From Cohaesibacter gelatinilyticus (lineage in GTDB: Bacteria; Pseudomonadota; Alphaproteobacteria; Rhizobiales; Cohaesibacteraceae), in contig NZ_OBEL01000002.1 of assembly GCF_900215605.1 (NCBI RefSeq), positions 434,001 through 498,000 on the forward strand: DNA of 64,000 bases, in the 5' to 3' direction. Shown piece after piece: positions 1 through 64,000 of the stretch. Each line of letters begins with the position of its first letter. The stretch's first letter is position 1. Below the pieces are notes generated by a model. It ran no database searches and was not told the DNA's origin. It saw nothing but the letters and a program-made list of their open reading frames with translations. The position numbers and the translations under genes were made by a program.

Positions 1-18
1 AAGACAATCATAGCCAGA

Positions 19-678
19 ATGCTGGAACACAATGTGTCCTTCATTCGGTCAACACCTTCGGTGCAGCTCTATAACGCGAAACCAAAAGCGCTGGAAGAGG
101 AATGGCTCAAGCCCGTTTACGAAAAGCTGGATGCAAATTTGGATCGCTTCACGAATGCCAAGAGAAAACCTGCCCGTCTGGATGCCGCCTATGAACGAGA
201 CACAAGCAGATGCACGCCTGCAAGTGCTCAATCAGACATCGATTGGTGTGCTGTTGTCGACGATGTTCCAGCAGTCATCAACGCAACATTGGATTCCCAC
301 CACCTCTATTACTTCGGCGTCATGTTCATTCAGGATCTGATCAACATTTCGGAATCGTCAGCCTATTTCCAGTTCACCCATCTACTCGGCAAGGGCGCAA
401 GATTTGGTATTCTTGAAGTTACCCGAGATTCCAACAAATACATAATTCGTTCATTCTTGCGTCATGCATCGCTATCCCTGCGTTCAAAATGCAGGACGGA
501 AAAGTATAGCGGCTGTTTCGCAGAGCTTACGTTGGAAAGGAAAAGCCCGACCAAAATGATAGCCGCAGAGCATTATGAACTTGAAGTCTTTCCGACTGTC
601 ACAGCCGATCACGTGCATCCATTTGCGAACACGAAATTCGATTTTTACGTCCCTCCTCAAACCGGCAAGCCAGATTAG
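19..678 (+). CDS. hypothetical protein, possibly 5'-truncated by the window edge
   Basis: An open frame of 219 codons from the first ATG. The frame has no stop between base 1 and this ATG, so the true start may lie outside the window. I recognise no family. The protein has a charged N-terminal half and a C-terminal half rich in aromatic residues and beta-type stretches (around FGILEVTRDSNKYIIRSF), with no obvious signal peptide or membrane segment in the visible part. Its TAG stop lies inside the first of two related direct repeats (675-770 and 1492-1660), so a partial duplication of its 3' end is possible. Function unknown. Confidence 0.6.
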   Translation: MLEHNVSFIRSTPSVQLYNAKPKALEEEWLKPVYEKLDANLDRFTNAKRKPARLDAAYERDTSRCTPASAQSDIDWCAVVDDVPAVINATLDSHHLYYFGVMFIQDLINISESSAYFQFTHLLGKGARFGILEVTRDSNKYIIRSFLRHASLSLRSKCRTEKYSGCFAELTLERKSPTKMIAAEHYELEVFPTVTADHVHPFANTKFDFYVPPQTGKPD

Positions 679-770
679 TCACCCAAATCTGAAGTTCGTC
701 GCATTGAGCAGCGAGCACCGAACGAATTTGTAGATAAATAACACCTATTTCAATTCCACCACACTGGAGC
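675..770. repeat. direct repeat copy A flanking the cytochrome b561 gene
   Basis: The segment beginning TAGTCACCC and ending in a TTCCACCACACTGGAG-like stretch recurs at 1492-1660. The two copies agree at most positions in the first ~50 bp and again over the last ~35 bp. Copy A overlaps the stop codon of the upstream gene. The copies lie on either side of the cytochrome b561 gene. Confidence 0.6.
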
Positions 771-774
771 ACAT

Positions 775-800
775 CCCCGAAAAGCGCGTGCGGTTTTCGA
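775..800. repeat. short CGAAAA/TTTTCG palindromic repeat (REP-like)
   Basis: CCCCGAAAA, a GC-rich loop, then GTTTTCG form an imperfect hairpin in the intergenic space. The same CGAAAA...TTTTCG core recurs at about 8532, 24780, 29140, 37940, 46655 and 51680 in this window. It resembles the dispersed palindromes typical of rhizobia-like genomes. Confidence 0.45.
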
Positions 801-925
801 ACAAGAATATACTTGGAAACAATGGCTTAGGACTTCCAAATGATCGGATATTCATTAAAATACTCTAGGTTGAAGACTCATAAATCGGCAGAATATTGAA
901 ACCCATTTTGGATCATATTCCCCCG

Positions 926-1465
926 TCAACCCTTCGACCCAAACCACATGCGCCAGATCAGACCATCTTTCTTGATGAAGTGATGATATAGCGCAGCCCC
1001 TGCATGAGCGACAATCAGCAGGACCATCAATCTCGCCCCGATACCGTGTGGAGTGCGTGGCAAATAGTCATGGAAATTCGGCAAGGTACCATCACCACCG
1101 CCAAACAAAACCGCCCCTGCCCCGGAAAGAGCGATCAGACCAATACCACTCGCCGCCATTCCAAAGATCACGATATAGAAGATGACATGCACGGCTTTTG
1201 CACTGAAAGTCTGCCAAGCCGGATCACTGGATTGGCTGATGGGCTTTTTATCTGCCAAAACCCACCATGCTACCCGTAACACCGTCAGGAGTAGAATTGT
1301 AAGCCCCAACGGCACGTGAAGGCTCAGAATATCTGCCTTATCAGCTCCATTGGTTAGAGAGCCTGCACGAAATCCCGAAACGAGCAAAACAAAAATGACC
1401 AGCGCGCTGATCCAGTGAATGGTAACTGCGACAGTTCCATATTTTGTAGATGTGCTCTTCATCAT
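926..1465 (-). CDS. cytochrome b561 family protein
   Basis: A 179-residue membrane protein with four hydrophobic segments, matching the small bacterial cytochrome b561 family (di-haem, quinol-linked electron transfer in the inner membrane). Candidate haem ligands are visible: His17 in TIHW, His50 in SLHVPLG, and the C-terminal HAGAALYHHFIKKDGLIWRM segment typical of the family end. The ATG has an AAAGGAA ribosome site six bases upstream; a second ATG follows directly. The gene stands alone between two related direct repeats. The family is firm; the physiological partner (superoxide or another oxidant) cannot be told from sequence. Confidence 0.88.
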   Translation of the reverse strand: MMKSTSTKYGTVAVTIHWISALVIFVLLVSGFRAGSLTNGADKADILSLHVPLGLTILLLTVLRVAWWVLADKKPISQSSDPAWQTFSAKAVHVIFYIVIFGMAASGIGLIALSGAGAVLFGGGDGTLPNFHDYLPRTPHGIGARLMVLLIVAHAGAALYHHFIKKDGLIWRMWFGSKG

Positions 1466-1491
1466 CTGAATTCCTTTGAACCCATATCCAC

Positions 1492-1660
1492 CTAGTCACC
1501 CGATTCCAAAGCTCGTCACATTTAGCGGCGAGCTCCGAACTCGCTTCAGATTCAAAAAGATGACTATCAAACATATGTTTCTATTGATGTTTCAGAAATT
1601 GAAATAGGCGACCAAACTTGCAAATAAATGAACCTATTTCAACTCCACCACACTAGAGAC
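1492..1660. repeat. direct repeat copy B flanking the cytochrome b561 gene
   Basis: Second copy of the repeat at 675-770. It is split by about 75 bp of unrelated sequence between its first part (1492-1538) and second part (about 1617-1660). The second part contains the stop codon of the EF-hand gene. Confidence 0.55.
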
Positions 1661-2138
1661 CTGCAATCGCAGCCCGATAGGCAACATTGACGATATATCC
1701 TTCAAGGAATTCATTACGGGAAAGGAAAGCATCATCATTCAGATCGGCACGGTTAAAATCCCAGTTCATGGATTTATGATATTCCTTGAGCTGCAATTTG
1801 CCGTCACCGTCACGATCCCAGAACGCAAAGATAATCTTTTGTGCCGCCTTATAGGCTTGCTCTTGTCCCTTTTCTTCGGCAATGAAATTGAAGCCAAAGT
1901 CCCATTCGGTAAATTCGGAAAAATCGACATGACCGCTTTCATCGGAATCCATTGAGTCGAAGATGCTTCGCCCAAAATTAATGAACTCACCCAAATCAAC
2001 TCGGCCGTTCGGATTGTCCTCTATCGATCCATAGATATCTTTGGCCAAGCCACCTCCCGGGGTCGCCTCATCTGCTTGCGTTGGTACAGCAGCAATAGTC
2101 ATAAACAAGATCAGTGCACGGGTTGTCAGGTATTTCAT
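1653..2138 (-). CDS. secreted EF-hand calcium-binding protein
   Basis: A 161-residue protein with a signal peptide (about residues 1-22, ending near PTQADE) followed by several EF-hand loops: DNPNGRVDLGEF, DSDESGHVDFSEF, DRDGDGKLQLKEY and DLNDDAFLSRNEF. The second and third have the full D-x-D-x-D/S-G pattern of calcium-binding loops; the first and last are partly degenerate. It is probably periplasmic and probably a calcium sensor or buffer. A strong AAGGGGAA ribosome site precedes the ATG. The neighbours give no functional clue. Confidence 0.85.
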   Translation of the reverse strand: MKYLTTRALILFMTIAAVPTQADEATPGGGLAKDIYGSIEDNPNGRVDLGEFINFGRSIFDSMDSDESGHVDFSEFTEWDFGFNFIAEEKGQEQAYKAAQKIIFAFWDRDGDGKLQLKEYHKSMNWDFNRADLNDDAFLSRNEFLEGYIVNVAYRAAIAGL

Positions 2139-2220
2139 TCTGAATTTCCCCTTCGGGTTTTCAAATGACAGTCGATGTTGCGATGTCTCAAATTGTTTTT
2201 TGGGTTGATTGCCATATTAT

Positions 2221-2236
2221 ATATAGCAAGCTATAT
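2221..2236. promoter_or_regulatory. AT-rich palindrome upstream of the EF-hand gene
   Basis: ATATAGC-AA-GCTATAT is a perfect inverted repeat about 85 bp upstream of the EF-hand start, set in AT-rich sequence. It could be an operator or part of the promoter region. No regulator is assigned. Confidence 0.3.
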
Positions 2237-2257
2237 TATATGTATAGCCTGCAATGC

Positions 2258-2287
2258 AAAATAATACAAAGGCCGTTTGAACGGCCA
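2258..2287 (-). terminator. Rho-independent terminator of the LysE-family gene
   Basis: Read on the minus strand, GGCCGTT-CA-AACGGCC forms a perfect seven-pair stem followed by TTTGTATTATTTT. It lies about 95 bp downstream of the LysE-family stop codon. Confidence 0.7.
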
Positions 2288-2380
2288 GTGATCTGATCTC
2301 CGGGTCCGCAAAGCGATGACGATTTGGCCTTCCCGCCATACCGGCCCATCATACCGGTGGCTGTCATCACCGTGCGGCAC

Positions 2381-3022
2381 TTAGCTTCTGTCTGTCAGAA
2401 GCTTCAATCCTGCAATGGAAAAGAACACACCCAAACCGGCTTGAATATATCGCCTTGCCCGGCTGTATGCCGCCACCATGAACGGTGTCGAAAAGGCCAC
2501 GGCATACAGGCAATGAACAGCAACAGACAACAGGAAAATGCCAAGCACGATGGCGACGGCAACCCAAGGAGGCGAGCCTGGCTGAAGACCGAGAGAAATG
2601 GTGGCAACCCAGGCAAGAGCTGCCTTGGGATTGGTCATTTGAACTGCATATCCGCGCATGGCATAGCGAAGCGATGATTGCTGCTCCTGCCCGACATCCG
2701 GAGCTTCCAGATCATGTACGCATGCAGCTGATCGAAAGGATTTATAGGCCAGCCAGACAAGATAGAGGCCACCGACACATTTGATGATCATCAATGCAGA
2801 TGCGTAGGTCGAAAGCATCGCAGCAAGCCCCAAAGCCGTGAGCGTACCCCATGTCAGAGAGCCGAATGCCACCCCGAGAGCAAGAGCCACCCCCGAGCGA
2901 CGGCTGACACTCATGGATGTTCCGATGATGGCCAGAATGTTAGGTCCGGGGCTGGACACACCGACCAGAAAAACAGAATAAGCCAGCAGGATCCCGGGCA
3001 AATAGGCAAAAAACTGGTCCAT
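2381..3022 (-). CDS. LysE/RhtB family amino acid exporter
   Basis: A 213-residue inner-membrane protein with about six hydrophobic segments. It carries the family signature near the N-terminus (SSPGPNILAIIGTSMS, residues about 24-39) and the conserved central segment (VQMTNPKAALAWVATIS). The length is normal for RhtB-type exporters of homoserine, threonine or related compounds. The ribosome site is AGAGGGGA. The gene is single, in the same direction as the DUF2235 gene upstream but separated by about 30 bp, so co-transcription is possible. The substrate cannot be assigned. Confidence 0.9.
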   Translation of the reverse strand: MDQFFAYLPGILLAYSVFLVGVSSPGPNILAIIGTSMSVSRRSGVALALGVAFGSLTWGTLTALGLAAMLSTYASALMIIKCVGGLYLVWLAYKSFRSAACVHDLEAPDVGQEQQSSLRYAMRGYAVQMTNPKAALAWVATISLGLQPGSPPWVAVAIVLGIFLLSVAVHCLYAVAFSTPFMVAAYSRARRYIQAGLGVFFSIAGLKLLTDRS

Positions 3023-3054
3023 ACAGAAAGTCCCCTCTTATACATTTCTTGCCT

Positions 3055-4254
3055 TCATGGCATGTTTATTGGATCATAGTCAGGGACTTTTTCAATCCTT
3101 TCTTTCACCGAACTGTGCAGCGCATCATCCTCTCCGATGACCCTGGGCTCTCCCAAGGGAATGTAGAAGCCAAACAGGGATTTGCGGTGCGGCGACATTT
3201 TTGGGTGTACCCGCTTTGGAATAATCTCCAACGGAAAGAACCAGGCAGCCTTCATGGAATTATGAATTTTGGCAAGAATGCTCGGCTCAGGATAGGTATA
3301 ACGGGTTGTTGCCGACCATTTTTTTTGACCGGTCACATAATCCGCCATTCTTTTCGAAATCTTCAGGCCGTGCTTTTGGGCTTCCCCGATCATCCAGATC
3401 AGGGAAAATTGCGATATACCGCTGCTCGTTCGCTCATTGCCGCCACCGACATCACTATGATATCCGCAAAACCACATTTCCAAAGCATCTTGCCGATCAT
3501 CATTGGAAATGAAGGGTGCAGGCCTGAACTCCTGATCGGGTTCCCAACGATCCACCGCAAACATTCTTCTGCGCTCATCAATCGCCATGGCATGCCTGAA
3601 ACATCGAACCGCCGGATTTCTATTGGTATGGGGAAGCTTCTCGAAAACCAGAGGTGGAAAATATCCGCGATAACGGGGGATCAGAACAGAACTGACGGTA
3701 TCCCAGACACCCAAAAACGAGATCGACACGATTTTTGTGCCGGCAATCCGCCGAAAGTTTGCCGCAGCCCCCTCATCATTTATGTCGGCTGATTCCGCAT
3801 CTGCATGGGATTGTTTATAGGCGGTCAGTGCGGCACCGGACAGGTGCTTTTGTGAGGGAGAAAGCAACCCCACTTCATACAGCAGGCCAGCCAGAACACG
3901 GGCAGTATAGGCACCGCGACTGAACCCGAAAATATAGATATTGTCCCGGATGACTTCTCTGGTTTTCGGATCTTTGAATTCAGCATAATTCTCTATGATG
4001 AATTCATATGCCTCCAATACATTCTTATCGAGCCCAAGCCCGAAAGCCAGACCCAGCAGATTTTTAAACTGCTGATATTTCTTCCCCCAGGTATAGACAT
4101 GCCCCAATGTCCCAACACCCTGATCGTAGAAAACAAGTTGTTCCTCATCTTTATCAAGCGTTCGATACAATTTCAGAACATTGGAAAGATTCTTCTCAAT
4201 CTGGTTTCCGGTTCCATCCAAACAAATAACAATATTCTTGCTTTTCTTTTTCAT
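3055..4254 (-). CDS. DUF2235 (Tle1-like) alpha/beta hydrolase
   Basis: About 399 residues. The N-terminal KNIVICLDGTGNQIEKNLSNV and the nucleophile elbow GFSRGAYTARVLAGLL are hallmarks of the DUF2235 family, which includes phospholipase effectors of type VI secretion (Tle1) and other lipases. Later conserved blocks GVWDTVSSV and CGYHSDVGGG probably carry the catalytic Asp and the surrounding His. No signal peptide or membrane segment is visible, and no VgrG, PAAR or immunity gene lies nearby, so an effector role is not supported by context. I chose the ATG giving MKKKSKNIV; an in-frame TTG lies four codons upstream. The enzyme family is firm, the substrate unknown. Confidence 0.85.
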   Translation of the reverse strand: MKKKSKNIVICLDGTGNQIEKNLSNVLKLYRTLDKDEEQLVFYDQGVGTLGHVYTWGKKYQQFKNLLGLAFGLGLDKNVLEAYEFIIENYAEFKDPKTREVIRDNIYIFGFSRGAYTARVLAGLLYEVGLLSPSQKHLSGAALTAYKQSHADAESADINDEGAAANFRRIAGTKIVSISFLGVWDTVSSVLIPRYRGYFPPLVFEKLPHTNRNPAVRCFRHAMAIDERRRMFAVDRWEPDQEFRPAPFISNDDRQDALEMWFCGYHSDVGGGNERTSSGISQFSLIWMIGEAQKHGLKISKRMADYVTGQKKWSATTRYTYPEPSILAKIHNSMKAAWFFPLEIIPKRVHPKMSPHRKSLFGFYIPLGEPRVIGEDDALHSSVKERIEKVPDYDPINMP

Positions 4255-4474
4255 TTCACAACCCAACCATAAATCAAATAAATCACATGAATACTTTAGA
4301 CAAAACGATCAAAATCTTAAAACACGCATCGAATGCTTGTTTTCAAATCAATACTATCACAATATCCGCATTGTGGACATGGCATCCAACTGGACAGAAA
4401 GGTCCCGCACTTCATCTCCTGCTCAAAGTCTTACATGCGTAAAGCCATGAGTTCGAAAGAATAACCACCCCGAA

Positions 4475-4505
4475 AACAAAAAACCGGGCCATCTCTGACC
4501 CGGTC
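4475..4505 (-). terminator. Rho-independent terminator of the DUF5671-like gene
   Basis: On the minus strand ACCGGG and CCCGGT pair across a short loop and are followed by TTTTTTGTTTT, just downstream of the stop codon at 4529. Confidence 0.8.
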
Positions 4506-4528
4506 TGATCTTTGCCATACAGGTTTGT

Positions 4529-5569
4529 CTATTTGATGGTCCTGTCAATGCAATATCGGTTGCCTTTCAACTCCCCACCATAGGTCCAGGCGCGTTCTGG
4601 CACTTCCACATTGGTGCAAAGCTGGAAGCGTTTCTGCGACAACCGCTCATAGGTCACAGACGAGGCATAGCCGGAAAGCCGGTGCGGGTTATGTGCACAT
4701 GTCATCGGGTCCAGACTGTCAGGCACATCCTTGTCAGCACTGGCCAGACAGTCAGCAACATCCCTTGCCAAAGACCGGGTATCCGATATCCGCAATCTGT
4801 CATGATGTTCCATCCTCCCCTGCGCAGGGCCACCAATGGTCCAGAATGACAAGCCCAGAACCAGAAGGGCCAGGGATGGCGATAACCAGTTGGCAAGAAA
4901 GCGATCACCCCGGCTGGTCTGCGCAAGGTCTTTGCCCTCCAGACGATCCTGCCGGAAATATTGAATAACAACAAAGGCAACAAGGGCAACTGCGCCAGAT
5001 TTACAAAGGAACCGGACTGTCAGATCACCATCCAGAAAACGATAGATGAGATAGATGCCATCACAGAGCAGAGCTATGGCTGCGGCAAAAATGGCAATAG
5101 CGGAAAGCCAGCGCCTTGGCGCGCCAAATTTGTTGGCCGAATTTGCAAGCGACGCACGCATGTCACGATGATGCAGCCACAGAAAAGCCGGCGTAAAGAT
5201 GATCAGCGCCGCCATTGACCAGCGCAGGTTACGAAGACCATTGCTGGAATATGTATCACCAGCCTCCGGTAACCAAAGCGTGATCTGCCCGAATATCAGG
5301 GTCAATATATTGCCTATCACCATGCCAAAGGCAGAGAATAGCAGAGCATAGAAGAGCGCATCCCACGCCGCACTCGATCGCATCGGTTGTGGGATGGTTC
5401 CTATTTTCTCATCAACGGACCATGCACCAAGAGCCTGATCAATTTCCTGACTTGTCCAGTTTGAGCACGCCAGACTTGTGGCAATATCATCTTTGGAATG
5501 CCCATTGCTCAACGCATCACGGACAAAGTTGGAGAGGTCTGGGGGAAGCTGCATGACATTCTCATTCAT
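4529..5569 (-). CDS. DUF5671-like integral membrane protein
   Basis: 346 residues. A soluble N-terminal segment (residues about 1-55) resembles a small helical domain (LSNGHSKDDIATSLACSNWTSQEIDQAL). It is followed by about five hydrophobic segments with the block AWDALFYALLFSAFGMVIGNILTLIFGQ, which recalls DUF5671 membrane domains. The C-terminus after the last helix (about 245-346) is soluble, contains three or four cysteines, and may be periplasmic. The gene has its own terminator. The role is unknown; family membership is tentative, from the pattern of the first membrane segments. Confidence 0.75.
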   Translation of the reverse strand: MNENVMQLPPDLSNFVRDALSNGHSKDDIATSLACSNWTSQEIDQALGAWSVDEKIGTIPQPMRSSAAWDALFYALLFSAFGMVIGNILTLIFGQITLWLPEAGDTYSSNGLRNLRWSMAALIIFTPAFLWLHHRDMRASLANSANKFGAPRRWLSAIAIFAAAIALLCDGIYLIYRFLDGDLTVRFLCKSGAVALVAFVVIQYFRQDRLEGKDLAQTSRGDRFLANWLSPSLALLVLGLSFWTIGGPAQGRMEHHDRLRISDTRSLARDVADCLASADKDVPDSLDPMTCAHNPHRLSGYASSVTYERLSQKRFQLCTNVEVPERAWTYGGELKGNRYCIDRTIK

Positions 5570-5726
5570 TCACTGCGATAAACACTCCATTTCGACTGGC
5601 CGGGCTGCATATACGGGCCACGGAGCTATTCGCAGAGAACACAACCTCATAAATATGGTGCATTTATGAGCCCATGTTCTGAATTCCGGGTAAAACATCC
5701 AGCCACACGCATTCTGAGGAAAAGCT

Positions 5727-6062
5727 TCAAATATCTTCCTCGCATAATTCCCGATCAACTTGCATCAACTCGACAGGTGCACCATTGACCTCGATGAAGG
5801 CGACCACCAAGCCTTTGATGGGAGAATTTGGTTCGATAAGAATTGTTTGGCCCTGCAGGGAAGCGGCAAGGTCATCCACTTCAAAAGCAACATGTGCCAC
5901 CTTCTTCACCATATCCGGATAAGGCGCATCATCATCATAGCGCTGCCACTGAATGCCAAATGGATTATTCTTATGATCGCTGACCGTCATCTTCAGCGCT
6001 TCGAGCCGTATCTCACCGGGAAATGCTTCCGTCGTGGGAATGCCGATATGGTTGAATTTCAT
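5727..6062 (-). CDS. VOC (glyoxalase-like) family protein
   Basis: 111 residues. It starts MKFNHIGIPTTEAFPGE and contains VKKVAHVAFEVDDLAASLQG and the C-terminal IEVNGAPVELMQ. This is the beta-alpha-beta-beta-beta arrangement of vicinal oxygen chelate proteins, with a His near each repeat start and a terminal Glu as plausible metal ligands. At this size it is a single-chain VOC unit, probably a homodimer. The substrate is unknown. It stands alone between the DUF5671-like and lipoprotein genes, all on the minus strand but with gaps over 100 bp. Confidence 0.8.
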   Translation of the reverse strand: MKFNHIGIPTTEAFPGEIRLEALKMTVSDHKNNPFGIQWQRYDDDAPYPDMVKKVAHVAFEVDDLAASLQGQTILIEPNSPIKGLVVAFIEVNGAPVELMQVDRELCEEDI

Positions 6063-6192
6063 TCTTTTTGAACTCTTCCGAAATAGATACCCACGGGTAA
6101 ATCCGTGGTCTTATGGCTTGCGCCTGCGCTTCGCGCAATAATACCAGGCCTCATATAACAGGGCGATGTTCAGCTAACCCTTGTCATTTGAA

Positions 6193-6747
6193 TCAATTAT
6201 AGCTGGCGAGCAGTGTATCCAGGTTCTCCTGGATCTGGCCCTTCTGCACACTCAGCAGATTAATCTCTCTGTTATTGGCACGAATTTCGGCTTCCAGTTT
6301 GTAATAGTCCACGGATCCAGCCTCGACTTTACGCTGCTTGCGCTCCGCGCTGGAAATATCCCGCTGCAAGCTTTGAATGCGTGAATTCACGCTGTGATAT
6401 TCCATGCCAGCGCTGTGACCGCGTCTGAATTCTGCATCCCGGTCACCCTCGCACACACCGGCATATTGACGCCCCGCCCGGCCCTCGCTCACACCACGAG
6501 GGAAGGTGCAATAGCTGAGCAATCCTTCAGCATGTCCACGTTGATATTGAATCTGGTCAACCGCTATACCATACTTGCTGCACGCCTCACCATGACTGGC
6601 CAGTCGGGAAAAGGAAGAATAACCGCTATATCCGTCAGACTTGCCAAGGGAATACCAATCCCCGACCTCACATTCGGACTTTGACAGACTGGCACAACCA
6701 GACAGCAAAACAGCCGAAAAAACAATTACAGAATACCGCCCAAACAT
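6193..6747 (-). CDS. DUF2799 family lipoprotein
   Basis: 184 residues with a lipoprotein signal peptide. The lipobox LLSGC ends at Cys18, so the mature protein should be lipid-anchored in the cell envelope. The region after it (DWYSLGKSDGYSGYSSFSRLASHGEACSKYGI...YQRGHAEGLLSYC) shows the G-x-x-D-G and Y-x-x-G-x-x-x-G-L-x-x-Y-C repeats of DUF2799 proteins. The C-terminal 60 residues are predicted coiled coil (SRIQSLQRDISSAERKQRKVE). Function unknown. Confidence 0.85.
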   Translation of the reverse strand: MFGRYSVIVFSAVLLSGCASLSKSECEVGDWYSLGKSDGYSGYSSFSRLASHGEACSKYGIAVDQIQYQRGHAEGLLSYCTFPRGVSEGRAGRQYAGVCEGDRDAEFRRGHSAGMEYHSVNSRIQSLQRDISSAERKQRKVEAGSVDYYKLEAEIRANNREINLLSVQKGQIQENLDTLLASYN

Positions 6748-6822
6748 CGACTATCGCCGCCTTTTCAATCCCGCAAAAAACTGTGTCCACCGTAAAAGAA
6801 GGCAAGATAAATTGTCAATAAT

Positions 6823-6853
6823 GGGAGAGCCAGTTCCAACGCTGGCTCTTCCC
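6823..6853 (+). promoter_or_regulatory. hairpin just upstream of the MFS gene ribosome site
   Basis: GGGAGAGCCAG and CTGGCTCTTCCC can pair across an eight-base loop. The stem ends 17 bases before the MFS start codon and directly precedes its AGGAA ribosome site. It could affect translation or be an attenuator; there is no T tract. Confidence 0.35.
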
Positions 6854-6870
6854 TTCAGGAATTTCCAAAG

Positions 6871-8064
6871 ATGCATCCCGCCAAGACGCCACCCCATTTG
6901 ATCACGCTTATATTGCTGACCGGATTTTCTCCGCTGTCGCTCAATATGTTCATGCCGTCGCTGGCAAACATCGCCGATGATCTGGGAACCGACTATGCCA
7001 CCATCACCTGGTCCATCTCGGGCTATCTGGCCATTACCGCGCTGATCCAGTTGCTCGCCGGTCCCTTGTCAGATCGCATTGGGCGACGCCCGGTACTGCT
7101 TGTCATTTTGTCCTGCTTCACCTGTGCTTCCATCGGTTGCGCCCTGGCCGAAGACACCGCCACCTTTCTGCTCTTTCGCATGTTTCAAGGCGGCATGACA
7201 GCAGGTTCCACACTGTCCATGGCCATTGTGCGCGATACCCGAACCGAGCGGCAAGCCGTCAGCCTGATCGGCTATATCGGCATGTCCATGGCGTTGGCTC
7301 CCATGCTTGGCCCCATGCTGGGTGGCGTGTTGGATACCGCCTTTGGCTGGCGGGCAATCTTCATCTTCTATTCCACCGCAGGCTTCCTGCTGGTTCTGTG
7401 GTGCTGGATCGATCTGGGAGAAACTGTCCGCAAGGATGCGGATACTTCTGCCGGTCTGCCCCGGTCCACCGATTTGCTGAAAGAGCCGCTCTTTTGGACT
7501 TTCTCCCTCTGCAGCACCTTTTCTGTCGGGGCCTTTTATATCTTTCTCACCGGAGCCCCGCTCGTTGCCCTGTCCGTCTTTGGTGTGAACACGGCCGAGC
7601 TTGGCCTTTATATCGGCTCCATAACGCTCGGCTTCATGTCTGGCGGCTTCATGTCTGGCCGGTTTGGAGCACGCATGCCAACCGTGACATTAATGATCAT
7701 TGGCAGGATCGTGGCCTGTTCCGGACTGACGATTGGGCTGGTTCTCTTGGCCATCGGCATTTCATCCCCCATCACCTATTTTGGCAGCACCATTTTTGTC
7801 GGCATCGGCAACGGCCTGACCCTGCCCGGCAGCAATACCGGTGCCATGTCCGTCCGGCCAGAACTTGCTGGCAGTGCCGCCGGTTTGTTCGGGGCCATGG
7901 TGGTGGCCGGTGGCGCTCTCTTGACTGCGGTGACAGGATCCCTGATACCAAAGGAAAATGGCGCAGAATTTCTTATAAGCCTGATGCTGTTATCCTCAAC
8001 CATGGGTCTGCTCTGTGCGCTCTGGGCCGCTCACCTTCAGAAAACAAAACTGGCACTACAATGA
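6871..8064 (+). CDS. Bcr/CflA-type multidrug efflux MFS transporter
   Basis: 397 residues, twelve hydrophobic segments, with the drug:proton antiporter layout. The motif A region LLAGPLSDRIGRRPVLLVILS follows helix 2. The N-terminal NMFMPSLANIADDLGTDYATI is typical of the Bcr/CflA subfamily (bicyclomycin, sulphonamide or other small-molecule export across the inner membrane). The start has an AGGAA site eight bases upstream. The stop overlaps the start of the NUDIX gene by four bases (ATGA), so the two are translationally coupled. The exported compound is not predictable. Confidence 0.9.
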   Translation: MHPAKTPPHLITLILLTGFSPLSLNMFMPSLANIADDLGTDYATITWSISGYLAITALIQLLAGPLSDRIGRRPVLLVILSCFTCASIGCALAEDTATFLLFRMFQGGMTAGSTLSMAIVRDTRTERQAVSLIGYIGMSMALAPMLGPMLGGVLDTAFGWRAIFIFYSTAGFLLVLWCWIDLGETVRKDADTSAGLPRSTDLLKEPLFWTFSLCSTFSVGAFYIFLTGAPLVALSVFGVNTAELGLYIGSITLGFMSGGFMSGRFGARMPTVTLMIIGRIVACSGLTIGLVLLAIGISSPITYFGSTIFVGIGNGLTLPGSNTGAMSVRPELAGSAAGLFGAMVVAGGALLTAVTGSLIPKENGAEFLISLMLLSSTMGLLCALWAAHLQKTKLALQ

Positions 8065-8480
8065 CAAAAGCCCCCAAACTCGCCGCCTTGGCCGTTTTGA
8101 TACACGAGGATCAAGTCCTGCTGGTCAAACGCAAGAACGAGCCCGATGCCGGGCTTTGGGGCTATCCGGGCGGGCATGTGGATCTGGGCGAAACAGCATT
8201 GGAGGCCGCAAGCCGTGAGTTGTTTGAGGAGACAAGCGTAATCGCCGAGCCGCTGGATTATCTGACCAATTTCGATGTGATCGAGAAAGATTCCGATGGC
8301 ACGATCAAACATCATTTCCTTCTTGCGGCAGTCCTTTGCCAATATAAATCCGGCACGCCAATGGCGCAGGATGATGTCTCAGACGCCCAATGGATTGCTT
8401 TTGACGACGTGCTGACATCAAAGCTGGCCATGAGCAAGGATGTCGATACCTTGCTACGCATCGCGCTGGAAAAGACTTGA
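8061..8480 (+). CDS. NUDIX hydrolase
   Basis: 139 residues from the ATG that overlaps the MFS stop codon. The Nudix box is clear: GGHVDLGETALEAASRELFEET. It matches G-x5-E-x7-RE-x-x-EE, although the Gly usually found two residues after EE is Ser here (EETSV). Such enzymes cleave nucleoside diphosphate derivatives, often as housecleaning enzymes, with Mg bound by the Glu residues of the box. Coupling to an efflux pump suggests a shared detoxification role, which is inference. A palindromic element (E1) begins one base after the stop codon. Confidence 0.9.
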   Translation: MTKAPKLAALAVLIHEDQVLLVKRKNEPDAGLWGYPGGHVDLGETALEAASRELFEETSVIAEPLDYLTNFDVIEKDSDGTIKHHFLLAAVLCQYKSGTPMAQDDVSDAQWIAFDDVLTSKLAMSKDVDTLLRIALEKT

Positions 8481-8481
8481 A

Positions 8482-8682
8482 TGCCCGATTTAAAAGTCTC
8501 TAGTAGAGACATTTAAGAGCGAGTTCTTATCCGAAAAGTCTGCAACTTTTCGGGAACGCGCTGTAGGCCACATCACCAGTCCTCTCCCTCTGCCAACCGC
8601 CCCTGAAAGTACCGAGAGGGTACCATGACGGGTGGGATGCAGGGGGGAGAGGGCTCGGTTCAGGATTTCTAAATCAGGATAG
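8482..8682. repeat. palindromic mosaic element E1
   Basis: The element starts one base after the NUDIX stop with TGCCCGATTTAAAAGTC. It continues with a CGAAAA-core hairpin (8518-8562, AGCGAGTTC pairing with GAACGCGCT), then a C-rich/G-rich palindrome (CCTCTCCCTCTGC ... GGGGGGAGAGG) enclosing GTACC-type sequence, and ends near TTTCTAAATCAGG. Related copies lie at 45334, 46546 (inverted), 47588, 49180 (solo hairpin), 51666 (core hairpin only) and 54576. Confidence 0.75.
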
Positions 8683-8692
8683 AAACCAGCTC

Positions 8693-9103
8693 ATGACATC
8701 AAAGCCCGGCATCACCATGATTTTCGACAGTGACTGCATCCTCTGCAGTCATTGGGTACGCCTGATCTTGAGTCATGAAACATCACCAACCATCCACTTT
8801 GCCTCATCGCGCAAGACGGTCGGTCAGCAATTGGCATCCAACTTCGGCTATGCGCCAGAGGATCTGGACCTCACCTATCTGGTCATTTGCAATGGTGAAG
8901 CTTTCGCCAAATCAGATGCCACCTTCGTGCTGCTTGGCGAGCTGAAAGCACCATGGTCCTGGCTGCGCATTCTGCGCATCATTCCGCGCCCTGTCCGCGA
9001 TGCATTTTACGATCTGATCGCTAGAAACCGGCTGCAATGGTTTGGCCGCAAAACCGACTGCCTGATCCCGACACCAGAACAACGCACCCGCTTTCTGGAT
9101 TAG
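8693..9103 (+). CDS. DCC family (DUF393) thiol-disulfide oxidoreductase-like protein
   Basis: 136 residues. The N-terminal FDSDCILCSHWVRLIL holds the D-x-C-x-x-C motif that names the DCC family. The length and the C-terminal stretch ending in RNRLQWFGRKTDCLIP fit DUF393 proteins. A thioredoxin-like redox role has been proposed for the family. The gene follows element E1 and has no clear strong ribosome site. Family assignment is firm, function is not. Confidence 0.88.
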   Translation: MTSKPGITMIFDSDCILCSHWVRLILSHETSPTIHFASSRKTVGQQLASNFGYAPEDLDLTYLVICNGEAFAKSDATFVLLGELKAPWSWLRILRIIPRPVRDAFYDLIARNRLQWFGRKTDCLIPTPEQRTRFLD

Positions 9104-9183
9104 ACCATAGACTGAGAAATTAGCTATATCCCTCGGGTAGGTTCACGACAGCCAGATGATGAGCACTTTTCTATAGTGGAAAG

Positions 9184-9201
9184 CTGTCTGCTTTTAGACA
9201 G
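9184..9201 (-). terminator. short hairpin at the end of nanA
   Basis: CTGTCT and AGACAG pair across six bases immediately beyond the nanA stop codon. On the minus strand they are followed by CTTTCC rather than a clean T run, so this is only a weak terminator candidate. Confidence 0.35.
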
Positions 9202-9202
9202 A

Positions 9203-10105
9203 TCAATTATTGGCATACCATTTTGCAAGCTCTGGGAGGGCAACAAACGCCTTCAAATGTTGTGCAGCCTCTTTACTAAGCAACTTTAGTGGAGCTCGAA
9301 CTGGACCACAATCGATGCCAATGGCCTGCATAGTCAACTTGACACCAGGAAGAACACCTGTCTCAAATAATAATTCGATATATCTCTGAGACAGGACCTG
9401 CAAGCGTCTGGCTTCAACGAGATCGCTGTTTCTGATCGCATCATCAATGGCCACATAAAGATTACCAAGCACATTATAAGTCGTACCAATGCCACCATCT
9501 GTTCCCATGATAGCCGCCGAGGCATAGATCTCGTCAAAGCCGAAATAGAAATGCTTGTCAGGATGCCGCCGCTTTAAAATGGAAAGCTTGAACAGATCGC
9601 TTGAGGTGAACTTGATGCCGGTAACATTGGGCAATTTCATGATCTCATCAAGCAGTTCCATGGGAAGATCGCGACCTGTACGAACGGGCACCTCATAGAC
9701 GATCAACGGCAGATCAGTTTCCTTCGCAAGCGCTTGATAATAAGACAAAATTTCCTGATCGGAAAATCTGTAGGAATGCGGTGGCAACGCCGACAGGGCA
9801 TCATATTCCAATCTTGCCGCCTGTCTGACCAGCTTGATGGAGTCCGCAAGATTGGGTTGTCCTACATGGGCGATCAGCTTGTCGGTTTTTCCCGAAGCCC
9901 TTTCCGATACCCAGGCTTGCTGAACCAGCAATTCATCGGTTGACATCAATCCGGACTCGGCACTGCTCCCCCCGACATACAAGCCCCTGACCCGCTGTCG
10001 AACCGCATAGTCGATGATGTTGTTCTGGCGCTCTGCATTCAATTCGCCGTGATCATCAAAACCGGACATCAAGGCTACATACATGCCGTTGAGTTCTTTT
10101 TTCAC
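9203..10105 (-). CDS. nanA: N-acetylneuraminate lyase-like aldolase (DHDPS superfamily)
   Basis: 300 residues. It resembles N-acetylneuraminate lyase, which splits sialic acid to pyruvate and N-acetylmannosamine in the cytoplasm. Motifs read: GLYVGGSSAES (pyruvate carboxylate binding), IVYEVPVRTG with the catalytic Tyr, GIKFTSSDLF with the Schiff-base Lys, and FGFDEIYASAAIMGTDGGIGTTYN, close to the NanA signature. I chose the GTG start giving MKKELNGMYVAL because a GAGGAC ribosome site lies six bases before it; an ATG eleven codons upstream has none. It is divergent from the GntR regulator and the transporter/nanE/nanK operon, which supports the sialic acid role over other DapA-like functions. 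Confidence 0.85.
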   Translation of the reverse strand: MKKELNGMYVALMSGFDDHGELNAERQNNIIDYAVRQRVRGLYVGGSSAESGLMSTDELLVQQAWVSERASGKTDKLIAHVGQPNLADSIKLVRQAARLEYDALSALPPHSYRFSDQEILSYYQALAKETDLPLIVYEVPVRTGRDLPMELLDEIMKLPNVTGIKFTSSDLFKLSILKRRHPDKHFYFGFDEIYASAAIMGTDGGIGTTYNVLGNLYVAIDDAIRNSDLVEARRLQVLSQRYIELLFETGVLPGVKLTMQAIGIDCGPVRAPLKLLSKEAAQHLKAFVALPELAKWYANN

Positions 10106-10187
10106 TGTTCGTCCTCGCGATTCTTCATGAAATGCCAACCCTTCGGGATATTGTTGATCGACACAAATAGACTAACCAAAAACTAAA

Positions 10188-10254
10188 TTGGTAAGCTCAA
10201 AATCACATTAACATCATATTCTGGTTTGACAATACTAATTTTTGAGGTTACCAA
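10188..10254. promoter_or_regulatory. probable nan operator pair and promoter region
   Basis: Between the divergent nanA and the GntR gene, TTGGTAAGCTCAAAA (10188-10202) and TTTTGAGGTTACCAA (10240-10254) form a long inverted pair with one central mismatch, flanked by AAATT on both sides. The right arm overlaps the region 17 bases after a TTGACA (10226-10231). Binding there would therefore cover the likely -10 of the rightward promoter. The GGTAA/TTACC half sites suit a FadR-subfamily GntR protein. Confidence 0.6.
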
Positions 10255-10347
10255 ATTAAATATCGATCAAATTTTGGTTTTCCCTTATCGGCAAGACTGC
10301 TAGACCGGACAGGTCACATCACGCACAAAAAAGGAGGTCAGTCAGAA

Positions 10348-11100
10348 ATGGCCAAGGAAGATGAAAACATTCCTGATGCTCGCAGAATGGCCGATCAGAT
10401 TGCCGAAACATTGATCGATCAAATCAAGCACGGAAAGATGGAAGTGGGTGCGCTTCTGCCAACCGAACGGGAATTATGCGAGACATTCGACGCATCCCGT
10501 CCGACCATACGAAGTGCGCTGAACCAGATGCGTCAGCTCGGATTTCTCAGTGCGGAATCCGGCAAGCGACCAAGGATCACCAAACCCTCACTCGAAGGAA
10601 TTCTGCAGTCCACCGGAGATCACATCCGCGGTCTGTTGGGCGATGCGGAAACCGGTGCCCATCTGGAACAAATTCGTCAGTTTCTTGAAGCCGGTGCCGC
10701 GCGGGAGGCGGCCAAACGCGCATCCAACGTTCAGATTGCCAATCTGGCCAGGGAACTCCACGCTAATTTTGAAGCGATCGGAACATCAGATTTTCCGGCA
10801 ACCGACATCGCTTTCCATCGATCACTTCTATCTGTGCTTGGCAACCCGATAGTTTTGCAGCTTCACGACATGTTCGTGAGCAGAATGGTCGCCGAGCGTC
10901 CGGGAGTAAAGGATCAGATAGCCCACGATCAGACCGGCTATCAGGAACATCGCGCCATCTATCAGGCCGTTCTGGAAGGGGACAGCGTCGCCGCTTCAGA
11001 CATGATGGACCAGCATCTTATCCGCTCCTATCGCTCAAGACTGAAAAGTCCGGCCTCAATCGAGATCGGAGATCAAGAGATCGGGCAACTGGAGGATTGA
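10348..11100 (+). CDS. nanR: GntR family (FadR subfamily) transcriptional regulator of the sialic acid locus
   Basis: 250 residues. The N-terminal winged helix (about 15-80) contains GALLPTERELCETFDASRPTIRSALNQM, the GntR recognition pattern. The C-terminal half (about 100-235) is an all-helical FCD ligand domain with LEAGAAREAAKR, FHRSLLSVLGNPIVLQLHDMF and EHRAIYQAVLEGD. A ribosome site AAGGAGG precedes the ATG. Position between nanA and the siaP-like gene, with inverted operator arms upstream, suggests that it represses both directions and responds to sialic acid or ManNAc. This is inferred from context. The symbol is by function, not by close identity to the E. coli protein. Confidence 0.85.
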   Translation: MAKEDENIPDARRMADQIAETLIDQIKHGKMEVGALLPTERELCETFDASRPTIRSALNQMRQLGFLSAESGKRPRITKPSLEGILQSTGDHIRGLLGDAETGAHLEQIRQFLEAGAAREAAKRASNVQIANLARELHANFEAIGTSDFPATDIAFHRSLLSVLGNPIVLQLHDMFVSRMVAERPGVKDQIAHDQTGYQEHRAIYQAVLEGDSVAASDMMDQHLIRSYRSRLKSPASIEIGDQEIGQLED

Positions 11101-11141
11101 ACCGTTTGCCTGGTGTGACAACCTGAATGGAGGATATGAAG

Positions 11142-12101
11142 GTGCTAAAGAAACTTGTTATCGGAGCGATTGCCAGCTGTCTGCTCGCCACCGCTGCCCA
11201 TGCTGAACGCGAACTGACTTTCGGTATGCAGGACAACGAAGCATCCAATGTTTATCAAGGTGCCATCGCTCTGCAAGAAAAGCTGAAAGAAGTTTCCGGC
11301 GGCAAGATGTCGGTCAAGCTCTTCCCTTCCGCACAGCTCGGTGATTTCAAGGCCATGGTGGCCCAGGTCCAGGCAGGTGAACTGGATATGGTGATGACCG
11401 GTTATCCGGACATGAGTTATATCATCCCGGAGCTGAAACTGATTGGCGCCCCTTACGTGGTGTCCGACTATGACCATTTGCTCAAGATCATCGATGGCCC
11501 CTTTGGTCAGAAAATGGCCGCAGCCTTCGAGAAGCAGAATGTGAAGGTTCTCGATGTCTGGTATTATGGCACCCGCCATACCACATCGAACCGGGCAATC
11601 AATTCCCTTGAAGATATGAAGGGCCTGCGCCTGCGCACTCCCAACGTGCCATTCCTGATCGCCTATGCAAAGAATACCGGAGCCTCCCCTGCCCCGGTCG
11701 CTTTCCAGGAAGTCTATCTCGCCCTACAGACCAATCAGGTTGATGCTGAAGAAAACCCGCTTCCAACCATTGAAGCCATGAAATTCTACGAAGTGCAGAG
11801 CCATATCGCACTCACCGGTCACTTTGTCGCCTCCAGCGCCATTCAGGTCTCGCTGGATACCTGGAACAGCCTGTCCGATGAGGAAAAAGGCTGGTTAAGC
11901 AAGGCCATCATGGCCGGACGCGAAAAGTCCAATGGCCTGACCTTCAAGGCGGAGGCAGAACTTCTCGATCAGTTCAAGAGCCGTGGCCTGACCATAACCA
12001 GCCCCGACACCGCGCCATTCCGCAAGGCCATGAAGCCTTATTATGATGAACTGGAAGCCGAGTTCGGCAAAGGCAGCATTGCCAACGTGATCGGCGAATA
12101 A
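11142..12101 (+). CDS. siaP: TRAP transporter substrate-binding protein (DctP/SiaP type)
   Basis: A periplasmic solute receptor of about 319 residues with a signal peptide cleaved near AAHA/ER. Family features include the segment LRLRTPNVPFLIAYAKNTGA, whose Arg normally binds the substrate carboxylate, and FQEVYLALQTNQVDAEENPLP, the DctP signature. In this locus it most likely captures N-acetylneuraminate and hands it to the membrane subunits. The start is uncertain. GGAGG lies eight bases before the GTG used here; ATG codons six and fifteen bases upstream have poor spacing. It follows the regulator by about 40 bp and is probably in the same transcript. Confidence 0.88.
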   Translation: MLKKLVIGAIASCLLATAAHAERELTFGMQDNEASNVYQGAIALQEKLKEVSGGKMSVKLFPSAQLGDFKAMVAQVQAGELDMVMTGYPDMSYIIPELKLIGAPYVVSDYDHLLKIIDGPFGQKMAAAFEKQNVKVLDVWYYGTRHTTSNRAINSLEDMKGLRLRTPNVPFLIAYAKNTGASPAPVAFQEVYLALQTNQVDAEENPLPTIEAMKFYEVQSHIALTGHFVASSAIQVSLDTWNSLSDEEKGWLSKAIMAGREKSNGLTFKAEAELLDQFKSRGLTITSPDTAPFRKAMKPYYDELEAEFGKGSIANVIGE

Positions 12102-12207
12102 GCGGGACATAGCTGTCCGGTATCACAGACATTCCCGTCAACGCCAATGGTGGCGCGATCAATGAAGAGGTCGCGCTGCACATCCTGCAAATATCAAGGA
12201 GGCTGCC

Positions 12208-12711
12208 ATGTTTGGCAAAGGCAAATATAGTCTGGAAGGCATTGCAGCCTCGCTTCTGTTCCTTGCCCTGATCACCATTGTCTTGTTACAGGTCTTTGGC
12301 CGCATCGCCCCGTTTCCCGCGCCCGTCTGGACCGAAGAGCTGGCCCGATGGATCTGGGTCTGGATGGTCTTTCTGGGCATTGGTGAAGCCGAACGACAGA
12401 ATGCCCAGCTCAGAATGGGACTCTTTGCTGAATGGATTCTTGGCAAGCACCACTATCTTCTCTACACCGCCGCCGACATGATCTTTCTTGGTGTCATGTT
12501 CCATCTCACCTGGATCGGCTACAAGACGGTATTGCGCACCTGGAACAATGAATCGGTGACGCTCTATTTCACGGATGCAGCGCTCTATGCGGCCTTCCCT
12601 GTGGCTGCCGTCTTCATCATCCATCGCCTCATCGCTCGCATCCGGCACAATCTGTTTTCCCCTCAACCGGCTGATCCATCCCAAGGTGAGCCCAAGGGAG
12701 ACCCGTCATGA
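12208..12711 (+). CDS. siaQ: TRAP transporter small membrane subunit (DctQ/SiaQ)
   Basis: 167 residues with four hydrophobic segments and the family hallmark PAPVWTEELARWIWVWMVFLG (a proline/tryptophan-rich turn then E-E-L-x-R). It forms a complex with the large subunit and couples sodium-driven uptake from the receptor. A strong AAGGAGG site precedes the ATG. Its stop codon overlaps the next start by four bases (ATGA), tying synthesis of the two membrane subunits together. Confidence 0.9.
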   Translation: MFGKGKYSLEGIAASLLFLALITIVLLQVFGRIAPFPAPVWTEELARWIWVWMVFLGIGEAERQNAQLRMGLFAEWILGKHHYLLYTAADMIFLGVMFHLTWIGYKTVLRTWNNESVTLYFTDAALYAAFPVAAVFIIHRLIARIRHNLFSPQPADPSQGEPKGDPS

Positions 12712-13982
12712 CACTTCTTGTCGTATGCCTCAGTTGGCTTGGAATGGTCTTTGTGGGGGTTCCCATCGGCATTGCCATGATTCTGGTATCCGTCGGCTAT
12801 TTCTATCATACCGGCATGGGGATGGCCTTTGCGGTCCAGCGCATGGTCGATGGGCTGAACTCCTTTCCCATGCTTGCTGTACCGCTCTTCCTTCTGGCCG
12901 CTGCCATCCTCAATTCAGCTGGCATCACCAATCATCTGTTCGGCTTTGCCCGCGCATTGGTCGGCCATATCACCGGTGGCCTCGGGCATGTCAATGTGCT
13001 TGCCTCGCTGTTCTTTTCCGGCATGTCCGGCTCTGCAGTGGCCGATGCCGGCGGACTTGGCAAGATGGAAATCAAGGCCATGCGGGATGCAGGCTATGAT
13101 GACGGGTTTTCAGGATCGGTCACCGCAGCCTCCTCAATGATCGGCCCGCTGGTCCCTCCCAGCATCACCATGGTGCTTTATGGTGTGATAGCCAATACCT
13201 CCATCGGCAAGCTGTTTCTGGGTGGCATCGTACCAGGCTTCCTGTGCGCAGCTTCATTGATGATCATGGTCTATCTGATTGCAAAGAAACGCAACTACCC
13301 CAAGGATCCGGTCCATTCTCTTCGCGATATTGGCCGACTATTTCTCAAGTCCTTTCCGGCCCTGCTGACCCCTGCCGTGATTGTCGGCGGCATTTTCTCC
13401 GGGCTCTTCTCTCCCACGGAAGCTGCAGCAGTCACTGTACTCTATGCCATCCTCATCGATCTGGTGGTCTATAAGGAACTGACCTTGCTGCGCTTCTGGG
13501 ACGCCATTTATGAAACAACCAGAACCTCGGCAACCATCGGCACCATCATTGCCGGGGTGTCGGTCATGGGCTTCGTTCTTGCGCGCGAACAGGCCCCACA
13601 ACAGATTGCCGGGCTGTTTCTTTCCTTCGTCGACAGCCCGATCACCTTCCTGATCGCCGTCAACCTGATGATCTTCGTGCTCGGAGCCTTCATCGAAAGT
13701 CTGGCCATCCTTCTGATCGTGGTACCCATTCTCATCCCCGTGGCCCTCAGTTTTGCCATCGATCCGGTCCATTTTGGCATCATCGTTGTTCTCAATCTGA
13801 TGATTTCCACGCTGACCCCTCCCATGGGCATGTCCCTGTTCGTTGTCGCCCAGGTCGGCAACATTCCCTATCACCATCTGGCAAAGGCCATTCTGCCATG
13901 GCTCATTCCGCCACTGGTGGTTCTGGCACTGGTCTGCACCTTCCCAATTCTGGCAACAGGCCTTCCAGGCCTGATGAACTGA
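12708..13982 (+). CDS. siaM: TRAP transporter large permease subunit (DctM/SiaM)
   Basis: 424 residues, about twelve hydrophobic segments. Conserved blocks for DctM are visible: the FPMLAVPLFLLAAAILNSAGIT segment, FFSGMSGSAVADAGGLGKMEIKAM, IGPLVPPSI and the C-terminal TPPMGMSLFVVAQVGN. It is the transport channel of the sodium-linked sialic acid TRAP system. Here it is a separate protein, not fused to the small subunit as in Haemophilus SiaQM. The end of the gene runs into five tandem copies of an eight-base unit. Confidence 0.92.
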   Translation: MTLLVVCLSWLGMVFVGVPIGIAMILVSVGYFYHTGMGMAFAVQRMVDGLNSFPMLAVPLFLLAAAILNSAGITNHLFGFARALVGHITGGLGHVNVLASLFFSGMSGSAVADAGGLGKMEIKAMRDAGYDDGFSGSVTAASSMIGPLVPPSITMVLYGVIANTSIGKLFLGGIVPGFLCAASLMIMVYLIAKKRNYPKDPVHSLRDIGRLFLKSFPALLTPAVIVGGIFSGLFSPTEAAAVTVLYAILIDLVVYKELTLLRFWDAIYETTRTSATIGTIIAGVSVMGFVLAREQAPQQIAGLFLSFVDSPITFLIAVNLMIFVLGAFIESLAILLIVVPILIPVALSFAIDPVHFGIIVVLNLMISTLTPPMGMSLFVVAQVGNIPYHHLAKAILPWLIPPLVVLALVCTFPILATGLPGLMN

Positions 13983-14011
13983 TGAACTGATGGACTGATG
14001 GACTGATGGAC
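13973..14011. repeat. tandem 8-bp repeat after siaM
   Basis: GATGAACT, GATGAACT, GATGGACT, GATGGACT and GATGGAC follow one another. The first unit includes the last codons of siaM and the TGA stop. Every unit contains TGA and ATG. This slippage-prone tract lies 20 bp before the nanE start. Confidence 0.8.
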
Positions 14012-14031
14012 GCAAGCAAAGGCTGATCAAA

Positions 14032-14739
14032 ATGACAAGTCTGGAACAATTGCAAGGCGGTCTGGTGGTTTCCTGCCAGCCCGTCACAGGCGGAGCCATG
14101 GACCGCACCGACATCGTGGTGGCCATGGCTCTGGCCGCCATCGATGGTGGTGCCAATGGCTTGCGCATCGAAGGGGCCAGGAATGTGGCCACCGTGCGTA
14201 TGGCAACGGACAAGCCGATCATCGGCCTCGTCAAACATGAGGTAGACCGGACCGACGTCAGGATCACCTCACGCCTTTCTGATGTCGAGGCGCTGGTCCA
14301 TGCCGGGGCCGACATCATTGCCTATGACGCCACGGACCGGCCTCGACAGGATGACCGAGATGTAGTCCTTCACGCCATATTGGCCCATGGCTGCATCGCC
14401 ATGGCGGATTGCTCCACGTTTGACGATGCTCAACAAGCACTGGATCAAGGTGCACAAATGCTCGGGTCCACCCTCTCGGGCTATACGGCGAAGACCGAAA
14501 GCGCAAGCGACAGACCAGATCTTGCTTTGGTCAGCGCGCTTAACAGGCTGGATGCATTTGTTATGGCCGAAGGGCGTTACAACAGCCCGGATCTGGCGGC
14601 AGAAGCCTTCATTGCTGGCGCTGACGCCGTGACTGTCGGCAGCGCAATCACCCGTGTGGAGCATATTGTTGGCTGGTTCAAGACAGCCATCGACGAAGCA
14701 ACCAGAGCTGAGGAGCACGACGATGTTCTGTCCTCTTGA
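14032..14739 (+). CDS. nanE: N-acetylmannosamine-6-phosphate 2-epimerase (NanE)
   Basis: 235 residues, a TIM-barrel enzyme that converts ManNAc-6-P to GlcNAc-6-P. The N-terminus LQGGLVVSCQPVTGGAMD is the typical NanE start. Further matches are GANGLRIEGARNV, KPIIGLVKHEV, GADIIAYDATDRPR, MADCSTFDDAQQALDQGA, LGSTLSGYT and GADAVTVGSAITR. The length is normal. The last 17 bases overlap the kinase gene, so translation is coupled. The gene order (nanE then nanK) matches other nan operons. Confidence 0.92.
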   Translation: MTSLEQLQGGLVVSCQPVTGGAMDRTDIVVAMALAAIDGGANGLRIEGARNVATVRMATDKPIIGLVKHEVDRTDVRITSRLSDVEALVHAGADIIAYDATDRPRQDDRDVVLHAILAHGCIAMADCSTFDDAQQALDQGAQMLGSTLSGYTAKTESASDRPDLALVSALNRLDAFVMAEGRYNSPDLAAEAFIAGADAVTVGSAITRVEHIVGWFKTAIDEATRAEEHDDVLSS

Positions 14740-15646
14740 AGATCTCACCGGCTTTGCACTTGATCTGGGTGGCACCAAGACGGCAGCGGCTCGCTTTGAG
14801 CAGGGCAAGATCATCACTCGCCATATCATGGCGACAGAAGGTATGAGCAATCCGGCCAAACTGATGGCCCGAAGTTTATCACTCCTCAAGGCAGTCGGTT
14901 TTGCACCAAGGGATCCCCTGGGCATCGCAGTCACCGGCCGTATTGATCACGCGGGTTTTTGGCATGCGGTCAATAGCAAGACATTGTCCAGAGTTTCAGC
15001 CATTCCTCTTGCCAGCCTTCTCAAATCCACCCTGTTGGTTCAGACGCCAGTGATCAATGACGCGGTCGCCGCCGTTCTGGGGGAATATCATTATGGCGCG
15101 GGCGAAGGTTGTCCGGCCCTCGGTTTCATCACAATTTCCACCGGCGTTGGTGGTGCTTTTCTACTCGACGGTAGCCCGATACACTCCCAAAACGGCCTTG
15201 CAGGCCATTGCGGTTTCATGTCCAGCTGCCACGCAGACCGTGAATGTGGATCGGGCCGTCGGGCAACGGTCGAATCCATCGCTTCAGGCACAGCCATTGG
15301 TCATTATGCAGCAGAAATCGATGCCGAGATCAACAGCGCCCAAAAGGCATTCGATGCCCGATCACATGGCGACATGCGTTTTGAAGGCATAATTGACAGA
15401 GCCGCCAGAGCTATTGCCGTTCTTTGCGGCGACCTTGCCGCCATTCTCGGGCTTGAATGCGTGGTCATAGGAGGCAGCGTCGGCTTGGCACCCGGCTTCA
15501 TGGAACGCATCATCCAGCATCAGGCAGATGAGCCAGCGCTCTTTCGCCCTGTCATCAAGCCATCTCGATTGCAACAAGACAATGTGCTCTATGGTGCCCT
15601 CTCTCATGCCCTGGGCTCACCACCAAATTCCAGAAAACGCACGTAA
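14723..15646 (+). CDS. nanK: ROK family kinase, probable N-acetylmannosamine kinase
   Basis: 307 residues from the ATG inside the end of nanE, which has a GAGGAG site upstream. The N-terminal FALDLGGTKTAAARF is the ATP phosphate-1 motif of ROK sugar kinases. The central GFITISTGVGGAFLLDG and GLAGHCGFMSS lead into a zinc-type motif CHADRECGSGRRATVESIASG, a variant of the ROK HxxCxxGxxGCxE signature with one cysteine fewer than usual. LECVVIGGSVGLAPGF is the adenosine motif. Context makes ManNAc the likely substrate; glucose or GlcNAc kinase activity cannot be excluded from sequence. Confidence 0.88.
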   Translation: MFCPLEDLTGFALDLGGTKTAAARFEQGKIITRHIMATEGMSNPAKLMARSLSLLKAVGFAPRDPLGIAVTGRIDHAGFWHAVNSKTLSRVSAIPLASLLKSTLLVQTPVINDAVAAVLGEYHYGAGEGCPALGFITISTGVGGAFLLDGSPIHSQNGLAGHCGFMSSCHADRECGSGRRATVESIASGTAIGHYAAEIDAEINSAQKAFDARSHGDMRFEGIIDRAARAIAVLCGDLAAILGLECVVIGGSVGLAPGFMERIIQHQADEPALFRPVIKPSRLQQDNVLYGALSHALGSPPNSRKRT

Positions 15647-15716
15647 CTTCCCGTCGATTGTGCAACTCTTTACGATCAGATGCTGGGAAGATGTGCACAA
15701 ACCTTTGAACAACCTG

Positions 15717-16451
15717 CTATTTCAAGGACTCATTGCCTTCCAGGGACTGGGCAAAGCTTTCTTTGGGCAGAAGCTGAAAGCGGGTCTCTGTCATGCTTGC
15801 ATCCAGAATGCGATCACAGCGAAAGGTCCTTGGGGCGTCTCGCAGATGATCCATGGCCAGCACATACCAGACAGGATAATTGAGCAACAGATAGTGCGCT
15901 TCAATGACGCGCTCGCTGACCTTGCCATTGTCAGCGCGATAGCGAATGGTCAGGCAGGTCTGAGTCACAAAGCTCTGATGCAGAGACTGGATGACCGCCT
16001 TTTTGGGCGCAGCACTGCTTTCCTGCACAAAGGTCGACGATGTGAGGCCGATCAGGATACGCGCCTTCAACCGATCAATCTTGAAACGCTTGTCGGAAGA
16101 AAAAGACGCAACAAGTTGTCGTCTTATCGAGCCCAGATTTGCCAGAAAAATCGGCGACTCCATCTGTTCCGCCACAGCAATGCTGATAAGCAAATCGACA
16201 GCTTCGGGATAGCTGAGATTGAGACGTCCGACACCCCAGTGCCGATCCAGCCTAACACCGCCACCACGCCCCCGATCTGCGTCGATGGGAAGCCCTCGCT
16301 CCCGCAGCACTTGCAAATCCCGTGTGATGGTTCGCACGCTCACATCAAACTGCTCGGCCAGATCCTTGACCGTGGCCAGCTCATCCTGCTTGAGCTGAGC
16401 CGCCAGAAGATCCAGCCTTTTCAATCTGTCATGTGCATTGCTTCGAGCCAT
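15717..16451 (-). CDS. HTH (DeoR/YafY-like) WYL-domain transcriptional regulator
   Basis: 244 residues. An N-terminal HTH_11-type domain (RLDLLAAQLKQDELATVKDLAEQFDVSVRTITRDLQVLRERG) is followed by the DRGRGGGVRLD wing and a WYL domain in the C-terminal half. The WYL part contains LTIRYRADNGKVSERVIEAHYLLLNYPVWYVLAMD, matching the family's ligand-sensing SH3-like fold. Start at MARSNAHDR; no Shine-Dalgarno is obvious, so the message may be leaderless. It is divergent from the small gene at 16523, with a palindrome between them that is probably its operator. Confidence 0.88.
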   Translation of the reverse strand: MARSNAHDRLKRLDLLAAQLKQDELATVKDLAEQFDVSVRTITRDLQVLRERGLPIDADRGRGGGVRLDRHWGVGRLNLSYPEAVDLLISIAVAEQMESPIFLANLGSIRRQLVASFSSDKRFKIDRLKARILIGLTSSTFVQESSAAPKKAVIQSLHQSFVTQTCLTIRYRADNGKVSERVIEAHYLLLNYPVWYVLAMDHLRDAPRTFRCDRILDASMTETRFQLLPKESFAQSLEGNESLK

Positions 16452-16456
16452 CAAAC

Positions 16457-16481
16457 AAATAGGACATAAAGTGTCTTATTT
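16457..16481. promoter_or_regulatory. probable operator of the WYL regulator
   Basis: AAATAGGACA-TAAAG-TGTCTTATTT is an inverted repeat with one mismatch in ten pairs. It is placed directly upstream of the WYL regulator start and about 40 bp before the divergent gene. Confidence 0.6.
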
Positions 16482-16522
16482 GGCAATAGAGGTGGGGTGA
16501 CTTGATTGAACAGGAGAGACCA

Positions 16523-16843
16523 ATGTCACCAGTCACCATTCTGGCCCCGATCAAACTGGCAAAGGGCAAAAGCGAGGCCGACCTACGCGCAGCGTCAGAG
16601 ATTTTCCAGCGAGATTTCGTATGCCATGAGGCAAGCATCTTGCGCCGCGAACTTGTCCGAAAACCGGACGGAACCTATCTGGATATCGTCCAGTTCCGCA
16701 GCCATGAAGATTATCTGGATGTCACCAAACGAGAGATGGAGTCACCTGCCTGCGCGGCCTTCTTCTCGGTTATGGATCTCAGTGATTTCGACCCCGATAC
16801 CGAGATGGACGTCCATGTCACGCTGGAAACGCACTTAGCCTGA
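16523..16843 (+). CDS. small conserved protein, possibly dimeric alpha/beta-barrel fold
   Basis: 106 residues from an ATG with an AGGAGA site five bases upstream. Sequence features (VTILAPIKLAKGKSEADLRAASEIFQRDF, then DIVQFRSHEDYLDVTKRE) look like the ferredoxin-like alpha/beta-barrel of ABM or YciI-type proteins, but I cannot place it in a named family. It is divergent from the WYL regulator, which is probably its repressor or activator. The same arrangement of a WYL/YafY regulator beside a small enzyme-like protein is frequent. Confidence 0.7.
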   Translation: MSPVTILAPIKLAKGKSEADLRAASEIFQRDFVCHEASILRRELVRKPDGTYLDIVQFRSHEDYLDVTKREMESPACAAFFSVMDLSDFDPDTEMDVHVTLETHLA

Positions 16844-16890
16844 TCGCACTTCCAATCCTTCATGAGCGATCATCAAGGATCAGGCTCGCC

Positions 16891-16920
16891 GAATGTGCAG
16901 AATTATTGGGTCCTGAGCCT
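16891..16920. repeat. 30-bp dispersed repeat, copy 1
   Basis: GAATGTGCAGAATTATTGGG and the following TCCTGAGCCT recur with four differences at 43288-43317. Both copies lie in intergenic or decayed sequence. Confidence 0.4.
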
Positions 16921-17203
16921 ATATCTGGCCGCTTTTTGCATCCACTTTTGCGGGCACATGAAGCGGCTGATATTGCTGGCCATCACGATCACCACGCCAT
17001 TCACCCCAAGCCCGATCAGATTGAAGAGCGTCGCAAAGATCAGGATCTGCGTTGCAATGGGTCCACGAGCGGGGGAGACAAATTGCGGAAACAGCGCCAG
17101 CACGAAGATTGCCATCTTGGGATTGAGCAAGTTGGTCAGTGAGCCAACGTGCATGGCTCCCGTATTTTCTTAAACCAGCACCAGTGGTCTTCGCCTCCGC
17201 CAA
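16903..17203 (-). pseudogene. LysE family exporter remnant
   Basis: The fragment GSLTNLLNPKMAIFVLALFPQFVSP is the conserved central region of LysE/RhtB exporters. The roughly 110 residues that should precede it are missing. A few upstream codons (about 17155-17203) resemble the family only in another frame, which points to a frameshift. The C-terminal two helices are replaced by RFMCPQKWMQKAARYRLRTQ. It is a decayed gene and unlikely to make a working transporter. A complete LysE-type gene lies at 2381-3022. Confidence 0.7.
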
Positions 17204-17214
17204 GCATCACCAGA

Positions 17215-17766
17215 TCAAGCGCCTCGAATAAAATGATATGTCTTGAAATAGGTTTCTCGAAACTCGGCAGGTGAACTTTTTTCCTTTGAACCAACGATGA
17301 GAGGAGAAAAGTCAATCTCAACGGGATAGCGGCTAGGCAAATCCAAATCGCTGTTTTTCTTAAAATCACCCACCTCGTCTGTAATAAAAAACAACAAATT
17401 ACAAATATTCTTGACAATAACCATCAAATCTGCGCCATCGACATCATCTACATCCAATAAAAACTCAGACACCCTATAGAAAAACCCATTTTTAATTTGA
17501 AATTTATACATATAACTCAGAGATTCGGAGAGAGACAAATCATAAATGTCTACACCTTCTTTCATCGCCTCATCCCTAGCCATAGTGGAACTATTGGAAG
17601 TAAGTAAAAGTGACCCAATAATCTCTTCATTCACCCACGGCTTGCCGATCATAACCTCAAACACTCCGCCTCCCCGATCGTTCGAAGTATTTAGTCCAGA
17701 ATAAGAAACAGAAATGCTTCCGTCTGCACTGACCGCGCGCTTATCTTTTGGGGCTGGATGAGGCAT
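17215..17766 (-). CDS. hypothetical protein
   Basis: 183 residues, start with an AAGGACC-type ribosome site. It has no signal peptide or membrane helix. Base composition is noticeably more AT-rich than its neighbours, and the amino acids are rich in Asn, Ser and Asp. The protein shows an alternating beta-type pattern with a hydrophobic stretch LMVIVKNICNLLFFI. I do not recognise the family. It sits beside a decayed LysE gene, and its composition suggests recent acquisition. Single-gene insertions of this type are often immunity or antitoxin-like proteins, but nothing here proves that. Confidence 0.6.
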   Translation of the reverse strand: MPHPAPKDKRAVSADGSISVSYSGLNTSNDRGGGVFEVMIGKPWVNEEIIGSLLLTSNSSTMARDEAMKEGVDIYDLSLSESLSYMYKFQIKNGFFYRVSEFLLDVDDVDGADLMVIVKNICNLLFFITDEVGDFKKNSDLDLPSRYPVEIDFSPLIVGSKEKSSPAEFRETYFKTYHFIRGA

Positions 17767-17893
17767 GGCTTGGGTCCTTGAAGTCAGTAAGAGAGGCAGG
17801 AGATCTACAAATCATAAGCTGCATGAAATTTCCAACGTCACCAGCAGGAACGAACGCAACTTATTGATAAAGTTACCAAGGCGTGACTGATGC

Positions 17894-18367
17894 CTAGCCC
17901 TGCTCTTCTTTCTCCTCATCAAGAAAAGCAATGATCTTGTCGATTTCAGATGCCCCCAATTTGGCCTGCATTTCGCGGTCCAGTTCGGCATACATCTGAC
18001 GAGCCTGCGCAATCAGCTCCTCGCCATGCTCGGTAATCTGAATGATCCGGCTGTTGCGCTTGGCTTTGTTCTCAAGCGTTTCGATATAGCCAAGAGCGGA
18101 CAGTTCTCGCACCGTCTTGTGAACCGCCTGCCGCGAGAGGTTCAGCCGCCGTGCCACTTCAGAGGCAAAATTGTCATCGCAATCCAGAACTGAGACGAAA
18201 GCCACATGGGCGGGCGTCAAATCGGCAAAGCCACGCGCAGCCAATCCCTCGATCAACCAGACCACCTGCCGCGTCTGATATCTGGCAATTGCCTGACTGA
18301 GCCTGAGCGCCTGACTATCGACCATCACCAGACCAGTACGTGGCGATCTTGTACCATTGGTTGACAA
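17894..18367 (-). CDS. MarR family transcriptional regulator
   Basis: 157 residues. The winged helix is read as LTPAHVAFVSVLDCDDNFASEVARRLNLSRQAVHKTVRELSALGYIETLENKAKRNSRIIQITEHGEEL, the classical MarR DNA-binding pattern. The start is a TTG with a perfect AAGGAGG six bases upstream. The divergent membrane-protein gene begins about 50 bp away, and a perfect palindrome between them is the likely operator. It probably represses itself and that gene in response to a small-molecule ligand. Confidence 0.9.
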   Translation of the reverse strand: MSTNGTRSPRTGLVMVDSQALRLSQAIARYQTRQVVWLIEGLAARGFADLTPAHVAFVSVLDCDDNFASEVARRLNLSRQAVHKTVRELSALGYIETLENKAKRNSRIIQITEHGEELIAQARQMYAELDREMQAKLGASEIDKIIAFLDEEKEEQG

Positions 18368-18385
18368 GACTATCCTCCTTCATTA

Positions 18386-18404
18386 TTGTCAATTTAGTTG
18401 ACAA
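18386..18404. promoter_or_regulatory. probable MarR operator, perfect palindrome
   Basis: TTGTCAA-TTTAG-TTGACAA is an exact inverted repeat centred between the divergent marR and membrane-protein genes. A further TTGACAA half site at 18361-18367 overlaps the TTG start codon region of the regulator. Confidence 0.7.
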
Positions 18405-18418
18405 GAATCGAGGACATA

Positions 18419-18847
18419 ATGCAAGAGCAATCCATGTTGCGAGCGCTGCTGCTTGTCAATTCCGCCTCCTGTGCGGTCTTTGGCGGCCTGTTTCTCGCCT
18501 ATCCTGTGGGTAGTGCCGCCTTCATCGGCACCATCCCGCCCATCATCGTCACCAGCCTTGGCGCCCTTCTGGCCATCAATGCCATCCTGCTGGTGCTGAC
18601 AGCCTGGCGCTGGTACGCCCAGCCCAAAGCCGTCGCCTTCTTCATATTGGGAGATGCAAGCTGGGTTCTGGGCACCCTTGCCCTGCTCGCATCCAACTTC
18701 TGGATTCAGGGCACAGCCGCCATCTGGTCGTCTCTTATAGTCGCCATCATGGTGGGCACATTAGGCTATGGACAATATCATTTTGGCCTGCGCAAGAAAC
18801 AAGTAAGACAGCTAATTGAACAGCCAGAAAGCACAGGTTTGCCTTAA
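18419..18847 (+). CDS. small four-helix membrane protein under MarR control
   Basis: 142 residues from an ATG with a GAGG site. Four hydrophobic segments are clear: LLLVNSASCAVFGGLFLAY, IIVTSLGALLAINAILLVLT, AVAFFILGDASWVLGTLALL and AAIWSSLIVAIMVGTLGYGQ. The family is unnamed to me. Proteins of this shape are often found beside MarR or TetR regulators. A diverged second copy of the last membrane segment occurs at 20041-20118 in a chimeric fragment, which indicates that a paralogue once lay there. Confidence 0.75.
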   Translation: MQEQSMLRALLLVNSASCAVFGGLFLAYPVGSAAFIGTIPPIIVTSLGALLAINAILLVLTAWRWYAQPKAVAFFILGDASWVLGTLALLASNFWIQGTAAIWSSLIVAIMVGTLGYGQYHFGLRKKQVRQLIEQPESTGLP

Positions 18848-18911
18848 CCCCTTTCCTACATGGATCTCCAGCGATATGGTGGGGGCAACCACTACACGAC
18901 AAGGTTGCAAA

Positions 18912-19319
18912 ATGGGTGAAATTTATAAAACAGCTGCAAGTCTACGTATTATGGGGGACGAGCTAGATCCAGAAAAAATCACTGAACTGATCGGCAAAGC
19001 ACCTAGCTCGGTTAGAAAAAAGGGTGCCCCATTCAACACTCCTAATGGCAAGCAACTGATTGCTAGAACCGGATCTTGGAGCATATCAGCCGAAACAAAA
19101 TCTCCCGGAGATATTGATAGTCAAGTCACGGAAATATTAGAAGGAACCACTTCTAATATGGCTGTATGGCTGGAGTTGTCAAAGAAGTTTAAGGTAGAAA
19201 TCTTTGGTGGCTTTTTTCTCGGAGACTACAACGAAGGGCTTACCATTTCTTCAAAAACCATGTTGCTTCTTGGAGAAAGAGGAATCCAATTGGATATGGA
19301 CATTTACGGGGCGAACTAA
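18912..19319 (+). CDS. DUF4279-like protein
   Basis: 135 residues from MGEIYKTAASLRIMGDELDPEKITELIGKAP. The pattern matches DUF4279: an N-terminal beta strand, then a DPEKITELIG helix, a K-G-x-P segment and a G-S-W-S-I-S strand. These are small alpha/beta proteins of unknown function, often in toxin/immunity neighbourhoods. An in-frame extension upstream to 18816 overlaps the previous gene and is not preferred. Composition is AT-richer than the flanking genes. Confidence 0.65.
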   Translation: MGEIYKTAASLRIMGDELDPEKITELIGKAPSSVRKKGAPFNTPNGKQLIARTGSWSISAETKSPGDIDSQVTEILEGTTSNMAVWLELSKKFKVEIFGGFFLGDYNEGLTISSKTMLLLGERGIQLDMDIYGAN

Positions 19320-19524
19320 CCCCAAACAGAACAAACACAATCCTTTTTAAACGCTGCTTCATAAGATGTTCAAAGTTTGAAACCCACATCCCATTTCTTC
19401 AAACCAAATCGCCACCGCAAACAGGCACCACAGATCAGCAATCCGTTCACGACACTATAACAAACAAAGGCATTGTATTGCATTTGTTCCCGGTTTAGTC
19501 TCACGACAAACAGGGAGATAGGCA

Positions 19525-19938
19525 ATGTCAGCAATCAGTCACATCACGCTTGGCACCAACGATATCGAACGGGCCGGAAAATTCTATGATGAAGTTCTGG
19601 GCCTGCTTGGTTTCGACCGTCTGCCCAAACCACCGGGCAAGCCGCCCGCTTATGAAAAAGACGGCATGCCAACGATCTATATATATCCGCCAGAAGATGG
19701 ACGGCCTGCCACTTGGGGCAATGGAACGCATATTGCCTTCATCGCAGACACCAGAGAAACCGTCAAAGCGTTCCATGCATCTGCCTTGCGCCTTGGCGGA
19801 AGCTGCGCCGGAGAACCAGGTCCGCGCCCACATTACGGCGAAAATTATTATGCCGCCTATATTCGCGACCCGGATGGCAACAAGCTCCAGGCCGTCTGCT
19901 ATTCCGTAACGGACCAGGCTCATGAACCTGAAGAGTGA
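19525..19938 (+). CDS. VOC family (glyoxalase-like) protein
   Basis: 137 residues. SHITLGTNDIERAGKFYDEVLGLLGF at the N-terminus and HYGENYYAAYIRDPDGNKLQAVCY at the C-terminus are the two halves of a vicinal oxygen chelate domain. Candidate metal ligands are His6 and a central His in GTHIAFIA; the usual Glu of DPDGNxIE is Gln here. The ribosome site GGGAG is strong. The last 17 bases overlap a chimeric remnant in another frame. Confidence 0.88.
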   Translation: MSAISHITLGTNDIERAGKFYDEVLGLLGFDRLPKPPGKPPAYEKDGMPTIYIYPPEDGRPATWGNGTHIAFIADTRETVKAFHASALRLGGSCAGEPGPRPHYGENYYAAYIRDPDGNKLQAVCYSVTDQAHEPEE

Positions 19939-20152
19939 CTTTGAGAAATATGGTCGGGTATGGCTTCGAAATGCCTTATCCGAAAACGAGCTTTCCTATT
20001 TGGATGAAGCAGCTGACACACAGGTGAAAGCAGCGCATACCGCCATCTGGCCCTCTCTTATTATGGCCATCATGGTCGGCACATTGGCCTATGGCCAACA
20101 CCATTTTGGTTTGCGGAGGGAAAAGTTCGGGACAGGGGCATATGAGCATTAA
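19922..20152 (+). pseudogene. chimeric remnant: dioxygenase-like N-terminus joined to a membrane-protein C-terminus
   Basis: A 76-codon open frame. Its first ~37 residues (FEKYGRVWLRNALSENELSYLDEAAD) resemble the start of a phytanoyl-CoA dioxygenase-type protein. The next ~30 (AIWPSLIMAIMVGTLAYGQHHFGLRRE) are about 80% identical to the last helix of the membrane protein at 18419. The junction near 20035 reads as a deletion or recombination that fused two unrelated genes in frame. It is unlikely to be functional. Confidence 0.65.
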
Positions 20153-20238
20153 AACGCAAGAATTGCATTGAACCCACTTTGACAAGTACAGCATGTTGTA
20201 GGAATGTCCGGTGCGCGCTACGAGACGCGGCCGTCGCT

Positions 20239-21144
20239 TCAGGACTTGAAGGAATTTTTAATTTCAGCGATTAGTTCGCGCACCGATTTGGGCGGCTTTC
20301 CTTTATAGGGATGAACCGCGAAAACAGGTTTGGACGCAAAGCTGTATTCTGGCAGGACGGACACCAGCCGACCGTGCTGCAGATCGGCCTTTACGACAAA
20401 ATCCGGCAACACGGCAACGCCCATTCCGATCCGGGTCAGAGCGGCTATGGCTTCAACCGTGTTGACTGTCACCGTTGGATGACAAGTGATTTCGATCTCG
20501 TGTTGAGATGTTACATGATAAAGCTGATGTTTAGGGATGCTTGTCTGCCGGGCATGGGCAATGTAAGGCAATGTGAGTGCCAGGGATGTCGCGTTACTGC
20601 TCACTTTCAGATCCGCACCCTCCAAAAGGTCTGGTGTCGCACAGAGAACGTCGTTCAATGTTCCCACCCGCTGCGCGCGAAAATCGCTATCGGGCAATTC
20701 ACCGACCGTGATCGACATGTCTAGTTTCTCATCCAGCAAATCAAGGCGTTTGTCATCGTTGATCAGGAATGGCTCCAGTCCGGGATACCGCAGAAGCAGG
20801 CGTTGAATGGCTGGCGCGATGATATCCGTGATCATCGCATGGGGCGCAGTTAGCCTAATTGGACCTGTCGGCACGGTTTCACTGGCGCGCACCTGTTTGA
20901 GGGCAGTGTCCGCGATGGACCGCATCGCCTGTGTGTGTTCCAACAATAGACTACCTTTGTGGGTCAGCGCCATTCGGCGGGTTGTCCGGTGGATAAGGGA
21001 AATGCCCAGAGACGCTTCCAGAGACGAAAGATGATGGCTGATGCTGGATTTTGCCATACCAAGCCGATCGGCGGCCGCAGTAATGGAGCCAGCTTCAGCC
21101 ACGGCCAGAAAAGTGCGTATTTGCGGTGAAAACATATCTATCAT
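20239..21144 (-). CDS. LysR family transcriptional regulator
   Basis: 301 residues. An N-terminal HTH (FLAVAEAGSITAAADRLGMAKSSISHHLSSLEASLGISLIHRTTRRMALTHKG) is followed by a periplasmic-binding-protein-like effector domain (about 95-300). I start at MIDMFSPQIR. An upstream extension of 47 codons in the same frame runs across the divergent promoter and is rejected. It is divergent from the hydrolase gene at 21242, with a perfect palindrome immediately upstream, so it probably controls that gene. Confidence 0.9.
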   Translation of the reverse strand: MIDMFSPQIRTFLAVAEAGSITAAADRLGMAKSSISHHLSSLEASLGISLIHRTTRRMALTHKGSLLLEHTQAMRSIADTALKQVRASETVPTGPIRLTAPHAMITDIIAPAIQRLLLRYPGLEPFLINDDKRLDLLDEKLDMSITVGELPDSDFRAQRVGTLNDVLCATPDLLEGADLKVSSNATSLALTLPYIAHARQTSIPKHQLYHVTSQHEIEITCHPTVTVNTVEAIAALTRIGMGVAVLPDFVVKADLQHGRLVSVLPEYSFASKPVFAVHPYKGKPPKSVRELIAEIKNSFKS

Positions 21145-21163
21145 TGTTCGATTATATCGAACA
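21145..21163. promoter_or_regulatory. probable LysR operator, perfect palindrome
   Basis: TGTTCGAT-TAT-ATCGAACA is an exact inverted repeat abutting the LysR start codon and about 80 bp upstream of the divergent hydrolase gene. It has the T-N11-A layout expected for LysR binding. Confidence 0.65.
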
Positions 21164-21241
21164 AATAAAACTAAATCCATATGTTTTTCGGGCGAATGAC
21201 AAGCCTTAGCTTCGGAGAAGTTCATTGAAAGGAATATCAAA

Positions 21242-22396
21242 ATGCTCAAACGCAAAGCTAACTCTCTGATTTCTGCAGCAGTCACCGCACTTGCCCTATC
21301 GTCTCCCGCATTGGCGGCAGATCAAACACATTTTACCTTTGTTCATTCCGCCTGGATGGGCGGATGGCAATGGCAGTCTCTGACCCAAGAACTTGGAGCT
21401 GGAGCTGGATACGCCACGCCGGATCTCCCTGCGCATGGCAGCGATGCAAGCGATCCATCGGACGCTACGCTGGCAGCCTATGCGGAACGCATTGTCGAGG
21501 AGATTGATGCCCAAGAAGGGACGACGATCCTGGTTGGGCACAGCTTTGGAGGGGTGGTTGCCAGCCAAGTAGCAGAGATGCGGCCTGAAAAGATTGATGC
21601 GCTGGTATATGTCTGCGCATTCATGTTGCCCAATGACACCTCATTCATGGATGCAATTGCCGGTGTCAGCACGTCGCAGGCGTTGAACAATCTGAAGTTT
21701 TCTGCGGATGGCAAAACCGTGACAATCAAGGAAGATGCGTTGCATGGTGCAGTCGGCCACGATGTTCCGCTGGATGTCTTCTCTGCAGCAGGCCCACATC
21801 TGGTACCCGAGCCGGTAGGGCCACTTGGCGAAACCTTGAACCTGACTGAAACTGGCTACGGCAGTGTGCCGAGATACTATATCGAGTGCACCGATGACCG
21901 AGCGCTGCCTATCGAACAACAAAGGGCCATGTATGGCGCTCAGGAGGTCGAATTCGTCTATTCCCTAACCACAAGCCATTTACCAATGTTCAGCGACGTG
22001 AGCGGATTGTCAGCCGCGTTGCAAGATATTGCAGGACGTGAGCGAGTGCGCAAGGCAACTCGGCAGGCCAGCCAGGCGTGGCAGGATGCGTTCAACGCAG
22101 GCGATGCCGCTGCGGCGACCGCACTTTATGAACCGGACGCTCTGATGGTGGCCGACCCATTCGGTCGCTTCACCGGCCACACGCAAATCGAAGCATTTTG
22201 GACCGATTTGATCGGCAAAGGCGCCGCCAATGTGGAGTATTTCAATACACGTCTTGAGGTGTTGGATGCCAAATCAGCCCGTGTGTCATCTCAATGGCGT
22301 ATGAATGTTGCCAGCGGAGTCATTACGAATGAGTTGTGGGTCATGCAGAAAGACAGCACGATGCGCCTACGCGAAGACCACTTCTCCGCACAATAA
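21242..22396 (+). CDS. secreted alpha/beta hydrolase fused to a SnoaL-like domain
   Basis: 384 residues. A signal peptide (about 1-25, ALSSPALAAD) precedes an alpha/beta hydrolase domain (about 30-255) of the EstC/hydroxynitrile-lyase type. This contains the oxyanion region FVHSAWMGGWQW, the nucleophile elbow GHSFGGVV and a C-terminal TSHLPMFSD with the catalytic His. A second domain (about 265-384) has the NTF2/SnoaL pattern (AWQDAFNAGDAAAATALYEPDALMVADPFGRFTGHTQIEAFW). The fusion is unusual. It probably acts on a small ester or lactone in the periplasm. The divergent LysR gene is its likely regulator. Confidence 0.85.
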   Translation: MLKRKANSLISAAVTALALSSPALAADQTHFTFVHSAWMGGWQWQSLTQELGAGAGYATPDLPAHGSDASDPSDATLAAYAERIVEEIDAQEGTTILVGHSFGGVVASQVAEMRPEKIDALVYVCAFMLPNDTSFMDAIAGVSTSQALNNLKFSADGKTVTIKEDALHGAVGHDVPLDVFSAAGPHLVPEPVGPLGETLNLTETGYGSVPRYYIECTDDRALPIEQQRAMYGAQEVEFVYSLTTSHLPMFSDVSGLSAALQDIAGRERVRKATRQASQAWQDAFNAGDAAAATALYEPDALMVADPFGRFTGHTQIEAFWTDLIGKGAANVEYFNTRLEVLDAKSARVSSQWRMNVASGVITNELWVMQKDSTMRLREDHFSAQ

Positions 22397-22410
22397 GCCA
22401 TACTGAACTG

Positions 22411-22448
22411 ACCTTGCGGTAATCTCCGGGCAACCGGCCCCGCAAGGT
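22411..22448 (+). terminator. hairpin after the hydrolase-SnoaL gene
   Basis: ACCTTGCGG and CCGCAAGGT form a perfect nine-pair stem 14 bases after the stop. The following CTTATCTC is only a weak T tract, so termination is plausible but not certain. Confidence 0.55.
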
Positions 22449-22640
22449 CTTATCTCAAACCGGACACCCACTCATTTTCGATGAATGTCTGGTTTGTCCC
22501 GCTCTTCAAACATATTTCATTACCGAAAGCGAGCAGGTGCAGCCAATAGCGGGGTATGGGCTGCAATCGTAGCATCCCAAACAAGTGAGCAACGGCTATT
22601 GTTCAGCAATCTTCCTGGTTCGCGCTGCAAAACCCTTTAA

Positions 22641-22802
22641 CTGATTGAAGGTTATGACGCAAACAGTCTGAGAAAATTCTTGCGTCACTCAGCCATCGCC
22701 CCGGTCATTCCAGGCCGCTCCAATCCCAAGCAACATGGACGCAACACGGGAAAGCTAGCTGGCCAGATCCGAATTCAAATAGGATATCTGCAGCAAGAGT
22801 AG
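22641..22802 (+). pseudogene. IS5-type transposase fragment
   Basis: A short frame reads LIEGYDANSLRKFLRHSAI then APVIPGRSNPK before a TAG. The string GYDANSLR...APVIPGRSN is the conserved region of IS5/IS427-family transposases (normally DKGYDSxxLR...PVIPxRxN). The upstream part and the catalytic Glu region are missing, and no terminal repeats are visible. It is a relic of a former insertion in the 550-bp gap. Apart from this and the hairpin at 22411 I see nothing in 22397-22944. Confidence 0.65.
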
Positions 22803-22944
22803 TCATTTGATTGCAATATTTTTGCAGTGCTCAACCGGCCAGATAGAGGAGGCTTGTGAAAGAACTAGAACTGTGCCACCTTCAACTATAACTTCGATCA
22901 CATACTGACTATTATTTTAGACCAATCTCATTTGGATACGCGAC

Positions 22945-23250
22945 ATGAAGAAGCTAGACTGGACAGGTATTACATTTGCCGTAGTTTTTGGATTAGGTAG
23001 TCTTCTTATTTCTCAAGCGCATGCAGGACCCAATTGCTCTGGTAGGAGTATCGAGAGACTTAAGATCACGCCCTATAAGGGAAAGACTGGTTTCGCCGCA
23101 ATTGCTTCCAATCAAAATGGAAAGGGATGTGGCTATTCATTTGGGGCAAGCAGCCGCGCGAATGCTAAAAAAACCGCTCTGGAATATTGCAAACATCATT
23201 CCAAAAAACATACATCCAATATCAAATGTGTTGTGACTGACGTTAAGTGA
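22945..23250 (+). CDS. small secreted protein, DUF4189-like
   Basis: 101 residues. A signal peptide ends near SQAHAGP, leaving a mature protein of about 73 residues. The pattern GFAAIASNQNGKGCGYSFGASSRANAKKTALEYCKHH...NIKCVV resembles DUF4189 domains (an alanine/cysteine pattern with A-x-K-x-A-L-x-x-C). Three to four cysteines in the mature part suggest a disulfide-bonded periplasmic or secreted protein. Function unknown. Confidence 0.75.
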   Translation: MKKLDWTGITFAVVFGLGSLLISQAHAGPNCSGRSIERLKITPYKGKTGFAAIASNQNGKGCGYSFGASSRANAKKTALEYCKHHSKKHTSNIKCVVTDVK

Positions 23251-23438
23251 AACCCATTCACCTGACAGGCCATGAGTCTGCATCATGCAGCTATCACTCA
23301 CGCTTGCATTGCCCAGCAGCATCCCTGTTTCTCGCCCAATCTCCCGGTTACCCTTTCCAAGAGTATCAAAATCATCACCGGGCAAAAGTCAGCTTTGTCA
23401 GCATTCCAGACCTTGACTGCCCCTTGACAGGTTCAGCA

Positions 23439-24176
23439 CTATCTTTCACCTAAAACGGATCTCAGGGCATCATTGGTAAAGTCGGCGGCATCGCGGTTGG
23501 CGATATGCCCGGCCTTCGGGATCACAATGAGCTTTGAATGCTTGATCGCCTTGGTCATCTCTGCGGCCCAGTCATGCGTTGCCTTGTTCTTCTCACCAAT
23601 CATCACGGTCACAGGCATCCGTAAATGCGCCAGATGGGGGCGGCCATCATAAGCGAGAGCCACACGCATGACAGAATGGATATTGGATGAGGTCATGCGA
23701 GCGATGGCGCTTTTGATATAGTCGGCTGCGCCAGCAGTTTCAGCTCCCATTTGCCGCCCGGGAAGCATGACCAGCAATTTTGGCGGAACCAGTCTGAGGA
23801 GATTGATCATGACACGGGCAAAGAGTCGGACAACAGGATGATCACTCACACGGGGAACGGATTCGATCATCACAAGATGTGTGACACCATCGGGCCTGCG
23901 AGACGCCAGTTCCAAGGCGACCATACCGCCAAGCGATAACCCGACGACTGAATATCGGCGCACACCGCGCTCTGCCAGTTGCCTCTCTATCCAGTCCGCC
24001 ATTTGCTCGACGCTATCAACCGCCGCAACACCTCCATGTCCTGGCAAGTTGGGCGCAATGACGCGGTGCGTCGTCTCAAACGAGGATATTTGCGGATCCC
24101 AAAGGCGATTATCAACGCCAGCACCATGCAGGAGGACAACAACCGGCCCGGTCCCTCTATCGATGAAATCTGACAT
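23439..24176 (-). CDS. alpha/beta hydrolase
   Basis: 245 residues from MSDFIDRGTGPVVVLLHGAG. Motifs: LLHGAGVDNRLWDPQ (oxyanion region), NLPGHGG, the nucleophile elbow VVGLSLGGMVALELA (Ser in GLSLG) and IPKAGHIANRDAADF with the catalytic His. It is probably cytoplasmic. A longer start at 24248 lies inside the preceding monooxygenase gene and would overlap it. The two genes are in the same direction with a gap of about 40 bp, so an operon is likely. Confidence 0.88.
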   Translation of the reverse strand: MSDFIDRGTGPVVVLLHGAGVDNRLWDPQISSFETTHRVIAPNLPGHGGVAAVDSVEQMADWIERQLAERGVRRYSVVGLSLGGMVALELASRRPDGVTHLVMIESVPRVSDHPVVRLFARVMINLLRLVPPKLLVMLPGRQMGAETAGAADYIKSAIARMTSSNIHSVMRVALAYDGRPHLAHLRMPVTVMIGEKNKATHDWAAEMTKAIKHSKLIVIPKAGHIANRDAADFTNDALRSVLGER

Positions 24177-24217
24177 ACCTAAATCCGGTGATGGCTCCGC
24201 AAAACCTGAGATGCTTC

Positions 24218-24508
24218 TCACATATGATTGAAATGGTGCAGCCAGCATTCATCGACAAATTTTTCCATACCATCCGGGATATGGGCAACCGACCAATCCG
24301 ACCCGGCAAAGTCCTGCAGACTTTCAACGCTATCCCAAACCGAGATCATGGCATATTCATCGGGAGCCAGAGAGGTCGGGCCTCCAACCGTCACTTGCTT
24401 GCATCCGGAACAGTCCGCAACAGAAGCCCGTGCCACAGTCTGGAACAACGGCTCGAATGCCTCGCGCAGTTCAGGTTTGATACGCACTCGATATATACGT
24501 GTGATCAT
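24218..24508 (-). CDS. antibiotic biosynthesis monooxygenase (ABM)-like small protein
   Basis: 96 residues with the ferredoxin-like ABM pattern: MITRIYRVRIKPELREAFEPLFQTV, then AMISVWDSVESLQDFAGSDW. These small dimeric proteins include cofactor-free monooxygenases and haem-degrading enzymes. The catalytic class cannot be fixed here. It is followed by the alpha/beta hydrolase in the same direction; such pairs occur in aromatic or quinone metabolism. Confidence 0.8.
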   Translation of the reverse strand: MITRIYRVRIKPELREAFEPLFQTVARASVADCSGCKQVTVGGPTSLAPDEYAMISVWDSVESLQDFAGSDWSVAHIPDGMEKFVDECWLHHFNHM

Positions 24509-24770
24509 GTTTTCTCTCCTGTCTGAACAAGACCATATCGTGGCTGGATTTGAAACAAGGAACTATATCCAAATCTGTTTTGTCCGAAGCAAATCATCAT
24601 GCACCTCGTCACAAAGCCAAAAGGGCCAAGCCATGACTGGCTTGACCCTGCTTGGTCGAATGTCTGATGGATGGGCGAAGTGGGAAGAGTGGAAAAGCAA
24701 GCCTGTCAATAAGGAGCAATCACGACAAGCTTATTCAAACAAAGTGAAAGGGATGACTGTAGCGGGGCTG

Positions 24771-24818
24771 GAGCGTGGTCTCGAAAACAGGCACGATTTT
24801 CGAAATAAGAAGACGCTC
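24771..24818. repeat. CGAAAA-core palindromic repeat (REP-like)
   Basis: GAGCGT (24771-24776) pairs with ACGCTC (24813-24818), and CGAAAA pairs with TTTTCG inside. This gives the two-tier hairpin typical of rhizobia-like dispersed palindromes. It is the only structure I see in the gap between 24509 and 24831. Confidence 0.55.
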
Positions 24819-24831
24819 AAGCAAAGTATTG

Positions 24832-25035
24832 TTAACGCGGCCCGGCTATGGCTGCGAGATCGTGATGAATGTCGGCAAGGCTGTCCTGCAAGGATCGATA
24901 GGCCTGTCTTGTCTGCGGGTCTTTGTAAAGGGTTGGAAAATGCATCTCACTGAGGTGCGCAAAGGCGCAATCCAAATGAAACGAAAGATTGTAAAGCTGC
25001 TGTTCGGTTGGTGTTTGCGGATCGAGTTCTTTCAT
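24832..25035 (-). CDS. small hypothetical protein
   Basis: 67 residues from MKELDPQTPTEQQLYNLSFHLD, with a GGAG site about nine bases upstream. Predicted mostly helical (AFAHLSEMHFPTLYKDPQTRQAYRSLQDSLADIHHDLAA), without membrane segments. A longer start at 25113 adds 26 residues without support. I do not recognise the family and cannot exclude a chance frame, but the amino acid composition looks coding. Confidence 0.5.
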   Translation of the reverse strand: MKELDPQTPTEQQLYNLSFHLDCAFAHLSEMHFPTLYKDPQTRQAYRSLQDSLADIHHDLAAIAGPR

Positions 25036-25454
25036 GAATGATGCTCCAAAAAAACGTGAGCCAGGATTGAATTCAAGAATTATGTTCTCATTTTGTTCTA
25101 TAGAACATATCACTCTGTTTCATACAAGGCAAATGGGGCAGAAATTTAATCACGGTTAATTACGGGGAAAACAATTTCACTAATAATTATAAATACTTAT
25201 TTCATTTTTCAGCAAAAAACAATCGTCAAAAATTCTCTCAAACCATCTCACTTCACAGGCATGATTTTCTTGCTGAATTTTCATGAATGAGAACAAATGG
25301 TTGAGAACATTGATTATTCGCCCGCATCCGTCAGATAGAGATAAAAATCATTCAATCAAAAATTGTATCCGGTTGCATTTTGGCAAAATGAATCACCTTT
25401 CTTTTTGGTCAAATTGGCATAAAAATAAGAAAAGACACCAAACCAGAACAAGCA
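25036..25454. other. AT-rich non-coding stretch
   Basis: About 420 bp of AT-rich sequence with short A and T runs and no credible gene. It ends at the first copy of a duplicated gene-junction sequence. It may contain the decayed body of a gene whose last codons survive in that junction. Confidence 0.5.
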
Positions 25455-25506
25455 GCGTGACCCTGATCACCTGCTATCTGGAACCGAAGGAGTGAGGGAT
25501 GGGCAA
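25455..25506 (+). repeat. duplicated gene-junction sequence, copy 1
   Basis: 52 bp that encode the C-terminus SVTLITCYLEPKE, a TGA stop and, two bases on, the ATG-GGC-AA start of the following gene. It recurs at 26601-26652 with 48 of 52 bases identical. Half of the differences are silent or conservative (KPEE for EPKE), so the repeat descends from a real coding end. Confidence 0.75.
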
Positions 25507-26581
25507 CGCGAAATGCTATGGTGACCTCTATACCCACAGGAAGTTTTCAATCTTTCCACCCAAAGCGCAAACGGCCATTTTCGAGATCGGAAATGCACTA
25601 CGCGATAGCTCGGTCACAGATGAACATATCTTAGCTTATCAAAGAAGTTTAAGAGACGTCCCGGCTTCCGATATTTCACGGACTGCCGATGAAATTCGCC
25701 TTATTGCAAGACTTTACCTTGTCGATTACGGGCATAATGCAAACTTCTGGGACGCACCAATACTTCCCGCTGACTGGCGCAAGTTCAAACTCTCATCCCC
25801 CGGAGAATTTCTGAAAGCACAACCAGACCTCTTCTGGTTGCTTCTGTTTCATTCCAGCGGCTATGTCCGACAAGATGCAATAAAACAGCTGAAACGCGCG
25901 CCAGCCACCGAATTTGAAATGGCAGCAATCCTCTATCGCATGAATGACTGGGTCGATCAGGTACGTACAGAGGCAGCCATCTACGCATCATCATACTTTC
26001 CAAAGACATCCGCTCAAGTTATTGGCAAGAGTGCATTCTTTTTACTGCCCTACAGTCATCAATTCAGACGCTGGAGCAATCACGAACGAAAGATCTTTGA
26101 ACATACACTCAGTCGAACTGATGTATTGAATATGTTGCACACTGAACTGCTAAGCCAAAGACCGGGGCAAATTTCATGGCTTCTCAGATGGCTTTTGAAG
26201 AAACCCGGCTTTGATCACAATCTGCAAGAGCTCGCACAATCTGCAGCCATACCCATAATAAGAGCCATCGCATTGGATACGCTTCTGCTTGGTCAGGCAC
26301 GCTGGTATGACCCAAATATAAAGGGGAATGCACTTGCCCGCTTCAGGGAGAGGCAAATAGAGGTCTCGACTGATTTCGAGATCCAACTGGAAATAGCTGC
26401 GTTCGACAAGTCTCCCAAAGTGCGACGCATGGCAGCTGATGCGTTGCTCCGAAAACATCAATACGCCAGTAAAAATATGGACCGGATTGCCAATCATCTA
26501 CGAAGCGACAAAGATACTCCTGTCCGAGACCATATCGAAGCTTACTTTCGCAAGAGAAAAGACTTGGAGAGAGCCGAATAA
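25499..26581 (+). CDS. HEAT-like repeat protein, possible immunity-type function
   Basis: 360 residues, soluble and predicted almost entirely helical. Recurrent helix pairs (HSSGYVRQDAIKQLKRAP; MNDWVDQVRTEAAIYAS; FDKSPKVRRMAADALLRKHQ; DKDTPVRDHIEAYFRKR) have the D-x-x-V-R-x-x-A spacing of HEAT/armadillo repeats. The start is set by GGAGTGAGGG just upstream, inside the duplicated junction. The preceding coding frame ends four bases earlier. The arrangement (a tail of another protein, a tiny gap, then a helical-repeat protein) resembles toxin-immunity pairs, but no toxin domain is left. Function unknown. Confidence 0.7.
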   Translation: MGNAKCYGDLYTHRKFSIFPPKAQTAIFEIGNALRDSSVTDEHILAYQRSLRDVPASDISRTADEIRLIARLYLVDYGHNANFWDAPILPADWRKFKLSSPGEFLKAQPDLFWLLLFHSSGYVRQDAIKQLKRAPATEFEMAAILYRMNDWVDQVRTEAAIYASSYFPKTSAQVIGKSAFFLLPYSHQFRRWSNHERKIFEHTLSRTDVLNMLHTELLSQRPGQISWLLRWLLKKPGFDHNLQELAQSAAIPIIRAIALDTLLLGQARWYDPNIKGNALARFRERQIEVSTDFEIQLEIAAFDKSPKVRRMAADALLRKHQYASKNMDRIANHLRSDKDTPVRDHIEAYFRKRKDLERAE

Positions 26582-26600
26582 ATCGAGCAAATCAGAAAAA

Positions 26601-26652
26601 GCGTGACCCTGATCACCTGCTATCTGAAGCCAGAGGAGTGAGGGATGGGCAA
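26601..26652 (+). repeat. duplicated gene-junction sequence, copy 2
   Basis: Second copy of the 25455-25506 sequence. It encodes SVTLITCYLKPEE, a stop, and an ATG-GGC-AAG that is followed at once by TAG, so the downstream gene is missing. Only 19 bases separate it from the stop of the gene at 25499. It looks like a scar left when a second cassette was lost. Confidence 0.75.
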
Positions 26653-26669
26653 GTAGACTCCAAAGTCCT

Positions 26670-26969
26670 TTAGCGATGCTTCCTCTTGAATGCTTGCTCC
26701 CGTCGCTTTTCTTTGCCTCCCCGTGGGATATGTTCGCGGGCATCCAAGACGGATTTCAAATCATCATAGGCTGTTCGCCACGCATCGGTTTCCTTGAATA
26801 AGACGAACTCTTCTGCAGATGGAAGCTCTGAAGCGAGCCAATCAGAGGAGCTTTCACTCTCTTCAAGTGCACGCAGTTTTTGGAGACGTGAAAGAAGGCT
26901 TCCTGTGTGAAGCTTCTCCAGATCTTCTTTGGAAAGGATCGGGACAGCTTTGTCTAAAAATGAAGTCAT
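26670..26969 (-). CDS. hypothetical protein
   Basis: 99 residues, soluble, helical and strongly charged, with a very basic tail (GGKEKRREQAFKRKHR). It converges on the scar at 26601-26652. The basic tail could bind nucleic acid, but no named domain is recognised. A clear ribosome site is lacking. Confidence 0.55.
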   Translation of the reverse strand: MTSFLDKAVPILSKEDLEKLHTGSLLSRLQKLRALEESESSSDWLASELPSAEEFVLFKETDAWRTAYDDLKSVLDAREHIPRGGKEKRREQAFKRKHR

Positions 26970-27050
26970 ATCTCTATGAACCAGACGGCAAATAAGTAGT
27001 GATCTGAGAATAATGATATAGCCTATTTTTCATCACGCTGTCCCTTCAAA

Positions 27051-27716
27051 TCACCCCTCCACCCGCACGCGCGTTCTTCTTCGAAAGACATACCAGCCGC
27101 CCCATAAGAGCGCATAGAGCATCAGGGCGGCATAGATGGCGGGTTTTGGATTTTCCAGCGAACTGATGGAGCCCGCATAAGAAGCGATCAGCACATAGGG
27201 CAGCGTGCTGAGACAATGCAGGATCGCATAGCGGCCAAGGGGCATATGGGTCACGCCCGCCATGCAGGCGGTGACTTCTGGCACAATTGGCGCGGCGCGC
27301 GACAGCAGGATCATCACCGGACCATTGCGCTGAAAGGCCTCTTTCATCTCAAGCCGCTCGGCCTCGTCTCGCACCAGAAAGGCAACGGGGCCCTCGCCCC
27401 AAAGGCGGCAAATGACATAACCACCGAAGGCCGCCAATGTCATGCCGGTAAAGGCAGCCAGCGCCCCGGCGGGAAAGCCCAGAAAGAAGCCGGACAAAAG
27501 CGTGATGGTCAGGGTCGGCACCGCAACGAACAGATCGACGCATAACAGGATGATCACCATGGCAGCCAGCCAGAGCGGGTCGATCTGTGCGGCCAACCAT
27601 AGCCAATGTTTGACATTCTCAACCGTCAGGATGCCCAGCAACCGACCAATCACGAAGGTCATCAAGAAAAGCGATCCAAGGATCAGCATGACTTTGACAA
27701 GAGGTTTCATGCTCAC
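27051..27716 (-). CDS. TVP38/TMEM64 (SNARE-associated) family membrane protein
   Basis: 221 residues, about five or six hydrophobic segments. The central FFLGFPAGALAAFTGMTLAAFGGYVICRLWGEGP and ILLSRAAPIVPEVTACMAGVTHMPLGRYAI match the DedA-like VTT domain (F-x-G-x-x-x-G, then R-x-x-P-x-x-P). Such proteins are thought to move lipids between membrane leaflets. The start overlaps the end of the SDR gene upstream by four bases, so the two form an operon. Confidence 0.87.
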   Translation of the reverse strand: MSMKPLVKVMLILGSLFLMTFVIGRLLGILTVENVKHWLWLAAQIDPLWLAAMVIILLCVDLFVAVPTLTITLLSGFFLGFPAGALAAFTGMTLAAFGGYVICRLWGEGPVAFLVRDEAERLEMKEAFQRNGPVMILLSRAAPIVPEVTACMAGVTHMPLGRYAILHCLSTLPYVLIASYAGSISSLENPKPAIYAALMLYALLWGGWYVFRRRTRVRVEG

Positions 27717-28444
27717 GCCCCTTTCATGAGTTGGGATGCCAGAGCGGGCGAAAGGCGCTGCAACAAACGCAGGAATTTCACCTTGCCGATATCGATGCTG
27801 CCGCCAGATTTGGAGAGAGCATGGATCATCTCAAAAGCTGCTTCCTCGGGCAAGATCTTGCCCGATCCCCTGCCCTTGGTCATGGCGGTATCGACCAGCG
27901 GCAGGAAGACTTGCTTCACCTCCACATTGGTTGCTTCCAATTGATAGCCAAGGGATTGCGAAAAGAGATTGAGCGCGCCCTTGGTGGCGCAATAAACCGC
28001 CGAGCTGGCCTTGGGCGCAATTGCCAGGCCTGAATTGACATTGAGAATGATGGACGGGTCTTGCTTGATCAAAGCAGGCAGCAACAGATAGATGAGCATG
28101 CAGACCGAGGTGAAATTGATGTCCACCTCGCGCTTGATGGTCTCAAGGCGAAAGTCCTCATCCAGAAAACAGGGCACATATTGAACGGCGGCATTGTTGA
28201 TCAGAATATCAATCGATTGTTCCGTCTTGATCAATTGATCGGCTGCCAGACGCACCCTGTCCAGATCCGACAGATCCGCCTCGAATATGGTTATGTCGGG
28301 GTAATTGGCCTGCAATTCTTCCAGATGCTTGGAGGGGCGAGCAATGACGGAGAGCGCATTCTGGCCATAGAGCTGCTTCACCAACTCCAGCCCGATACCG
28401 GACGCTCCACCAGTAATCACAATATGCTTGTTGACGATCTTCAT
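27713..28444 (-). CDS. short-chain dehydrogenase/reductase
   Basis: 243 residues with the classical SDR features: the Rossmann motif TGGASGIGLELVKQL, an NNAAVQY version of NNAG, Ser and the YCATKGAL active site (Y-x-x-x-K), and FLPLVDTAM after it. It binds NAD(P)H in the cytoplasm and oxidises or reduces an alcohol/ketone substrate that cannot be predicted. It resembles the DltE/YdfG-like group. It is first gene of a pair with the TVP38 protein and is divergent from the Crp-type regulator at 28528, which may control it. Confidence 0.9.
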   Translation of the reverse strand: MKIVNKHIVITGGASGIGLELVKQLYGQNALSVIARPSKHLEELQANYPDITIFEADLSDLDRVRLAADQLIKTEQSIDILINNAAVQYVPCFLDEDFRLETIKREVDINFTSVCMLIYLLLPALIKQDPSIILNVNSGLAIAPKASSAVYCATKGALNLFSQSLGYQLEATNVEVKQVFLPLVDTAMTKGRGSGKILPEEAAFEMIHALSKSGGSIDIGKVKFLRLLQRLSPALASQLMKGA

Positions 28445-28508
28445 TCCGGGTTCCTGACGGGTTAAACTATTTGGAACCCTTGGATACCCATCCCTGAAAT
28501 TCTTGGAA

Positions 28509-28522
28509 TTAACCCAGGTTAA
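28509..28522. promoter_or_regulatory. palindrome between the SDR and Crp-type genes
   Basis: TTAACC-CA-GGTTAA is a perfect inverted repeat ending five bases before the regulator's start codon. A related GGGTTAAAC lies near 28459 next to the SDR start. It does not match the usual TTGAT-N4-ATCAA box, but its position suggests autoregulation. Confidence 0.45.
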
Positions 28523-28527
28523 AATCG

Positions 28528-29055
28528 ATGAAGCTTGCAGATTTCATAGCCCAGAATGGCAAAACACTCTCGCTGGATGCGGGCGAGCATGTGTTCCGGC
28601 AAGGGGATGAGAGCGAGCTGCTCTATGTGGTGAAAAGCGGCTTGCTGAAGGCCTATTACCTGTCCGTGGATGGCAAGGAGAATATCAAATCCTTCCTGCT
28701 CCCCGGCGATAATATCGGCAGCCTTTCAGCCATGCATGCAGGCGGACACTGCACTTTCAGTCTTGTCTGCCTGAAGCCCTGCGATCTCATCGTACTGCGC
28801 TTCAGCGCGCTTCATGACGCCACCCGCAGCGACCCGGAAATCTCGGCAGAGCTTTTGGATTTCCTGCTCAAATTCGGCATGAAAAAGGAAATGCGAGAAT
28901 ATGAGTTGCTCTGCCTTTCCGCCGAAGACAGATTTCGCAGGCTCCTGAATGAGCGGCCCGAACTGTTCGATCTGGTCACCCAAAATGACCTCGCCCACTA
29001 TCTGGGCATCACCCCCGTCGGCCTCAGCCGTATCAAGAAGCGTGTGGTGGGGTAG
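28528..29055 (+). CDS. Crp/Fnr family transcriptional regulator
   Basis: 175 residues. An N-terminal cyclic-nucleotide-binding-like beta roll (about 15-110: LDAGEHVFRQGDESELLYVVKSGLLKAYYLSVDGKENIKSFLLPGDNIG) and a C-terminal winged helix ending in LAHYLGITPVGLSRIKKRV. No cysteine cluster for an FeS centre is present. The short size lacks a long linker but is within the family range. It is divergent from the SDR/TVP38 pair. A large mosaic repeat (R1) begins just after its stop codon. Confidence 0.87.
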   Translation: MKLADFIAQNGKTLSLDAGEHVFRQGDESELLYVVKSGLLKAYYLSVDGKENIKSFLLPGDNIGSLSAMHAGGHCTFSLVCLKPCDLIVLRFSALHDATRSDPEISAELLDFLLKFGMKKEMREYELLCLSAEDRFRRLLNERPELFDLVTQNDLAHYLGITPVGLSRIKKRVVG

Positions 29056-29061
29056 TTATTT

Positions 29062-29414
29062 CTCTTACCGGGGATTTTCTCCCTCACGGCTATTCCTGAT
29101 CTTCGATCAGGGCCTACGGGGGTGCGCACTTTTACGCGAATCCTGATCCGAAAAGTCTGCAACTTTTCGGGGATGCGCACTGCGCTTGCCTATCGGCCGT
29201 CAGAAAAGGAAGGATTTCCTTTTCTGGGTTCTTTTCCCTCGCAGATCTCTCAAGAATAAAAGAATTCGACGAAAACACTCGGTTTTCGTCGGGAGCCGAT
29301 AGGCGACCGCAGCTGACGAGATACGCCATCGAGCCGTGGCGAGATGACAAGCGTATCGACAGAAATGCTGCGCCCTCTCGGAGGCCTGGCCAAAGGCCAG
29401 ATTAGCCGTGAGAG
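29062..29414. repeat. mosaic palindromic element R1
   Basis: Fills the gap between two convergent genes. Order of modules: CTCTTACCGG end; CTCACGGCTATTCC with a CCTGATC/GATCAGG hairpin; CCGAAAAGT/AACTTTTCGG hairpin; AGAAAAGGAA/TTCCTTTTCT hairpin; CGACGAAAAC/GTTTTCGTCG hairpin; invariant core 29320-29357 (GATACGC ... GCGTATC); CTGGCC/GGCCAG hairpin; and TTAGCCGTGAGAG end. Relatives: R2 34231, R3 37866, R5 40910, R4 43994. Confidence 0.85.
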
Positions 29415-29423
29415 ATAAAACTC

Positions 29424-31298
29424 TCACCGCGCAACCACCACCTCGGTGCCCTTACCTGCCACCGACTTCACATCCAGCGTGGCATCCAGCAGCTCTGCGC
29501 GGCGGTGCATGGAGGCTAACCCTAAGCCTTTGCTGGGGGCATTGGTGTCAAAGCCCGTGCCATTGTCTTTGATCATGAAGCGGAACTGGTTGCCATTGCG
29601 GGAGAAGGAGACACGGATATCCGTTGCCCGGCCATGCTTGATGGCGTTTTGCAGGGCTTCCTGATAGATGCGATAAAGATGACCCTCTGATGTCGCATCA
29701 AACCCGCTCTCTTGTTCATCTTCAATCTCGATGCGCACATTGATGCCCGCCCGGGAGCGGATAACATCGGCATGGCTTTGCATGGCCGCAATCAGCCCTT
29801 GCTTTTCGATCATGGCGGGTGAGAGATCGTGGGCAATGCGGCGGGTGTCTGAAATGGCCGCATCCACATGACAGACCACATCGGCCACACCTTGCGCGAC
29901 AGATCCATCCCTGTGCTGGCCTTGCAGCATTTGCAAATTCAGCTTGATGGTGGAGAGCCACTGCCCGACCCCGTCATGAATGTCATAGGCAATGCGGCGG
30001 CGCTCATATTCCTGCGCTTCGATCACCTCGCTTTGGGCCTTGGCCAGCCGTGCCCGTGCCTCGAACAAAGGCTGCATCCCGGCCCAAGCCAGCGAGATGA
30101 GAAAGAGGGGGACGGTGATGTCGCCCGAGCTCGTCCCGGTTTTGGCATAGAACCACTGGTCGCCACCAGCCAAACCCAGAGCTGCCCCAATCCAGATGGC
30201 CGTTGCCCCGATAATGACGGGATAAGCCCGCCGATCCGGCTGCAGAGCGCGACGCACAGCCCACCATGTGATGAGCGTGAAGGTGAGCAACAAAAAGACC
30301 AGCCAGATCAGCGAGTCAAGGCGTCGGATGGGAAAGAGAAAATCAGACCCGACTTCCGGAATGAAGGGCAACAGCAACAGAGCCAGCTGCAGCAAACGCC
30401 CATACCATCTGATCTTGATCTTCAAATGCCGGGCCGAGAATTCCAGCATCGGCACGAGCGATAATGCAGCCAGGTTTGCCGTCAGAAAGGGGAAAATCAC
30501 GGGCGACACTGAAAGGCCCAGAAACAGGGCCAGACTGGAATTGAAGATGAAATGCGGCTGCAACGTAAGGAAAGTCAGCACCAGCCAGCCAAGGCCGTTT
30601 GTCTCACGGCTCACCAGCCAGACAATCAGCGTGACAAGGAAGGCAAGAAAAAAGACGAACAGTGACAAGCTGTTAAAGAGCACGAAAAAGAGCGTCTTGC
30701 CGTGCGATTGGGAAAGGGCTGTGCTCTCTTCCGTGATTTCAACCGGCCCCGCCAGAATGGAAGCATTCAACGCACCGCGCACCGAGCGAATGGCCAGCAC
30801 ATTCTTCCCGTCTTGCTTCAAGAGATTTGGTGGAATGGCAAAAACCCTGGGCATCCCTTTGTCATTACCCGCATCAAGGCCACCAAAGGGTTTTTCCTGC
30901 ATGGCAACGCGGGCAAATTCCACCCCATTGAGATAAAGAATATTGCCCGAAACAAGCACACCGATATGAAGGGCAGGCTTGGCAAGAACGGGCAGAGCTG
31001 CCCCATCAAAATGGATCCGCTGCCAATAGAAGCGCACTTCCAGCCCGCCATCGCGCGCAACACGATCGCCGATGGCAAAGACATCATGATGCTTCCAGTC
31101 ATCATCGGCAAAGTCAGGGTCTGCATAGGCCGGATCGTCCCCTAGCATCAGCTTGACGGGAAGTTGAGTGAGATCGAGTGACCGACCCGACTGCGCCTGC
31201 CCACCCGTGGGCAAGAACAGAAACAACAGACTCAGCAGAAGGGCCAGAGACATTGAGATCTGAGACATTGAGACCTGAGACATGAAAGGAAGCCGCAA
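29424..31298 (-). CDS. membrane sensor histidine kinase (HisKA_3, NarX/DegS-like)
   Basis: About 624 residues. A signal sequence (to GGQAQS) is followed by a periplasmic beta-rich domain (about 35-190), seven or so membrane helices (about 205-390) and a cytoplasmic kinase. The kinase has the H-box YERRRIAYDIHDGVGQWLS with the phosphorylated His, the N-box QEALQNAIKHG and the DNGTGFD/GLGLASM ATP-binding boxes of HATPase_c. This layout is that of 7TM sensor kinases. The TTG start chosen has GGGGAGG five bases upstream; an ATG at 31322 would overlap the response regulator gene. It pairs with the NarL-type regulator just upstream in the same transcript. The signal is unknown. Confidence 0.88.
   Translation of the reverse strand: MRLPFMSQVSMSQISMSLALLLSLLFLFLPTGGQAQSGRSLDLTQLPVKLMLGDDPAYADPDFADDDWKHHDVFAIGDRVARDGGLEVRFYWQRIHFDGAALPVLAKPALHIGVLVSGNILYLNGVEFARVAMQEKPFGGLDAGNDKGMPRVFAIPPNLLKQDGKNVLAIRSVRGALNASILAGPVEITEESTALSQSHGKTLFFVLFNSLSLFVFFLAFLVTLIVWLVSRETNGLGWLVLTFLTLQPHFIFNSSLALFLGLSVSPVIFPFLTANLAALSLVPMLEFSARHLKIKIRWYGRLLQLALLLLPFIPEVGSDFLFPIRRLDSLIWLVFLLLTFTLITWWAVRRALQPDRRAYPVIIGATAIWIGAALGLAGGDQWFYAKTGTSSGDITVPLFLISLAWAGMQPLFEARARLAKAQSEVIEAQEYERRRIAYDIHDGVGQWLSTIKLNLQMLQGQHRDGSVAQGVADVVCHVDAAISDTRRIAHDLSPAMIEKQGLIAAMQSHADVIRSRAGINVRIEIEDEQESGFDATSEGHLYRIYQEALQNAIKHGRATDIRVSFSRNGNQFRFMIKDNGTGFDTNAPSKGLGLASMHRRAELLDATLDVKSVAGKGTEVVVAR
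31246..31284. repeat. 15-bp tandem repeat in the kinase signal sequence
   Basis: GAGACATTGAGATCT, GAGACATTGAGACCT and GAGACATGA follow in tandem. On the coding strand each unit adds MSQ(V/I)S and supplies an in-frame ATG, so copy number can change the N-terminus by five residues without a frameshift. Confidence 0.7.
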
Positions 31299-31311
31299 AC
31301 TCACCTCCCCT

Positions 31312-31941
31312 TCAGGCAGCAATCAGGCGCTGCTTCAGCGCTGCAGCCACGGCCTCGGTCACCCGTTGCACGCCCAACTTGCGGCAGGCATTGGCAAAAT
31401 GAAAGCGCACGGTCCGCTCGGTGATATCCAGCTCCCGCGCAATCATCTTGGCGGTCAGACCACGGGCCGCACCGGACAGGCATTCGCGCTCGCGATCCGT
31501 CAGGGCGCTCTCGCTGGGCAGCACATCAATCAGGGTGCGGCAGAGATATTGATCGCCCCCTTGGATGGTCAGGATCGCTTCCACCAGCTCATCAAAGGCG
31601 GCTTCCTTGACCACATAGCCATCCATGCCATGGGAAAGCAGATCCCGCGCAAAGGAAGGCTCCAGATGCATGGTCAGGGCCAGCGTCTTGATGCCCATAT
31701 CCAGCGCATCCAGTTGCTGCACGATGCCAGCAGGCCCCGGCCCCGGCATGGAAATATCGATGATCGCCACATCGGGTTCATGCGCTTTGGCCAGCTCGAT
31801 CAGATCATCGCCGCTGTTGCAGGTGCCAAGCACGCAAAGCCGCTCGTCAGCCGCCAGCAAACGCGACAGCCCTTCCAGAAAAATCTGATGATCATCGGCC
31901 ATCACCACGCCGATCTCACTCTCCCTCATTTCCCCACTCAT
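31312..31941 (-). CDS. NarL/LuxR-type response regulator
   Basis: 209 residues from MSGEMRESEIGVVMADDHQIFLEGL. The receiver domain has the acidic pair ADD, the phospho-acceptor Asp in VAIIDISMPGPG and a conserved Lys in VVKEAAFDELVEAI. The C-terminal HTH is ALTDRERECLSGAARGLTAKMIARELDITERTVRFHFANACRKLGV. An AAGG site lies five bases before the ATG; upstream in-frame codons are rejected. It is transcribed ahead of the sensor kinase gene and is its likely partner. Confidence 0.92.
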   Translation of the reverse strand: MSGEMRESEIGVVMADDHQIFLEGLSRLLAADERLCVLGTCNSGDDLIELAKAHEPDVAIIDISMPGPGPAGIVQQLDALDMGIKTLALTMHLEPSFARDLLSHGMDGYVVKEAAFDELVEAILTIQGGDQYLCRTLIDVLPSESALTDRERECLSGAARGLTAKMIARELDITERTVRFHFANACRKLGVQRVTEAVAAALKQRLIAA

Positions 31942-32113
31942 GACAGCCTTCAAAAATACCCCCGGAATATGATGCAACCAACTTAGCACACTTATAAGCT
32001 GTTGCACCCTGTCGATTCAGACAGCTATTCCCAAATTGGCGGATTTCCTAGAGTCCCGAGCAAAATCGGGGACACAAAAGCAGCCCCGAACAAGCGTAAA
32101 TGTGGGGTGTAAA

Positions 32114-34228
32114 ATGGGGACCGGGGCAGATCTGACGCGGTTAGGCCGCAACAGCCAAAATATCAAAAACAGAGGCAACACACAAAGCAACAAGTACCGC
32201 ATTCTATATGGTGCGCTTTTGGGGCTGATGGCATCCTTGTCGCCATTATCCGCCCAGCCATTTCAAAGCTGTGATGGTCTGAGCACCACGCTTGTCAGCG
32301 ATGGCTCTCCTTCCGTCGGCACAAATACCTTGAATGTGACGACTGGCGATGTGATCAGCGGAACCATTTCCGGCCTGACCAAAAATTATGATCTGAGTAC
32401 TGTCGCCCTTTTGCGCTTTATCGGATCATCCGTGTCGGATCCACATATCAATGTTTATCAATCCAATCTGACCTATTCCTTCACCGTGAACGCCTATGCG
32501 GAAAACACCCTTGGCCAGGCTCAGGCAAGGCTGTTCATGTATGCCGATGCAGGCATCACGGCGACGGTCAATTGCGTGGGTGCAGGTTCATCTGGCGGCG
32601 GGGGAAGTGGCGGTGGATCTGGCAGCAGTGGAAGTTCCAATACCAACGGCGATACTTTCAGCATCAAACGATCCATCGGTCAGGGGCGCGATTATCTCAT
32701 CACCTGGACCGGCCAGTCGGGCACAGAGAATTGGACACCGATTTATGACGGCCCGGACAGCTGGTGGAATGGCAATACAGGCCGTTTCAACAATCGCAAC
32801 AATCCCAGGCTGCAACTGCAAAATGCCCTTGCCAGATTGCGCGAAGACAAGTCCGAAACGCAAAAACAGCTTGAAGAACTGGAAGCCGAGCTGGAGGAGG
32901 ACGTCAAGAATTTCAAGGAAGAGGATCTGCTCATATGGGGGATCAACGGGCTCTATGACGACTTTGACATTTCCAGTAATGACCTCATCAGGCTGCAAAT
33001 ATGGTATGGTAGCGACGTCCTGATCTGGCATCCCCAAAAGCTTCAGCAGCTCTTGCAACTTCTGAACAAGCTCGCAGACATGAAGAGGCAGGAAGACAAT
33101 ATTCTGGCCGAGCAGTATGCCTTGTTTCGATCCACTGGCAGCAATGCGAACAATGGCCACACCAATAGCATATTCTATGCAGATCCGGCCCTCAACCAGC
33201 CTGCAAGCCATGCGCAAAGCCCCTTCACATCCTTCAATTTCTCGGACAACAGTGCCAACTTTGGCATGACGCTGCGCCAACTGCGTGCCTGGCGCAAAAG
33301 CAAGGCCGCACAACAAAGCCAGCAGATCGGCAGCCGCGTGGCCATGGCCTTTGATGCCACCAGCCAGCCTGCCATTCCGCAAACTGACATCGAAGAGCCC
33401 CTGCCCGGTCTGCTAGGCGACAAGAAATTCAACGCCTGGATCGATGCCGCCGTCAGCTGGTCCCGCGACAACAGAAGTGGCAACGAAGGCACAGGCACCT
33501 CCATTCAGGTGCGTGCTGGCGCCAGCTATCAGCTGCTGGAAAAGATCGGCATCGGCAGCATGCTGCGCTATAGCCACAAGGCGTCTGATCGCAGCGATGG
33601 CAGCGCCTCCACCAAGGGCGATGGCTTTGGTGGCTCGATCTTTGCCCAAATCCAACTCCCTTACGGGGCGATCTTTACCCCGGTTTTTGCCTATGAGCGG
33701 GTGAATTCGGATCTGGATATCTCAAACGGCGCGACCCTTGTCACCGGTGGCTTTGAAAGCGATATCTATACCTATGGCGGCAGTCTGAAAAAGCGCTTCA
33801 TCTTTGAAAGCGACAATATCGACCGCCGTTACTTCATCGATCCGAACCTGACGCTGTCCTACATCAAGGGCAAACGTCACGGCTATGTCAGAAGCGATGG
33901 CTCCTATGTGCCGTCCGATAGTTTCAATCAGGGCGTCCTGTCCTTCGGCCCGACTTTTGGCCTGCAAATGCGCAATGTCAGCGAGACCATCGCCATGCTC
34001 GAACCCAAAGTCGGCATCAATGGCATCTGGAACTTCGAGACCCCGGCCGCCTATACCACAACCACCGGCTCGGTGATCAAACCCACGCAATGGTCCGCCT
34101 CCCTCAATGCAGGCCTGACATTGCAACTGAAGAACGGCCTCACCAGCACAATCACCGGCGCCTATTCAGGCTTGGGCAGCGACGTGAATACAGGAACCTT
34201 CTCAGGGAGATTGAGCTTGCCGTTTTGA
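32114..34228 (+). CDS. outer-membrane autotransporter-domain protein with coiled-coil passenger
   Basis: 704 residues. Signal sequence to about PLSAQPF. A beta-type N-terminal domain (about 50-155) ends in a Gly/Ser linker. A second segment with YLITWTGQSGTENWTP leads to a long coiled coil (LREDKSETQKQLEELEAELEEDVKNF). The C-terminal ~270 residues have the alternating amphipathic strands of an autotransporter beta-barrel, ending in LSLPF with the terminal Phe required for outer-membrane assembly. Probably a surface protein. The start is the ATG after GGGGTGTAAA. Element R2 begins two bases after the stop. Confidence 0.85.
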   Translation: MGTGADLTRLGRNSQNIKNRGNTQSNKYRILYGALLGLMASLSPLSAQPFQSCDGLSTTLVSDGSPSVGTNTLNVTTGDVISGTISGLTKNYDLSTVALLRFIGSSVSDPHINVYQSNLTYSFTVNAYAENTLGQAQARLFMYADAGITATVNCVGAGSSGGGGSGGGSGSSGSSNTNGDTFSIKRSIGQGRDYLITWTGQSGTENWTPIYDGPDSWWNGNTGRFNNRNNPRLQLQNALARLREDKSETQKQLEELEAELEEDVKNFKEEDLLIWGINGLYDDFDISSNDLIRLQIWYGSDVLIWHPQKLQQLLQLLNKLADMKRQEDNILAEQYALFRSTGSNANNGHTNSIFYADPALNQPASHAQSPFTSFNFSDNSANFGMTLRQLRAWRKSKAAQQSQQIGSRVAMAFDATSQPAIPQTDIEEPLPGLLGDKKFNAWIDAAVSWSRDNRSGNEGTGTSIQVRAGASYQLLEKIGIGSMLRYSHKASDRSDGSASTKGDGFGGSIFAQIQLPYGAIFTPVFAYERVNSDLDISNGATLVTGGFESDIYTYGGSLKKRFIFESDNIDRRYFIDPNLTLSYIKGKRHGYVRSDGSYVPSDSFNQGVLSFGPTFGLQMRNVSETIAMLEPKVGINGIWNFETPAAYTTTTGSVIKPTQWSASLNAGLTLQLKNGLTSTITGAYSGLGSDVNTGTFSGRLSLPF

Positions 34229-34230
34229 AC

Positions 34231-34492
34231 CTCTTACCGGGGATTTTCTCCCTCACGGCTATTCCATGATTGATACCTCTCACGGCTATTTCTTGGCTAT
34301 CGCCGAATTCTTTTTCCTTGATAGATCTGCGAGGGAAAAGAACCCGCAAAAGGAAATCCTTCCTTTTGCGACGGCCGATAGGCAAGCGCACGACAAGATA
34401 CGCCATCGAGCCGTGGCGAGATGAAAAGCGTATCGACAGGAATGTGCGTGCCCTCGCAGGCCGCCGCGCAAGCGGCGAATAGCCGGTAAGAG
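34231..34492. repeat. mosaic palindromic element R2
   Basis: Bounded by exact inverted ends CTCTTACCGG and CCGGTAAGAG. It contains the invariant core (34397-34434), a GCAAAAGGAA/TTCCTTTTGC hairpin module in the opposite orientation to that in R1, and a GCCGC/GCGGC-tipped module at the right end. It fills the space between two convergent genes. Confidence 0.85.
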
Positions 34493-34502
34493 ATATGGAG
34501 CC

Positions 34503-34787
34503 TCACGACAAAATGGCCAGGATCCCTGCTCCCAATTGCACGAAGATAAGCCCCCATGCAGCCCCATGGGCAATGTCTTTTCTGCCTTTCCAGATTGCAC
34601 CCCACAAAACCACAAGACAGATCAGACTGGCCACCGGCCCGAGATAGAGCAGGCCCAGCAAAAGATAGGACATGACAGGGACGACTTGCCCGCCCATGAC
34701 AAGAGGGGCGAAGACCACCACGAAAATCCAATAGGGCGTTGCCAAGACCAGGGCAAGATGCGCAACAATGATCAGAGGCTTTGACAT
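34503..34787 (-). CDS. small integral membrane protein
   Basis: 94 residues from MSKPLIIVAHLALVLATPYW, with an AGGAAG ribosome site. Three hydrophobic segments cover most of the protein. No conserved family motif is recognised. A longer frame to 34856 has no support. It converges on the autotransporter gene across element R2. Confidence 0.6.
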   Translation of the reverse strand: MSKPLIIVAHLALVLATPYWIFVVVFAPLVMGGQVVPVMSYLLLGLLYLGPVASLICLVVLWGAIWKGRKDIAHGAAWGLIFVQLGAGILAILS

Positions 34788-34970
34788 TCTTCTTCCTGAC
34801 GCGTGTGGTGGATTTGATCCGCTCTCCTTGATACCCTTCAGACACATAAAAAACAAATCATATGGTCTGCGCTGTCAAATCCGGAACATCGATTCAGAAA
34901 TGAGATAACGTTGGAAGGGGCAAGGTTTTCTGCTCACAGGAAAAAGCACCCTGACAGTCAAGATTTGGCC

Positions 34971-35321
34971 ATGATCTCCCATCAGTCTGCCCCGAACAAT
35001 CCTGATATATCTTCTCACCCGACAAGCTGGGCCCATATGATGATCCGCCTGACCCGCAATGGTCTGATCAAATCCATCCTCCTTATTTTGATCCTCGCTC
35101 TTTCAGTCGTCGCCACATATCTGCATACCCGCGAAAAATGGACCGAACTCGGCAGAATGACGGGAGAGACAAATGGCAAGGCGCAGGCCTTGAGCATGCT
35201 ATGCCAGTTGGCGACATCAGGCCCCATCCATGAGGAGCCTGACGGACTGCTGACGGTCAAGGCCAGTGCGGTGAGCCTGAAACGGACCGGCACGCTGATC
35301 GAGATCCGCTGCGAGGAATAG
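34971..35321 (+). CDS. small membrane-anchored protein
   Basis: 116 residues from the ATG giving MISHQSAPNN; an internal start at 35037 (MMIRLTRNG) is equally possible because neither has a clear ribosome site. One hydrophobic segment (LIKSILLILILALSVVATYL) is followed by a soluble domain of about 55 residues, probably periplasmic. It precedes a palindrome-bounded element and the SecDF-head gene in the same direction. Family unknown. Confidence 0.55.
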   Translation: MISHQSAPNNPDISSHPTSWAHMMIRLTRNGLIKSILLILILALSVVATYLHTREKWTELGRMTGETNGKAQALSMLCQLATSGPIHEEPDGLLTVKASAVSLKRTGTLIEIRCEE

Positions 35322-35353
35322 ACGCAGTGGGCATCATGACCATGATCACCATT

Positions 35354-35623
35354 TTATACCAACGAGGGGAAAGAATGACCCATATGACCGAACTTTTCAG
35401 GTTTTGTGACAAGGAGCGGGTGCCGTCTTGGTCTGACTGACCACGAGGCTGCGGCGACGCAGTCCACGAAGCTTGAAAATCCGGCCTTTGGTGTTTTTCG
35501 ATTGCTCGCTGAACGTCGTTATCTTTCTTCCGAAAATGCCCCGGCATTGTCCGTCGAAAGCTGCCTTGTCAGCAAACAATCGAAAAGCATCCTATGGGTT
35601 ATTGTTCCCCCTCGTTGGTATTA
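35354..35623. mobile_element. MITE-like element with 30-bp terminal inverted repeats
   Basis: The left end (TTATACCAACGAGGGG then AAAGAATGACCCATA) and the reverse complement of the right end (TAATACCAACGAGGGG then GAACAATAACCCATA) match at about 26 of 31 positions. A second inverted pair lies further inside: TTTTTCGATTG with GCTG near 35497 and CAATCGAAAAG near 35579. No transposase is encoded. The total length is about 270 bp, in keeping with a non-autonomous miniature element. Confidence 0.65.
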
Positions 35624-35661
35624 GGACATGATATAAAGCACACGCGAAACAGAAAAAAGAG

Positions 35662-36120
35662 ATGGCAGTGAGAAAACTGATAACAGGCATCATGGCGCTT
35701 GGCGTTGCAGGTGCACTGGTCTGGACAGGCACCAAAATCCAATCGAACCTGTATGAAGACCAATGTCTGGATCTGGGTGGAGGACGCAATCCCGGGAATT
35801 TCCCCATATGCGTTGTGGTTCAAAATGATCCCTACCTGTTGATCGGCCCGATAGCAATCACCGCCAATGATATTGTATCGATCAAGCCAGGAGCGCTGTC
35901 ATCCGGCAACCGGATCGTTCATATTGAACTGAAAAAAGAAATCGCAGCTGCCTTGTCAGGCTTCACACGACACTCAGTCGGGCAGCCCATGGCCATGAAG
36001 ATAGATGGGAAAACAGTCAGCTCCCCCGTCATTCGCGAAGCAATAGAGTCCACCAAATATGACATTGCCCTCTCTGAGGAGACAGCCAAAGATCTGATCG
36101 CGCATTTATCACCAGATTAG
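35662..36120 (+). CDS. SecDF P1-head-like domain protein
   Basis: 152 residues with an N-terminal hydrophobic anchor or signal (KLITGIMALGVAGALVWTGT). The C-terminal part FTRHSVGQPMAMKIDGKTVSSPVIREAIES...IALSEETAKDLIAHL follows the pattern of the P1 head subdomain of SecD (G-x-x-x-A-x-x-x-D-G-x-x-x-x-A/S-P-V-I). Here the domain is free-standing and probably periplasmic. Single-domain SecDF-head proteins are known, but their function is not established. Confidence 0.7.
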   Translation: MAVRKLITGIMALGVAGALVWTGTKIQSNLYEDQCLDLGGGRNPGNFPICVVVQNDPYLLIGPIAITANDIVSIKPGALSSGNRIVHIELKKEIAAALSGFTRHSVGQPMAMKIDGKTVSSPVIREAIESTKYDIALSEETAKDLIAHLSPD

Positions 36121-36184
36121 GCCGTATACTCATAAATGAGCTGTATTTATGAATTGAGCCACATTTTTAATACTCAGAAAGAGA

Positions 36185-36961
36185 ATGATGTTTAACTGGA
36201 TCAAGTCCCTGTTCAACACTCCCACACCTGCAAACACCCATAAACCGGACCCAACTCCAGACCTGCAGCCAACCACACCCCCGCGCGATCCCGAAGATCC
36301 GGCCTACCAGAAAACCCATGACGCCATACAAGCCTATTGGGAGAAGATCGGCACGGTCGATAGTGACGTGATCAGCTATCTCATCAACCCCGCTTTCATG
36401 GGCTCTCCTCCCTGGCCGGGCGGACGACAGGCCTTCAAGATCATTCGCACATCAAACAGCCTGATCATTGCATCCGATGGACTGTCCGATCCGTTCGATG
36501 AAGACGCAGACAGCCAGTGCAATGGCTTTGAAATGGAGATATATATCGAGGTCGAGGCACAGCAGGACATGACATTTGATGACATCAAGAACTCTGCAGC
36601 TTTTTCTCTGATCGAACAATGCGCAAGACAAATTGCGGAATGGGGTGGCATCACCACACTTCTTGACCAGATAAAAATCGTCTCATCCGAAATTCCGGTT
36701 CCCGACGGCGCCATTCCAGAAACCTTCCTCAATCAGGATGAATATGTCGGCGTGCTCTTTGGCATGGAGGCCGAGAACCGCCCGACATTCGTGCCTGACA
36801 CACCCCTTTCGCCCGTTCGCATGGTCGCGGTCACCGCCTTGTCACCAGCCGAGGTACAGGATATTGCCATGGGCAAACTCCCCCGCGAGCAAATGGCTCA
36901 AATGCTCATGGATGCCGGACATGGCCCGATCTCCGATTTCCACCGAGACAGCCTTGTCTGA
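36185..36961 (+). CDS. cytoplasmic protein, possibly suppressor-of-fused-like
   Basis: 258 residues. The proline/threonine-rich N-terminus (residues 10-45) looks disordered. The globular part contains FKIIRTSNSLIIASDGLSDPFDED...GFEMEIYIEVEAQQD, recalling the SUFU-type beta fold (strand, T-x-G-L-S-D-P, then an acidic strand). This is a tentative match from pattern. SUFU-like and DUF1963 domains both occur as immunity or partner proteins in bacterial conflict loci; the next gene is DUF1963. No toxin is evident here. Confidence 0.6.
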   Translation: MMFNWIKSLFNTPTPANTHKPDPTPDLQPTTPPRDPEDPAYQKTHDAIQAYWEKIGTVDSDVISYLINPAFMGSPPWPGGRQAFKIIRTSNSLIIASDGLSDPFDEDADSQCNGFEMEIYIEVEAQQDMTFDDIKNSAAFSLIEQCARQIAEWGGITTLLDQIKIVSSEIPVPDGAIPETFLNQDEYVGVLFGMEAENRPTFVPDTPLSPVRMVAVTALSPAEVQDIAMGKLPREQMAQMLMDAGHGPISDFHRDSLV

Positions 36962-36979
36962 AAAGCGTGAGAGCATTTG

Positions 36980-37786
36980 ATGATCAGAACATGGTTGAAA
37001 TCACTCATCGGCAGCAAAGCCCCACAACAACAGACGACGAGCACCCCATATGCCGAACCGACGGAACAGGAGTTGCAGGAAGCGCGTGATCGTCTGGATG
37101 AATTGGCCAAACTCGCCATTTTCGGGGACATTGGCGGCATGCGTCCACAAAAGGACAATCGGGCTACAAGCTGGTGGGGTGGCAATTTTCTGGGTGCAAA
37201 GGGCGAAGAAGTCCCTATCTGCTCACAATCCGGACGCCCCATGCATCCTGTCCTTCAAATCCGCGTGGATGAGCTTCCTGAAAGACCGCCGGAATTCGAA
37301 GGCCTTGCCCTGATCACCATCTGGATGGATTTGCAATCCCAATCTTTGGAAGATGGCACAAACGGCAACACCTTTGCTGTGCGCAGCTATGATGATCTTG
37401 CACCCCTCGTTCCCCTGGGATTTGGCTATCGGGAAAGCCCGGAACTGCCGACATTTCCCGTCCGCTGGCGCGACGCCGCCCTTGAACAACCTGGCTGGGA
37501 AGACATGGCGGACGAAGTGCCGACAAATGTCGCCTGCGCTTCAGATGATGACTGGTTCTTCAATAGCCACTATGCGTCAGATCACTATTATGAGCTACGC
37601 TCCCGATATCCCATAAAGCTTGGTGGCTGGCCCGCATGGATACAGGGCTCCAACTGGCCCCGCGACGGACAATATTTCTTGCAGATCGATGCAACAGACA
37701 AGGGCAAATTATATCTGGGCGACGCCGGATCCTGCTACATCTTCAAAACACCCCAAAGCTGGGAAATCAAAAAAGACTGCTATTGA
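36980..37786 (+). CDS. DUF1963 (YwqG-like) protein
   Basis: 268 residues. The C-terminal blocks YPIKLGGWPAWIQGSNWPRDGQYFLQIDATDKG and LYLGDAGSCYIFKT are the DUF1963 signature (K-L-G-G-x-P-x-x-x-Q, f-l-x-Q-I, G-x-x-Y). A start codon 18 bases after the upstream stop suggests an operon with it. DUF1963 proteins are soluble and widespread, of unknown biochemical role. Both N-termini (WIKSLFNTP and WLKSLIGSK) are alike, so the two genes may share a short targeting or interaction segment. Confidence 0.8.
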   Translation: MIRTWLKSLIGSKAPQQQTTSTPYAEPTEQELQEARDRLDELAKLAIFGDIGGMRPQKDNRATSWWGGNFLGAKGEEVPICSQSGRPMHPVLQIRVDELPERPPEFEGLALITIWMDLQSQSLEDGTNGNTFAVRSYDDLAPLVPLGFGYRESPELPTFPVRWRDAALEQPGWEDMADEVPTNVACASDDDWFFNSHYASDHYYELRSRYPIKLGGWPAWIQGSNWPRDGQYFLQIDATDKGKLYLGDAGSCYIFKTPQSWEIKKDCY

Positions 37787-37865
37787 TATACAGGTGCACA
37801 AGCGCCGGACATCACAGAAGAGAATATCAAACGGTAAAATCCATTTGTTTCCTTTTGCGAGAATT

Positions 37866-38312
37866 TACTCCCTCACGGCTATTCCTGATCTGCGATCAGG
37901 GCCTACGGGGGTGCGCACTTTTACGCGAATCCTGATCCGAAAAATCTGCAACTTTTCGGGGATGCGCTTCGCGCTTGCCTATCGGCCGTCGCAAAAAGAA
38001 GGACTTCCTTTTGCGGGTCCTTTTCCCAAAGCAATCTCTCAAGGATAAAAGAATTCGGCGGAAGCATCGCACTTCCATCGGGAGCTGATAAGCGACCGCA
38101 GCTTACAAGATACGCCATCGAGCCGAGGCGAGATGATAAGCGTATCGACAGAAATGTGCGTGCCCTCGCAGGCCGCCGCGCAAGCGGCGAATAGCCGGGA
38201 AGAGGTACAATTCGGTGAAAGCACAGCGCTTTCACCGGGAGCTGATAGGCGACCGAACCGTATGGTTCGCCCCGTCTGGAGCCCTGATCAAAGATCAGGA
38301 ATAGCGTGAAGA
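37866..38312. repeat. mosaic palindromic element R3
   Basis: Starts CCTCACGGCTATTCC with a CCTGATC/GATCAGG hairpin and ends with the inverse, CCTGATC/GATCAGG then GGAATAGCGTGAAG. It contains the CGAAAA-core hairpin, a GCAAAAAGAA/TTCCTTTTGC hairpin, the invariant core (38109-38146), a GCCGC/GCGGC hairpin and a GGTGAAAGC/GCTTTCACC hairpin. It lies between the convergent DUF1963 and chemoreceptor genes. Confidence 0.85.
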
Positions 38313-38321
38313 CAAAACTTC

Positions 38322-40250
38322 CTATGCAGCTCTGATACCCGCTAACAACCGTTCCAGCTCTGCGGACAGAACTTCTGACTCTTTGGACAGATTTTGAGAC
38401 GCTTCCAGAACATCGCGGGACGCTTGTGTCGACTGATTGGCCGCATTGGTCACATCTGCAATAGACAGCGAAACTTCCGACGTGCCATCGGACGCCTGCT
38501 GCACATTATGCGAGATTTCCTGTGTGGCCGCAGATTGCTGATCCGTCGCCTGCGAGACCGAACCGGAGATTTCGCTCATCGAGCGGATCGTCTCGGCAAT
38601 GTCATTGATGGCTTGAGTGGATTCCGTTGTCGAGCTTTGGATCGAATGCACCTGATCGGTAATTTCGATGGTCGCTTTCTCGGTCTGGTCGGCCAGCACC
38701 TTCACCTCCGAGGCCACAACCGCAAAGCCCTTGCCCGCTTCACCTGCCCTTGCCGCCTCAATGGTGGCATTCAATGCCAGCAGATTGGTCTGGGAAGCGA
38801 TACCATTGATCAGCTCGACAATATCGCCAATACGCTGCACAGCGTTGGACAGACCGGTAATTTTCGCCGCCGCTGCATCTGCATCCATGACCGCTTTTTC
38901 CGAGATCTGATTGGAATGATCGATCTGGCTGGAAATTTCATTCACGGACGCTGCCAGTTCTTCGGTCGCCGCCGCAACTGTTTGCACATTGGAAGACGCC
39001 TGAGAGGCGGCATTGGCCACCGATCCCGACTGCTCACTGGTTTGGGATGCATTGAGCAGCATCACATCGGCAGATTGCTCCAGCTGCGACGCCGCAGTCG
39101 CGACCGAGCGAATGATCCCGCCAACAGAATTCTCGAATTCATCAGCCATATTGTTCAGCATGTCGCGTTGCTCGGCAGCGGCGCGTTCTTCGTCCTGACG
39201 GCGCTCCTGACGAAGGCTTTCCACCTGTTCCAGTTTTTCACGGAAAATCATGATAACGCGGATGATCTCACCAATTTCATCCTTCTTGTGATTGTCCTCG
39301 ATATGGATGTCATAATTGCCATTTGAAAGTTCACCCAACACATCGATGGATTTGGCAAGTGGCTTCATCTGCCAGCGCAACCAGGAGGTAAAACCAACAA
39401 GAAACAGAATGATGACCGCAGCAAGCGAAGCCACAATATAAAGCACCTGCTCTTGCTCGGCATTATGGGTTTGGGTGATATCGGACAGGCTATAGGCAAC
39501 GGAAATGGTTTCCCCATCCATGCCTTTGACCGGAGAGGCAAGGGCATCATAGACCCTGCCACCGATATACAATTTGTCATTATTGGCAATAGCCGCCCGA
39601 ATGTCGGCCAGCTGAACCGTACCAAAGAAATCCTTGTTCGTATTATGGATCACCTGGCCATCAGTACTGGCAACCAGAATCTCGGACTGATCGGTTGATT
39701 TCATCAAACCGGCGATGACAGCAAAGTCCTGCGAGAAACCCACACTGCCAATCAGACGGCGCTCCTGATAGATCGGAAAAGCCAGAACAACGGACAAATT
39801 GGCGCTTTTATCCTTGGCGACGGAATAGACGATTTCCTGCTTTTGCAAGCTGGACTTGACCACATCATCAAAGCTGCTTTCATCCCCCTTCACCATCTTG
39901 GAAAAGAGCACGGACCCGGCGGCATTGGCAACAACCAGACCGTTGATTGTCTTGTTGGCTTTCAGGCGGTTGTAATTGGTCTTGTAATTCTCTTTCACCG
40001 CACCGGTATCATTTTTGGCCAGTGCCATTCGGCCTTCGAGATTGCGGGTGATATTGAGAATATTGGAATACATCAGCTGGCGCTGGCTCATGATGACATA
40101 ATTCATCAAACCAGTCTGCTTTTCGGTTTTTGCAGCCAGCGTCTGTTTTTGCGTAACCCCGCGCAGCTGTTGCTCACCAACGATGAAACCGGCGGAAAGA
40201 ATAAGGATAGCGCAAACCGCGCCGCATACAATTCTGGTTCTCAAAAGCAT
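38322..40250 (-). CDS. methyl-accepting chemotaxis protein with periplasmic Cache-like domain
   Basis: 642 residues. An N-terminal membrane helix (about 8-25) is followed by a periplasmic sensor (about 30-270) with a Cache-like pattern ([52 protein letters not shown]). A second helix ([19 protein letters not shown]), a HAMP domain and a signalling domain follow. The tip is [41 protein letters not shown]. No pentapeptide tether is seen at the C-terminus. The ligand is unknown. The rhodanese gene lies just upstream in the same direction. Confidence 0.93.
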
Positions 40251-40289
40251 GGGAGATCCCTTTTTGAAATCTGCAAGGCAGCGGAATGT

Positions 40290-40715
40290 CTACTCGATGG
40301 GAAAGTTGGCGGTCTGCCAGGATGGAAAACCATCGCGGAAATAATAAACCTTGGAATAGCCCCACTTGATGGCCTTGCTTGTCGCCTTGCTGGCACGCAG
40401 ACAGGACCAGCCATTGCAATAGATCACCACAGGCTCATCCTTGCTCACCCGGGCTTCCATGCTCTCTTCATTCAGCTTTTTCTTCAGCTCGATATGAATG
40501 GCACTCGGTACCCGCCCGGCCTCGAAATCGGCATTGGAGCGCACATCAAGAAACTTGACGCCTTGCTCAAACAGCGACTTGGCCTTGGTTGCATCCACCG
40601 TCGTCGCGCCAGAAATTGTCTCAGGGGATAGTTCAGCCGAAGCAGGTAAAACCATGAAAAGTCCGGCCACCAGAAAGAAAAAAAGTCTCGCGTAAATTTG
40701 TAATTTTGCCATCAA
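40290..40715 (-). CDS. periplasmic rhodanese-domain protein
   Basis: 141 residues. Signal peptide to about PASAELSP. A single rhodanese domain follows: ARSLFEQGVKFLDVRSNADFEAGRVPSAIHI (substrate loop) and EPVVIYCNGWSCLRASKATSKAIKWGYSKVYYFRDGFPSW, where the Cys of YCNGWSC is the expected sulfur-carrying residue. Sulfur transfer or a redox role in the periplasm is likely. It is 40 bp upstream of the chemoreceptor gene in the same direction and possibly co-transcribed. Confidence 0.88.
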   Translation of the reverse strand: MMAKLQIYARLFFFLVAGLFMVLPASAELSPETISGATTVDATKAKSLFEQGVKFLDVRSNADFEAGRVPSAIHIELKKKLNEESMEARVSKDEPVVIYCNGWSCLRASKATSKAIKWGYSKVYYFRDGFPSWQTANFPIE

Positions 40716-40909
40716 TCATCCTCCACCCAATATCTAAAATTATGAACATAAGAATTTAAAAACCATTAATAGTAATTTGAAAATAACATTAGAGAATTCA
40801 TACTTGCGAAATATCAAATTATACAGTCAAATAGCAAAGTAAACCCCACCTCCAACCAAGAATAGATCATTTTCAACGCGGATTTATTTGAAATAATTGG
40901 GTTTTATTC
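40716..40909. other. AT-rich leader upstream of the rhodanese gene
   Basis: About 190 bp of AT-rich sequence without a gene. It presumably holds the promoter of the leftward rhodanese-chemoreceptor pair. No clear operator is recognised. Confidence 0.4.
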
Positions 40910-41184
40910 CTCTTACCGGCTATTCACCGCTTGCGCGGCGGCCTGCGAGGGCACGCTTCGCGCTTGCCTATCGGCCGTCGCAAAAAGAAGGACTTCCTTT
41001 TGCGGGTCCTTTTCCCTCACGAATCTCTCAAGGATAAAAGAATTCGGCGGAAGCATCGCACTTCCATCGGGAGCTGATAAGCGACCGCAGCTTACAAGAT
41101 ACGCCATCGAGCCGAGGCGAGATGACAAGCGTATCGACAGGAATGTGCGTGCCCTCGCAGACCCGAGCAATCGCCGGTAGGAGG
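40910..41184. repeat. mosaic palindromic element R5
   Basis: Begins CTCTTACCGGCTATTC with a GCCGC-type tip; this left end is the reverse complement of the right end of R2 apart from one base. Internal parts (GCAAAAAGAA/TTCCTTTTGC hairpin, GGCGGAAG/CTTCC hairpin, core 41098-41135) are almost identical to R3. The right end reads GCCGGTAGGAGG. It is the only copy located between divergent genes. Confidence 0.85.
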
Positions 41185-41304
41185 AATAGAGACACCTATG
41201 TCTAAATTGCATTTTTGATCAACACAACCAATTGTGGTAATATTAATATTCTCTTAACCATCCATATATTTTCAATTTTTCAAAAATTACAAAGGCATAT
41301 TGGC

Positions 41305-43233
41305 ATGAACAAGAAAAATGGAACCGGAAAGGAAACCACCACCAATCAATTGAAAAATGCCCCTAGATTGGGCGACCGCGTGCTCAATGTCTGGAACGAC
41401 GCCACTGATCTGCGCGACCGCATGTATGAGCCCGCCCTGATGGAGCTTGCCCTGATCATGGATCCGCCAGATCAATCCATCAGCCCAATCCTCGATCAGG
41501 GCAACGAAGGCTCCTGCACCGGTTTTTCACTGGCAAGCGCCATCACACTCATGAACCGCAAGCGTTATGACCGTCTGAGCCCACCGGTAAAAGCACCACA
41601 AGCCAGCCCGCGCATGCTGTATGAAATGGCCAAGATCAATGATGAATGGCCCGGCGAGGATTATGAAGGATCCAGCATTCGAGCGGCGCTGAAAGGCTTT
41701 TATCAAAATGGCGTCTGCACCGAAGGCTTGGCTCCCTATATTGCAGGCGAGCAGAATTGGTATCTCAACAAGGATCAGGCACAGAATGCCCGCAATGTCG
41801 GCCTTGGGGCCTATTATCGCCTCAACCCCGAAATTCGTGACTATCACGCCGCACTGAATGAAACCGGCGTCATTTATGTGTCTGCCAATGTGCATCGCGG
41901 CTGGAACAAACCCATCAAAGGTGAAATCAAACCCTCGCATCTGTCTGAGGGTGGCCACGCCTTCATCATTGTCGGCTATGATGAGGAAGGCTTCCTGATC
42001 CAGAACTCATGGGGCGAGAACTGGGGCAAATTCAGGGGCATGCCAGGCATCGCCCGCTGGCGTTACGATGACTGGGTCACCAATGTCATGGATGCATGGG
42101 TTTTGCGCCTTGCTGTGCCAACGCCTGAAGCCTTTGATCTGACCACGGCCCAGACCGAAACCACCGGCACGGGATTTCTCGACACAAAGACGATCCGCGC
42201 CCCACGGCGCGAAGAGATTATCGGCCATATCATCCATCTGGATAATGGTCAGTTGGTCACAACAGGCAAATATCCCACTCCCATGACCACCATTCAGGAA
42301 ACAGCCGATTTTCTGGCCGATGAAACCGCCACTGCCAAACGCGATTACAAACATTTGCTGCTCTATGCCCATGGCGGCCTGAATGATGCTGCATCCTCTG
42401 CCAACCGGGTGCGCAAGATGAAGGAAGTCTTCAAGCGCAACGGCATCTATCCCATCCATTTCATGTGGGAGACCGGCTTCTGGGGATCGCTTGGCGATGT
42501 CATCTTCTCGGCCAACAAAAGGGCAGAAGGCCGCGTCACCGGTCTGTCCGATATCTGGGATCGCTTTTTGGAAAAAGTCACACGGCCAACCGGTCGCGCT
42601 GTCTGGAACGAAATGAAACGCGACGCCTCTCGCGCCTTTGACACCAATGGTGGCGGACGGCAGGCGCTGAAAGCGTTGCTGAAGGGCAATGCCAGTCGCT
42701 CGAAACCACTGAATGTGCATTTTGTCGGCCACAGTGCCGGATCCATTCTGCTGGCTCATATGCTACAAGCCATGAATGGAATCAATCCGCTGAAGGCTCC
42801 TTTCCAGTCCTGTTCGCTGATGGCCCCAGCCTGCACGATTGATCTGTTTGACAGCCATATCAAACCCAAGATCGGCCAGAACGGGATGGCAAGCGGCCTG
42901 AAAACTTTGACGCAATATAACCTGATCGATCAGCGCGAAGAAGATGACAGCGTCGGTCCTTACAGAAAATCCCTGCTCTATCTTGTCTCCAATGCCTTTG
43001 AAGACAACAAGAAAATGCCACTTCTGGGCATGGAAAATTTCGCCGAAAATCTGCCCCTGAAACAAGACCATGTCATCCATTATGCGGGTCGCGGTGCCAC
43101 GATCACCGACAGCAAAAGCCATGGTGGTTTTGACAATGACCGCGCCACCATGAACCACATCCTCAAAACCATCCTTGGCAAAAAACCCACCACCGCCAAT
43201 GGTTTCCAGCCGGAAGACATGATCGGCTATTGA
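41305..43233 (+). CDS. papain-like (C1) peptidase fused to an alpha/beta hydrolase
   Basis: 642 residues from MNKKNGTGK, without a signal peptide. The N-terminal half is a C1A-type cysteine peptidase: DQGNEGSCTGFSLASAITLM with the nucleophile Cys71, GGHAFIIVGYDEEGFLIQNSWGENWG with His218 and Asn234. The second half (about 340-640) is an alpha/beta hydrolase: HLLLYAHGGLNDAASSANRVRKM, then VHFVGHSAGSILLAHML with Ser477 in GHSAG, and a late His region (VIHYAGRGATITDSKSHGGFDND). Both active sites look intact, so this is a two-enzyme protein. It stands alone with a hairpin after its stop. Substrates are unknown. Confidence 0.85.
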   Translation: MNKKNGTGKETTTNQLKNAPRLGDRVLNVWNDATDLRDRMYEPALMELALIMDPPDQSISPILDQGNEGSCTGFSLASAITLMNRKRYDRLSPPVKAPQASPRMLYEMAKINDEWPGEDYEGSSIRAALKGFYQNGVCTEGLAPYIAGEQNWYLNKDQAQNARNVGLGAYYRLNPEIRDYHAALNETGVIYVSANVHRGWNKPIKGEIKPSHLSEGGHAFIIVGYDEEGFLIQNSWGENWGKFRGMPGIARWRYDDWVTNVMDAWVLRLAVPTPEAFDLTTAQTETTGTGFLDTKTIRAPRREEIIGHIIHLDNGQLVTTGKYPTPMTTIQETADFLADETATAKRDYKHLLLYAHGGLNDAASSANRVRKMKEVFKRNGIYPIHFMWETGFWGSLGDVIFSANKRAEGRVTGLSDIWDRFLEKVTRPTGRAVWNEMKRDASRAFDTNGGGRQALKALLKGNASRSKPLNVHFVGHSAGSILLAHMLQAMNGINPLKAPFQSCSLMAPACTIDLFDSHIKPKIGQNGMASGLKTLTQYNLIDQREEDDSVGPYRKSLLYLVSNAFEDNKKMPLLGMENFAENLPLKQDHVIHYAGRGATITDSKSHGGFDNDRATMNHILKTILGKKPTTANGFQPEDMIGY

Positions 43234-43238
43234 GGCAC

Positions 43239-43269
43239 CCCCTGCTGCATGCCAACCATGCAGCAGGGG
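43239..43269 (+). terminator. strong hairpin after the peptidase-hydrolase gene
   Basis: CCCCTGCTGCATG and CATGCAGCAGGGG form a perfect 13-pair stem with a five-base loop, six bases after the stop. It is followed by CAAAAAATC rather than T residues, so it may stabilise or punctuate the transcript rather than terminate it by the classical route. Confidence 0.55.
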
Positions 43270-43287
43270 CAAAAAATCATCCTCGCA

Positions 43288-43317
43288 GAATATGCAGAAT
43301 TAATGAGCCCTGAGCCT
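43288..43317. repeat. 30-bp dispersed repeat, copy 2
   Basis: Matches 16891-16920 at 26 of 30 positions. Located in the 260-bp gap before the ATP-binding protein gene. Confidence 0.4.
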
Positions 43318-43496
43318 GGGGTCCTGCAAGATTATTGAAGTCAGGCCGTTTTCGTGTCACTAATCGCCCATGAAATGCTTGCATCAGACACAGCGTGGCC
43401 TTTGCCACATGCGAATTACCATCCCGGCCTGACTGGCGGGCCGGGTCCTCAATATCTGACTGTCTGAAACGCATTTTATCAAACATGAGAGTTTTC

Positions 43497-43988
43497 ATGT
43501 CTCCCACATCCCCGACTTTGCATCTGCTGTGCGGCAAGATCGCCTCTGGAAAATCCACACTGGCTGCGCTCCTTGGCTCCCAACCCGGAACAATCACCAT
43601 AGCCGAAGACGAATGGTTGGCCATTCTCTATGCCGATGAGATGACATCGATATCAGACTATGTGCGCAATGCATCCAGACTGCAATCCATCATCGGACCC
43701 CATGTTGCATCTCTGCTCAATGCCGGACTGTCGGTGGTGCTGGATTTCCACGCCAATACCACCGAACGGCGCAGCTGGATGCGCGATCTGATCCAGACCA
43801 CAGGAGCTGCACACCAGCTGCATTATCTTGATGTTCCGGACGAGGTTTGCAAAACCAGATTACGATCACGCAATGCCGATGGTGCCCACCCCTTCGCCCC
43901 GACCGAAGAGCAATTCGATCAGCTATCCAGACATTTTGTTCCCCCACATCCGGGTGAAGGCTTCACCATCATCCGGCACGGCCACTGA
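43497..43988 (+). CDS. P-loop kinase-like ATP-binding protein (AAA_33/zeta-toxin-like)
   Basis: 163 residues from MSPTSPTLHLLCGKIASGKSTLAALL, with GAGAG upstream of the ATG; an ATG at 43485 is an alternative. The P-loop GKIASGKST is clear. SVVLDFHANTTERRSWMRDLIQ and LHYLDVPDEVCKTRLRSRN are the Walker-B-like and Arg-lid segments of the AAA_33 group, which phosphorylates small molecules or nucleic acid ends. No antitoxin is adjacent. It is probably a housekeeping or resistance kinase of unknown substrate. Confidence 0.82.
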   Translation: MSPTSPTLHLLCGKIASGKSTLAALLGSQPGTITIAEDEWLAILYADEMTSISDYVRNASRLQSIIGPHVASLLNAGLSVVLDFHANTTERRSWMRDLIQTTGAAHQLHYLDVPDEVCKTRLRSRNADGAHPFAPTEEQFDQLSRHFVPPHPGEGFTIIRHGH

Positions 43989-43993
43989 GACAT

Positions 43994-44485
43994 CTTCACG
44001 CTATTCCGTAACTTGTTTCCCTCACGGCAAATCCTCGCTCACGCTCGGGCCTACGGGGGTGCGGGCTATGCAGCCCGGTCACCTATCGGCTCCCGGCGGA
44101 AACCTGTGTTTCCGCCGAATTCTTTTATCCTTGAGAGATTGGCCTGGGAAAAGGATCCGCACAAGATACGCCATCGAGCCGAGGCGAGATGATAAGCGTA
44201 TCGACAGGAATGTGCGCGCCTCGCAGGCCGCCGCACAAGCGGCGAATAGCCGAGACAGGAAATAAACCCACGAGGGACAAGAACCCAGAAAAGCGATAGC
44301 GCTTTTCTGACGGCCGATAGGCAAGCGCGAAGCGTGCCCTCGCAGGCCCGAGCGAAGCGAGGAATAGCCGGTAAGAGGTACAGTTCGGTGACAGCATCGC
44401 GCTTTCACCGGGAACCGATAGGTGACCGAACCGCATGGTTCGCCCCGTCTGGAGCCCTGATCGCCAGATCAGGAATAGCGTGAAG
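43994..44485. repeat. mosaic palindromic element R4
   Basis: Bounded by perfect 14-bp inverted ends CTTCACGCTATTCC (43994-44007) and GGAATAGCGTGAAG (44472-44485). Inside lie a GGGCT/AGCCC hairpin, a CGGCGGAAAC/GTTTCCGCCG hairpin, the invariant core (44165-44202), a GCCGC/GCGGC-type tip, an AGAAAAGC/GCTTTTCT hairpin and an AGCCGGTAAGAGG end that is internal here. It is the longest copy and reads as two elements joined. It fills the gap between convergent genes. Confidence 0.85.
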
Positions 44486-44498
44486 ACAAATAACTCCT

Positions 44499-44879
44499 TC
44501 ACACCTCGCCCAAAAATTCGCCGCGCTGATAGATCCAGCCATTGATGGTCATGGTTTCGGGTGGCGGCTGAGTTGGGGGCTCACCACCCAGTTCTTCTAT
44601 ACAGACCTGAACCTGGGCGGTGGGAGTCTCCGGCGCCAGATAGCGGGTCCAGTCCCGACGATCCATGCGGCGCTCGGAGACGACAAAGCCGCAAGAGCCA
44701 CGGCGCACGCAATAGACCCTGTCCAGCTCCCAGCCACGGGCATCGGCAATGCCATTCCAATAGCGAGTGGCGGCCTTGCGGGCCTGGGTATCGGTGTCTG
44801 ACGCTTCACGTTTGGAGCGCATATAGACCAGCTTGCCGCTGTCATTACGCATGGTGGCGGTGGAAACAAATTCAGTCAT
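44499..44879 (-). CDS. hypothetical protein of the phage-derived patch
   Basis: 126 residues, start with a GAGGAACC site. The first part (MRNDSGKLVYMRSKREASDTDTQARKAATRYWNGIADARGWE) is basic and helical. The tail ends PPTQPPPETMTINGWIYQRGEFLGEV. No family recognised. It belongs to a minus-strand run of short genes that includes a DUF550 protein, so a prophage origin is likely by context. Confidence 0.6.
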   Translation of the reverse strand: MTEFVSTATMRNDSGKLVYMRSKREASDTDTQARKAATRYWNGIADARGWELDRVYCVRRGSCGFVVSERRMDRRDWTRYLAPETPTAQVQVCIEELGGEPPTQPPPETMTINGWIYQRGEFLGEV

Positions 44880-44962
44880 GAGGGTTCCTCATCTAAAATC
44901 GAGATGTGCCGCAATATTGATAATGCGAAAATCACAACATTTACTTCAAAATAGAAAGATAA

Positions 44963-45229
44963 TTAGAGGTCTAGAGCAGCCTGTGGCTCTCCCTCGACAA
45001 TGAAATGCACCTGAGATGGCGGCATCATTTCGTCCAAGGTAATGGGAATGCCATAGATATGCCTGCGGCGAATGTTTGATCGCTCCGGCTCTGCCATGCC
45101 CTGATCAATAGCTTCCACTTCCAGCTCGTGATAGGTGCTTTTGCTCATCTTGCAGGCCTCAATCGGCGCGCGATGATGATCAATGGTCGCCGAGGCAGAC
45201 GAGATGAATTTATCAAATAAAGTGCTCAT
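44963..45229 (-). CDS. small hypothetical protein of the phage-derived patch
   Basis: 88 residues from MSTLFDKFISSASATIDHHRAPIEACKMSK, with an AAGGAACC ribosome site. It contains a likely helical segment followed by SNIRRRHIYGIPITLDEMMPPSQVHFIVEG. Short, soluble, no family recognised. A longer frame to 45298 has no ribosome site. Confidence 0.55.
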   Translation of the reverse strand: MSTLFDKFISSASATIDHHRAPIEACKMSKSTYHELEVEAIDQGMAEPERSNIRRRHIYGIPITLDEMMPPSQVHFIVEGEPQAALDL

Positions 45230-45333
45230 GTTTGGTTCCTTCAAAGAAGCCGCACTTGGGCACAGAGCACAGCTCATCGCTGCCAGCCCATGCCTCATGC
45301 GCCAGTTGTCGTCTTTAAGATATTGATAGATAT

Positions 45334-45394
45334 AATCTTATCCCCTCCCCAAGTGCCTCAAGGGCACCATATCGGGTGGTTGGGAGGGGAGATT
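45334..45394. repeat. palindromic element E2 (short form)
   Basis: AATCT-TATCCCCTCCCCAA pairs with TTGGGAGGGG-AGATT around a centre reading CCTCAAGGGCACCATATCGGG. It matches the C-rich/G-rich palindrome of E1, E3, E4 and E6 without the outer GATTTAAAAGTC arms. It lies in the gap just downstream of the DUF550 gene stop. Confidence 0.7.
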
Positions 45395-45409
45395 AGCAGC
45401 TTCAGAAAA

Positions 45410-45886
45410 CTAGCTTCGCCTATGCTCCACCGGTTCGTCCGGATTGTTCGGATCGGCCCGATAATCTCGCGCCCAGAGAATCCGTTGCTTGTCTGCCATG
45501 GCTTTCAAAAGGCCTTGCAAGCCCAGCCCCTGCCGGCGGGCAGCATCCATGATCAGGAACATGCAATCGGCATATTCGGAAGGGTCATCAGGATTTTCCA
45601 GAAGCTCCTTTTGCTCCTTGCCCAGATGCTTGATGGGGCCGATGGGGCCTTTCACATCTGGCCCGCCAAAGACATCATAAGACCAGTCTTCATGCTCCTG
45701 CCAAATCTTGGCAAAGCTAAGATCAGAACTCCCGCCCTCATCCTTGAATGACACCCTGCCCGCTCGCCAGGCAGCCAGCAACAGCGCCATGGCCTCCGCC
45801 TCGGCCCAGCGGCCGGAAGGGCCCATCTCGTCTTCTTCATCCATCAGGATCCGCAAGGCTTCCAGCCTGTTGTTCAGCTCGCTCAT
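45410..45886 (-). CDS. DUF550 (dATP/dGTP diphosphohydrolase-like) protein
   Basis: 158 residues. The C-terminal half KHLGKEQKELLENPDDPSEYADCMFLIMDAARRQGLGLQGLLKAMADKQRILWARDY is the DUF550 pattern: an all-alpha NTP pyrophosphatase-like fold with metal-binding Glu residues in KEQKELLEN and EYAD. It ends PNNPDEPVEHRR as many phage members do. Phage DUF550 proteins may clean or alter nucleotide pools. The start ATG overlaps the stop of the gene upstream (ATGA), so it is part of a tight three-gene run. Confidence 0.82.
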   Translation of the reverse strand: MSELNNRLEALRILMDEEDEMGPSGRWAEAEAMALLLAAWRAGRVSFKDEGGSSDLSFAKIWQEHEDWSYDVFGGPDVKGPIGPIKHLGKEQKELLENPDDPSEYADCMFLIMDAARRQGLGLQGLLKAMADKQRILWARDYRADPNNPDEPVEHRRS

Positions 45887-46188
45887 CCCCAATCTCCCTC
45901 AACATGTTTGGCCGGATAGGCCCGCTTGCCTGCAATCATATAAATGCGATAGGACCCGTCCTGTTCCCGCTCGCCCGATCGAAAATGCGCCTCACAATCA
46001 TTCTGCATGAGCCAGGCCGTCGCCCAACCCAGAACCCGGTCACGATTCTGCCGCGCTGTCTTACCATTTCCTGCACGCACCATAAAGCTCTCACCCGGTT
46101 GTATCTGGCTGAAATCAAAGGCATTTGACGCAGGATAGGCGATGGCCTCCACCTCCACACCCGGCGCAATCTGACGATAGTCTGTCAT
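45883..46188 (-). CDS. hypothetical protein of the phage-derived patch
   Basis: 101 residues. Mid-part PGESFMVRAGNGKTARQNRDRVLGWATAWLMQN resembles a small DNA-binding or Arg-rich helical protein, but no family is recognised. It overlaps both neighbours by four bases, which marks the run 46502-45410 as one translational unit. Confidence 0.65.
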   Translation of the reverse strand: MTDYRQIAPGVEVEAIAYPASNAFDFSQIQPGESFMVRAGNGKTARQNRDRVLGWATAWLMQNDCEAHFRSGEREQDGSYRIYMIAGKRAYPAKHVEGDWG

Positions 46189-46502
46189 AGCTCTTTTCCA
46201 TTCTCGTCATAATAGGGCTGGCTGAGCAAGCGCTCTTTGCCGTCACCCAATAAACAATCAATCATCTCTCGCCGATGCAGATCCACCAGCGCCTTGGCTC
46301 CATCCAGCGTCGCGGCTTCCGCTTCCAGCCGCTGGCCATGAAATTCGCAAATCCAGACCCAATGACGGGTCGGGAAATTCTTCCCTTCCGCCCTAATTGC
46401 GTAATAGTCTGAAACAAGATCTTCGCTGTCTTCCAGCGCCCGCCAATCCAGTTCCTTCAATGCCTGCCCGGCCAGCAGTCCGCTCAAGTCATTCCCTGTC
46501 AT
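46185..46502 (-). CDS. hypothetical protein of the phage-derived patch
   Basis: 105 residues from MTGNDLSGLLAGQALKELDW, with GAGG five bases before the ATG. Contains HWVWICEFHGQRLEAEAATLDGAKALVDLHRREMIDCLLG. It is soluble and of unknown family. First gene of the overlapping three-gene run that ends with the DUF550 protein. Confidence 0.62.
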   Translation of the reverse strand: MTGNDLSGLLAGQALKELDWRALEDSEDLVSDYYAIRAEGKNFPTRHWVWICEFHGQRLEAEAATLDGAKALVDLHRREMIDCLLGDGKERLLSQPYYDENGKEL

Positions 46503-46545
46503 CGCCACCTCAAAATGTGAAATTCACAGCATCATTCTCAAATGT

Positions 46546-46722
46546 TTAAAATCCAGGTCTAGCCCACTTCCCCTCCCAAACGCCCTCAAGGGCACCATAT
46601 CGGGTGGGATGCAGAGGGGAGTGGGCTGGACGTGCCGCCTACTGCGCGCTCCCCAAAAGTTGCAGACTTTTCGGATAAGAGTTCGCTCACAAAGTCTCCT
46701 ACAGAGACTTTTAAACTGAGCA
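46546..46722. repeat. palindromic mosaic element E3 (inverted relative to E1)
   Basis: Read on the minus strand it begins TGCTCAGTTTAAAAGTCTC, then a CCGAAAAGT core hairpin, then the C-rich/G-rich palindrome, and ends near GGATTTTAAA. The order is the same as in E1. The TAA stop codon of the gene at 46711-47091 lies within its first bases. Confidence 0.75.
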
Positions 46723-47091
46723 TCCAATTCCATAATCCCTCGCAGTCAGCCGATGCTCCGCATTCGGGTCATCATCCAAATCCTCTTCCAATCCATCAGC
46801 ACCCTGGCGAATAGCGGTGATCAGATATTCGCTGGCATCTTCCGCCACCAGCTCACGAAAGGTCGCGGCTTCTGATAAGTCCCCTGCCCCGGTCAGGCTT
46901 TCGCATTGCCCGGCCAGATCCACCATCGCCTCGGCATAGGCCGAACTCATGGCTTCCATCAGGCTGGCCATATTCTGCGCCACGGCCACCCGCCCGGCGC
47001 GGCTGTTGGCCAGAAAAACCGGGCAAGAGGCCTTGGATTTGTGAATGCTTTCATTCATGCGGATCAGGGCCAGATCGACGGATAATGTCAT
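46711..47091 (-). CDS. hypothetical protein of the phage-derived patch
   Basis: 126 residues from MTLSVDLALIRMNESIHKSKASCPVFLAN, with a GGAG site. Predicted helical with an acidic C-terminus (GADGLEEDLDDDPNAEHRLTARDYGIGCSV). It is the first minus-strand gene next to the repeat-array control region, from which its promoter must read. The stop codon is supplied by element E3, so the end of the protein may have been changed by that insertion. Family unknown. Confidence 0.6.
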   Translation of the reverse strand: MTLSVDLALIRMNESIHKSKASCPVFLANSRAGRVAVAQNMASLMEAMSSAYAEAMVDLAGQCESLTGAGDLSEAATFRELVAEDASEYLITAIRQGADGLEEDLDDDPNAEHRLTARDYGIGCSV

Positions 47092-47155
47092 TTCACACTC
47101 CATATTGCGATAATCACATCAATATCAATAATCCTTTGTTGTGATAATGTCAACA

Positions 47156-47380
47156 ACCCTTTTGACCCCTTCTACCCCCTTTTGACCCTTTCAGACCTTT
47201 TACACCCTTTTTGTCCAGAGCGATTTACACAACCCCGACCCGTAGAATTTCCGCGCAAAAATTTTCTCTCAAATCGACCTTTTTGAGCATAGGACCCTTT
47301 GACCCCTTTGCACCCTTTCGATCCTTTTGCCAAATCCAAAAATATAAAGAAACCGGACCTTTAGACCCTTTCGGCCCTTT
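47156..47380. repeat. phased GACCCTTT repeat array
   Basis: About 13 degenerate copies of (G)ACCC(C)TTT. In the first cluster ACC begins near 47156, 47165, 47174, 47185, 47195 and 47204; in the second near 47294, 47302, 47312 and 47321; in the third near 47357, 47365 and 47375. Spacing is 8-11 bp, near one helical turn, and all copies are in one orientation. The array has no credible gene and lies between divergent phage-type genes. Confidence 0.75.
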
Positions 47381-47408
47381 GAAAATGAAAAAATAAAAGA
47401 TAAAAAGT

Positions 47409-47463
47409 CGATCGGGAGGCAGGTATATAAGGGGCAGGACCTTATAAACACGCCTCCCGATCG
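47409..47463. other. two-tier palindrome (cruciform-capable) beside the repeat array
   Basis: CGATCGGGAGGC (47409-47420) is the exact complement of GCCTCCCGATCG (47452-47463). Inside, TATAAGG (47426-47432) pairs with CCTTATA (47440-47446). The unpaired gaps between the two stems are five bases on each side. Flanking AAAAAG and CTTTTT extend the symmetry. Confidence 0.8.
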
Positions 47464-47492
47464 CCCTTTTTGGTTTTTGTTGAAAGATTTTC

Positions 47493-47517
47493 AAAGGTCA
47501 AAAAGGGTCCAAAGGTC
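47493..47517. repeat. inverted copies of the GACCCTTT motif
   Basis: AAAGGTC, AAGGGTC and AAAGGTC, 9-10 bp apart, are the reverse complement of the motif in the 47156-47380 array, placed on the other side of the palindrome. Confidence 0.7.
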
Positions 47518-47587
47518 CCTCGCTGCCAGCCACCATGCATTTAAGGCTTGCCGGGACGGCCCCCTGTTGCGATCATCACAGCGGTAT

Positions 47588-47703
47588 GAGTTTTGCTAAG
47601 TGCCCTGCACCAGACCCTCTCCCCCTCCCAACCACCCGTCATGGTACCCTCGTGGGCGGTTGGGAGGGGGAGAGAGCTTGGCTCAGGACTTTTAAATAGA
47701 GCA
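47588..47703. repeat. palindromic element E4
   Basis: CCCTCTCCCCCTCCCAACC and GGTTGGGAGGGGGAGAG pair around a GTACC-containing centre. The right end GGACTTTTAAATAGAGCA matches the right end of E6. It abuts the ribosome site of the terminase gene. Confidence 0.75.
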
Positions 47704-47731
47704 CCAAGAGCATGAGAACCGGAGGTGAGCA

Positions 47732-48292
47732 TTGACAAAGTCAGAGCGCAAAAAGGCCGATAAGCAGACGTCTTTGACCGACAAGCAAAAGCGCTTCTGC
47801 GAAGAATATGCCAAAGACCTGAACGCCACCCAGGCGGCCATTCGGGCGGGCTATGCCGAAAAGACCGCCTATTCCAGCGGCCCGCGCCTGCTCAACCACC
47901 CTGCCATCAAGCAGGAGCTGGCCGAGCGCACCAAACAAACCATGCAGGAATTGTCCACGAAGGGGCTGGACATCTCGGTCGAGAAAACCTTGCAAGCCAT
48001 CGCGCAAGTAGCCTTTTCCGACATCCGCACCATGTTTGATGAAAATGGCGATCTGATCCCGCCAAAGGATTGGGACGATGACACCGCCGCCAGCGTGGCA
48101 GCCCTCGACATCACCACCACCGAGCGCGCCCGGGGCGAGGTCAAACATGTCGCCAAAATCAAAAGCGCCGACCGCCTCCGCGCCCTCGACATGCTCGCCC
48201 GCTACCACTCCCTCTATAGCGACAGCATCCACGTCACCCTGACCGACGACCTCGCCGCACGCCTGCGCCGGGCAAAGGAACGGATGAAGTGA
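47732..48292 (+). CDS. terS: phage terminase small subunit
   Basis: 186 residues. LTDKQKRFCEEYAKDLNATQAAIRAGYAEKTAYSSGPRLLNHPAIKQELAERTKQ is the DNA-binding N-terminal domain of the Terminase_2 family, which recognises the packaging site of phage DNA. SVEKTLQAIAQVAFSDIRTMFDENGDLIPPKDWDDDTAASVAALDI is the usual central region. The TTG start has GGAGGTGAG six bases upstream. No large terminase, portal or capsid gene follows; the next gene is unrelated and on the other strand. It is an orphan, either a prophage relic or part of a satellite-like island. Confidence 0.9.
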   Translation: MTKSERKKADKQTSLTDKQKRFCEEYAKDLNATQAAIRAGYAEKTAYSSGPRLLNHPAIKQELAERTKQTMQELSTKGLDISVEKTLQAIAQVAFSDIRTMFDENGDLIPPKDWDDDTAASVAALDITTTERARGEVKHVAKIKSADRLRALDMLARYHSLYSDSIHVTLTDDLAARLRRAKERMK

Positions 48293-48342
48293 GGGTTAGG
48301 ATGTAATAGAGACCAGCCCTGAAGAGAATGAACTGGTATCTG

Positions 48343-49089
48343 TCATTTTTCAATTTCCCGAAAATGGCGATGTTTTATGATTTGTGCAAATGGAGGATTG
48401 GTTGTAGACGGGCCGCTTACCATGCTTCTTGAGCCGAACTCCGATAACCAGGTTAGACGATCCCCGATACCGGCTGTGACAGGATCATCTGTAATGGTGA
48501 TACGTGCACCGATAAACTTCACATCCGCTCCCAAAACCTGTTCCGCCTTGTCTGGAAATATTCGCTCAACAGTGGCCGGATCAAGCTCATCTTCAAAGCG
48601 CACCATGACAGGCACATCTTTTGGTTCAACATCGCAAGATCCAGTGAACTTGCCGACAAATCGCACATACCCTGCGGGGCCCAATTTCCCAGCTTTCTCT
48701 CCCAACTTGCATACTGAGTTTACAAAGAAAATGTAGCTTCCAGAATCAAAATCAATAGAACCGTCATCTCTGGGAGAATTCATCAATACATACACAGACG
48801 ATCTATTGGGAAGATCAACAATTACTGCGTCGCCATAAATGTCAAAGTCGTAACTTATACCGGGGAAAAAGGACATGATGGACTTGCTCAATACAAATTT
48901 TTGCACCCCACTGCCGGTAATTTGCTGGCCATCCACTTCAAAGGTTACATCAAGCCGAAAATTCAATTGGCGGCTTGGCGCATAAAGTTCCATGAAACCA
49001 AGGACCCCAAAACAGAGAACAGCAAAAACCAATCCAACCCGAACAAGCCGCCTTTTTGTCTTGGGTAAAGGGGTAAGTTTACTTCGCAT
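48343..49089 (-). CDS. membrane-anchored hypothetical protein
   Basis: 248 residues from MRSKLTPLPKTKRRLVRVGLVFAVLCFGVLGFMELYAP. One N-terminal membrane anchor is followed by a soluble, beta-rich domain of about 210 residues (LNFRLDVTFEVDGQQITGSGVQKFVLSK; GDAVIVDLPNRSSVYVLMNSP; PVMVRFEDELDPATVERIFPDKAEQVLGADVKFIGARITITDDPVTAGIGDRL). This is probably periplasmic. No named family is recognised. The in-frame ATG at 49131 is less likely because it adds a non-conserved stretch before the basic region. Confidence 0.65.
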   Translation of the reverse strand: MRSKLTPLPKTKRRLVRVGLVFAVLCFGVLGFMELYAPSRQLNFRLDVTFEVDGQQITGSGVQKFVLSKSIMSFFPGISYDFDIYGDAVIVDLPNRSSVYVLMNSPRDDGSIDFDSGSYIFFVNSVCKLGEKAGKLGPAGYVRFVGKFTGSCDVEPKDVPVMVRFEDELDPATVERIFPDKAEQVLGADVKFIGARITITDDPVTAGIGDRLTWLSEFGSRSMVSGPSTTNPPFAQIIKHRHFREIEK

Positions 49090-49179
49090 TTTTAGCTCGA
49101 ATAATTTGAAAACAGATGAATACCAGAGCAATAATCAGCACCCCAGAATGAACCACAGCTCCCTTCTTACATGTCTTAG

Positions 49180-49227
49180 TGCCTGATTTAAAAGTCTCTG
49201 GATGAGACTTTTAAATCAAACTCTTGC
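49180..49227. repeat. solo hairpin of the E family (E5)
   Basis: GATTTAAAAGTCTC and GAGACTTTTAAATC form a perfect 14-pair stem with a TGGAT loop (49185-49217), preceded by GTGCCT and followed by AAACTCTTG. It has the outer arms of E6 without the inserted C-rich/G-rich palindrome, as if it were an empty form. Confidence 0.75.
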
Positions 49228-49532
49228 ACAAAATCGAAATCCCACAACAGCATCCACATTATCCTGACCACCTCTCACCAAAACATGGAGGAAGAATCTC
49301 TCAAGCAATCCAATGAACGTGAGAAGAGATTTGGGTTAATCTTTCCTTTCACCTGTATAGATCTTGCAAATATTGCAAATTTCACAAGAAACGAACAAAA
49401 GATATTTTGCCTCACCTTAACCAAATAAGAACAAGTCTGTGACAGGATGTCTGCCGCATATAATAAATCGTCTTTTTTGTAACGGCGAGCAGCATTTGAC
49501 CGGGAACTTTTTTGGATAAGAAAGCTATTTGA
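49228..49532. other. intergenic region upstream of the GGDEF-EAL gene
   Basis: About 300 bp with moderately AT-rich sequence. It presumably contains the promoter of the GGDEF-EAL gene; no palindrome or clear -35/-10 pair stands out. Confidence 0.4.
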
Positions 49533-51491
49533 ATGTCGGGGCCATTGCACTTTATCAAGCATGTTCTAAGCATCATCAATAACAACGATCCAGAACTGGT
49601 AAAAGCACAATTCAGAGTGCTTTCCAGCCAAATGCCGATCATGTATTCGATCCTGCTCGTCAATGCCTGGGCTCTTGCCCTGGTCTTTTCGAGCACAGCC
49701 CCCACTTGGCTATGGCTTTACATCCCGCTTGGCTTTACTGCTCTTTGCGCTGTCAGGCTGGTTGGCTGGTGGTATTCCAGACACCGGATACCGACAGCAG
49801 AAGTCGCCTATAAAGCACTCAAGCAAACAAAAATACTGTCCGTTATTCTTGTTGCCATCCTCTGCAGCTGGTCTCTTGCCCTTCATCCCTATGGCGACAC
49901 ATCCATGCAGGCCAATGTTGCCTTCTTCATGGCGATAACCGGCGTCGGGGTCATCATCTGTCTGCAACAGGTCCCAATCGCGGCTCATATCGTCACCATT
50001 GGCATTTCCGTTCCCTTTGTGACGCATTTCTTTTCGACCGGCCTCATTTCCTTCATGGCCATGTCGATCGATGTTGCGCTGGTGGCTGTCACATTGCTGA
50101 TTGTTGTCTTTGTGCAATTCCGGCATTTTTCCGACGCGGTCGACGCCCGTAGCAAGCTGGAAGCCGCCAATCGGGAAAATCATAGATTGGCCAATCTCGA
50201 TTCCCTGACCGGGCTGAACAATCGGCGCAGATTCTTCTCTCAGCTCAATCAGACCATCGAAAAAGCAAAAATCGACGAGAGCCGTTTTGCGGTTGGCATC
50301 ATCGATCTGGATCGCTTCAAGCCCATCAATGACCTCTATGGACATGCCGTCGGAGACAGGTTGTTGCAAGAGGTGGCCAAGCGCATTACCACCACTTTGG
50401 ACGAGACATCGGTCATCGCCAGACTGGGCGGTGATGAATTCGCCATCATCATGCCGCACGACCATGACAATGACGAGCTGATGGGACAGGGCCACCAGAT
50501 TTGTCAGGCATTGAGTGAGCCTTTCGAACTGGCAGAAGCGACAATCCAGATATCTGCATCCATGGGTGTGGTCGTTTTCCCCGATCTTGCCCAAAGCGCG
50601 CAGGAGCTTTATGTGCGGGCGGATTATGCACTTTGCAATCGCAAGCGGACACAAAGAGGGGGTGTTGCGCTCTTTGCAGATCAGCACATCCTGGAAATCA
50701 AACAGACCACCCGCGTTGAACAGGCACTCAATGATGCGGATCTTGAGGAAGAACTCAGCATCCATTTTCAACCCATCGTCGATGCACAATTTCAAAAAAC
50801 AATCGCCTTTGAGGCTCTGGCCCGCTGGACCAGTCCTACCTTGGGCAACGTCTCTCCCGGTGAATTCATTCCCGTGGCCGAACGCTCTGGCAAGGTGAAG
50901 GCCCTGACACCCGTGCTTTTGAAAAAAGCTCTGTCCTGTGCGGCATGCTGGCCAGAGGATATCCGGCTTTCCTTCAATCTCTCGACCCATGATCTCAGCT
51001 CCATGGAGAGCCTTTTGAAGATCGTGGCACTGGTGGAGAAAAGCGGCGTCGCCCCCTCCCGGATCGACTTTGAAATCACCGAAACCGCGATGGTTTACGA
51101 CTTCGAGCAAGTCAAACGGTCCGTGGAAATATTGAAAGGTCTTGGCTGTGGTCTGGCTCTGGATGACTTTGGCACCGGCTTTTCCAGCCTGACCCAGCTT
51201 CACGCGCTGCCGCTGACAAAAATCAAGATCGACAGAAGCTTCGTGACCGATCTCAACAGCAATCCGGCAAGCTACAAGATCGTGAAATCACTCCTTGCGC
51301 TCAGCCGTGACATGGACATCGATTGCGTGGTCGAAGGCGTCGAGACCCAGGACGAAATGCAAGCCCTCTCCCAGTTGGGCGGTCGCTTGATACAGGGCTA
51401 TTATTATTCCAAACCCCTGCCGGAGAGCGAAGTCAGCAATTTCAGCCCTTCAAGCGCAGATGCCCCTTCGCAACAGGCCGCCAATTCATAA
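49533..51491 (+). CDS. membrane GGDEF-EAL protein (cyclic di-GMP turnover)
   Basis: 652 residues. Five or six N-terminal membrane helices (about 35-200) act as a sensor. A GGDEF domain follows (about 215-380), with RLGGDEFAI and LTGLNNRRRFF. Its GGDEF active site is intact, so diguanylate cyclase activity is possible. An EAL domain (about 395-635) carries FEALARW, the N-x-S motif SFNLSTHDL, EITETAM, ALDDFGTGFSSL and KIDRSFV, the residues needed for phosphodiesterase activity. Both activities may be present and regulated by the membrane part. It would influence motility and biofilm formation. It stands alone. Confidence 0.93.
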   Translation: MSGPLHFIKHVLSIINNNDPELVKAQFRVLSSQMPIMYSILLVNAWALALVFSSTAPTWLWLYIPLGFTALCAVRLVGWWYSRHRIPTAEVAYKALKQTKILSVILVAILCSWSLALHPYGDTSMQANVAFFMAITGVGVIICLQQVPIAAHIVTIGISVPFVTHFFSTGLISFMAMSIDVALVAVTLLIVVFVQFRHFSDAVDARSKLEAANRENHRLANLDSLTGLNNRRRFFSQLNQTIEKAKIDESRFAVGIIDLDRFKPINDLYGHAVGDRLLQEVAKRITTTLDETSVIARLGGDEFAIIMPHDHDNDELMGQGHQICQALSEPFELAEATIQISASMGVVVFPDLAQSAQELYVRADYALCNRKRTQRGGVALFADQHILEIKQTTRVEQALNDADLEEELSIHFQPIVDAQFQKTIAFEALARWTSPTLGNVSPGEFIPVAERSGKVKALTPVLLKKALSCAACWPEDIRLSFNLSTHDLSSMESLLKIVALVEKSGVAPSRIDFEITETAMVYDFEQVKRSVEILKGLGCGLALDDFGTGFSSLTQLHALPLTKIKIDRSFVTDLNSNPASYKIVKSLLALSRDMDIDCVVEGVETQDEMQALSQLGGRLIQGYYYSKPLPESEVSNFSPSSADAPSQQAANS

Positions 51492-51665
51492 ACATTACGC
51501 CCAAGGCTTGTTCCTGCACCGCCATTCACTTCTCTCTAACCATGCCAAAGGCTTTCTTGTGATATAGGCAGCGGAAAGGTGCTTTTTACTGGACTCACTA
51601 CCTGTGATTGATCACTCTCTCATTAAAACATTTCTCGCAATTAGTGCTTTAATTCTCTGATTTGG

Positions 51666-51713
51666 AGTGAGTTCTTATCCGAAAAATGCTTCAACTTTTC
51701 GGGAACACGCTAA
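51666..51713. repeat. CGAAAA-core hairpin copy
   Basis: AGTGAGTTCTTATCCGAAAA ... AACTTTTCGGGAACACGCT matches the core hairpin of E1 (8518-8562) without the rest of the element. It lies 25 bp upstream of the DUF898 start. Confidence 0.65.
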
Positions 51714-51738
51714 AGTTCAATCAAGTTTCAGTGGTGCC

Positions 51739-53259
51739 ATGACATCTGAACGCCTGTTCGATGAAGCTACCAATGCTTCCTCGCCTTCTTCTTCCGATCA
51801 ACAGACCGATCATGCCATATCCGCAGCCGAAGCCGCCGCCTCTGCCTGGGAAGCAGCGCATCGCTCTGCCCAAGCGGCCAATGCAGCGTCAGAAGCCGCC
51901 ATCACAGCGGCAGAAGCAGCCAGGCGCGCCGTCGACAGCATTGATGTCAGGCTCGCCCAACAGGCAGCAGATGATGCCATGCAAGCGGCCAGCCTCGCCA
52001 GCCGGGCAGCAGAAATTGCCAGCAATGCCGCCAAGGACAGCAAAGACAGATCCAGCACTCCCAAAACCACACAGACCAAAGATATCGCGGTCACAGATGA
52101 GATACGCGATGGCACAAACGAGGCCAATCCCCGCCAGACACAAGCCTTTCGCCCCTTACGCTTCACCGGCACCCTGAAAAGCTATTATGCACTCTGGCTG
52201 AAGGGCACCCTCTTCACCTTGCTCAGCCTTGGCCTCTATGGCCCATGGGCCCATGTGCAGCAGCGGCGCTATCTCTTTGGCCACACTCAGTTGGGCGGCA
52301 CGGGGTTCGACTATCACGGCAAGGGCAAGGATCTGTTCAAGCTGTTGCTTGGCGGGCTGATCCTGTTTGCGCTGGTCAATGGCGGCTATCGCTATCTTAT
52401 CAGCCCGGATCTGAAGCCCGGCGCTGGTGTGGCTGCCAGTCTGCTTCTGACCGCCTGTGCGCTGGCTTTGGTTGGCTTTGCCATGCGCTATCGCGCCCGC
52501 AACAGCAGCTGGCATGGCATTCGCGCCCGCTGGGCAGGCTCAAGCTGGGGCATGATCCGCCATGTACTTGGCGGCCAATTGCTGACCCTTTTCACCCTTG
52601 GCCTCGCCTATCCGCTGGTTGTGCAAGTGATGACCAAATGGCAGCTGAAGCAGGTGCGCATTGGCGACAATGAACTGACGCCAGATATCTCGTTGAAAGG
52701 CTTCTGGACCCTTTGCGCCCCATGGATGTTTGCGCCCATCTTACTGGCCTTTGCCCTGCCTGTTGCCATGGGTGGCGATAGCTTGCTGGTGCTTTATCTG
52801 GACCCGAAGGTCGAGATCATCCCCCAGACAGCCATCATCGCCTCCACGCTTTTATGGTTCCTCTTCCTGCCGCGTTTTTGGGCTTTTGCCGGCCTTGCCG
52901 TGCTGGCAGGCTCGCTGTCGTTCATCTTGTCAAACAACACTCTACTGATGCTGACCATGACGACCAGCCTGACCTTTGGCTTCTATCTTTGCTACAGCAT
53001 GGCCCGGCTAAGCATGCTGCATCTGGTCTTGTGCAATCTCAGCCTCAAGGATCATGTGCAATTCAGCTCCAGCTTGCGCATCCCATCGCTCTTTGCACTG
53101 GCGGCCACAAACCTGCTGGCCATCCTCGCCAGCCTTGGCCTCGCCACCCCATGGGCCGAACTGCGCCTGCAGCACTATCTCTGCAACAATATCCATTACA
53201 AACAAACCGGCCCGCTGGATGATCTGTTCTCTGGCCAGGAAAAAAGCGAAATGGCATGA
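51739..53259 (+). CDS. DUF898 membrane protein with alanine-rich coiled N-terminus
   Basis: 506 residues. The first ~120 residues are a low-complexity, alanine-rich segment (AISAAEAAASAWEAAHRSAQAA...) likely to form a long helix or coiled coil. From about 135 it is DUF898 (YjgN-like): FRPLRFTGTLKSYYALWLKGTLFTLLSLGLYGPWAHVQQRRYLFGHTQLGGTGFDYHGKGKDLFK, with repeated helices and a second half of the same type. It is an inner-membrane protein of unknown function. The start at 51739 is preferred because upstream codons lie in a palindromic repeat. The stop overlaps the TPR gene by four bases. Confidence 0.82.
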   Translation: MTSERLFDEATNASSPSSSDQQTDHAISAAEAAASAWEAAHRSAQAANAASEAAITAAEAARRAVDSIDVRLAQQAADDAMQAASLASRAAEIASNAAKDSKDRSSTPKTTQTKDIAVTDEIRDGTNEANPRQTQAFRPLRFTGTLKSYYALWLKGTLFTLLSLGLYGPWAHVQQRRYLFGHTQLGGTGFDYHGKGKDLFKLLLGGLILFALVNGGYRYLISPDLKPGAGVAASLLLTACALALVGFAMRYRARNSSWHGIRARWAGSSWGMIRHVLGGQLLTLFTLGLAYPLVVQVMTKWQLKQVRIGDNELTPDISLKGFWTLCAPWMFAPILLAFALPVAMGGDSLLVLYLDPKVEIIPQTAIIASTLLWFLFLPRFWAFAGLAVLAGSLSFILSNNTLLMLTMTTSLTFGFYLCYSMARLSMLHLVLCNLSLKDHVQFSSSLRIPSLFALAATNLLAILASLGLATPWAELRLQHYLCNNIHYKQTGPLDDLFSGQEKSEMA

Positions 53260-54575
53260 ACAAGCAGGATAAGAGCAGTAAAAAAGCGATCAACATACAT
53301 GCCGAGGACTGCTTCATAAAGGCGGACAAGCTGATAGACGGCATCGCTGACATGTCATTGGAGCAGGCCAGCCTTGCAATCGAAAAAGCTGGCAAATGCT
53401 ATGAAGATGGTCTGGCTTTGGAGCCTGAAGAAGGAGACGCTTGGTATAATTGGGGCATGGCATTGGCCGAGCTGGGAGAGCTGGCTGCGGAGCTGGACCC
53501 AACGCTCTCTCAAACCAGCCTGCAGCTAGCCATTGAGAAATACAAAAAAGCCCTCAAGGTCCGTCCTGATGATCAATATGCGCTCAATAATTTGGGCATA
53601 GCCCATGCAAAGCTGGCCGATCATTTCGAGGAAAGCGAGCGAGAAGCCCATCTGAAACACGCCATCAAGCATTACAAGGCGGCATTGGCGATCAAACCAA
53701 GCAAACGCAGAGCCCTCTATAATTGGGGTCTTGCCTTGGTCAAGCTGTCCGAATTGCAAGATCGAAACAAACAAAAAGCAAGTCTGAAGAACGCGATCAA
53801 ACTCTATGCGGCGGCATACGATATCAAACCGAAAGACCCGGATATTCTGGGCAGTAAGGGCATTGCATATTACGACCTTGCAGACATGTATGAAGGCAAG
53901 AAACGGCAGGGTTATCTGCAAAACGCCATCAAAGCTTTCAAGAAAGCATTTAAGCTCAACCCCGCTGACGATATTGCGGCACGAAACTGGGCCGATGCAT
54001 TGTCAGATCTGGCAGAGTTCCATAAGTCCGACAAGCGCAAGGCTCTATTGCAAAAAGCCATTCGCAAATATGACACAGCCCTGAGGCTCGACCCATCGGA
54101 TCATGAGGGCTTTTTCAATTGGGCGCGGGTGCTGGACAAACTTGCCGACATGAAAAAGGGCAAAAAGCGCATCAAAGCCCTGTATGCCGTGATGGAAAAA
54201 TACAAGCACGCCATCGAGGTCAAACTCGATTATTCCCAAGCCATCTGCAATCTCGGCGCAACATTGGGCGAGCTGTCCGATCTGCAAAAAGGCGACGAGC
54301 GCAAGGCAAACCAAAAAGCCGCAATCCGGCATTTCAAACATGCCTTGCAAATTGCCCCTGACGACGACAAAGCCATGTTCAACTGGGGCCATGCCTTAAA
54401 CAAGCTCGCCTATCTGAACGAGGGAACCAAGCGCAAAAAGCTGCTGGAAAAGGCCATCGAAAAGTTAGAAGCAACTCTTGCCATCAATCCAAATCACGGC
54501 GCCAGCGAAGATCTGTCCGAAGCCCTGAAAGATCTGGCCAGCATGAAAGTAACTCAGCAACAGTCTGGTCATTAG
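53256..54575 (+). CDS. long-repeat TPR protein
   Basis: 439 residues, cytoplasmic, made of about seven tandem TPR-like units with a period of about 44 residues in the central part instead of the usual 34. Unit landmarks are WYNWGMALAELGEL, NNLGIAHAKLADH, LYNWGLALVKLSEL, LGSKGIAYYDLADM, ARNWADALSDLAEF, FNWARVLDKLADM, CNLGATLGELSDL and FNWGHALNKLAYL. Each is followed by a charged insert and I-x-x-Y/F-x-x-A-L-x-I-x-P. Extended-spacing TPR proteins mediate protein-protein contacts. Its ATG overlaps the DUF898 stop codon, so the two are co-translated and probably work together. Element E6 starts at the base after its stop. Confidence 0.85.
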   Translation: MNKQDKSSKKAINIHAEDCFIKADKLIDGIADMSLEQASLAIEKAGKCYEDGLALEPEEGDAWYNWGMALAELGELAAELDPTLSQTSLQLAIEKYKKALKVRPDDQYALNNLGIAHAKLADHFEESEREAHLKHAIKHYKAALAIKPSKRRALYNWGLALVKLSELQDRNKQKASLKNAIKLYAAAYDIKPKDPDILGSKGIAYYDLADMYEGKKRQGYLQNAIKAFKKAFKLNPADDIAARNWADALSDLAEFHKSDKRKALLQKAIRKYDTALRLDPSDHEGFFNWARVLDKLADMKKGKKRIKALYAVMEKYKHAIEVKLDYSQAICNLGATLGELSDLQKGDERKANQKAAIRHFKHALQIAPDDDKAMFNWGHALNKLAYLNEGTKRKKLLEKAIEKLEATLAINPNHGASEDLSEALKDLASMKVTQQQSGH

Positions 54576-54719
54576 TGCCCGATTTAAAAGTCTCTGAATG
54601 AGACTTTTAGGCTGCATGTCCAGCCCTCTCCCCCTCCCAAACCGCCCACGAGGGTACCATGACGGGTGGCTTGGGAGGGGGAGAGGGCTTGGCTCAGGAC
54701 TTTTAAATCAGACTCTTAG
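54576..54719. repeat. palindromic mosaic element E6 (full form)
   Basis: Begins TGCCCGATTTAAAAGTCTC with its own small hairpin (GAGACTTTTA). It then carries the palindrome CCCTCTCCCCCTCCCAA / TTGGGAGGGGGAGAGGG around a GGTACC-containing centre, and closes with GGACTTTTAAATCAGACTCTT. The outer arms GATTTAAAAGTC and GACTTTTAAATC are exact complements. The first base of the element follows the TAG stop of the TPR gene directly. Confidence 0.8.
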
Positions 54720-54952
54720 AGAACATCACACACAAAACCGCACGCACGCCCAACCCCTGCGCCGCTCTGCCATCTGGACAGAGAAGATTGCATTGGATAG
54801 ATCTTTGCCATCTTAAATGATTATCTTGCTGCTTCCCCTCCCCCAACCAACCGAGCAGAAAAGCAAGAATACCGAGTTGCCCTTGGAGCAAGCCAGCCTG
54901 ACCATGCAAAAGTCATATCGACAGCATTGCAGCCCGGCTTAAATCGACGCTG

Positions 54953-56008
54953 TCATGTGCCATAGATGCTGCAGGCCTCTTCTTCCAGACGCACGACCTT
55001 GTCCTTGTGTCTTTTGCGGAATTGATTGGGTGATAGTCCATGCCATCTCTTGAAGGCACGAATAAAGGAATTGGGCTCTTCAAAGCCCAGCATGAAACCG
55101 ATTTCCGCTACCGACATGGTGTCACTGGATAGATATTGGATAGACAAGTCATATCGAATTTCATTCAGCAATTTTGTGAAGTTGGTGCCTTCCTCTCTCA
55201 GCCGACGTTCAAATGTTCTTTGGCTCATTGTCAGATTTTGCGCAATACGTGCTGCTGTTATCTGTCCTGATGGTAGCAAGCGAGAAATGTGCTGTGCAGC
55301 TCTTTCCGAAAACTGGCTCTCTCCCAATGTGGTGTCCAGTCTGCGTTCAGCTTCCTTATCATAGGCAAAGCCCATGAAGCCGCCATCGGTCAGAAGCGGC
55401 AATTTCGATGTTGCCTTGTCCAGCTCCAATATGTTTTCGGAGCCAATTTCAATCTTGCAGCCTATTTTCTCCTCGGCCTGTTCATGCAAGGGGATCGGGG
55501 ACGACAAGATCACGCGCTGGGGCTTTATATTCTGCAAGCTATAATTTCGACCGATCAATATGATCCAGAGAAATGACAGAATGCCTGACAGTCCATTGAT
55601 GGGGAAAAAGGGGTCCAGCTCAAAGATATGAAGTTGGCAATTCTTTTTCGTCAGTCTCAAGTCCCAATTGACCGGCTGAATGGTTGCCTTGATCTTTGCC
55701 AGGCGTTGCAACCCTTCTTCTATGTTGGCGCTTGCAGCGAAGGAATACATGGTCGCACCGTAAGGCACACTTGAAAAGCCCTCGGCCAGTTTGAGATAGA
55801 AATCTTCTTTTCCATATTCGGTGATCAGAGCATAGAAAGCGGCTGCACATTGTTTGGCTGTGAGGGTGAGTTGTTTCACACGATCTGGTTCACAGGCTAT
55901 TCCTGCTTTCTTGAAAACCACCTCCAACTCGACACCCAAAATGGCGCAACAAACCATGATTTCGTGTCCGGTCTGATATCTTCTTCTACTCATCTTTGAT
56001 TGGTCCAT
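54953..56008 (-). CDS. AraC family regulator with OruR/ArgR-type sensor domain
   Basis: 351 residues. The N-terminal ~200 residues match the arabinose-binding-like domain of this subgroup (GVELEVVFKKAGIACEPDRVKQLTLTAKQCAAAFYALITEYGKEDFYLKLAEGFSSVPYGATMYSFAASANIEEGLQRLAK). The C-terminal AraC HTH pair reads LPSGQITAARIAQNLTMSQRTFERRLREEGTNFTKLLNEIRYDLSIQYLSSDTMSVAEIGFMLGFEEPNSFIRAFKRWHGLSP. It is divergent from the autotransporter at 56514 across 500 bp and may control it. Confidence 0.9.
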   Translation of the reverse strand: MDQSKMSRRRYQTGHEIMVCCAILGVELEVVFKKAGIACEPDRVKQLTLTAKQCAAAFYALITEYGKEDFYLKLAEGFSSVPYGATMYSFAASANIEEGLQRLAKIKATIQPVNWDLRLTKKNCQLHIFELDPFFPINGLSGILSFLWIILIGRNYSLQNIKPQRVILSSPIPLHEQAEEKIGCKIEIGSENILELDKATSKLPLLTDGGFMGFAYDKEAERRLDTTLGESQFSERAAQHISRLLPSGQITAARIAQNLTMSQRTFERRLREEGTNFTKLLNEIRYDLSIQYLSSDTMSVAEIGFMLGFEEPNSFIRAFKRWHGLSPNQFRKRHKDKVVRLEEEACSIYGT

Positions 56009-56513
56009 CCTGCAAATTCGCCCCCTTTTTCGATTAGCATAAAGTATGGCTCATGAAACAGCCATCAAAGGCTGTTTGGCGAGATTTGATTGGTTTTTGG
56101 CGCATCGAGATGTGTTCATCATGCCGATTTCCATCCATTTTCGATTCCACAATTCTTATCGAGAATCACAGCTAAATCATGATGTTACGGCAAGTTTCCT
56201 CGCTGTTTGCATCCGTATTTTTACGACCAGAGTATGGCGCAGTCTTCATTTTGCGGGCTAAGCGAACGGCTTTGTTCCGTGGTGCCAAATACTCCAGTGC
56301 GGGATGCCTTGGGCGAACCTGACGACATGATGGCTGATCAGGAAATGCGGGTTGATCATGTCAGAATTTGCCGATTGGTTCAGATCTTCGGGTCGGGCCT
56401 ACCTCTCCTTTCATAAAGCTTTGTCTGATGCAGCAGCGTACGGTTTTGCGCGGCGCAGCACAGGCTCGAAATTGACAAAATGGCCCTTTTGGCATGGGCA
56501 CATGCAGGTTTCC
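56009..56513. other. 505-bp divergent intergenic region
   Basis: Lies between the AraC regulator and the autotransporter. No convincing gene, palindrome or repeat is seen. Open frames here have no ribosome sites. It is long enough to hold the AraC binding sites and both promoters. Confidence 0.4.
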
Positions 56514-58409
56514 ATGAAGATGTTAAGGGCCATGTTGCTGCCCCTCGTTGCCGCAGGCGTAATTGCGATCAGTGCCCAAAGTGCCATCGCTTTTGGTGGG
56601 GGGAGTCCGTATAGCGAGGTCAAGCCAATTGGTGATCGTGGTTGTGAGGTTCAGATTGATTATTCACCCAGCGGTAACGCTCGAGTTGCGCTGCAAGCAG
56701 GATTCGATGACAAAATTGCTGGCAGTAGTGTTTATTCCGGTGGAAGTAGAACTTATTTTTTTTCAGGCGCAATGACTTCTGCTGATATTAACAGTTGCTT
56801 CACTGGCCCAGTGACTGGCGTGTCAATTCCTAATCCGACCGCAAATCTTTTTGCGGGTGCTGACTATCTTGGCTTCAAATATACCTTTGGAGGGGTTGAT
56901 TATGAATATGCAATCAAGGGAGCTACTGATACCGAAGTAGTTGCTGGTCCGATATCCTCCCCACAGCCGGCCGAGGGCCCGACGGTGCAGATTGATGCGC
57001 CGGAAAGCCATAATGGCGAAGATTTTTCGGTCATAGTCAGATTCTCAGAGCCTGTGACTGCTCTTCGTCCTGAAGATGTCACCGTCATGAATGGGGAGGT
57101 TCTGGATATGGAACCGACAAATTCAGTTGAATATGGTGCTAGCATACGTCCATCCGGTGATGGGGATGTGACCATTGATATCGCGGCTGGTGTTACTCAA
57201 AGTGAATCAGGGGATGTAGACAATCAGGCGGCAACCCGGGTCGTTGTGCGTGGCAGTTCAAATGAGGCAACGGTCCAGAAAATCCAGTCCTTCATTCAGA
57301 ACCGTGCCACCCATGTCCTGAACCATCAGCCGTCTCTGTCCGGTTTTATTGACGGGTTCAATCTTGCCGGTGGCGGCCCTCTGGGGAATTTGGGATTGTC
57401 TGCCAATGCAGATCGTATGGATCTTGCTTTCTCCTCCTCCTTGTCACGCATTCAGGCCGCCAGACAGGCCGCAGAAGCCGGCCATGACAATGGGCTTGCA
57501 GCCATTGATCAGTCTGTGGAAGCCGCGCATGCTTCATCCTATGCAGCGCCAGAGGCGGCCAATCGTGCCAATGCGGGGTTGGATAACATCGATGCTCTCG
57601 ACAACAGCAAAGATTATGGCATACCCCAGAACCGCTTTGATGTCTGGACACAGCTTTATGCCTCTCGTGCCAAGCTCAATCAGTCCAGGGCAGATACGAT
57701 TGTTGCCTATCTTGGTGCGCATTATTTTGTCAATCCGAACCTGATTGTCGGAGCGATGGCACAATATGATTCCGTCTCCGAGAAAAATGGATCAAGCTCC
57801 GTTGACGGGACGGGCTGGATGGCCGGACCCTATATTGCCGGTCGTCTTCCCGGTCACAGCCTGCTTTATGAAGCCCGCATTGCCTGGGGCCAATCCAATA
57901 ACAAGATCTCTCCGACCGGCACCTACAAGGATCGCTTCGATACCACCCGCTGGATTGCCACCGGTCAAATAGAGGGTGATATCCTTTTGAGCAGTCTTGA
58001 TCAGATGACCCGTGTTGCCTTCAATCCATTTTTGCGGGCTACCTATTTCGAAGAGAAGCAGGACAGCTATATCGACAGCAATGGCTCTCGCGTCGAGGGG
58101 CAGACCTATAGCGTCGGGGAAATCCGCTTTGGTCCCAAATTCACGCTGGTCACGGAACTGGACAATGGTGTGCGCCTGACGCCTTTCGTATCGGCATCGG
58201 GCTTGTGGGACTTCAAGATGTCCGGCAATGACAGCTCTCAGAATTCCGCCTTGAAAGAGGGCAGCTTGAGAGCCCGTCTGGATGCAGGTCTCGGTATCAA
58301 GACGGCCAATGACTGGCTGTTCAACATGTCATCCTTCCATGATGGCATTGGTGTCGACAAATATCAGGCCTATGGCGGCAAGGTTCGCCTGACCATCCCG
58401 TTGAATTGA
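56514..58409 (+). CDS. autotransporter-domain outer-membrane protein with Ig-like domain
   Basis: 631 residues from MKMLRAMLLPLVAAGVIAISAQSAIAFGGG, a clear signal peptide; an AGG site precedes this ATG by five bases. Residues about 25-145 form a beta-rich domain. Residues about 150-250 are a bacterial Ig-like domain (PTVQIDAPESHNGEDFSVIVRFSEPVTALRPEDVTVMNGEV). A linker and a C-terminal autotransporter beta-barrel (about 370-631: RFDVWTQLYASRAKLNQSRADTIVAYLGAHYFVNPNLIVGAMAQYDSVS) follow, ending IPLN rather than in an aromatic residue. Likely a surface adhesin-like protein. It has its own terminator. Confidence 0.85.
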   Translation: MKMLRAMLLPLVAAGVIAISAQSAIAFGGGSPYSEVKPIGDRGCEVQIDYSPSGNARVALQAGFDDKIAGSSVYSGGSRTYFFSGAMTSADINSCFTGPVTGVSIPNPTANLFAGADYLGFKYTFGGVDYEYAIKGATDTEVVAGPISSPQPAEGPTVQIDAPESHNGEDFSVIVRFSEPVTALRPEDVTVMNGEVLDMEPTNSVEYGASIRPSGDGDVTIDIAAGVTQSESGDVDNQAATRVVVRGSSNEATVQKIQSFIQNRATHVLNHQPSLSGFIDGFNLAGGGPLGNLGLSANADRMDLAFSSSLSRIQAARQAAEAGHDNGLAAIDQSVEAAHASSYAAPEAANRANAGLDNIDALDNSKDYGIPQNRFDVWTQLYASRAKLNQSRADTIVAYLGAHYFVNPNLIVGAMAQYDSVSEKNGSSSVDGTGWMAGPYIAGRLPGHSLLYEARIAWGQSNNKISPTGTYKDRFDTTRWIATGQIEGDILLSSLDQMTRVAFNPFLRATYFEEKQDSYIDSNGSRVEGQTYSVGEIRFGPKFTLVTELDNGVRLTPFVSASGLWDFKMSGNDSSQNSALKEGSLRARLDAGLGIKTANDWLFNMSSFHDGIGVDKYQAYGGKVRLTIPLN

Positions 58410-58436
58410 TATTTTGATTTCCTGGGGGACGTGGAG

Positions 58437-58483
58437 CAGGCAAGGTGACTGGGATCTTTCCCACCACCTTGCCTGCATTTTTA
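58437..58483 (+). terminator. Rho-independent terminator of the Ig-like autotransporter gene
   Basis: GCAGGCAAGGTG (58437-58448) pairs perfectly with CACCTTGCCTGC (58466-58477), with a loop of 17 bases and then ATTTTTATA. Confidence 0.88.
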
Positions 58484-58612
58484 TACGGAAAGGATTTTGA
58501 GCTTCTTATCCAAGAGATGCAACTCTTTGGACTGTGCAGCATTCCTTTATTGTCAGACAGGACCTTGTGATCTCCAAAGCATGCAATCGTAAGATTGAAC
58601 TGTTCGTTGTCA

Positions 58613-59461
58613 TCAGCCCACGCTATCCGTCTCTCTCAATCGCTTGGCATAATCGGCTGGGGAGCAGCCGACGATGCGTTTGAAGGCGTTGATGAAGTGG
58701 GATTGGTCGAAATAGCCAAGCTGCAAGGCAAGGTCCGAGAAAGTCTCCTCACCGCTTGCGCAATTGGCAAGGGCGTTATGGATGCGAAAGCGCTCGATCA
58801 CCGCTTTGGGCGTCATGCCAAGATGGGCTTCGAATTGCCGTTGCAACGTCCGCTCGGTAAGGCTGAATTCTGTCGCCAGATCAGCCACACGAAACAGATC
58901 CCCATGCGCCTCGATGAAGGCGGTCATCTGGTTCACACGCCGGGCAACATCGGATACCGGCTTTGCCACATCGCACAAATTGCGCAAACTGGCGGCGATA
59001 TCCTCCCTCGTAGGCAGTCTCCCATTCACACCTTCCAAAGGCTGCAAGATGTCTGGCGCAAGGAAGCTGGTTGCGGGGGCAAAGCCATCAGTCAGTTCCA
59101 CCGCTGGACCGTCATGAAAGGCCCCTTGAAAAGCGGATTTGAAGCGAAAGCCAACCACCCAGCCGGAGCCTTGCAAGGGATATTCAAAATAGCTGCGCGT
59201 ACAGCCAAACAATGCCGAGCCCCGACACTGGTCCACCACCAGATTGAACAGCGGAAACGGCACCGTGCGCTGCATATGCTGTTGCCCGTCCGGCATATCC
59301 CAAGCCACCATCCAGACATGCTCCAGCCATGGCACAAGATCGGGCTGAGAGGGCACAAACTGCCTGATGGACAGATGTTTGCGGGTTGGATCATCCACCA
59401 CCACGCCACGTGTGATGGGCAGTTCCCGTTCAACCAATGTGATTTTGTCGGCTTTTTCCAA
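58613..59461 (-). CDS. AraC family transcriptional regulator (DUF6597-like N-terminus)
   Basis: 282 residues from a TTG with GGGAGG five bases upstream; extending to 59539 would overlap the divergent GST gene. The N-terminal half (QFVPSQPDLVPWLEHVWMVAWDMPDGQQHMQRTVPFPLFNLVVDQCRGSALFGC) looks like the DUF6597-type sensor of this subgroup. The C-terminal HTH is HGDLFRVADLATEFSLTERTLQRQFEAHLGMTPKAVIERFRIHNALANCASGEETFSDLALQLGYFDQSHFINAFKRIVG. It is divergent from the glutathione S-transferase gene, which it probably regulates. Confidence 0.88.
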   Translation of the reverse strand: MEKADKITLVERELPITRGVVVDDPTRKHLSIRQFVPSQPDLVPWLEHVWMVAWDMPDGQQHMQRTVPFPLFNLVVDQCRGSALFGCTRSYFEYPLQGSGWVVGFRFKSAFQGAFHDGPAVELTDGFAPATSFLAPDILQPLEGVNGRLPTREDIAASLRNLCDVAKPVSDVARRVNQMTAFIEAHGDLFRVADLATEFSLTERTLQRQFEAHLGMTPKAVIERFRIHNALANCASGEETFSDLALQLGYFDQSHFINAFKRIVGCSPADYAKRLRETDSVG

Positions 59462-59514
59462 GAGCCCCTCCCGGCCACGCGCTACGGTGCCGCAAAGCAA
59501 ATGAAGAGGCCCCG

Positions 59515-60132
59515 ATGATCCGTCTATACCATTGCCCACAAACCCGTTCCACCCGCATTCTCTGGCTGCTGGAAGAGCTCGGCGCCCGCGATCAGGTCCA
59601 GCTGGAACTGGTCTCCATCCGCCCCGGCCAATCCGCGCCGAAAAGTCCCCACACCGAGGGCAAAGTCCCGCTGCTGGAGCATGATGGCGTGATGATCCGA
59701 GAGTCCGGTGCCATTGTGCAATATCTCAATGATCTCTTCCCCGATGCTGGCCTTGCACCCGGCATCAGCGATAAGGAGCGCGGGGCTTACTTAAGCTGGC
59801 TGCATTATTATGGCGGCGTGATCGAGCCGGTGCTGACCATGCATATGTCGTCCATGGAGCCAGATAAGCTTTTCACTTCCACCTTCCGTGGCTTTGAAGA
59901 GATGGAAGCTTGCCTCAATGATCAACTCAGCAAACATCCTTTCCTGCTGGGCGATCATTTCTCGGCAGCCGATATCCTCATCGCCGCCCCCTTCATCTGG
60001 TTCCCCGTCATGGCCCCGAAGGCTGGGGCCATACAAAGCTGGCTCCAGCGCTGCGCCACCCGTCCGGCCTTTGCCAAGGTGACCGAGGAAGACACAGAAT
60101 TCCAGACAAAAATGAAGAATCTGGCTCATTGA
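59515..60132 (+). CDS. glutathione S-transferase
   Basis: 205 residues. The N-terminal thioredoxin-like domain IRLYHCPQTRSTRILWLLEELG contains the Ser/Cys region used for glutathione activation. TEGKVPLLEHDGVMIRESGAIVQYLNDLFP has the cis-Pro of KVPLL and the E-S motif that holds glutathione. The C-terminal helical domain has HPFLLGDHFSAADILIAAPFIWF, with the conserved N-capping Asp. Probably detoxification of an electrophile. It is divergent from the AraC regulator. Confidence 0.92.
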   Translation: MIRLYHCPQTRSTRILWLLEELGARDQVQLELVSIRPGQSAPKSPHTEGKVPLLEHDGVMIRESGAIVQYLNDLFPDAGLAPGISDKERGAYLSWLHYYGGVIEPVLTMHMSSMEPDKLFTSTFRGFEEMEACLNDQLSKHPFLLGDHFSAADILIAAPFIWFPVMAPKAGAIQSWLQRCATRPAFAKVTEEDTEFQTKMKNLAH

Positions 60133-60356
60133 GCAGACGAATTATCGCCGACAATTCAGATGGATACCGGATCACGAAGCGCATCATGTAACAATCCATA
60201 GTCTTTTGCAGGGTGCGACAAAATGGCACAAATTGATCACACGTGTGAGGGGAAATGTCGACAAAACAATATCTTGAATTGCGAACATACAAAACCACCT
60301 TCTCTTTTGGACAAGTTTTGGTAAGTCCTTGTTAACTTAACGAGAGCACAGAATGG

Positions 60357-60373
60357 GGGTGTATATAACACCC
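60357..60373. promoter_or_regulatory. small hairpin upstream of the second chemoreceptor
   Basis: GGGTGT-ATATA-ACACCC forms a perfect six-pair stem about 50 bp before the start codon, followed by GAGAC...GTCTC. It may lie in the 5' leader or promoter. The role is unknown. Confidence 0.3.
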
Positions 60374-60421
60374 TACCCCTGAGACGGATCAGTCTCACTT
60401 TCAATTAAGGCTCTTTAAAAA

Positions 60422-62524
60422 ATGTCGCATAACTCGATGAGCGTGGACACGCGGGCAAGCATCGATGGCGCGCACAAAAACGCCAAAGATCTCACTAGTT
60501 CCAAATCTTCTTCTCTCTTTTCCAAATTAAAGATAGGCCCCAGAATTTACACGGGTTTTGGACTTGTCCTGACCACAATGGTCGGCCTTGGTTTCTTTTC
60601 CATCATGGAGCTGAGAAACCTGGATGACAGTTTTCTGAAATATGAAGACATGGCGGGTGACTCCCGCCTGGTTTCCGCTATCCAGCGTTCAGTCGTTGAA
60701 ACACAACTGGCCGCACGGGAGTTTCTGGCAACCTCTGATACTAAGGAAAAATCCCTATTCGAAACAAACTTTGCAAAGCTGGATGCATTGGCAAAGCAAG
60801 CCAAAGGTGAAATCTTCAAACCCGAACGGGTGGAACTTCTAAGCCGCGTTTCCAGACAAATGAATGACTATGGTAAGGGTTTCTCGGAAATAGCTACCCT
60901 TCTTGATCGGCGTAATGAATTGCTCTACTCGGATCTGTCGGTCTCCGGCATGGATATCCGCATTTGGCTCACCCAGATCCGCGAAGGCGCCTTTGACGCC
61001 AATGATTATGAATCCGCCAGTCTTGCTGGCGTGGCTCAGGAGCATTTGCTGCTTGCTCGTCTGTATGTAATGAAATTTCTCGACGACAACAGCAAGGAAA
61101 GCATGGATCGGGCCAATCAGGAGCTGGCCGCCCTGGGTCAGAAACTGACCGATCTCGGAGCCAGCCTGGAAAATCCGTCACGCCGGGCCCTTTTGGCAAA
61201 AGTCCAGAAATCCGCACCCAAATATCAAGCATCTTTCAACGAACTGACAGAAATCATCTTCAGACGCAACAAGATCCGCAAAACCATTCTGGACAATGGC
61301 GCGACGCAGATGATGGCAAATACCAATGCCATCGAAGCCTCTGCCCAAAAAGACGAGAAAATTCTTCTGCAAGATGTAAGCGATACATTGCTTGATGCTG
61401 AAAATGCCATGATGATTGTCGGTGCACTGGCTGTTCTGTTCGGCCTGATTGCAGCCTTTGTCATTTCTCGCGGCATCACCAGGCCGGTTCTCGATCTGAC
61501 CAGCGTCATGGACAAACTTGCACGCAATGACTTTACCATTCATGTGCCGGGCAAAAACCGTGGAGATGAATTGGGCCAGATGGCTGGGGCCGTTGAGGTC
61601 TTCAAGCAGAATGGCATTCGCGCCCGCGAGCTGGAGGCCGAGCAGGCCACTGCCAAACAGCGCGCAGAAGAAGAAAAACATGCCATGATGCTGCAAATGG
61701 CCGACGATTTTGACAGCCATGTCGGCGGCATCGTGAATGCGGTCTCCTCTGCATCGACCGAATTGAGCACCACCGCCAGAAGCATGGCAGACGTCTCCGA
61801 GGAAACCTCCTCTCAGGCCACAGCAGCCTCTGCTGCATCCGAGCAAACCTCTTCCAATGTGCAGACGGTTGCCACGGCCACCGAGGAAATGACCTCGACC
61901 ATAGCCGAGATCAGCCAGCAGGTGGTACAGGCATCGCAATCGGCAAGAGATGCCGTGACCAAGGTGGATGAGACCAACGGCCAGATGCAATTGCTGGCGG
62001 AAACAGCCAACAAGATCGGCGAGGTGGTCGAGATGATCTCCACCATCGCAGAGCAGACCAATCTGCTCGCCCTGAACGCAACCATTGAATCAGCACGCGC
62101 CGGAGAAGCCGGCAAGGGCTTTGCCGTGGTCGCCGGAGAAGTCAAGGATCTGGCAGGCCAAACCGCCAAGGCAACCGACGAGATTGCGCAGCAAATCACC
62201 GGCATTCAAAACGCCACCCAGCAAGCGACCCTTTCCATGGAACAGGTCAGCCATGTGATCCAGCAGGTGGATGAAATCTCCTCGGCCATTGCAGCGGCCA
62301 TGGAAGAGCAAAATGCAGCCACCCATGAAATTGCCGACAGCATTCATCAGGCAGCAGAGGGCACGCAAGTGGTGAATGACAATGTCAGGGCGGTCTCGGA
62401 CGCATCCCAGGAAGCAGGCGCCGCGTCAGCCCAGGTCCAATCAGCTGCGGGCGAACTCGCCCAACAGGCCTCCATCCTGAAAGACGAAGTCGGCAAATTC
62501 ATTCAACAGGTCAGAGCAAGCTGA
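60422..62524 (+). CDS. methyl-accepting chemotaxis protein
   Basis: 700 residues. An N-terminal cytoplasmic stretch (1-35), a membrane helix ([21 protein letters not shown]) and a helical periplasmic sensor (about 65-325, HBM-like in length) are followed by a second helix ([24 protein letters not shown]), HAMP and a signalling domain. The tip is [44 protein letters not shown]. The length of the periplasmic part suits a helical bimodular sensor for organic acids, but this is inference. An AAGG site precedes the ATG. Confidence 0.93.
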
Positions 62525-62537
62525 TATCGATTAGGTC

Positions 62538-62579
62538 CCACCCAGCGGATAGATCATGTTATGACTATCTGCCGGGTGG
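62538..62579 (+). terminator. hairpin after the second chemoreceptor gene
   Basis: CCACCCAGCGGATAG pairs with CTATCTGCCGGGTGG at 13 of 15 positions, 13 bases after the stop. No T tract follows. Confidence 0.55.
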
Positions 62580-62672
62580 CCATACCTGTCTGTTGAATGA
62601 AAACCATATGGCCACGTTTTCCTTTGAACCCGGAACGCACAATCTTACTATCCACTTGTCACAAAGAAAAAG

Positions 62673-63608
62673 ATGCTGAGCCCTTCAACGATCAAACGAT
62701 TATCCTCTGTGGACCCTCTCTCGGATTATCAATCCAGCAAGAACGAGCTGCTCGGCAGCAAGTCCATCACCATTGAGCAGCAGAAAACGGATAGCTGGTC
62801 CCTGTCTCACAGCATTGAAGACGGTATCGAGCGGGTCGTGGTCAAACCATCCATACCATCCAAACGTCCGGCTCTGGTCATGCAACATGGCATGTGGCAT
62901 AGCGCTTCCTGCTGGCGGGATTGGCAAATTTGGCTTGCCGAATGTGGCTGGGAAAGTCATGCCCATTCGCTGCCCGGCCATGGCCGTTCTCCAGAGCAAA
63001 GGACCGTACCAGAGTGCTCATTGGCCTATTATCTTCGTTTTCTGGCAGATGAGATCCAGCGCCATGACACGCCACCAATCCTGATGGGTCACAGCATGGG
63101 TGGCGCACTGACCCAATGGTATCTGAAATATGTCGGCCCACTCCCGGCCATGGTGCTGGTCGCATCCTGGACGTCTCATGACATCCTCAAGGACAGCCTT
63201 TGGAATGCCATGAAGATTGATCCGTTGGGCACATGTCTCTCACCCTTTCTCGGCTGGCGCTTTCAGTTTCGAAATGATCAGGCCGTTCGCAAATGGTTCT
63301 TCACCAAGGGCAATGATGAGGCTGCACAAAAGCTGAGACCCGAGCTTGGCCCGGAATCCGAGATCGTCTTGATGCAACATCGCGCCCCTATCTGGACACC
63401 CCCAGCCGCAGGACAAATGCCCATGCTCTGGCTTGGCGCAGAAGAGGACGCCATCATCCCCGACGCAGCATCTCGCCGCGCGGCCAACCATTATGGCGCC
63501 GACTATCTATCCATTCCCGATGCTGGCCATGATCTGATGCTGGAACGAAATGCCAAGCAAAGCGCCCTACAGATCGACGCATGGCTAAAGGAAGCGCTCG
63601 ATCTGTAG
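62673..63608 (+). CDS. alpha/beta hydrolase
   Basis: 311 residues. VMQHGMWHSASCWRDWQIWLAECGW (oxyanion loop), SLPGHGRS, ILMGHSMGGALTQWYLKY (nucleophile Ser), MLWLGAEEDAIIPD (acid) and IPDAGHDLMLERNAK (His) are all in place. The first ~55 residues are a non-conserved extension (DPLSDYQSSKNELLGSKSI) without a signal peptide, so the true start may be later. Substrate unknown. A strong terminator lies 65 bp downstream. Confidence 0.85.
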   Translation: MLSPSTIKRLSSVDPLSDYQSSKNELLGSKSITIEQQKTDSWSLSHSIEDGIERVVVKPSIPSKRPALVMQHGMWHSASCWRDWQIWLAECGWESHAHSLPGHGRSPEQRTVPECSLAYYLRFLADEIQRHDTPPILMGHSMGGALTQWYLKYVGPLPAMVLVASWTSHDILKDSLWNAMKIDPLGTCLSPFLGWRFQFRNDQAVRKWFFTKGNDEAAQKLRPELGPESEIVLMQHRAPIWTPPAAGQMPMLWLGAEEDAIIPDAASRRAANHYGADYLSIPDAGHDLMLERNAKQSALQIDAWLKEALDL

Positions 63609-63665
63609 CCTCACCCCCTCACTGACCTCAGCCCAAGAGAGGCCGTCCGCCTTCATAACCAGTCA

Positions 63666-63998
63666 TCAATTGCAGTCTCGCTCAGAGACTGCGCGTTTTT
63701 TCTCCAATCGGCGCAACCAGTCATCAAGATCTTCCCGATGCGCATTGGCTTGCTCAATTTTGCCCCAAATCATGTCGGGGTCGCCGCCCAACCGTATATG
63801 GGTGTCCATAAGCTGTCGTAGCAAACTACGATCTCCTAATGGCACTTTTCCATCAAGGATCATCTGCTCCAGCTCCGGCAAAAACTGCGTGGCTGCCTCT
63901 CCAGCCTTGCAAAGCCCACGAAGCGCTCGCCAATAGCGATCCCAATCTACATCGTCTTCACTATTGATCACTCCCGTTTGAATGATGGCCCGAAACTG
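63666..63998 (-). CDS. hypothetical protein, truncated by the window end
   Basis: The frame is open from the right edge of the window to a stop at 63666, so the start lies outside or near 63971 (a GTG without a good ribosome site). The visible 110 residues are helical and charged (DVDWDRYWRALRGLCKAGEAATQFLPELEQMILDGKVPLGDRSLLRQLMDTHIRLGGDPDMIWGKIEQANAHREDLDDWLRRLEKKR). No family recognised. Its last codons contain the convergent terminator of the hydrolase gene. Confidence 0.65.
   Translation of the reverse strand, partial: QFRAIIQTGVINSEDDVDWDRYWRALRGLCKAGEAATQFLPELEQMILDGKVPLGDRSLLRQLMDTHIRLGGDPDMIWGKIEQANAHREDLDDWLRRLEKKRAVSERDCN
63672..63701 (+). terminator. Rho-independent terminator of the alpha/beta hydrolase gene
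   Basis: GCAGTCTC and GAGACTGC form a perfect eight-pair stem with a five-base loop, followed by GCG and TTTTTTT. It overlaps the 3' coding end of the convergent gene. Confidence 0.8.
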
Positions 63999-64000
63999 CT

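Follow-up and report, generated by a model that had tools for sequence, protein, structure and literature searches.

Composite intergenic elements of Cohaesibacter gelatinilyticus built from a repeat unit of ~100 nt with covariation support for a pseudoknotted fold

Five elements and their units

The window, a 64-kb stretch of the Cohaesibacter gelatinilyticus genome, contains five elements, R1–R5, at the places given by a sequence-only reading and without evident coding capacity. The piece that repeats in them is a unit of ~100 nt, consisting of a variable hairpin (hp1), a small hairpin with a GATA loop, a second variable hairpin (hp2), and a third hairpin, hp3, the sequences on its 5' and 3' sides being paired with each other. 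The family model (E≤1) yielded 12 unit matches in the 64-kb window, all within R1–R5 and none elsewhere: four in R5, three in R3, two each in R4 and R1, and one in R2. Bit scores below are from the model CM R1.

R1 (29062–29416) is an inverted unit pair between two convergent genes. Its beta unit, of the GGCCGATAGGC type (29079–29230, minus strand, 85.9 bits), hosts in the second hairpin another palindromic repeat, CCGAAAAGT..ACTTTTCGG (29128–29178), which is dispersed itself, as seen from separate genome hits to positions 67–117 of the R1 query. The alpha unit (29263–29416, plus strand, 92.3 bits) carries within its second hairpin the 38-bp GATACGC hairpin (29320–29357, plus strand). R2 (34231–34492) has one intact unit, beta (34341–34494, plus strand, 84.1 bits; GATACGC hairpin at 34397–34434), and a degenerate left arm. 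R3 (37868–38315), with convergent genes on either side, comprises a beta unit (37868–38019, minus strand, 77.1 bits) with a CCGAAAA palindrome lodged inside, an alpha unit (38052–38206, plus strand, 75.9 bits; GATACGC hairpin at 38109–38146), and a second alpha unit of the GTCT/AGAC end type (38209–38315, plus strand, 96.5 bits). R4 is formed by a beta unit (40908–41008, minus strand, 83.9 bits) and an alpha unit (41041–41184, plus strand, 44.9 bits; GATACGC hairpin at 41098–41135). R5 (43993–44487), a composite of four unit matches with the 15-bp terminal inverted repeat TCTTCACGCTATTCC, includes an alpha unit (44017–44121, minus strand, 95.7 bits), a truncated unit that begins with the GATACGC hairpin (44165–44260, plus strand, 33.5 bits; hairpin at 44165–44202), a beta unit (44282–44379, plus strand, 83.8 bits), and a second alpha unit of the GTCT/AGAC end type (44382–44489, plus strand, 90.8 bits).

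Several details of the earlier description change. R4 had been taken for two joined elements, and it does contain two unit matches, but the most composite element is R5. The 14-bp terminal inverted repeats ascribed to R4 are perfect over 3 bp only (CTCTTACCGG vs. CTCCTACCGG); perfect terminal repeats are found in R2 (10 bp) and, once the ends are set one base apart, in R5 (15 bp). Reverse-complementing the left end of R5 gives the right ends of R3 and R5, and not that of R2. The end modules common to the elements are real, and the GCAAAAGG-type hairpin is indeed inverted in R2 relative to R1, its carrier unit being on the minus strand in R1 and on the plus strand in R2. The elements are modular, but much of the apparent module shuffling arises because units lie on opposite strands and other repeats are lodged in a hairpin.

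The GATACGC sequence had been proposed as an invariant core. It is present in all five elements, always on the plus strand, but is not invariant across the family. Genome-wide, the 38-bp core occurs at eight places with at most three mismatches, compared to none for a reversed-pattern control. Twelve loci of the genome, chosen to look for the core, contained 13 copies with up to seven substitutions (nine were allowed). Ten of the 13 lie inside a unit match, always on the strand of that unit, which in one case (R5) is truncated; the other three form a tandem run adjoining a unit. A stem-based search of all 31 own-genome loci and the window added few further copies, while the same 31 loci hold 65 unit matches. 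The GATACGC hairpin is a passenger, that is, a separate repeat lodged in hp2, and not the defining core of the family.

Structure of the unit

We aligned 59 of 73 units from the genus (alignment A1; 14 units with an over-long hp2–hp3 stretch were left out) and 71 units that all come from outside the genus (A5), the latter with 31 pairs in seven helices per unit. Paired cells make up 93.3% in A1 vs. 71.1% after shuffling, and 92.7% vs. 59.2% in A5. The covariation score is 0.570 in A1 (0.205 shuffled, at most 0.099 slid) and 0.672 in A5 (0.148 shuffled, at most 0.092 slid). Compensatory changes in the alignments show for each unit a predicted fold of its own, made of hp1, the GATA-loop hairpin, hp2, and hp3 with its paired flanks. 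They also show that a two-pair stem (N1–C with G–N2) crosses the flank pairing, making the predicted structure a pseudoknot. The crossing pair is CG in 26, GC in 25, AU in 13, and UA in one of the A5 units, with four other combinations and two gaps, and ranks third among column pairs in two structure-blind scans.

On the 5' side of hp3 lies a variable triplet that is paired with a triplet close to the unit 3' end (A5 columns 139–141 with 231–233, 97.7% paired, double changes in all three pairs). The motif preceding hp3 is G[CGT]AG, whose second base covaries with another one farther 5'. Some unpaired bases are nearly invariant over the class, namely, the A after GN2 and the series C-G-Y-G-A. 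Mismatches are unevenly distributed on the written strand, as alignment A3 has 53 G.A vs. 3 C.T and 40 G.T vs. 19 A.C; the genus alignment alone has little G.T/A.C asymmetry (51 vs. 42), in part through a one-column shift of one end type in that alignment. These structure data do not separate RNA from single-stranded DNA. Whole elements also fold as long branched hairpins, and we considered such a giant hairpin as the functional fold; as the compensatory changes stay within each unit, the unit fold is preferred.

Distribution and genomic setting

The genome of C. gelatinilyticus contains at least 64 units (150 of 1,007 candidates scored). Hence, the proposal of non-coding, modular repeats that are spread over the whole genome and exceed ordinary REPs in size and modularity holds, and neither of the outcomes named beforehand as contrary to it, descent from one duplicated gene or a lack of further copies, was observed. 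Overall, the model searches scored 10–150 candidates per genome, which bounds both counts and absences. Within the genus, matches were found in five of 18 genomes, one of them weak, and their number per congener ranges from 64 to 0. Relatives are present in 46 of 297 genomes of the order and in 10 of 385 genomes of the class, own genome included in both figures (nine further genomes in the class).

Unit pairs are often arranged tail-out (minus–plus, 3' ends outward), in 19 of 32 clusters of the own genome and eight of 54 clusters elsewhere; this inversion accounts for the palindromic look of the elements. Other units are single or stand in direct tandem (loci L072, L079, and L080), and broken forms also occur. 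The units are intergenic and favor gene 3' ends. Convergent genes flank 14 of the 32 clusters in the own genome and, in other genomes, 26 of the 45 that were scored, compared to 14 of 65 neighboring ORF pairs in the window; tandem genes flank 16 of 32 and 16 of 45, and divergent ORFs two of 32 and three of 45, respectively. The 14 tandem-gene cases reveal no strand preference (6 sense, 8 antisense). No flanking gene family recurs: in 104 scanned ORFs of the 171 listed, the commonest of 158 families (25 shown) matched three. Four elements with eight unit matches are situated within an RtcR–Ro60–YrlA–RtcB locus.

The unit pair of locus L022 recurs at the same locus in genome G017, and G009 has it there together with a third unit; judged by this comparison, the pair is old and kept. 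Between the own genome and G017 the pair is 91% alike and the whole 3-kb locus 78%; this higher likeness of the units would also fit a selected function. One site with and without units was found among five diverged species of another genus, where G127 was aligned with four of its seven congeners (G246, G157, and G052, the last with a 1.6-kb spacer, were left out). As seen by eye, a unit in G093 follows the stop codon and precedes a separate terminator made of a hairpin and a T-run; three congeners of G093 possess a terminator of this kind but lack the unit. The alignment at a second site in this genus (G184, G227, and G157) was too diverged to read. We saw no excision or insertion events, the site with and without units being compared only between diverged species, and no target-site duplication by eye in the elements read. 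A 17.5-kb query had no long aligned stretch among the matches listed from other genomes, and hence yielded no empty site for R1–R5.

One 76-nt piece had no blastn match in plasmids and phages, and two longer pieces had none in plasmids. In viral contigs, a pattern scan gave nine stretches, in which model R2 finds no units; inspection by eye, which left aside L304, showed L300 to be unrelated and a single different repeated sequence to be common to the other stretches inspected.

Relation to known elements and possible origin

A RAYT-like transposase had been suggested as the mobilising enzyme. We sought it, and 22 of 28 carriers, some with genomes that are 97–100% complete, gave no match to the Pfam domain Y1_Tnp. 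In total, 51 genomes were scanned, and Y1_Tnp is present in 6 of 28 carriers vs. 9 of 23 genomes taken as lacking units (the 23 include G001, which gives a weak match to the unit model at E 0.007); therefore, we see no link between Y1 transposases and the units. The own genome has five Y1_Tnp matches, and the three ORFs read, of 140, 140, and 149 aa, are of IS200 length. Y1 frames of RAYT-like length, about 190–225 aa, occur in four carriers (G030, G093, G171, and G278). A RAYT as the mover is unlikely unless RAYTs have been lost from most carriers. Neither the Y1_Tnp scan of 51 genomes nor the flanking ORFs (104 of 171 listed) provided a candidate mobilising gene.

The unit resembles REP/BIME/REPIN repeats moved by RAYTs in being dispersed and intergenic, often at gene 3' ends, in forming inverted doublets, clusters, and tandem runs, and in its putative action as a folded single strand. 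The G[CGT]AG before hp3, with its covarying second base, may or may not be a counterpart of the GTAG/GTGG-type tag 5' of the REP hairpin foot. The unit differs in size and complexity: REP hairpins are described as 21–65 nt long (PMC6006769), and a REP or BIME is a short palindrome of about 20–65 nt, while the unit has ~100 nt, several helices, and the pseudoknot. REPs are also said to be species-specific (PMC6006769), unlike the unit linkers, which are conserved across families and orders. REP/BIME copies usually exceed 100 per genome, compared to at least 64 units among the candidates scored here, and REP/BIME come with a RAYT in the genome, unlike most carriers of the unit. In IS200/IS605 elements, a tetranucleotide that lies 5' of the terminal hairpin is reported to act as a guide, interacting with the last tetranucleotide (PMC6006769). 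The unit is similar to their right end, as the bases 5' of its terminal hairpin are predicted from covariation to pair with bases near the 3' end, a putative cleavage site; it differs in having no transposase gene, further helices, and the extra crossing pair N1–N2, and a Y1_Tnp, linked or genomic, is present in no more than 6 of 28 carriers. The RIME and A/B/C palindromes of Sinorhizobium, described as intergenic repeats with conserved secondary structure (PMC2573895), share these features and the order with the unit; scanned against 200 kb of pSymB from S. meliloti, a presumed carrier of RIME copies, model R2 gave no match better than E 0.41. The CGTC-tagged REPs, described as lacking a dedicated transposase (PMC3733652), are likewise palindromic, mainly downstream of genes, and have no known enzyme, but are small (20–40 bp). 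Searched against Rfam, neither the window nor 20 loci from other genera yielded a family at the gathering threshold over a unit, and relaxed scans of the R1–R5 stretch and six loci returned nothing but weak hits, all lying outside units, so a known RNA family was rejected. The scan of the 20 loci found one tRNA beside a unit. A literature search, largely without subscription papers, did not reveal this repeat family in print.

On balance, it seems somewhat probable that R1–R5 are composites of a ~100-nt structured unit belonging to a REP/BIME-like non-autonomous mobile family that is recognised as a folded single strand. They could instead be ordinary REP/BIME elements whose RAYT has been lost from most genomes, as might be suggested by the inverted doublets, tandem runs, and intergenic 3' position, the likeness of G[CGT]AG at the hp3 foot to the GTAG tag, and the RAYT-like frames in four carriers; given the missing Y1_Tnp in most carriers, some nearly complete, its presence in 9 of 23 genomes that lack clear units, the IS200 length of the own ORFs, and several helices with a pseudoknot and linkers conserved across orders instead of one hairpin, this is quite improbable. 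Still less credit is due to a MITE of a DDE transposase, with CTCTCACGGCTATTCC as an ordinary terminal inverted repeat. Inverted pairs do carry inverted ends (perfect in R5 and R2), and coding capacity is not evident; however, single and direct-tandem units have only one such end, reading elements by eye gave no sign of a target duplication, and the end covaries with the site 5' of hp3 in the same unit, which a transposase acting on duplex ends does not need.

Two further alternatives invoke function. The units may be a structured RNA with a cellular role, either a ribozyme or a transcript that binds a protein or ligand, spread by duplication, with mobility being secondary. The pseudoknot and the nearly invariant unpaired bases resemble a functional RNA fold, three species have retained one of the sites, and four elements occupy the Ro60 locus; we nevertheless hold this to be rather unlikely, as matches fall from 64 to 0 between congeners, there is no sense preference, no Rfam family matches a unit at the gathering threshold, and inverted, tandem, and broken forms occur. 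The excess of convergent settings would agree with bidirectional transcription terminators, or stabilisers of mRNA ends, that selection maintains where genes converge, a very improbable origin given that many clusters have tandem settings and that the G093 unit lies ahead of a separate terminator, which three congeners have without the unit.

If the mobile single-stranded unit is the correct reading, it would move by an enzyme acting in trans that reads the hp3 module, and insertion would be tolerated mainly near stop codons. The triplet 5' of hp3, pairing with the triplet near the 3' end, may correspond to the guide and last tetranucleotides of IS200/IS605. Mosaicism could then result when units insert into older copies, half-elements are lost, and copies exchange parts. 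More tentatively, and with considerable doubt, we suggest a pseudoknotted mobile family spanning the Alphaproteobacteria, in which a guide beside the terminal hairpin coevolves with the unit's own last bases, moved by an enzyme acting on single strands or via an RNA route, and not by a Y1 transposase.

The family can now be modeled and searched with models R1 and R2. It provides a bacterial repeat unit whose fold, including the pseudoknot, is supported by compensatory changes across orders; to our knowledge, no known REP offers this. It makes testable what moves REP-like elements in the absence of a RAYT, and it places in alphaproteobacterial intergenic regions structured sequences that could be mistaken for sRNAs or terminators.

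The repeat unit, its fold and the hairpins lodged in it

The genome of C. gelatinilyticus (5,198,252 bp in 15 contigs) carries the window at positions 434001-498000 of contig C2. The 38-bp GATACGC core of elements R1-R5 (window 29062-44489) occurs eight times in this genome with up to 3 mismatches, while element R1 as a blastn query matches at least 87 pieces (40 of the 118 candidates scored). Most of these pieces match stretches of R1 other than the core. Therefore, the 38-bp core does not define the family, which the sequence-only reading had described as having an invariant core.

Reading of the copies revealed a unit of ∼100 nt comprised of, in order, hairpin hp1, GGGAACCGATAGGTGACC (type alpha) or GACGGCCGATAGGCAAGC (type beta), hp2, GCGCCCTCGCAGGCC, hp3, and GGAATAGCCGTGAGAG. 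In the loci searched with a regular expression, 73 units were found; the 59 units without long inserts form the genus alignment A1, with 14 left out. For a named structure of 29 pairs in A1, paired cells amount to 93.3% vs. 71.1% in shuffles, doubly changed cells to 379 vs. 126.5, and the covariation score to 0.570 vs. 0.205 (at most 0.099 when slid). Of the five measures, the weakest is the count of pairs showing a double change (24 vs. 21.1), for which 17 of 500 shuffles were as high. Pairing is kept between copies even though hairpin sequences differ widely; at the tips of hp3, tandem G.A pairs also occur in place of Watson–Crick pairs. In A5, which aligns 71 units found outside the genus, the covariation score is 0.672 vs. 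0.148, at most 0.092 when slid, and paired cells constitute 92.7% vs. 59.2%, the former value being biased towards the structure, since A5 was built with a model of that same structure. On the written strand, a further unit alignment, A3, has mismatches G.A 53 vs. C.T 3 and G.T 40 vs. A.C 19; A1, in which one end type sits a column out of register, has G.A 49 vs. T.C 12 and G.T 51 vs. A.C 42. On balance, the structured strand is the written one.

When all well-filled column pairs of A3 and A5 were scored blindly to structure, one pair outside the model ranked third (A3 columns 146-153: GC 26, CG 13, AT 10, AC 2; A5 columns 136-144: CG 26, GC 25, AT 13, and a few others). Of the stem joining the two hp3 flanks, only the 5' strand lies inside this pair, which thus crosses that stem. 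The neighbouring pair is C-G in 65 of the 66 rows with letters, by itself uninformative either way, and bases C226, G227, Y228, G229, A230, and A145 are near-invariant. Our interpretation is a compact H-type pseudoknot surrounding hp3; the covariance models were built without the crossing pair.

The GATACGC hairpin was seen in 13 copies in the 12 loci examined. Ten copies lie within a unit match, all on the strand of the unit, and three form part of a tandem run adjoining a unit. In a divergent copy at locus L267, the stem changes compensate one another (GATAGAC/GTCTATC). The hairpin is thus a separate repeat. A second palindrome, CCGAAAAGT..ACTTTTCGG, is lodged in hp2 of the beta units of R1 (window 29128-29178) and R3, and is dispersed in the genome, yielding separate matches to the R1 query.

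Distribution and age of the copies

All counts across the genus, order and class are lower bounds. The covariance model of the 59 units (model R1, distinct from element R1) found, with 150 candidates scored per genome, at least 64 units in C. gelatinilyticus, at least 25 and at least 18 in two congeners, two in a third, and in a fourth a single weak match (E 0.007), with no match in the 13 other congeners. Unit presence varies strongly within the genus. At E≤1e-4 (13 candidates scored per genome), at least 46 of 297 genomes of the order match, C. gelatinilyticus included. With sequences of other genera added (model R2), at least 10 of 385 genomes of the class match at E≤1e-5 (10 candidates scored), again including C. 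gelatinilyticus; the other nine carry the label "same class" alone. A motif of the unit scaffold retrieved 13 stretches from a named genome collection, seven of them from Cohaesibacter MAGs; the other six, single matches in unrelated organisms, were taken as chance.

At one site in another genus, genome G127 has two units, G093 has one (by eye), and G184, G206, and G227 have none, with a hairpin-plus-T-run terminator at that site (also by eye); the species have diverged, so unit ends and duplications are unreadable there. The unit pair of locus L022 sits at the same locus in congener G017, and in G009 with a third unit. In the 14 other congeners with this locus, only the flanks matched; G005 was not scorable there. 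Therefore, the family copies are not all recent. The L022/L040 element is 91% identical between C. gelatinilyticus and G017, the whole 3-kb locus 78%.

Arrangement and gene setting

In 31 fetched C. gelatinilyticus loci there are 65 matches, 61 of which group into 32 clusters. An inverted -+ pair occurs in 19 clusters, no separate +- doublet was seen among the 32, and one -+-+ cluster represents two elements ∼200 bp apart. Outside the genus, 71 matches form 54 clusters, mostly of single units, with -+ in eight and +- in none. Inverted pairs, where both types were caught in the list of 73 units, are mostly alpha with beta; direct tandem runs are of alpha units (L072, L079, L080).

By mechanical ORFs, on which all setting counts rest, 14 C. 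gelatinilyticus clusters are convergent, 16 tandem, and 2 divergent (n=32), and those outside the genus 26, 16, and 3, with 9 unscored (n=54); for comparison, neighbouring ORF pairs in the window are 14, 38, and 13 (n=65). Outside the genus, 14 clusters in tandem settings have their units on one strand; 6 of these are sense and 8 antisense. In the window, convergent ORFs flank R1, R3, and R5, and divergent ORFs flank R4. R2, scored tandem, would be convergent if the 117-aa ORF at 34503-34856, which had no match in a Pfam search, is a gene. The product of the gene following R4 (41215-43230) has a cysteine protease domain of the papain family (PF00112).

Unrelated to these elements, another non-coding repeat, ∼270 bp long and bounded by the inverted ends ATACCAACGAGGGG/CCCCCTCGTTGGTAT, lies at window 35356-35621 and looks like a MITE. 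It has eight further copies or parts in the genome among the matches listed (82-98% identity) and relatives in G009 and G005 (about 72-83%). An RtcR - Ro60 (TROVE/vWA) - YrlA - RtcB locus begins ∼2 kb past the window end (L249, C2:499000-509000) and has four elements (eight unit matches) within ∼5 kb. One unit starts 5 bases after the YrlA match (69.9 bits, threshold 69). In one element, an 86-aa ORF (L249:2826-3086) separates the beta half from the truncated alpha half, in the manner of a cargo gene.

Candidate mobilising enzymes and relation to known repeats

Y1_Tnp, the family including RAYTs, was found in 6 of 28 unit carriers vs. 9 of 23 genomes taken as having no units. In four of these six carriers (G030, G093, G171, G278), frames are present whose length (∼190-225 aa) would suit a RAYT, which may therefore be active in some. 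The Y1 ORFs read in C. gelatinilyticus (140, 140, and 149 aa) are IS200-like in length. No recurrent unit-flanking gene family with more than three members was seen among 104 of the 171 listed ORFs, nearly all from other genera (25 of 158 families shown). At its 3' end, the unit has a triplet that pairs with a variable one 5' of hp3 (97.7% paired in A5), reminiscent of the way guide and terminus interact in IS200/IS605 elements (PMC6006769). This likeness is one of analogy, not membership.

For comparison, features of REP, BIME, and RAYT were taken from PMC2817692, PMC3733652, and PMC6006769, and those of RIME from PMC2573895 and PMC2873474. The mechanism by which the family spreads is inferred. 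To our knowledge, the fold of the unit is new among such repeats. The family is one of real structured intergenic repeats, unnamed as far as the literature was searched, and its behaviour is REP/BIME-like.
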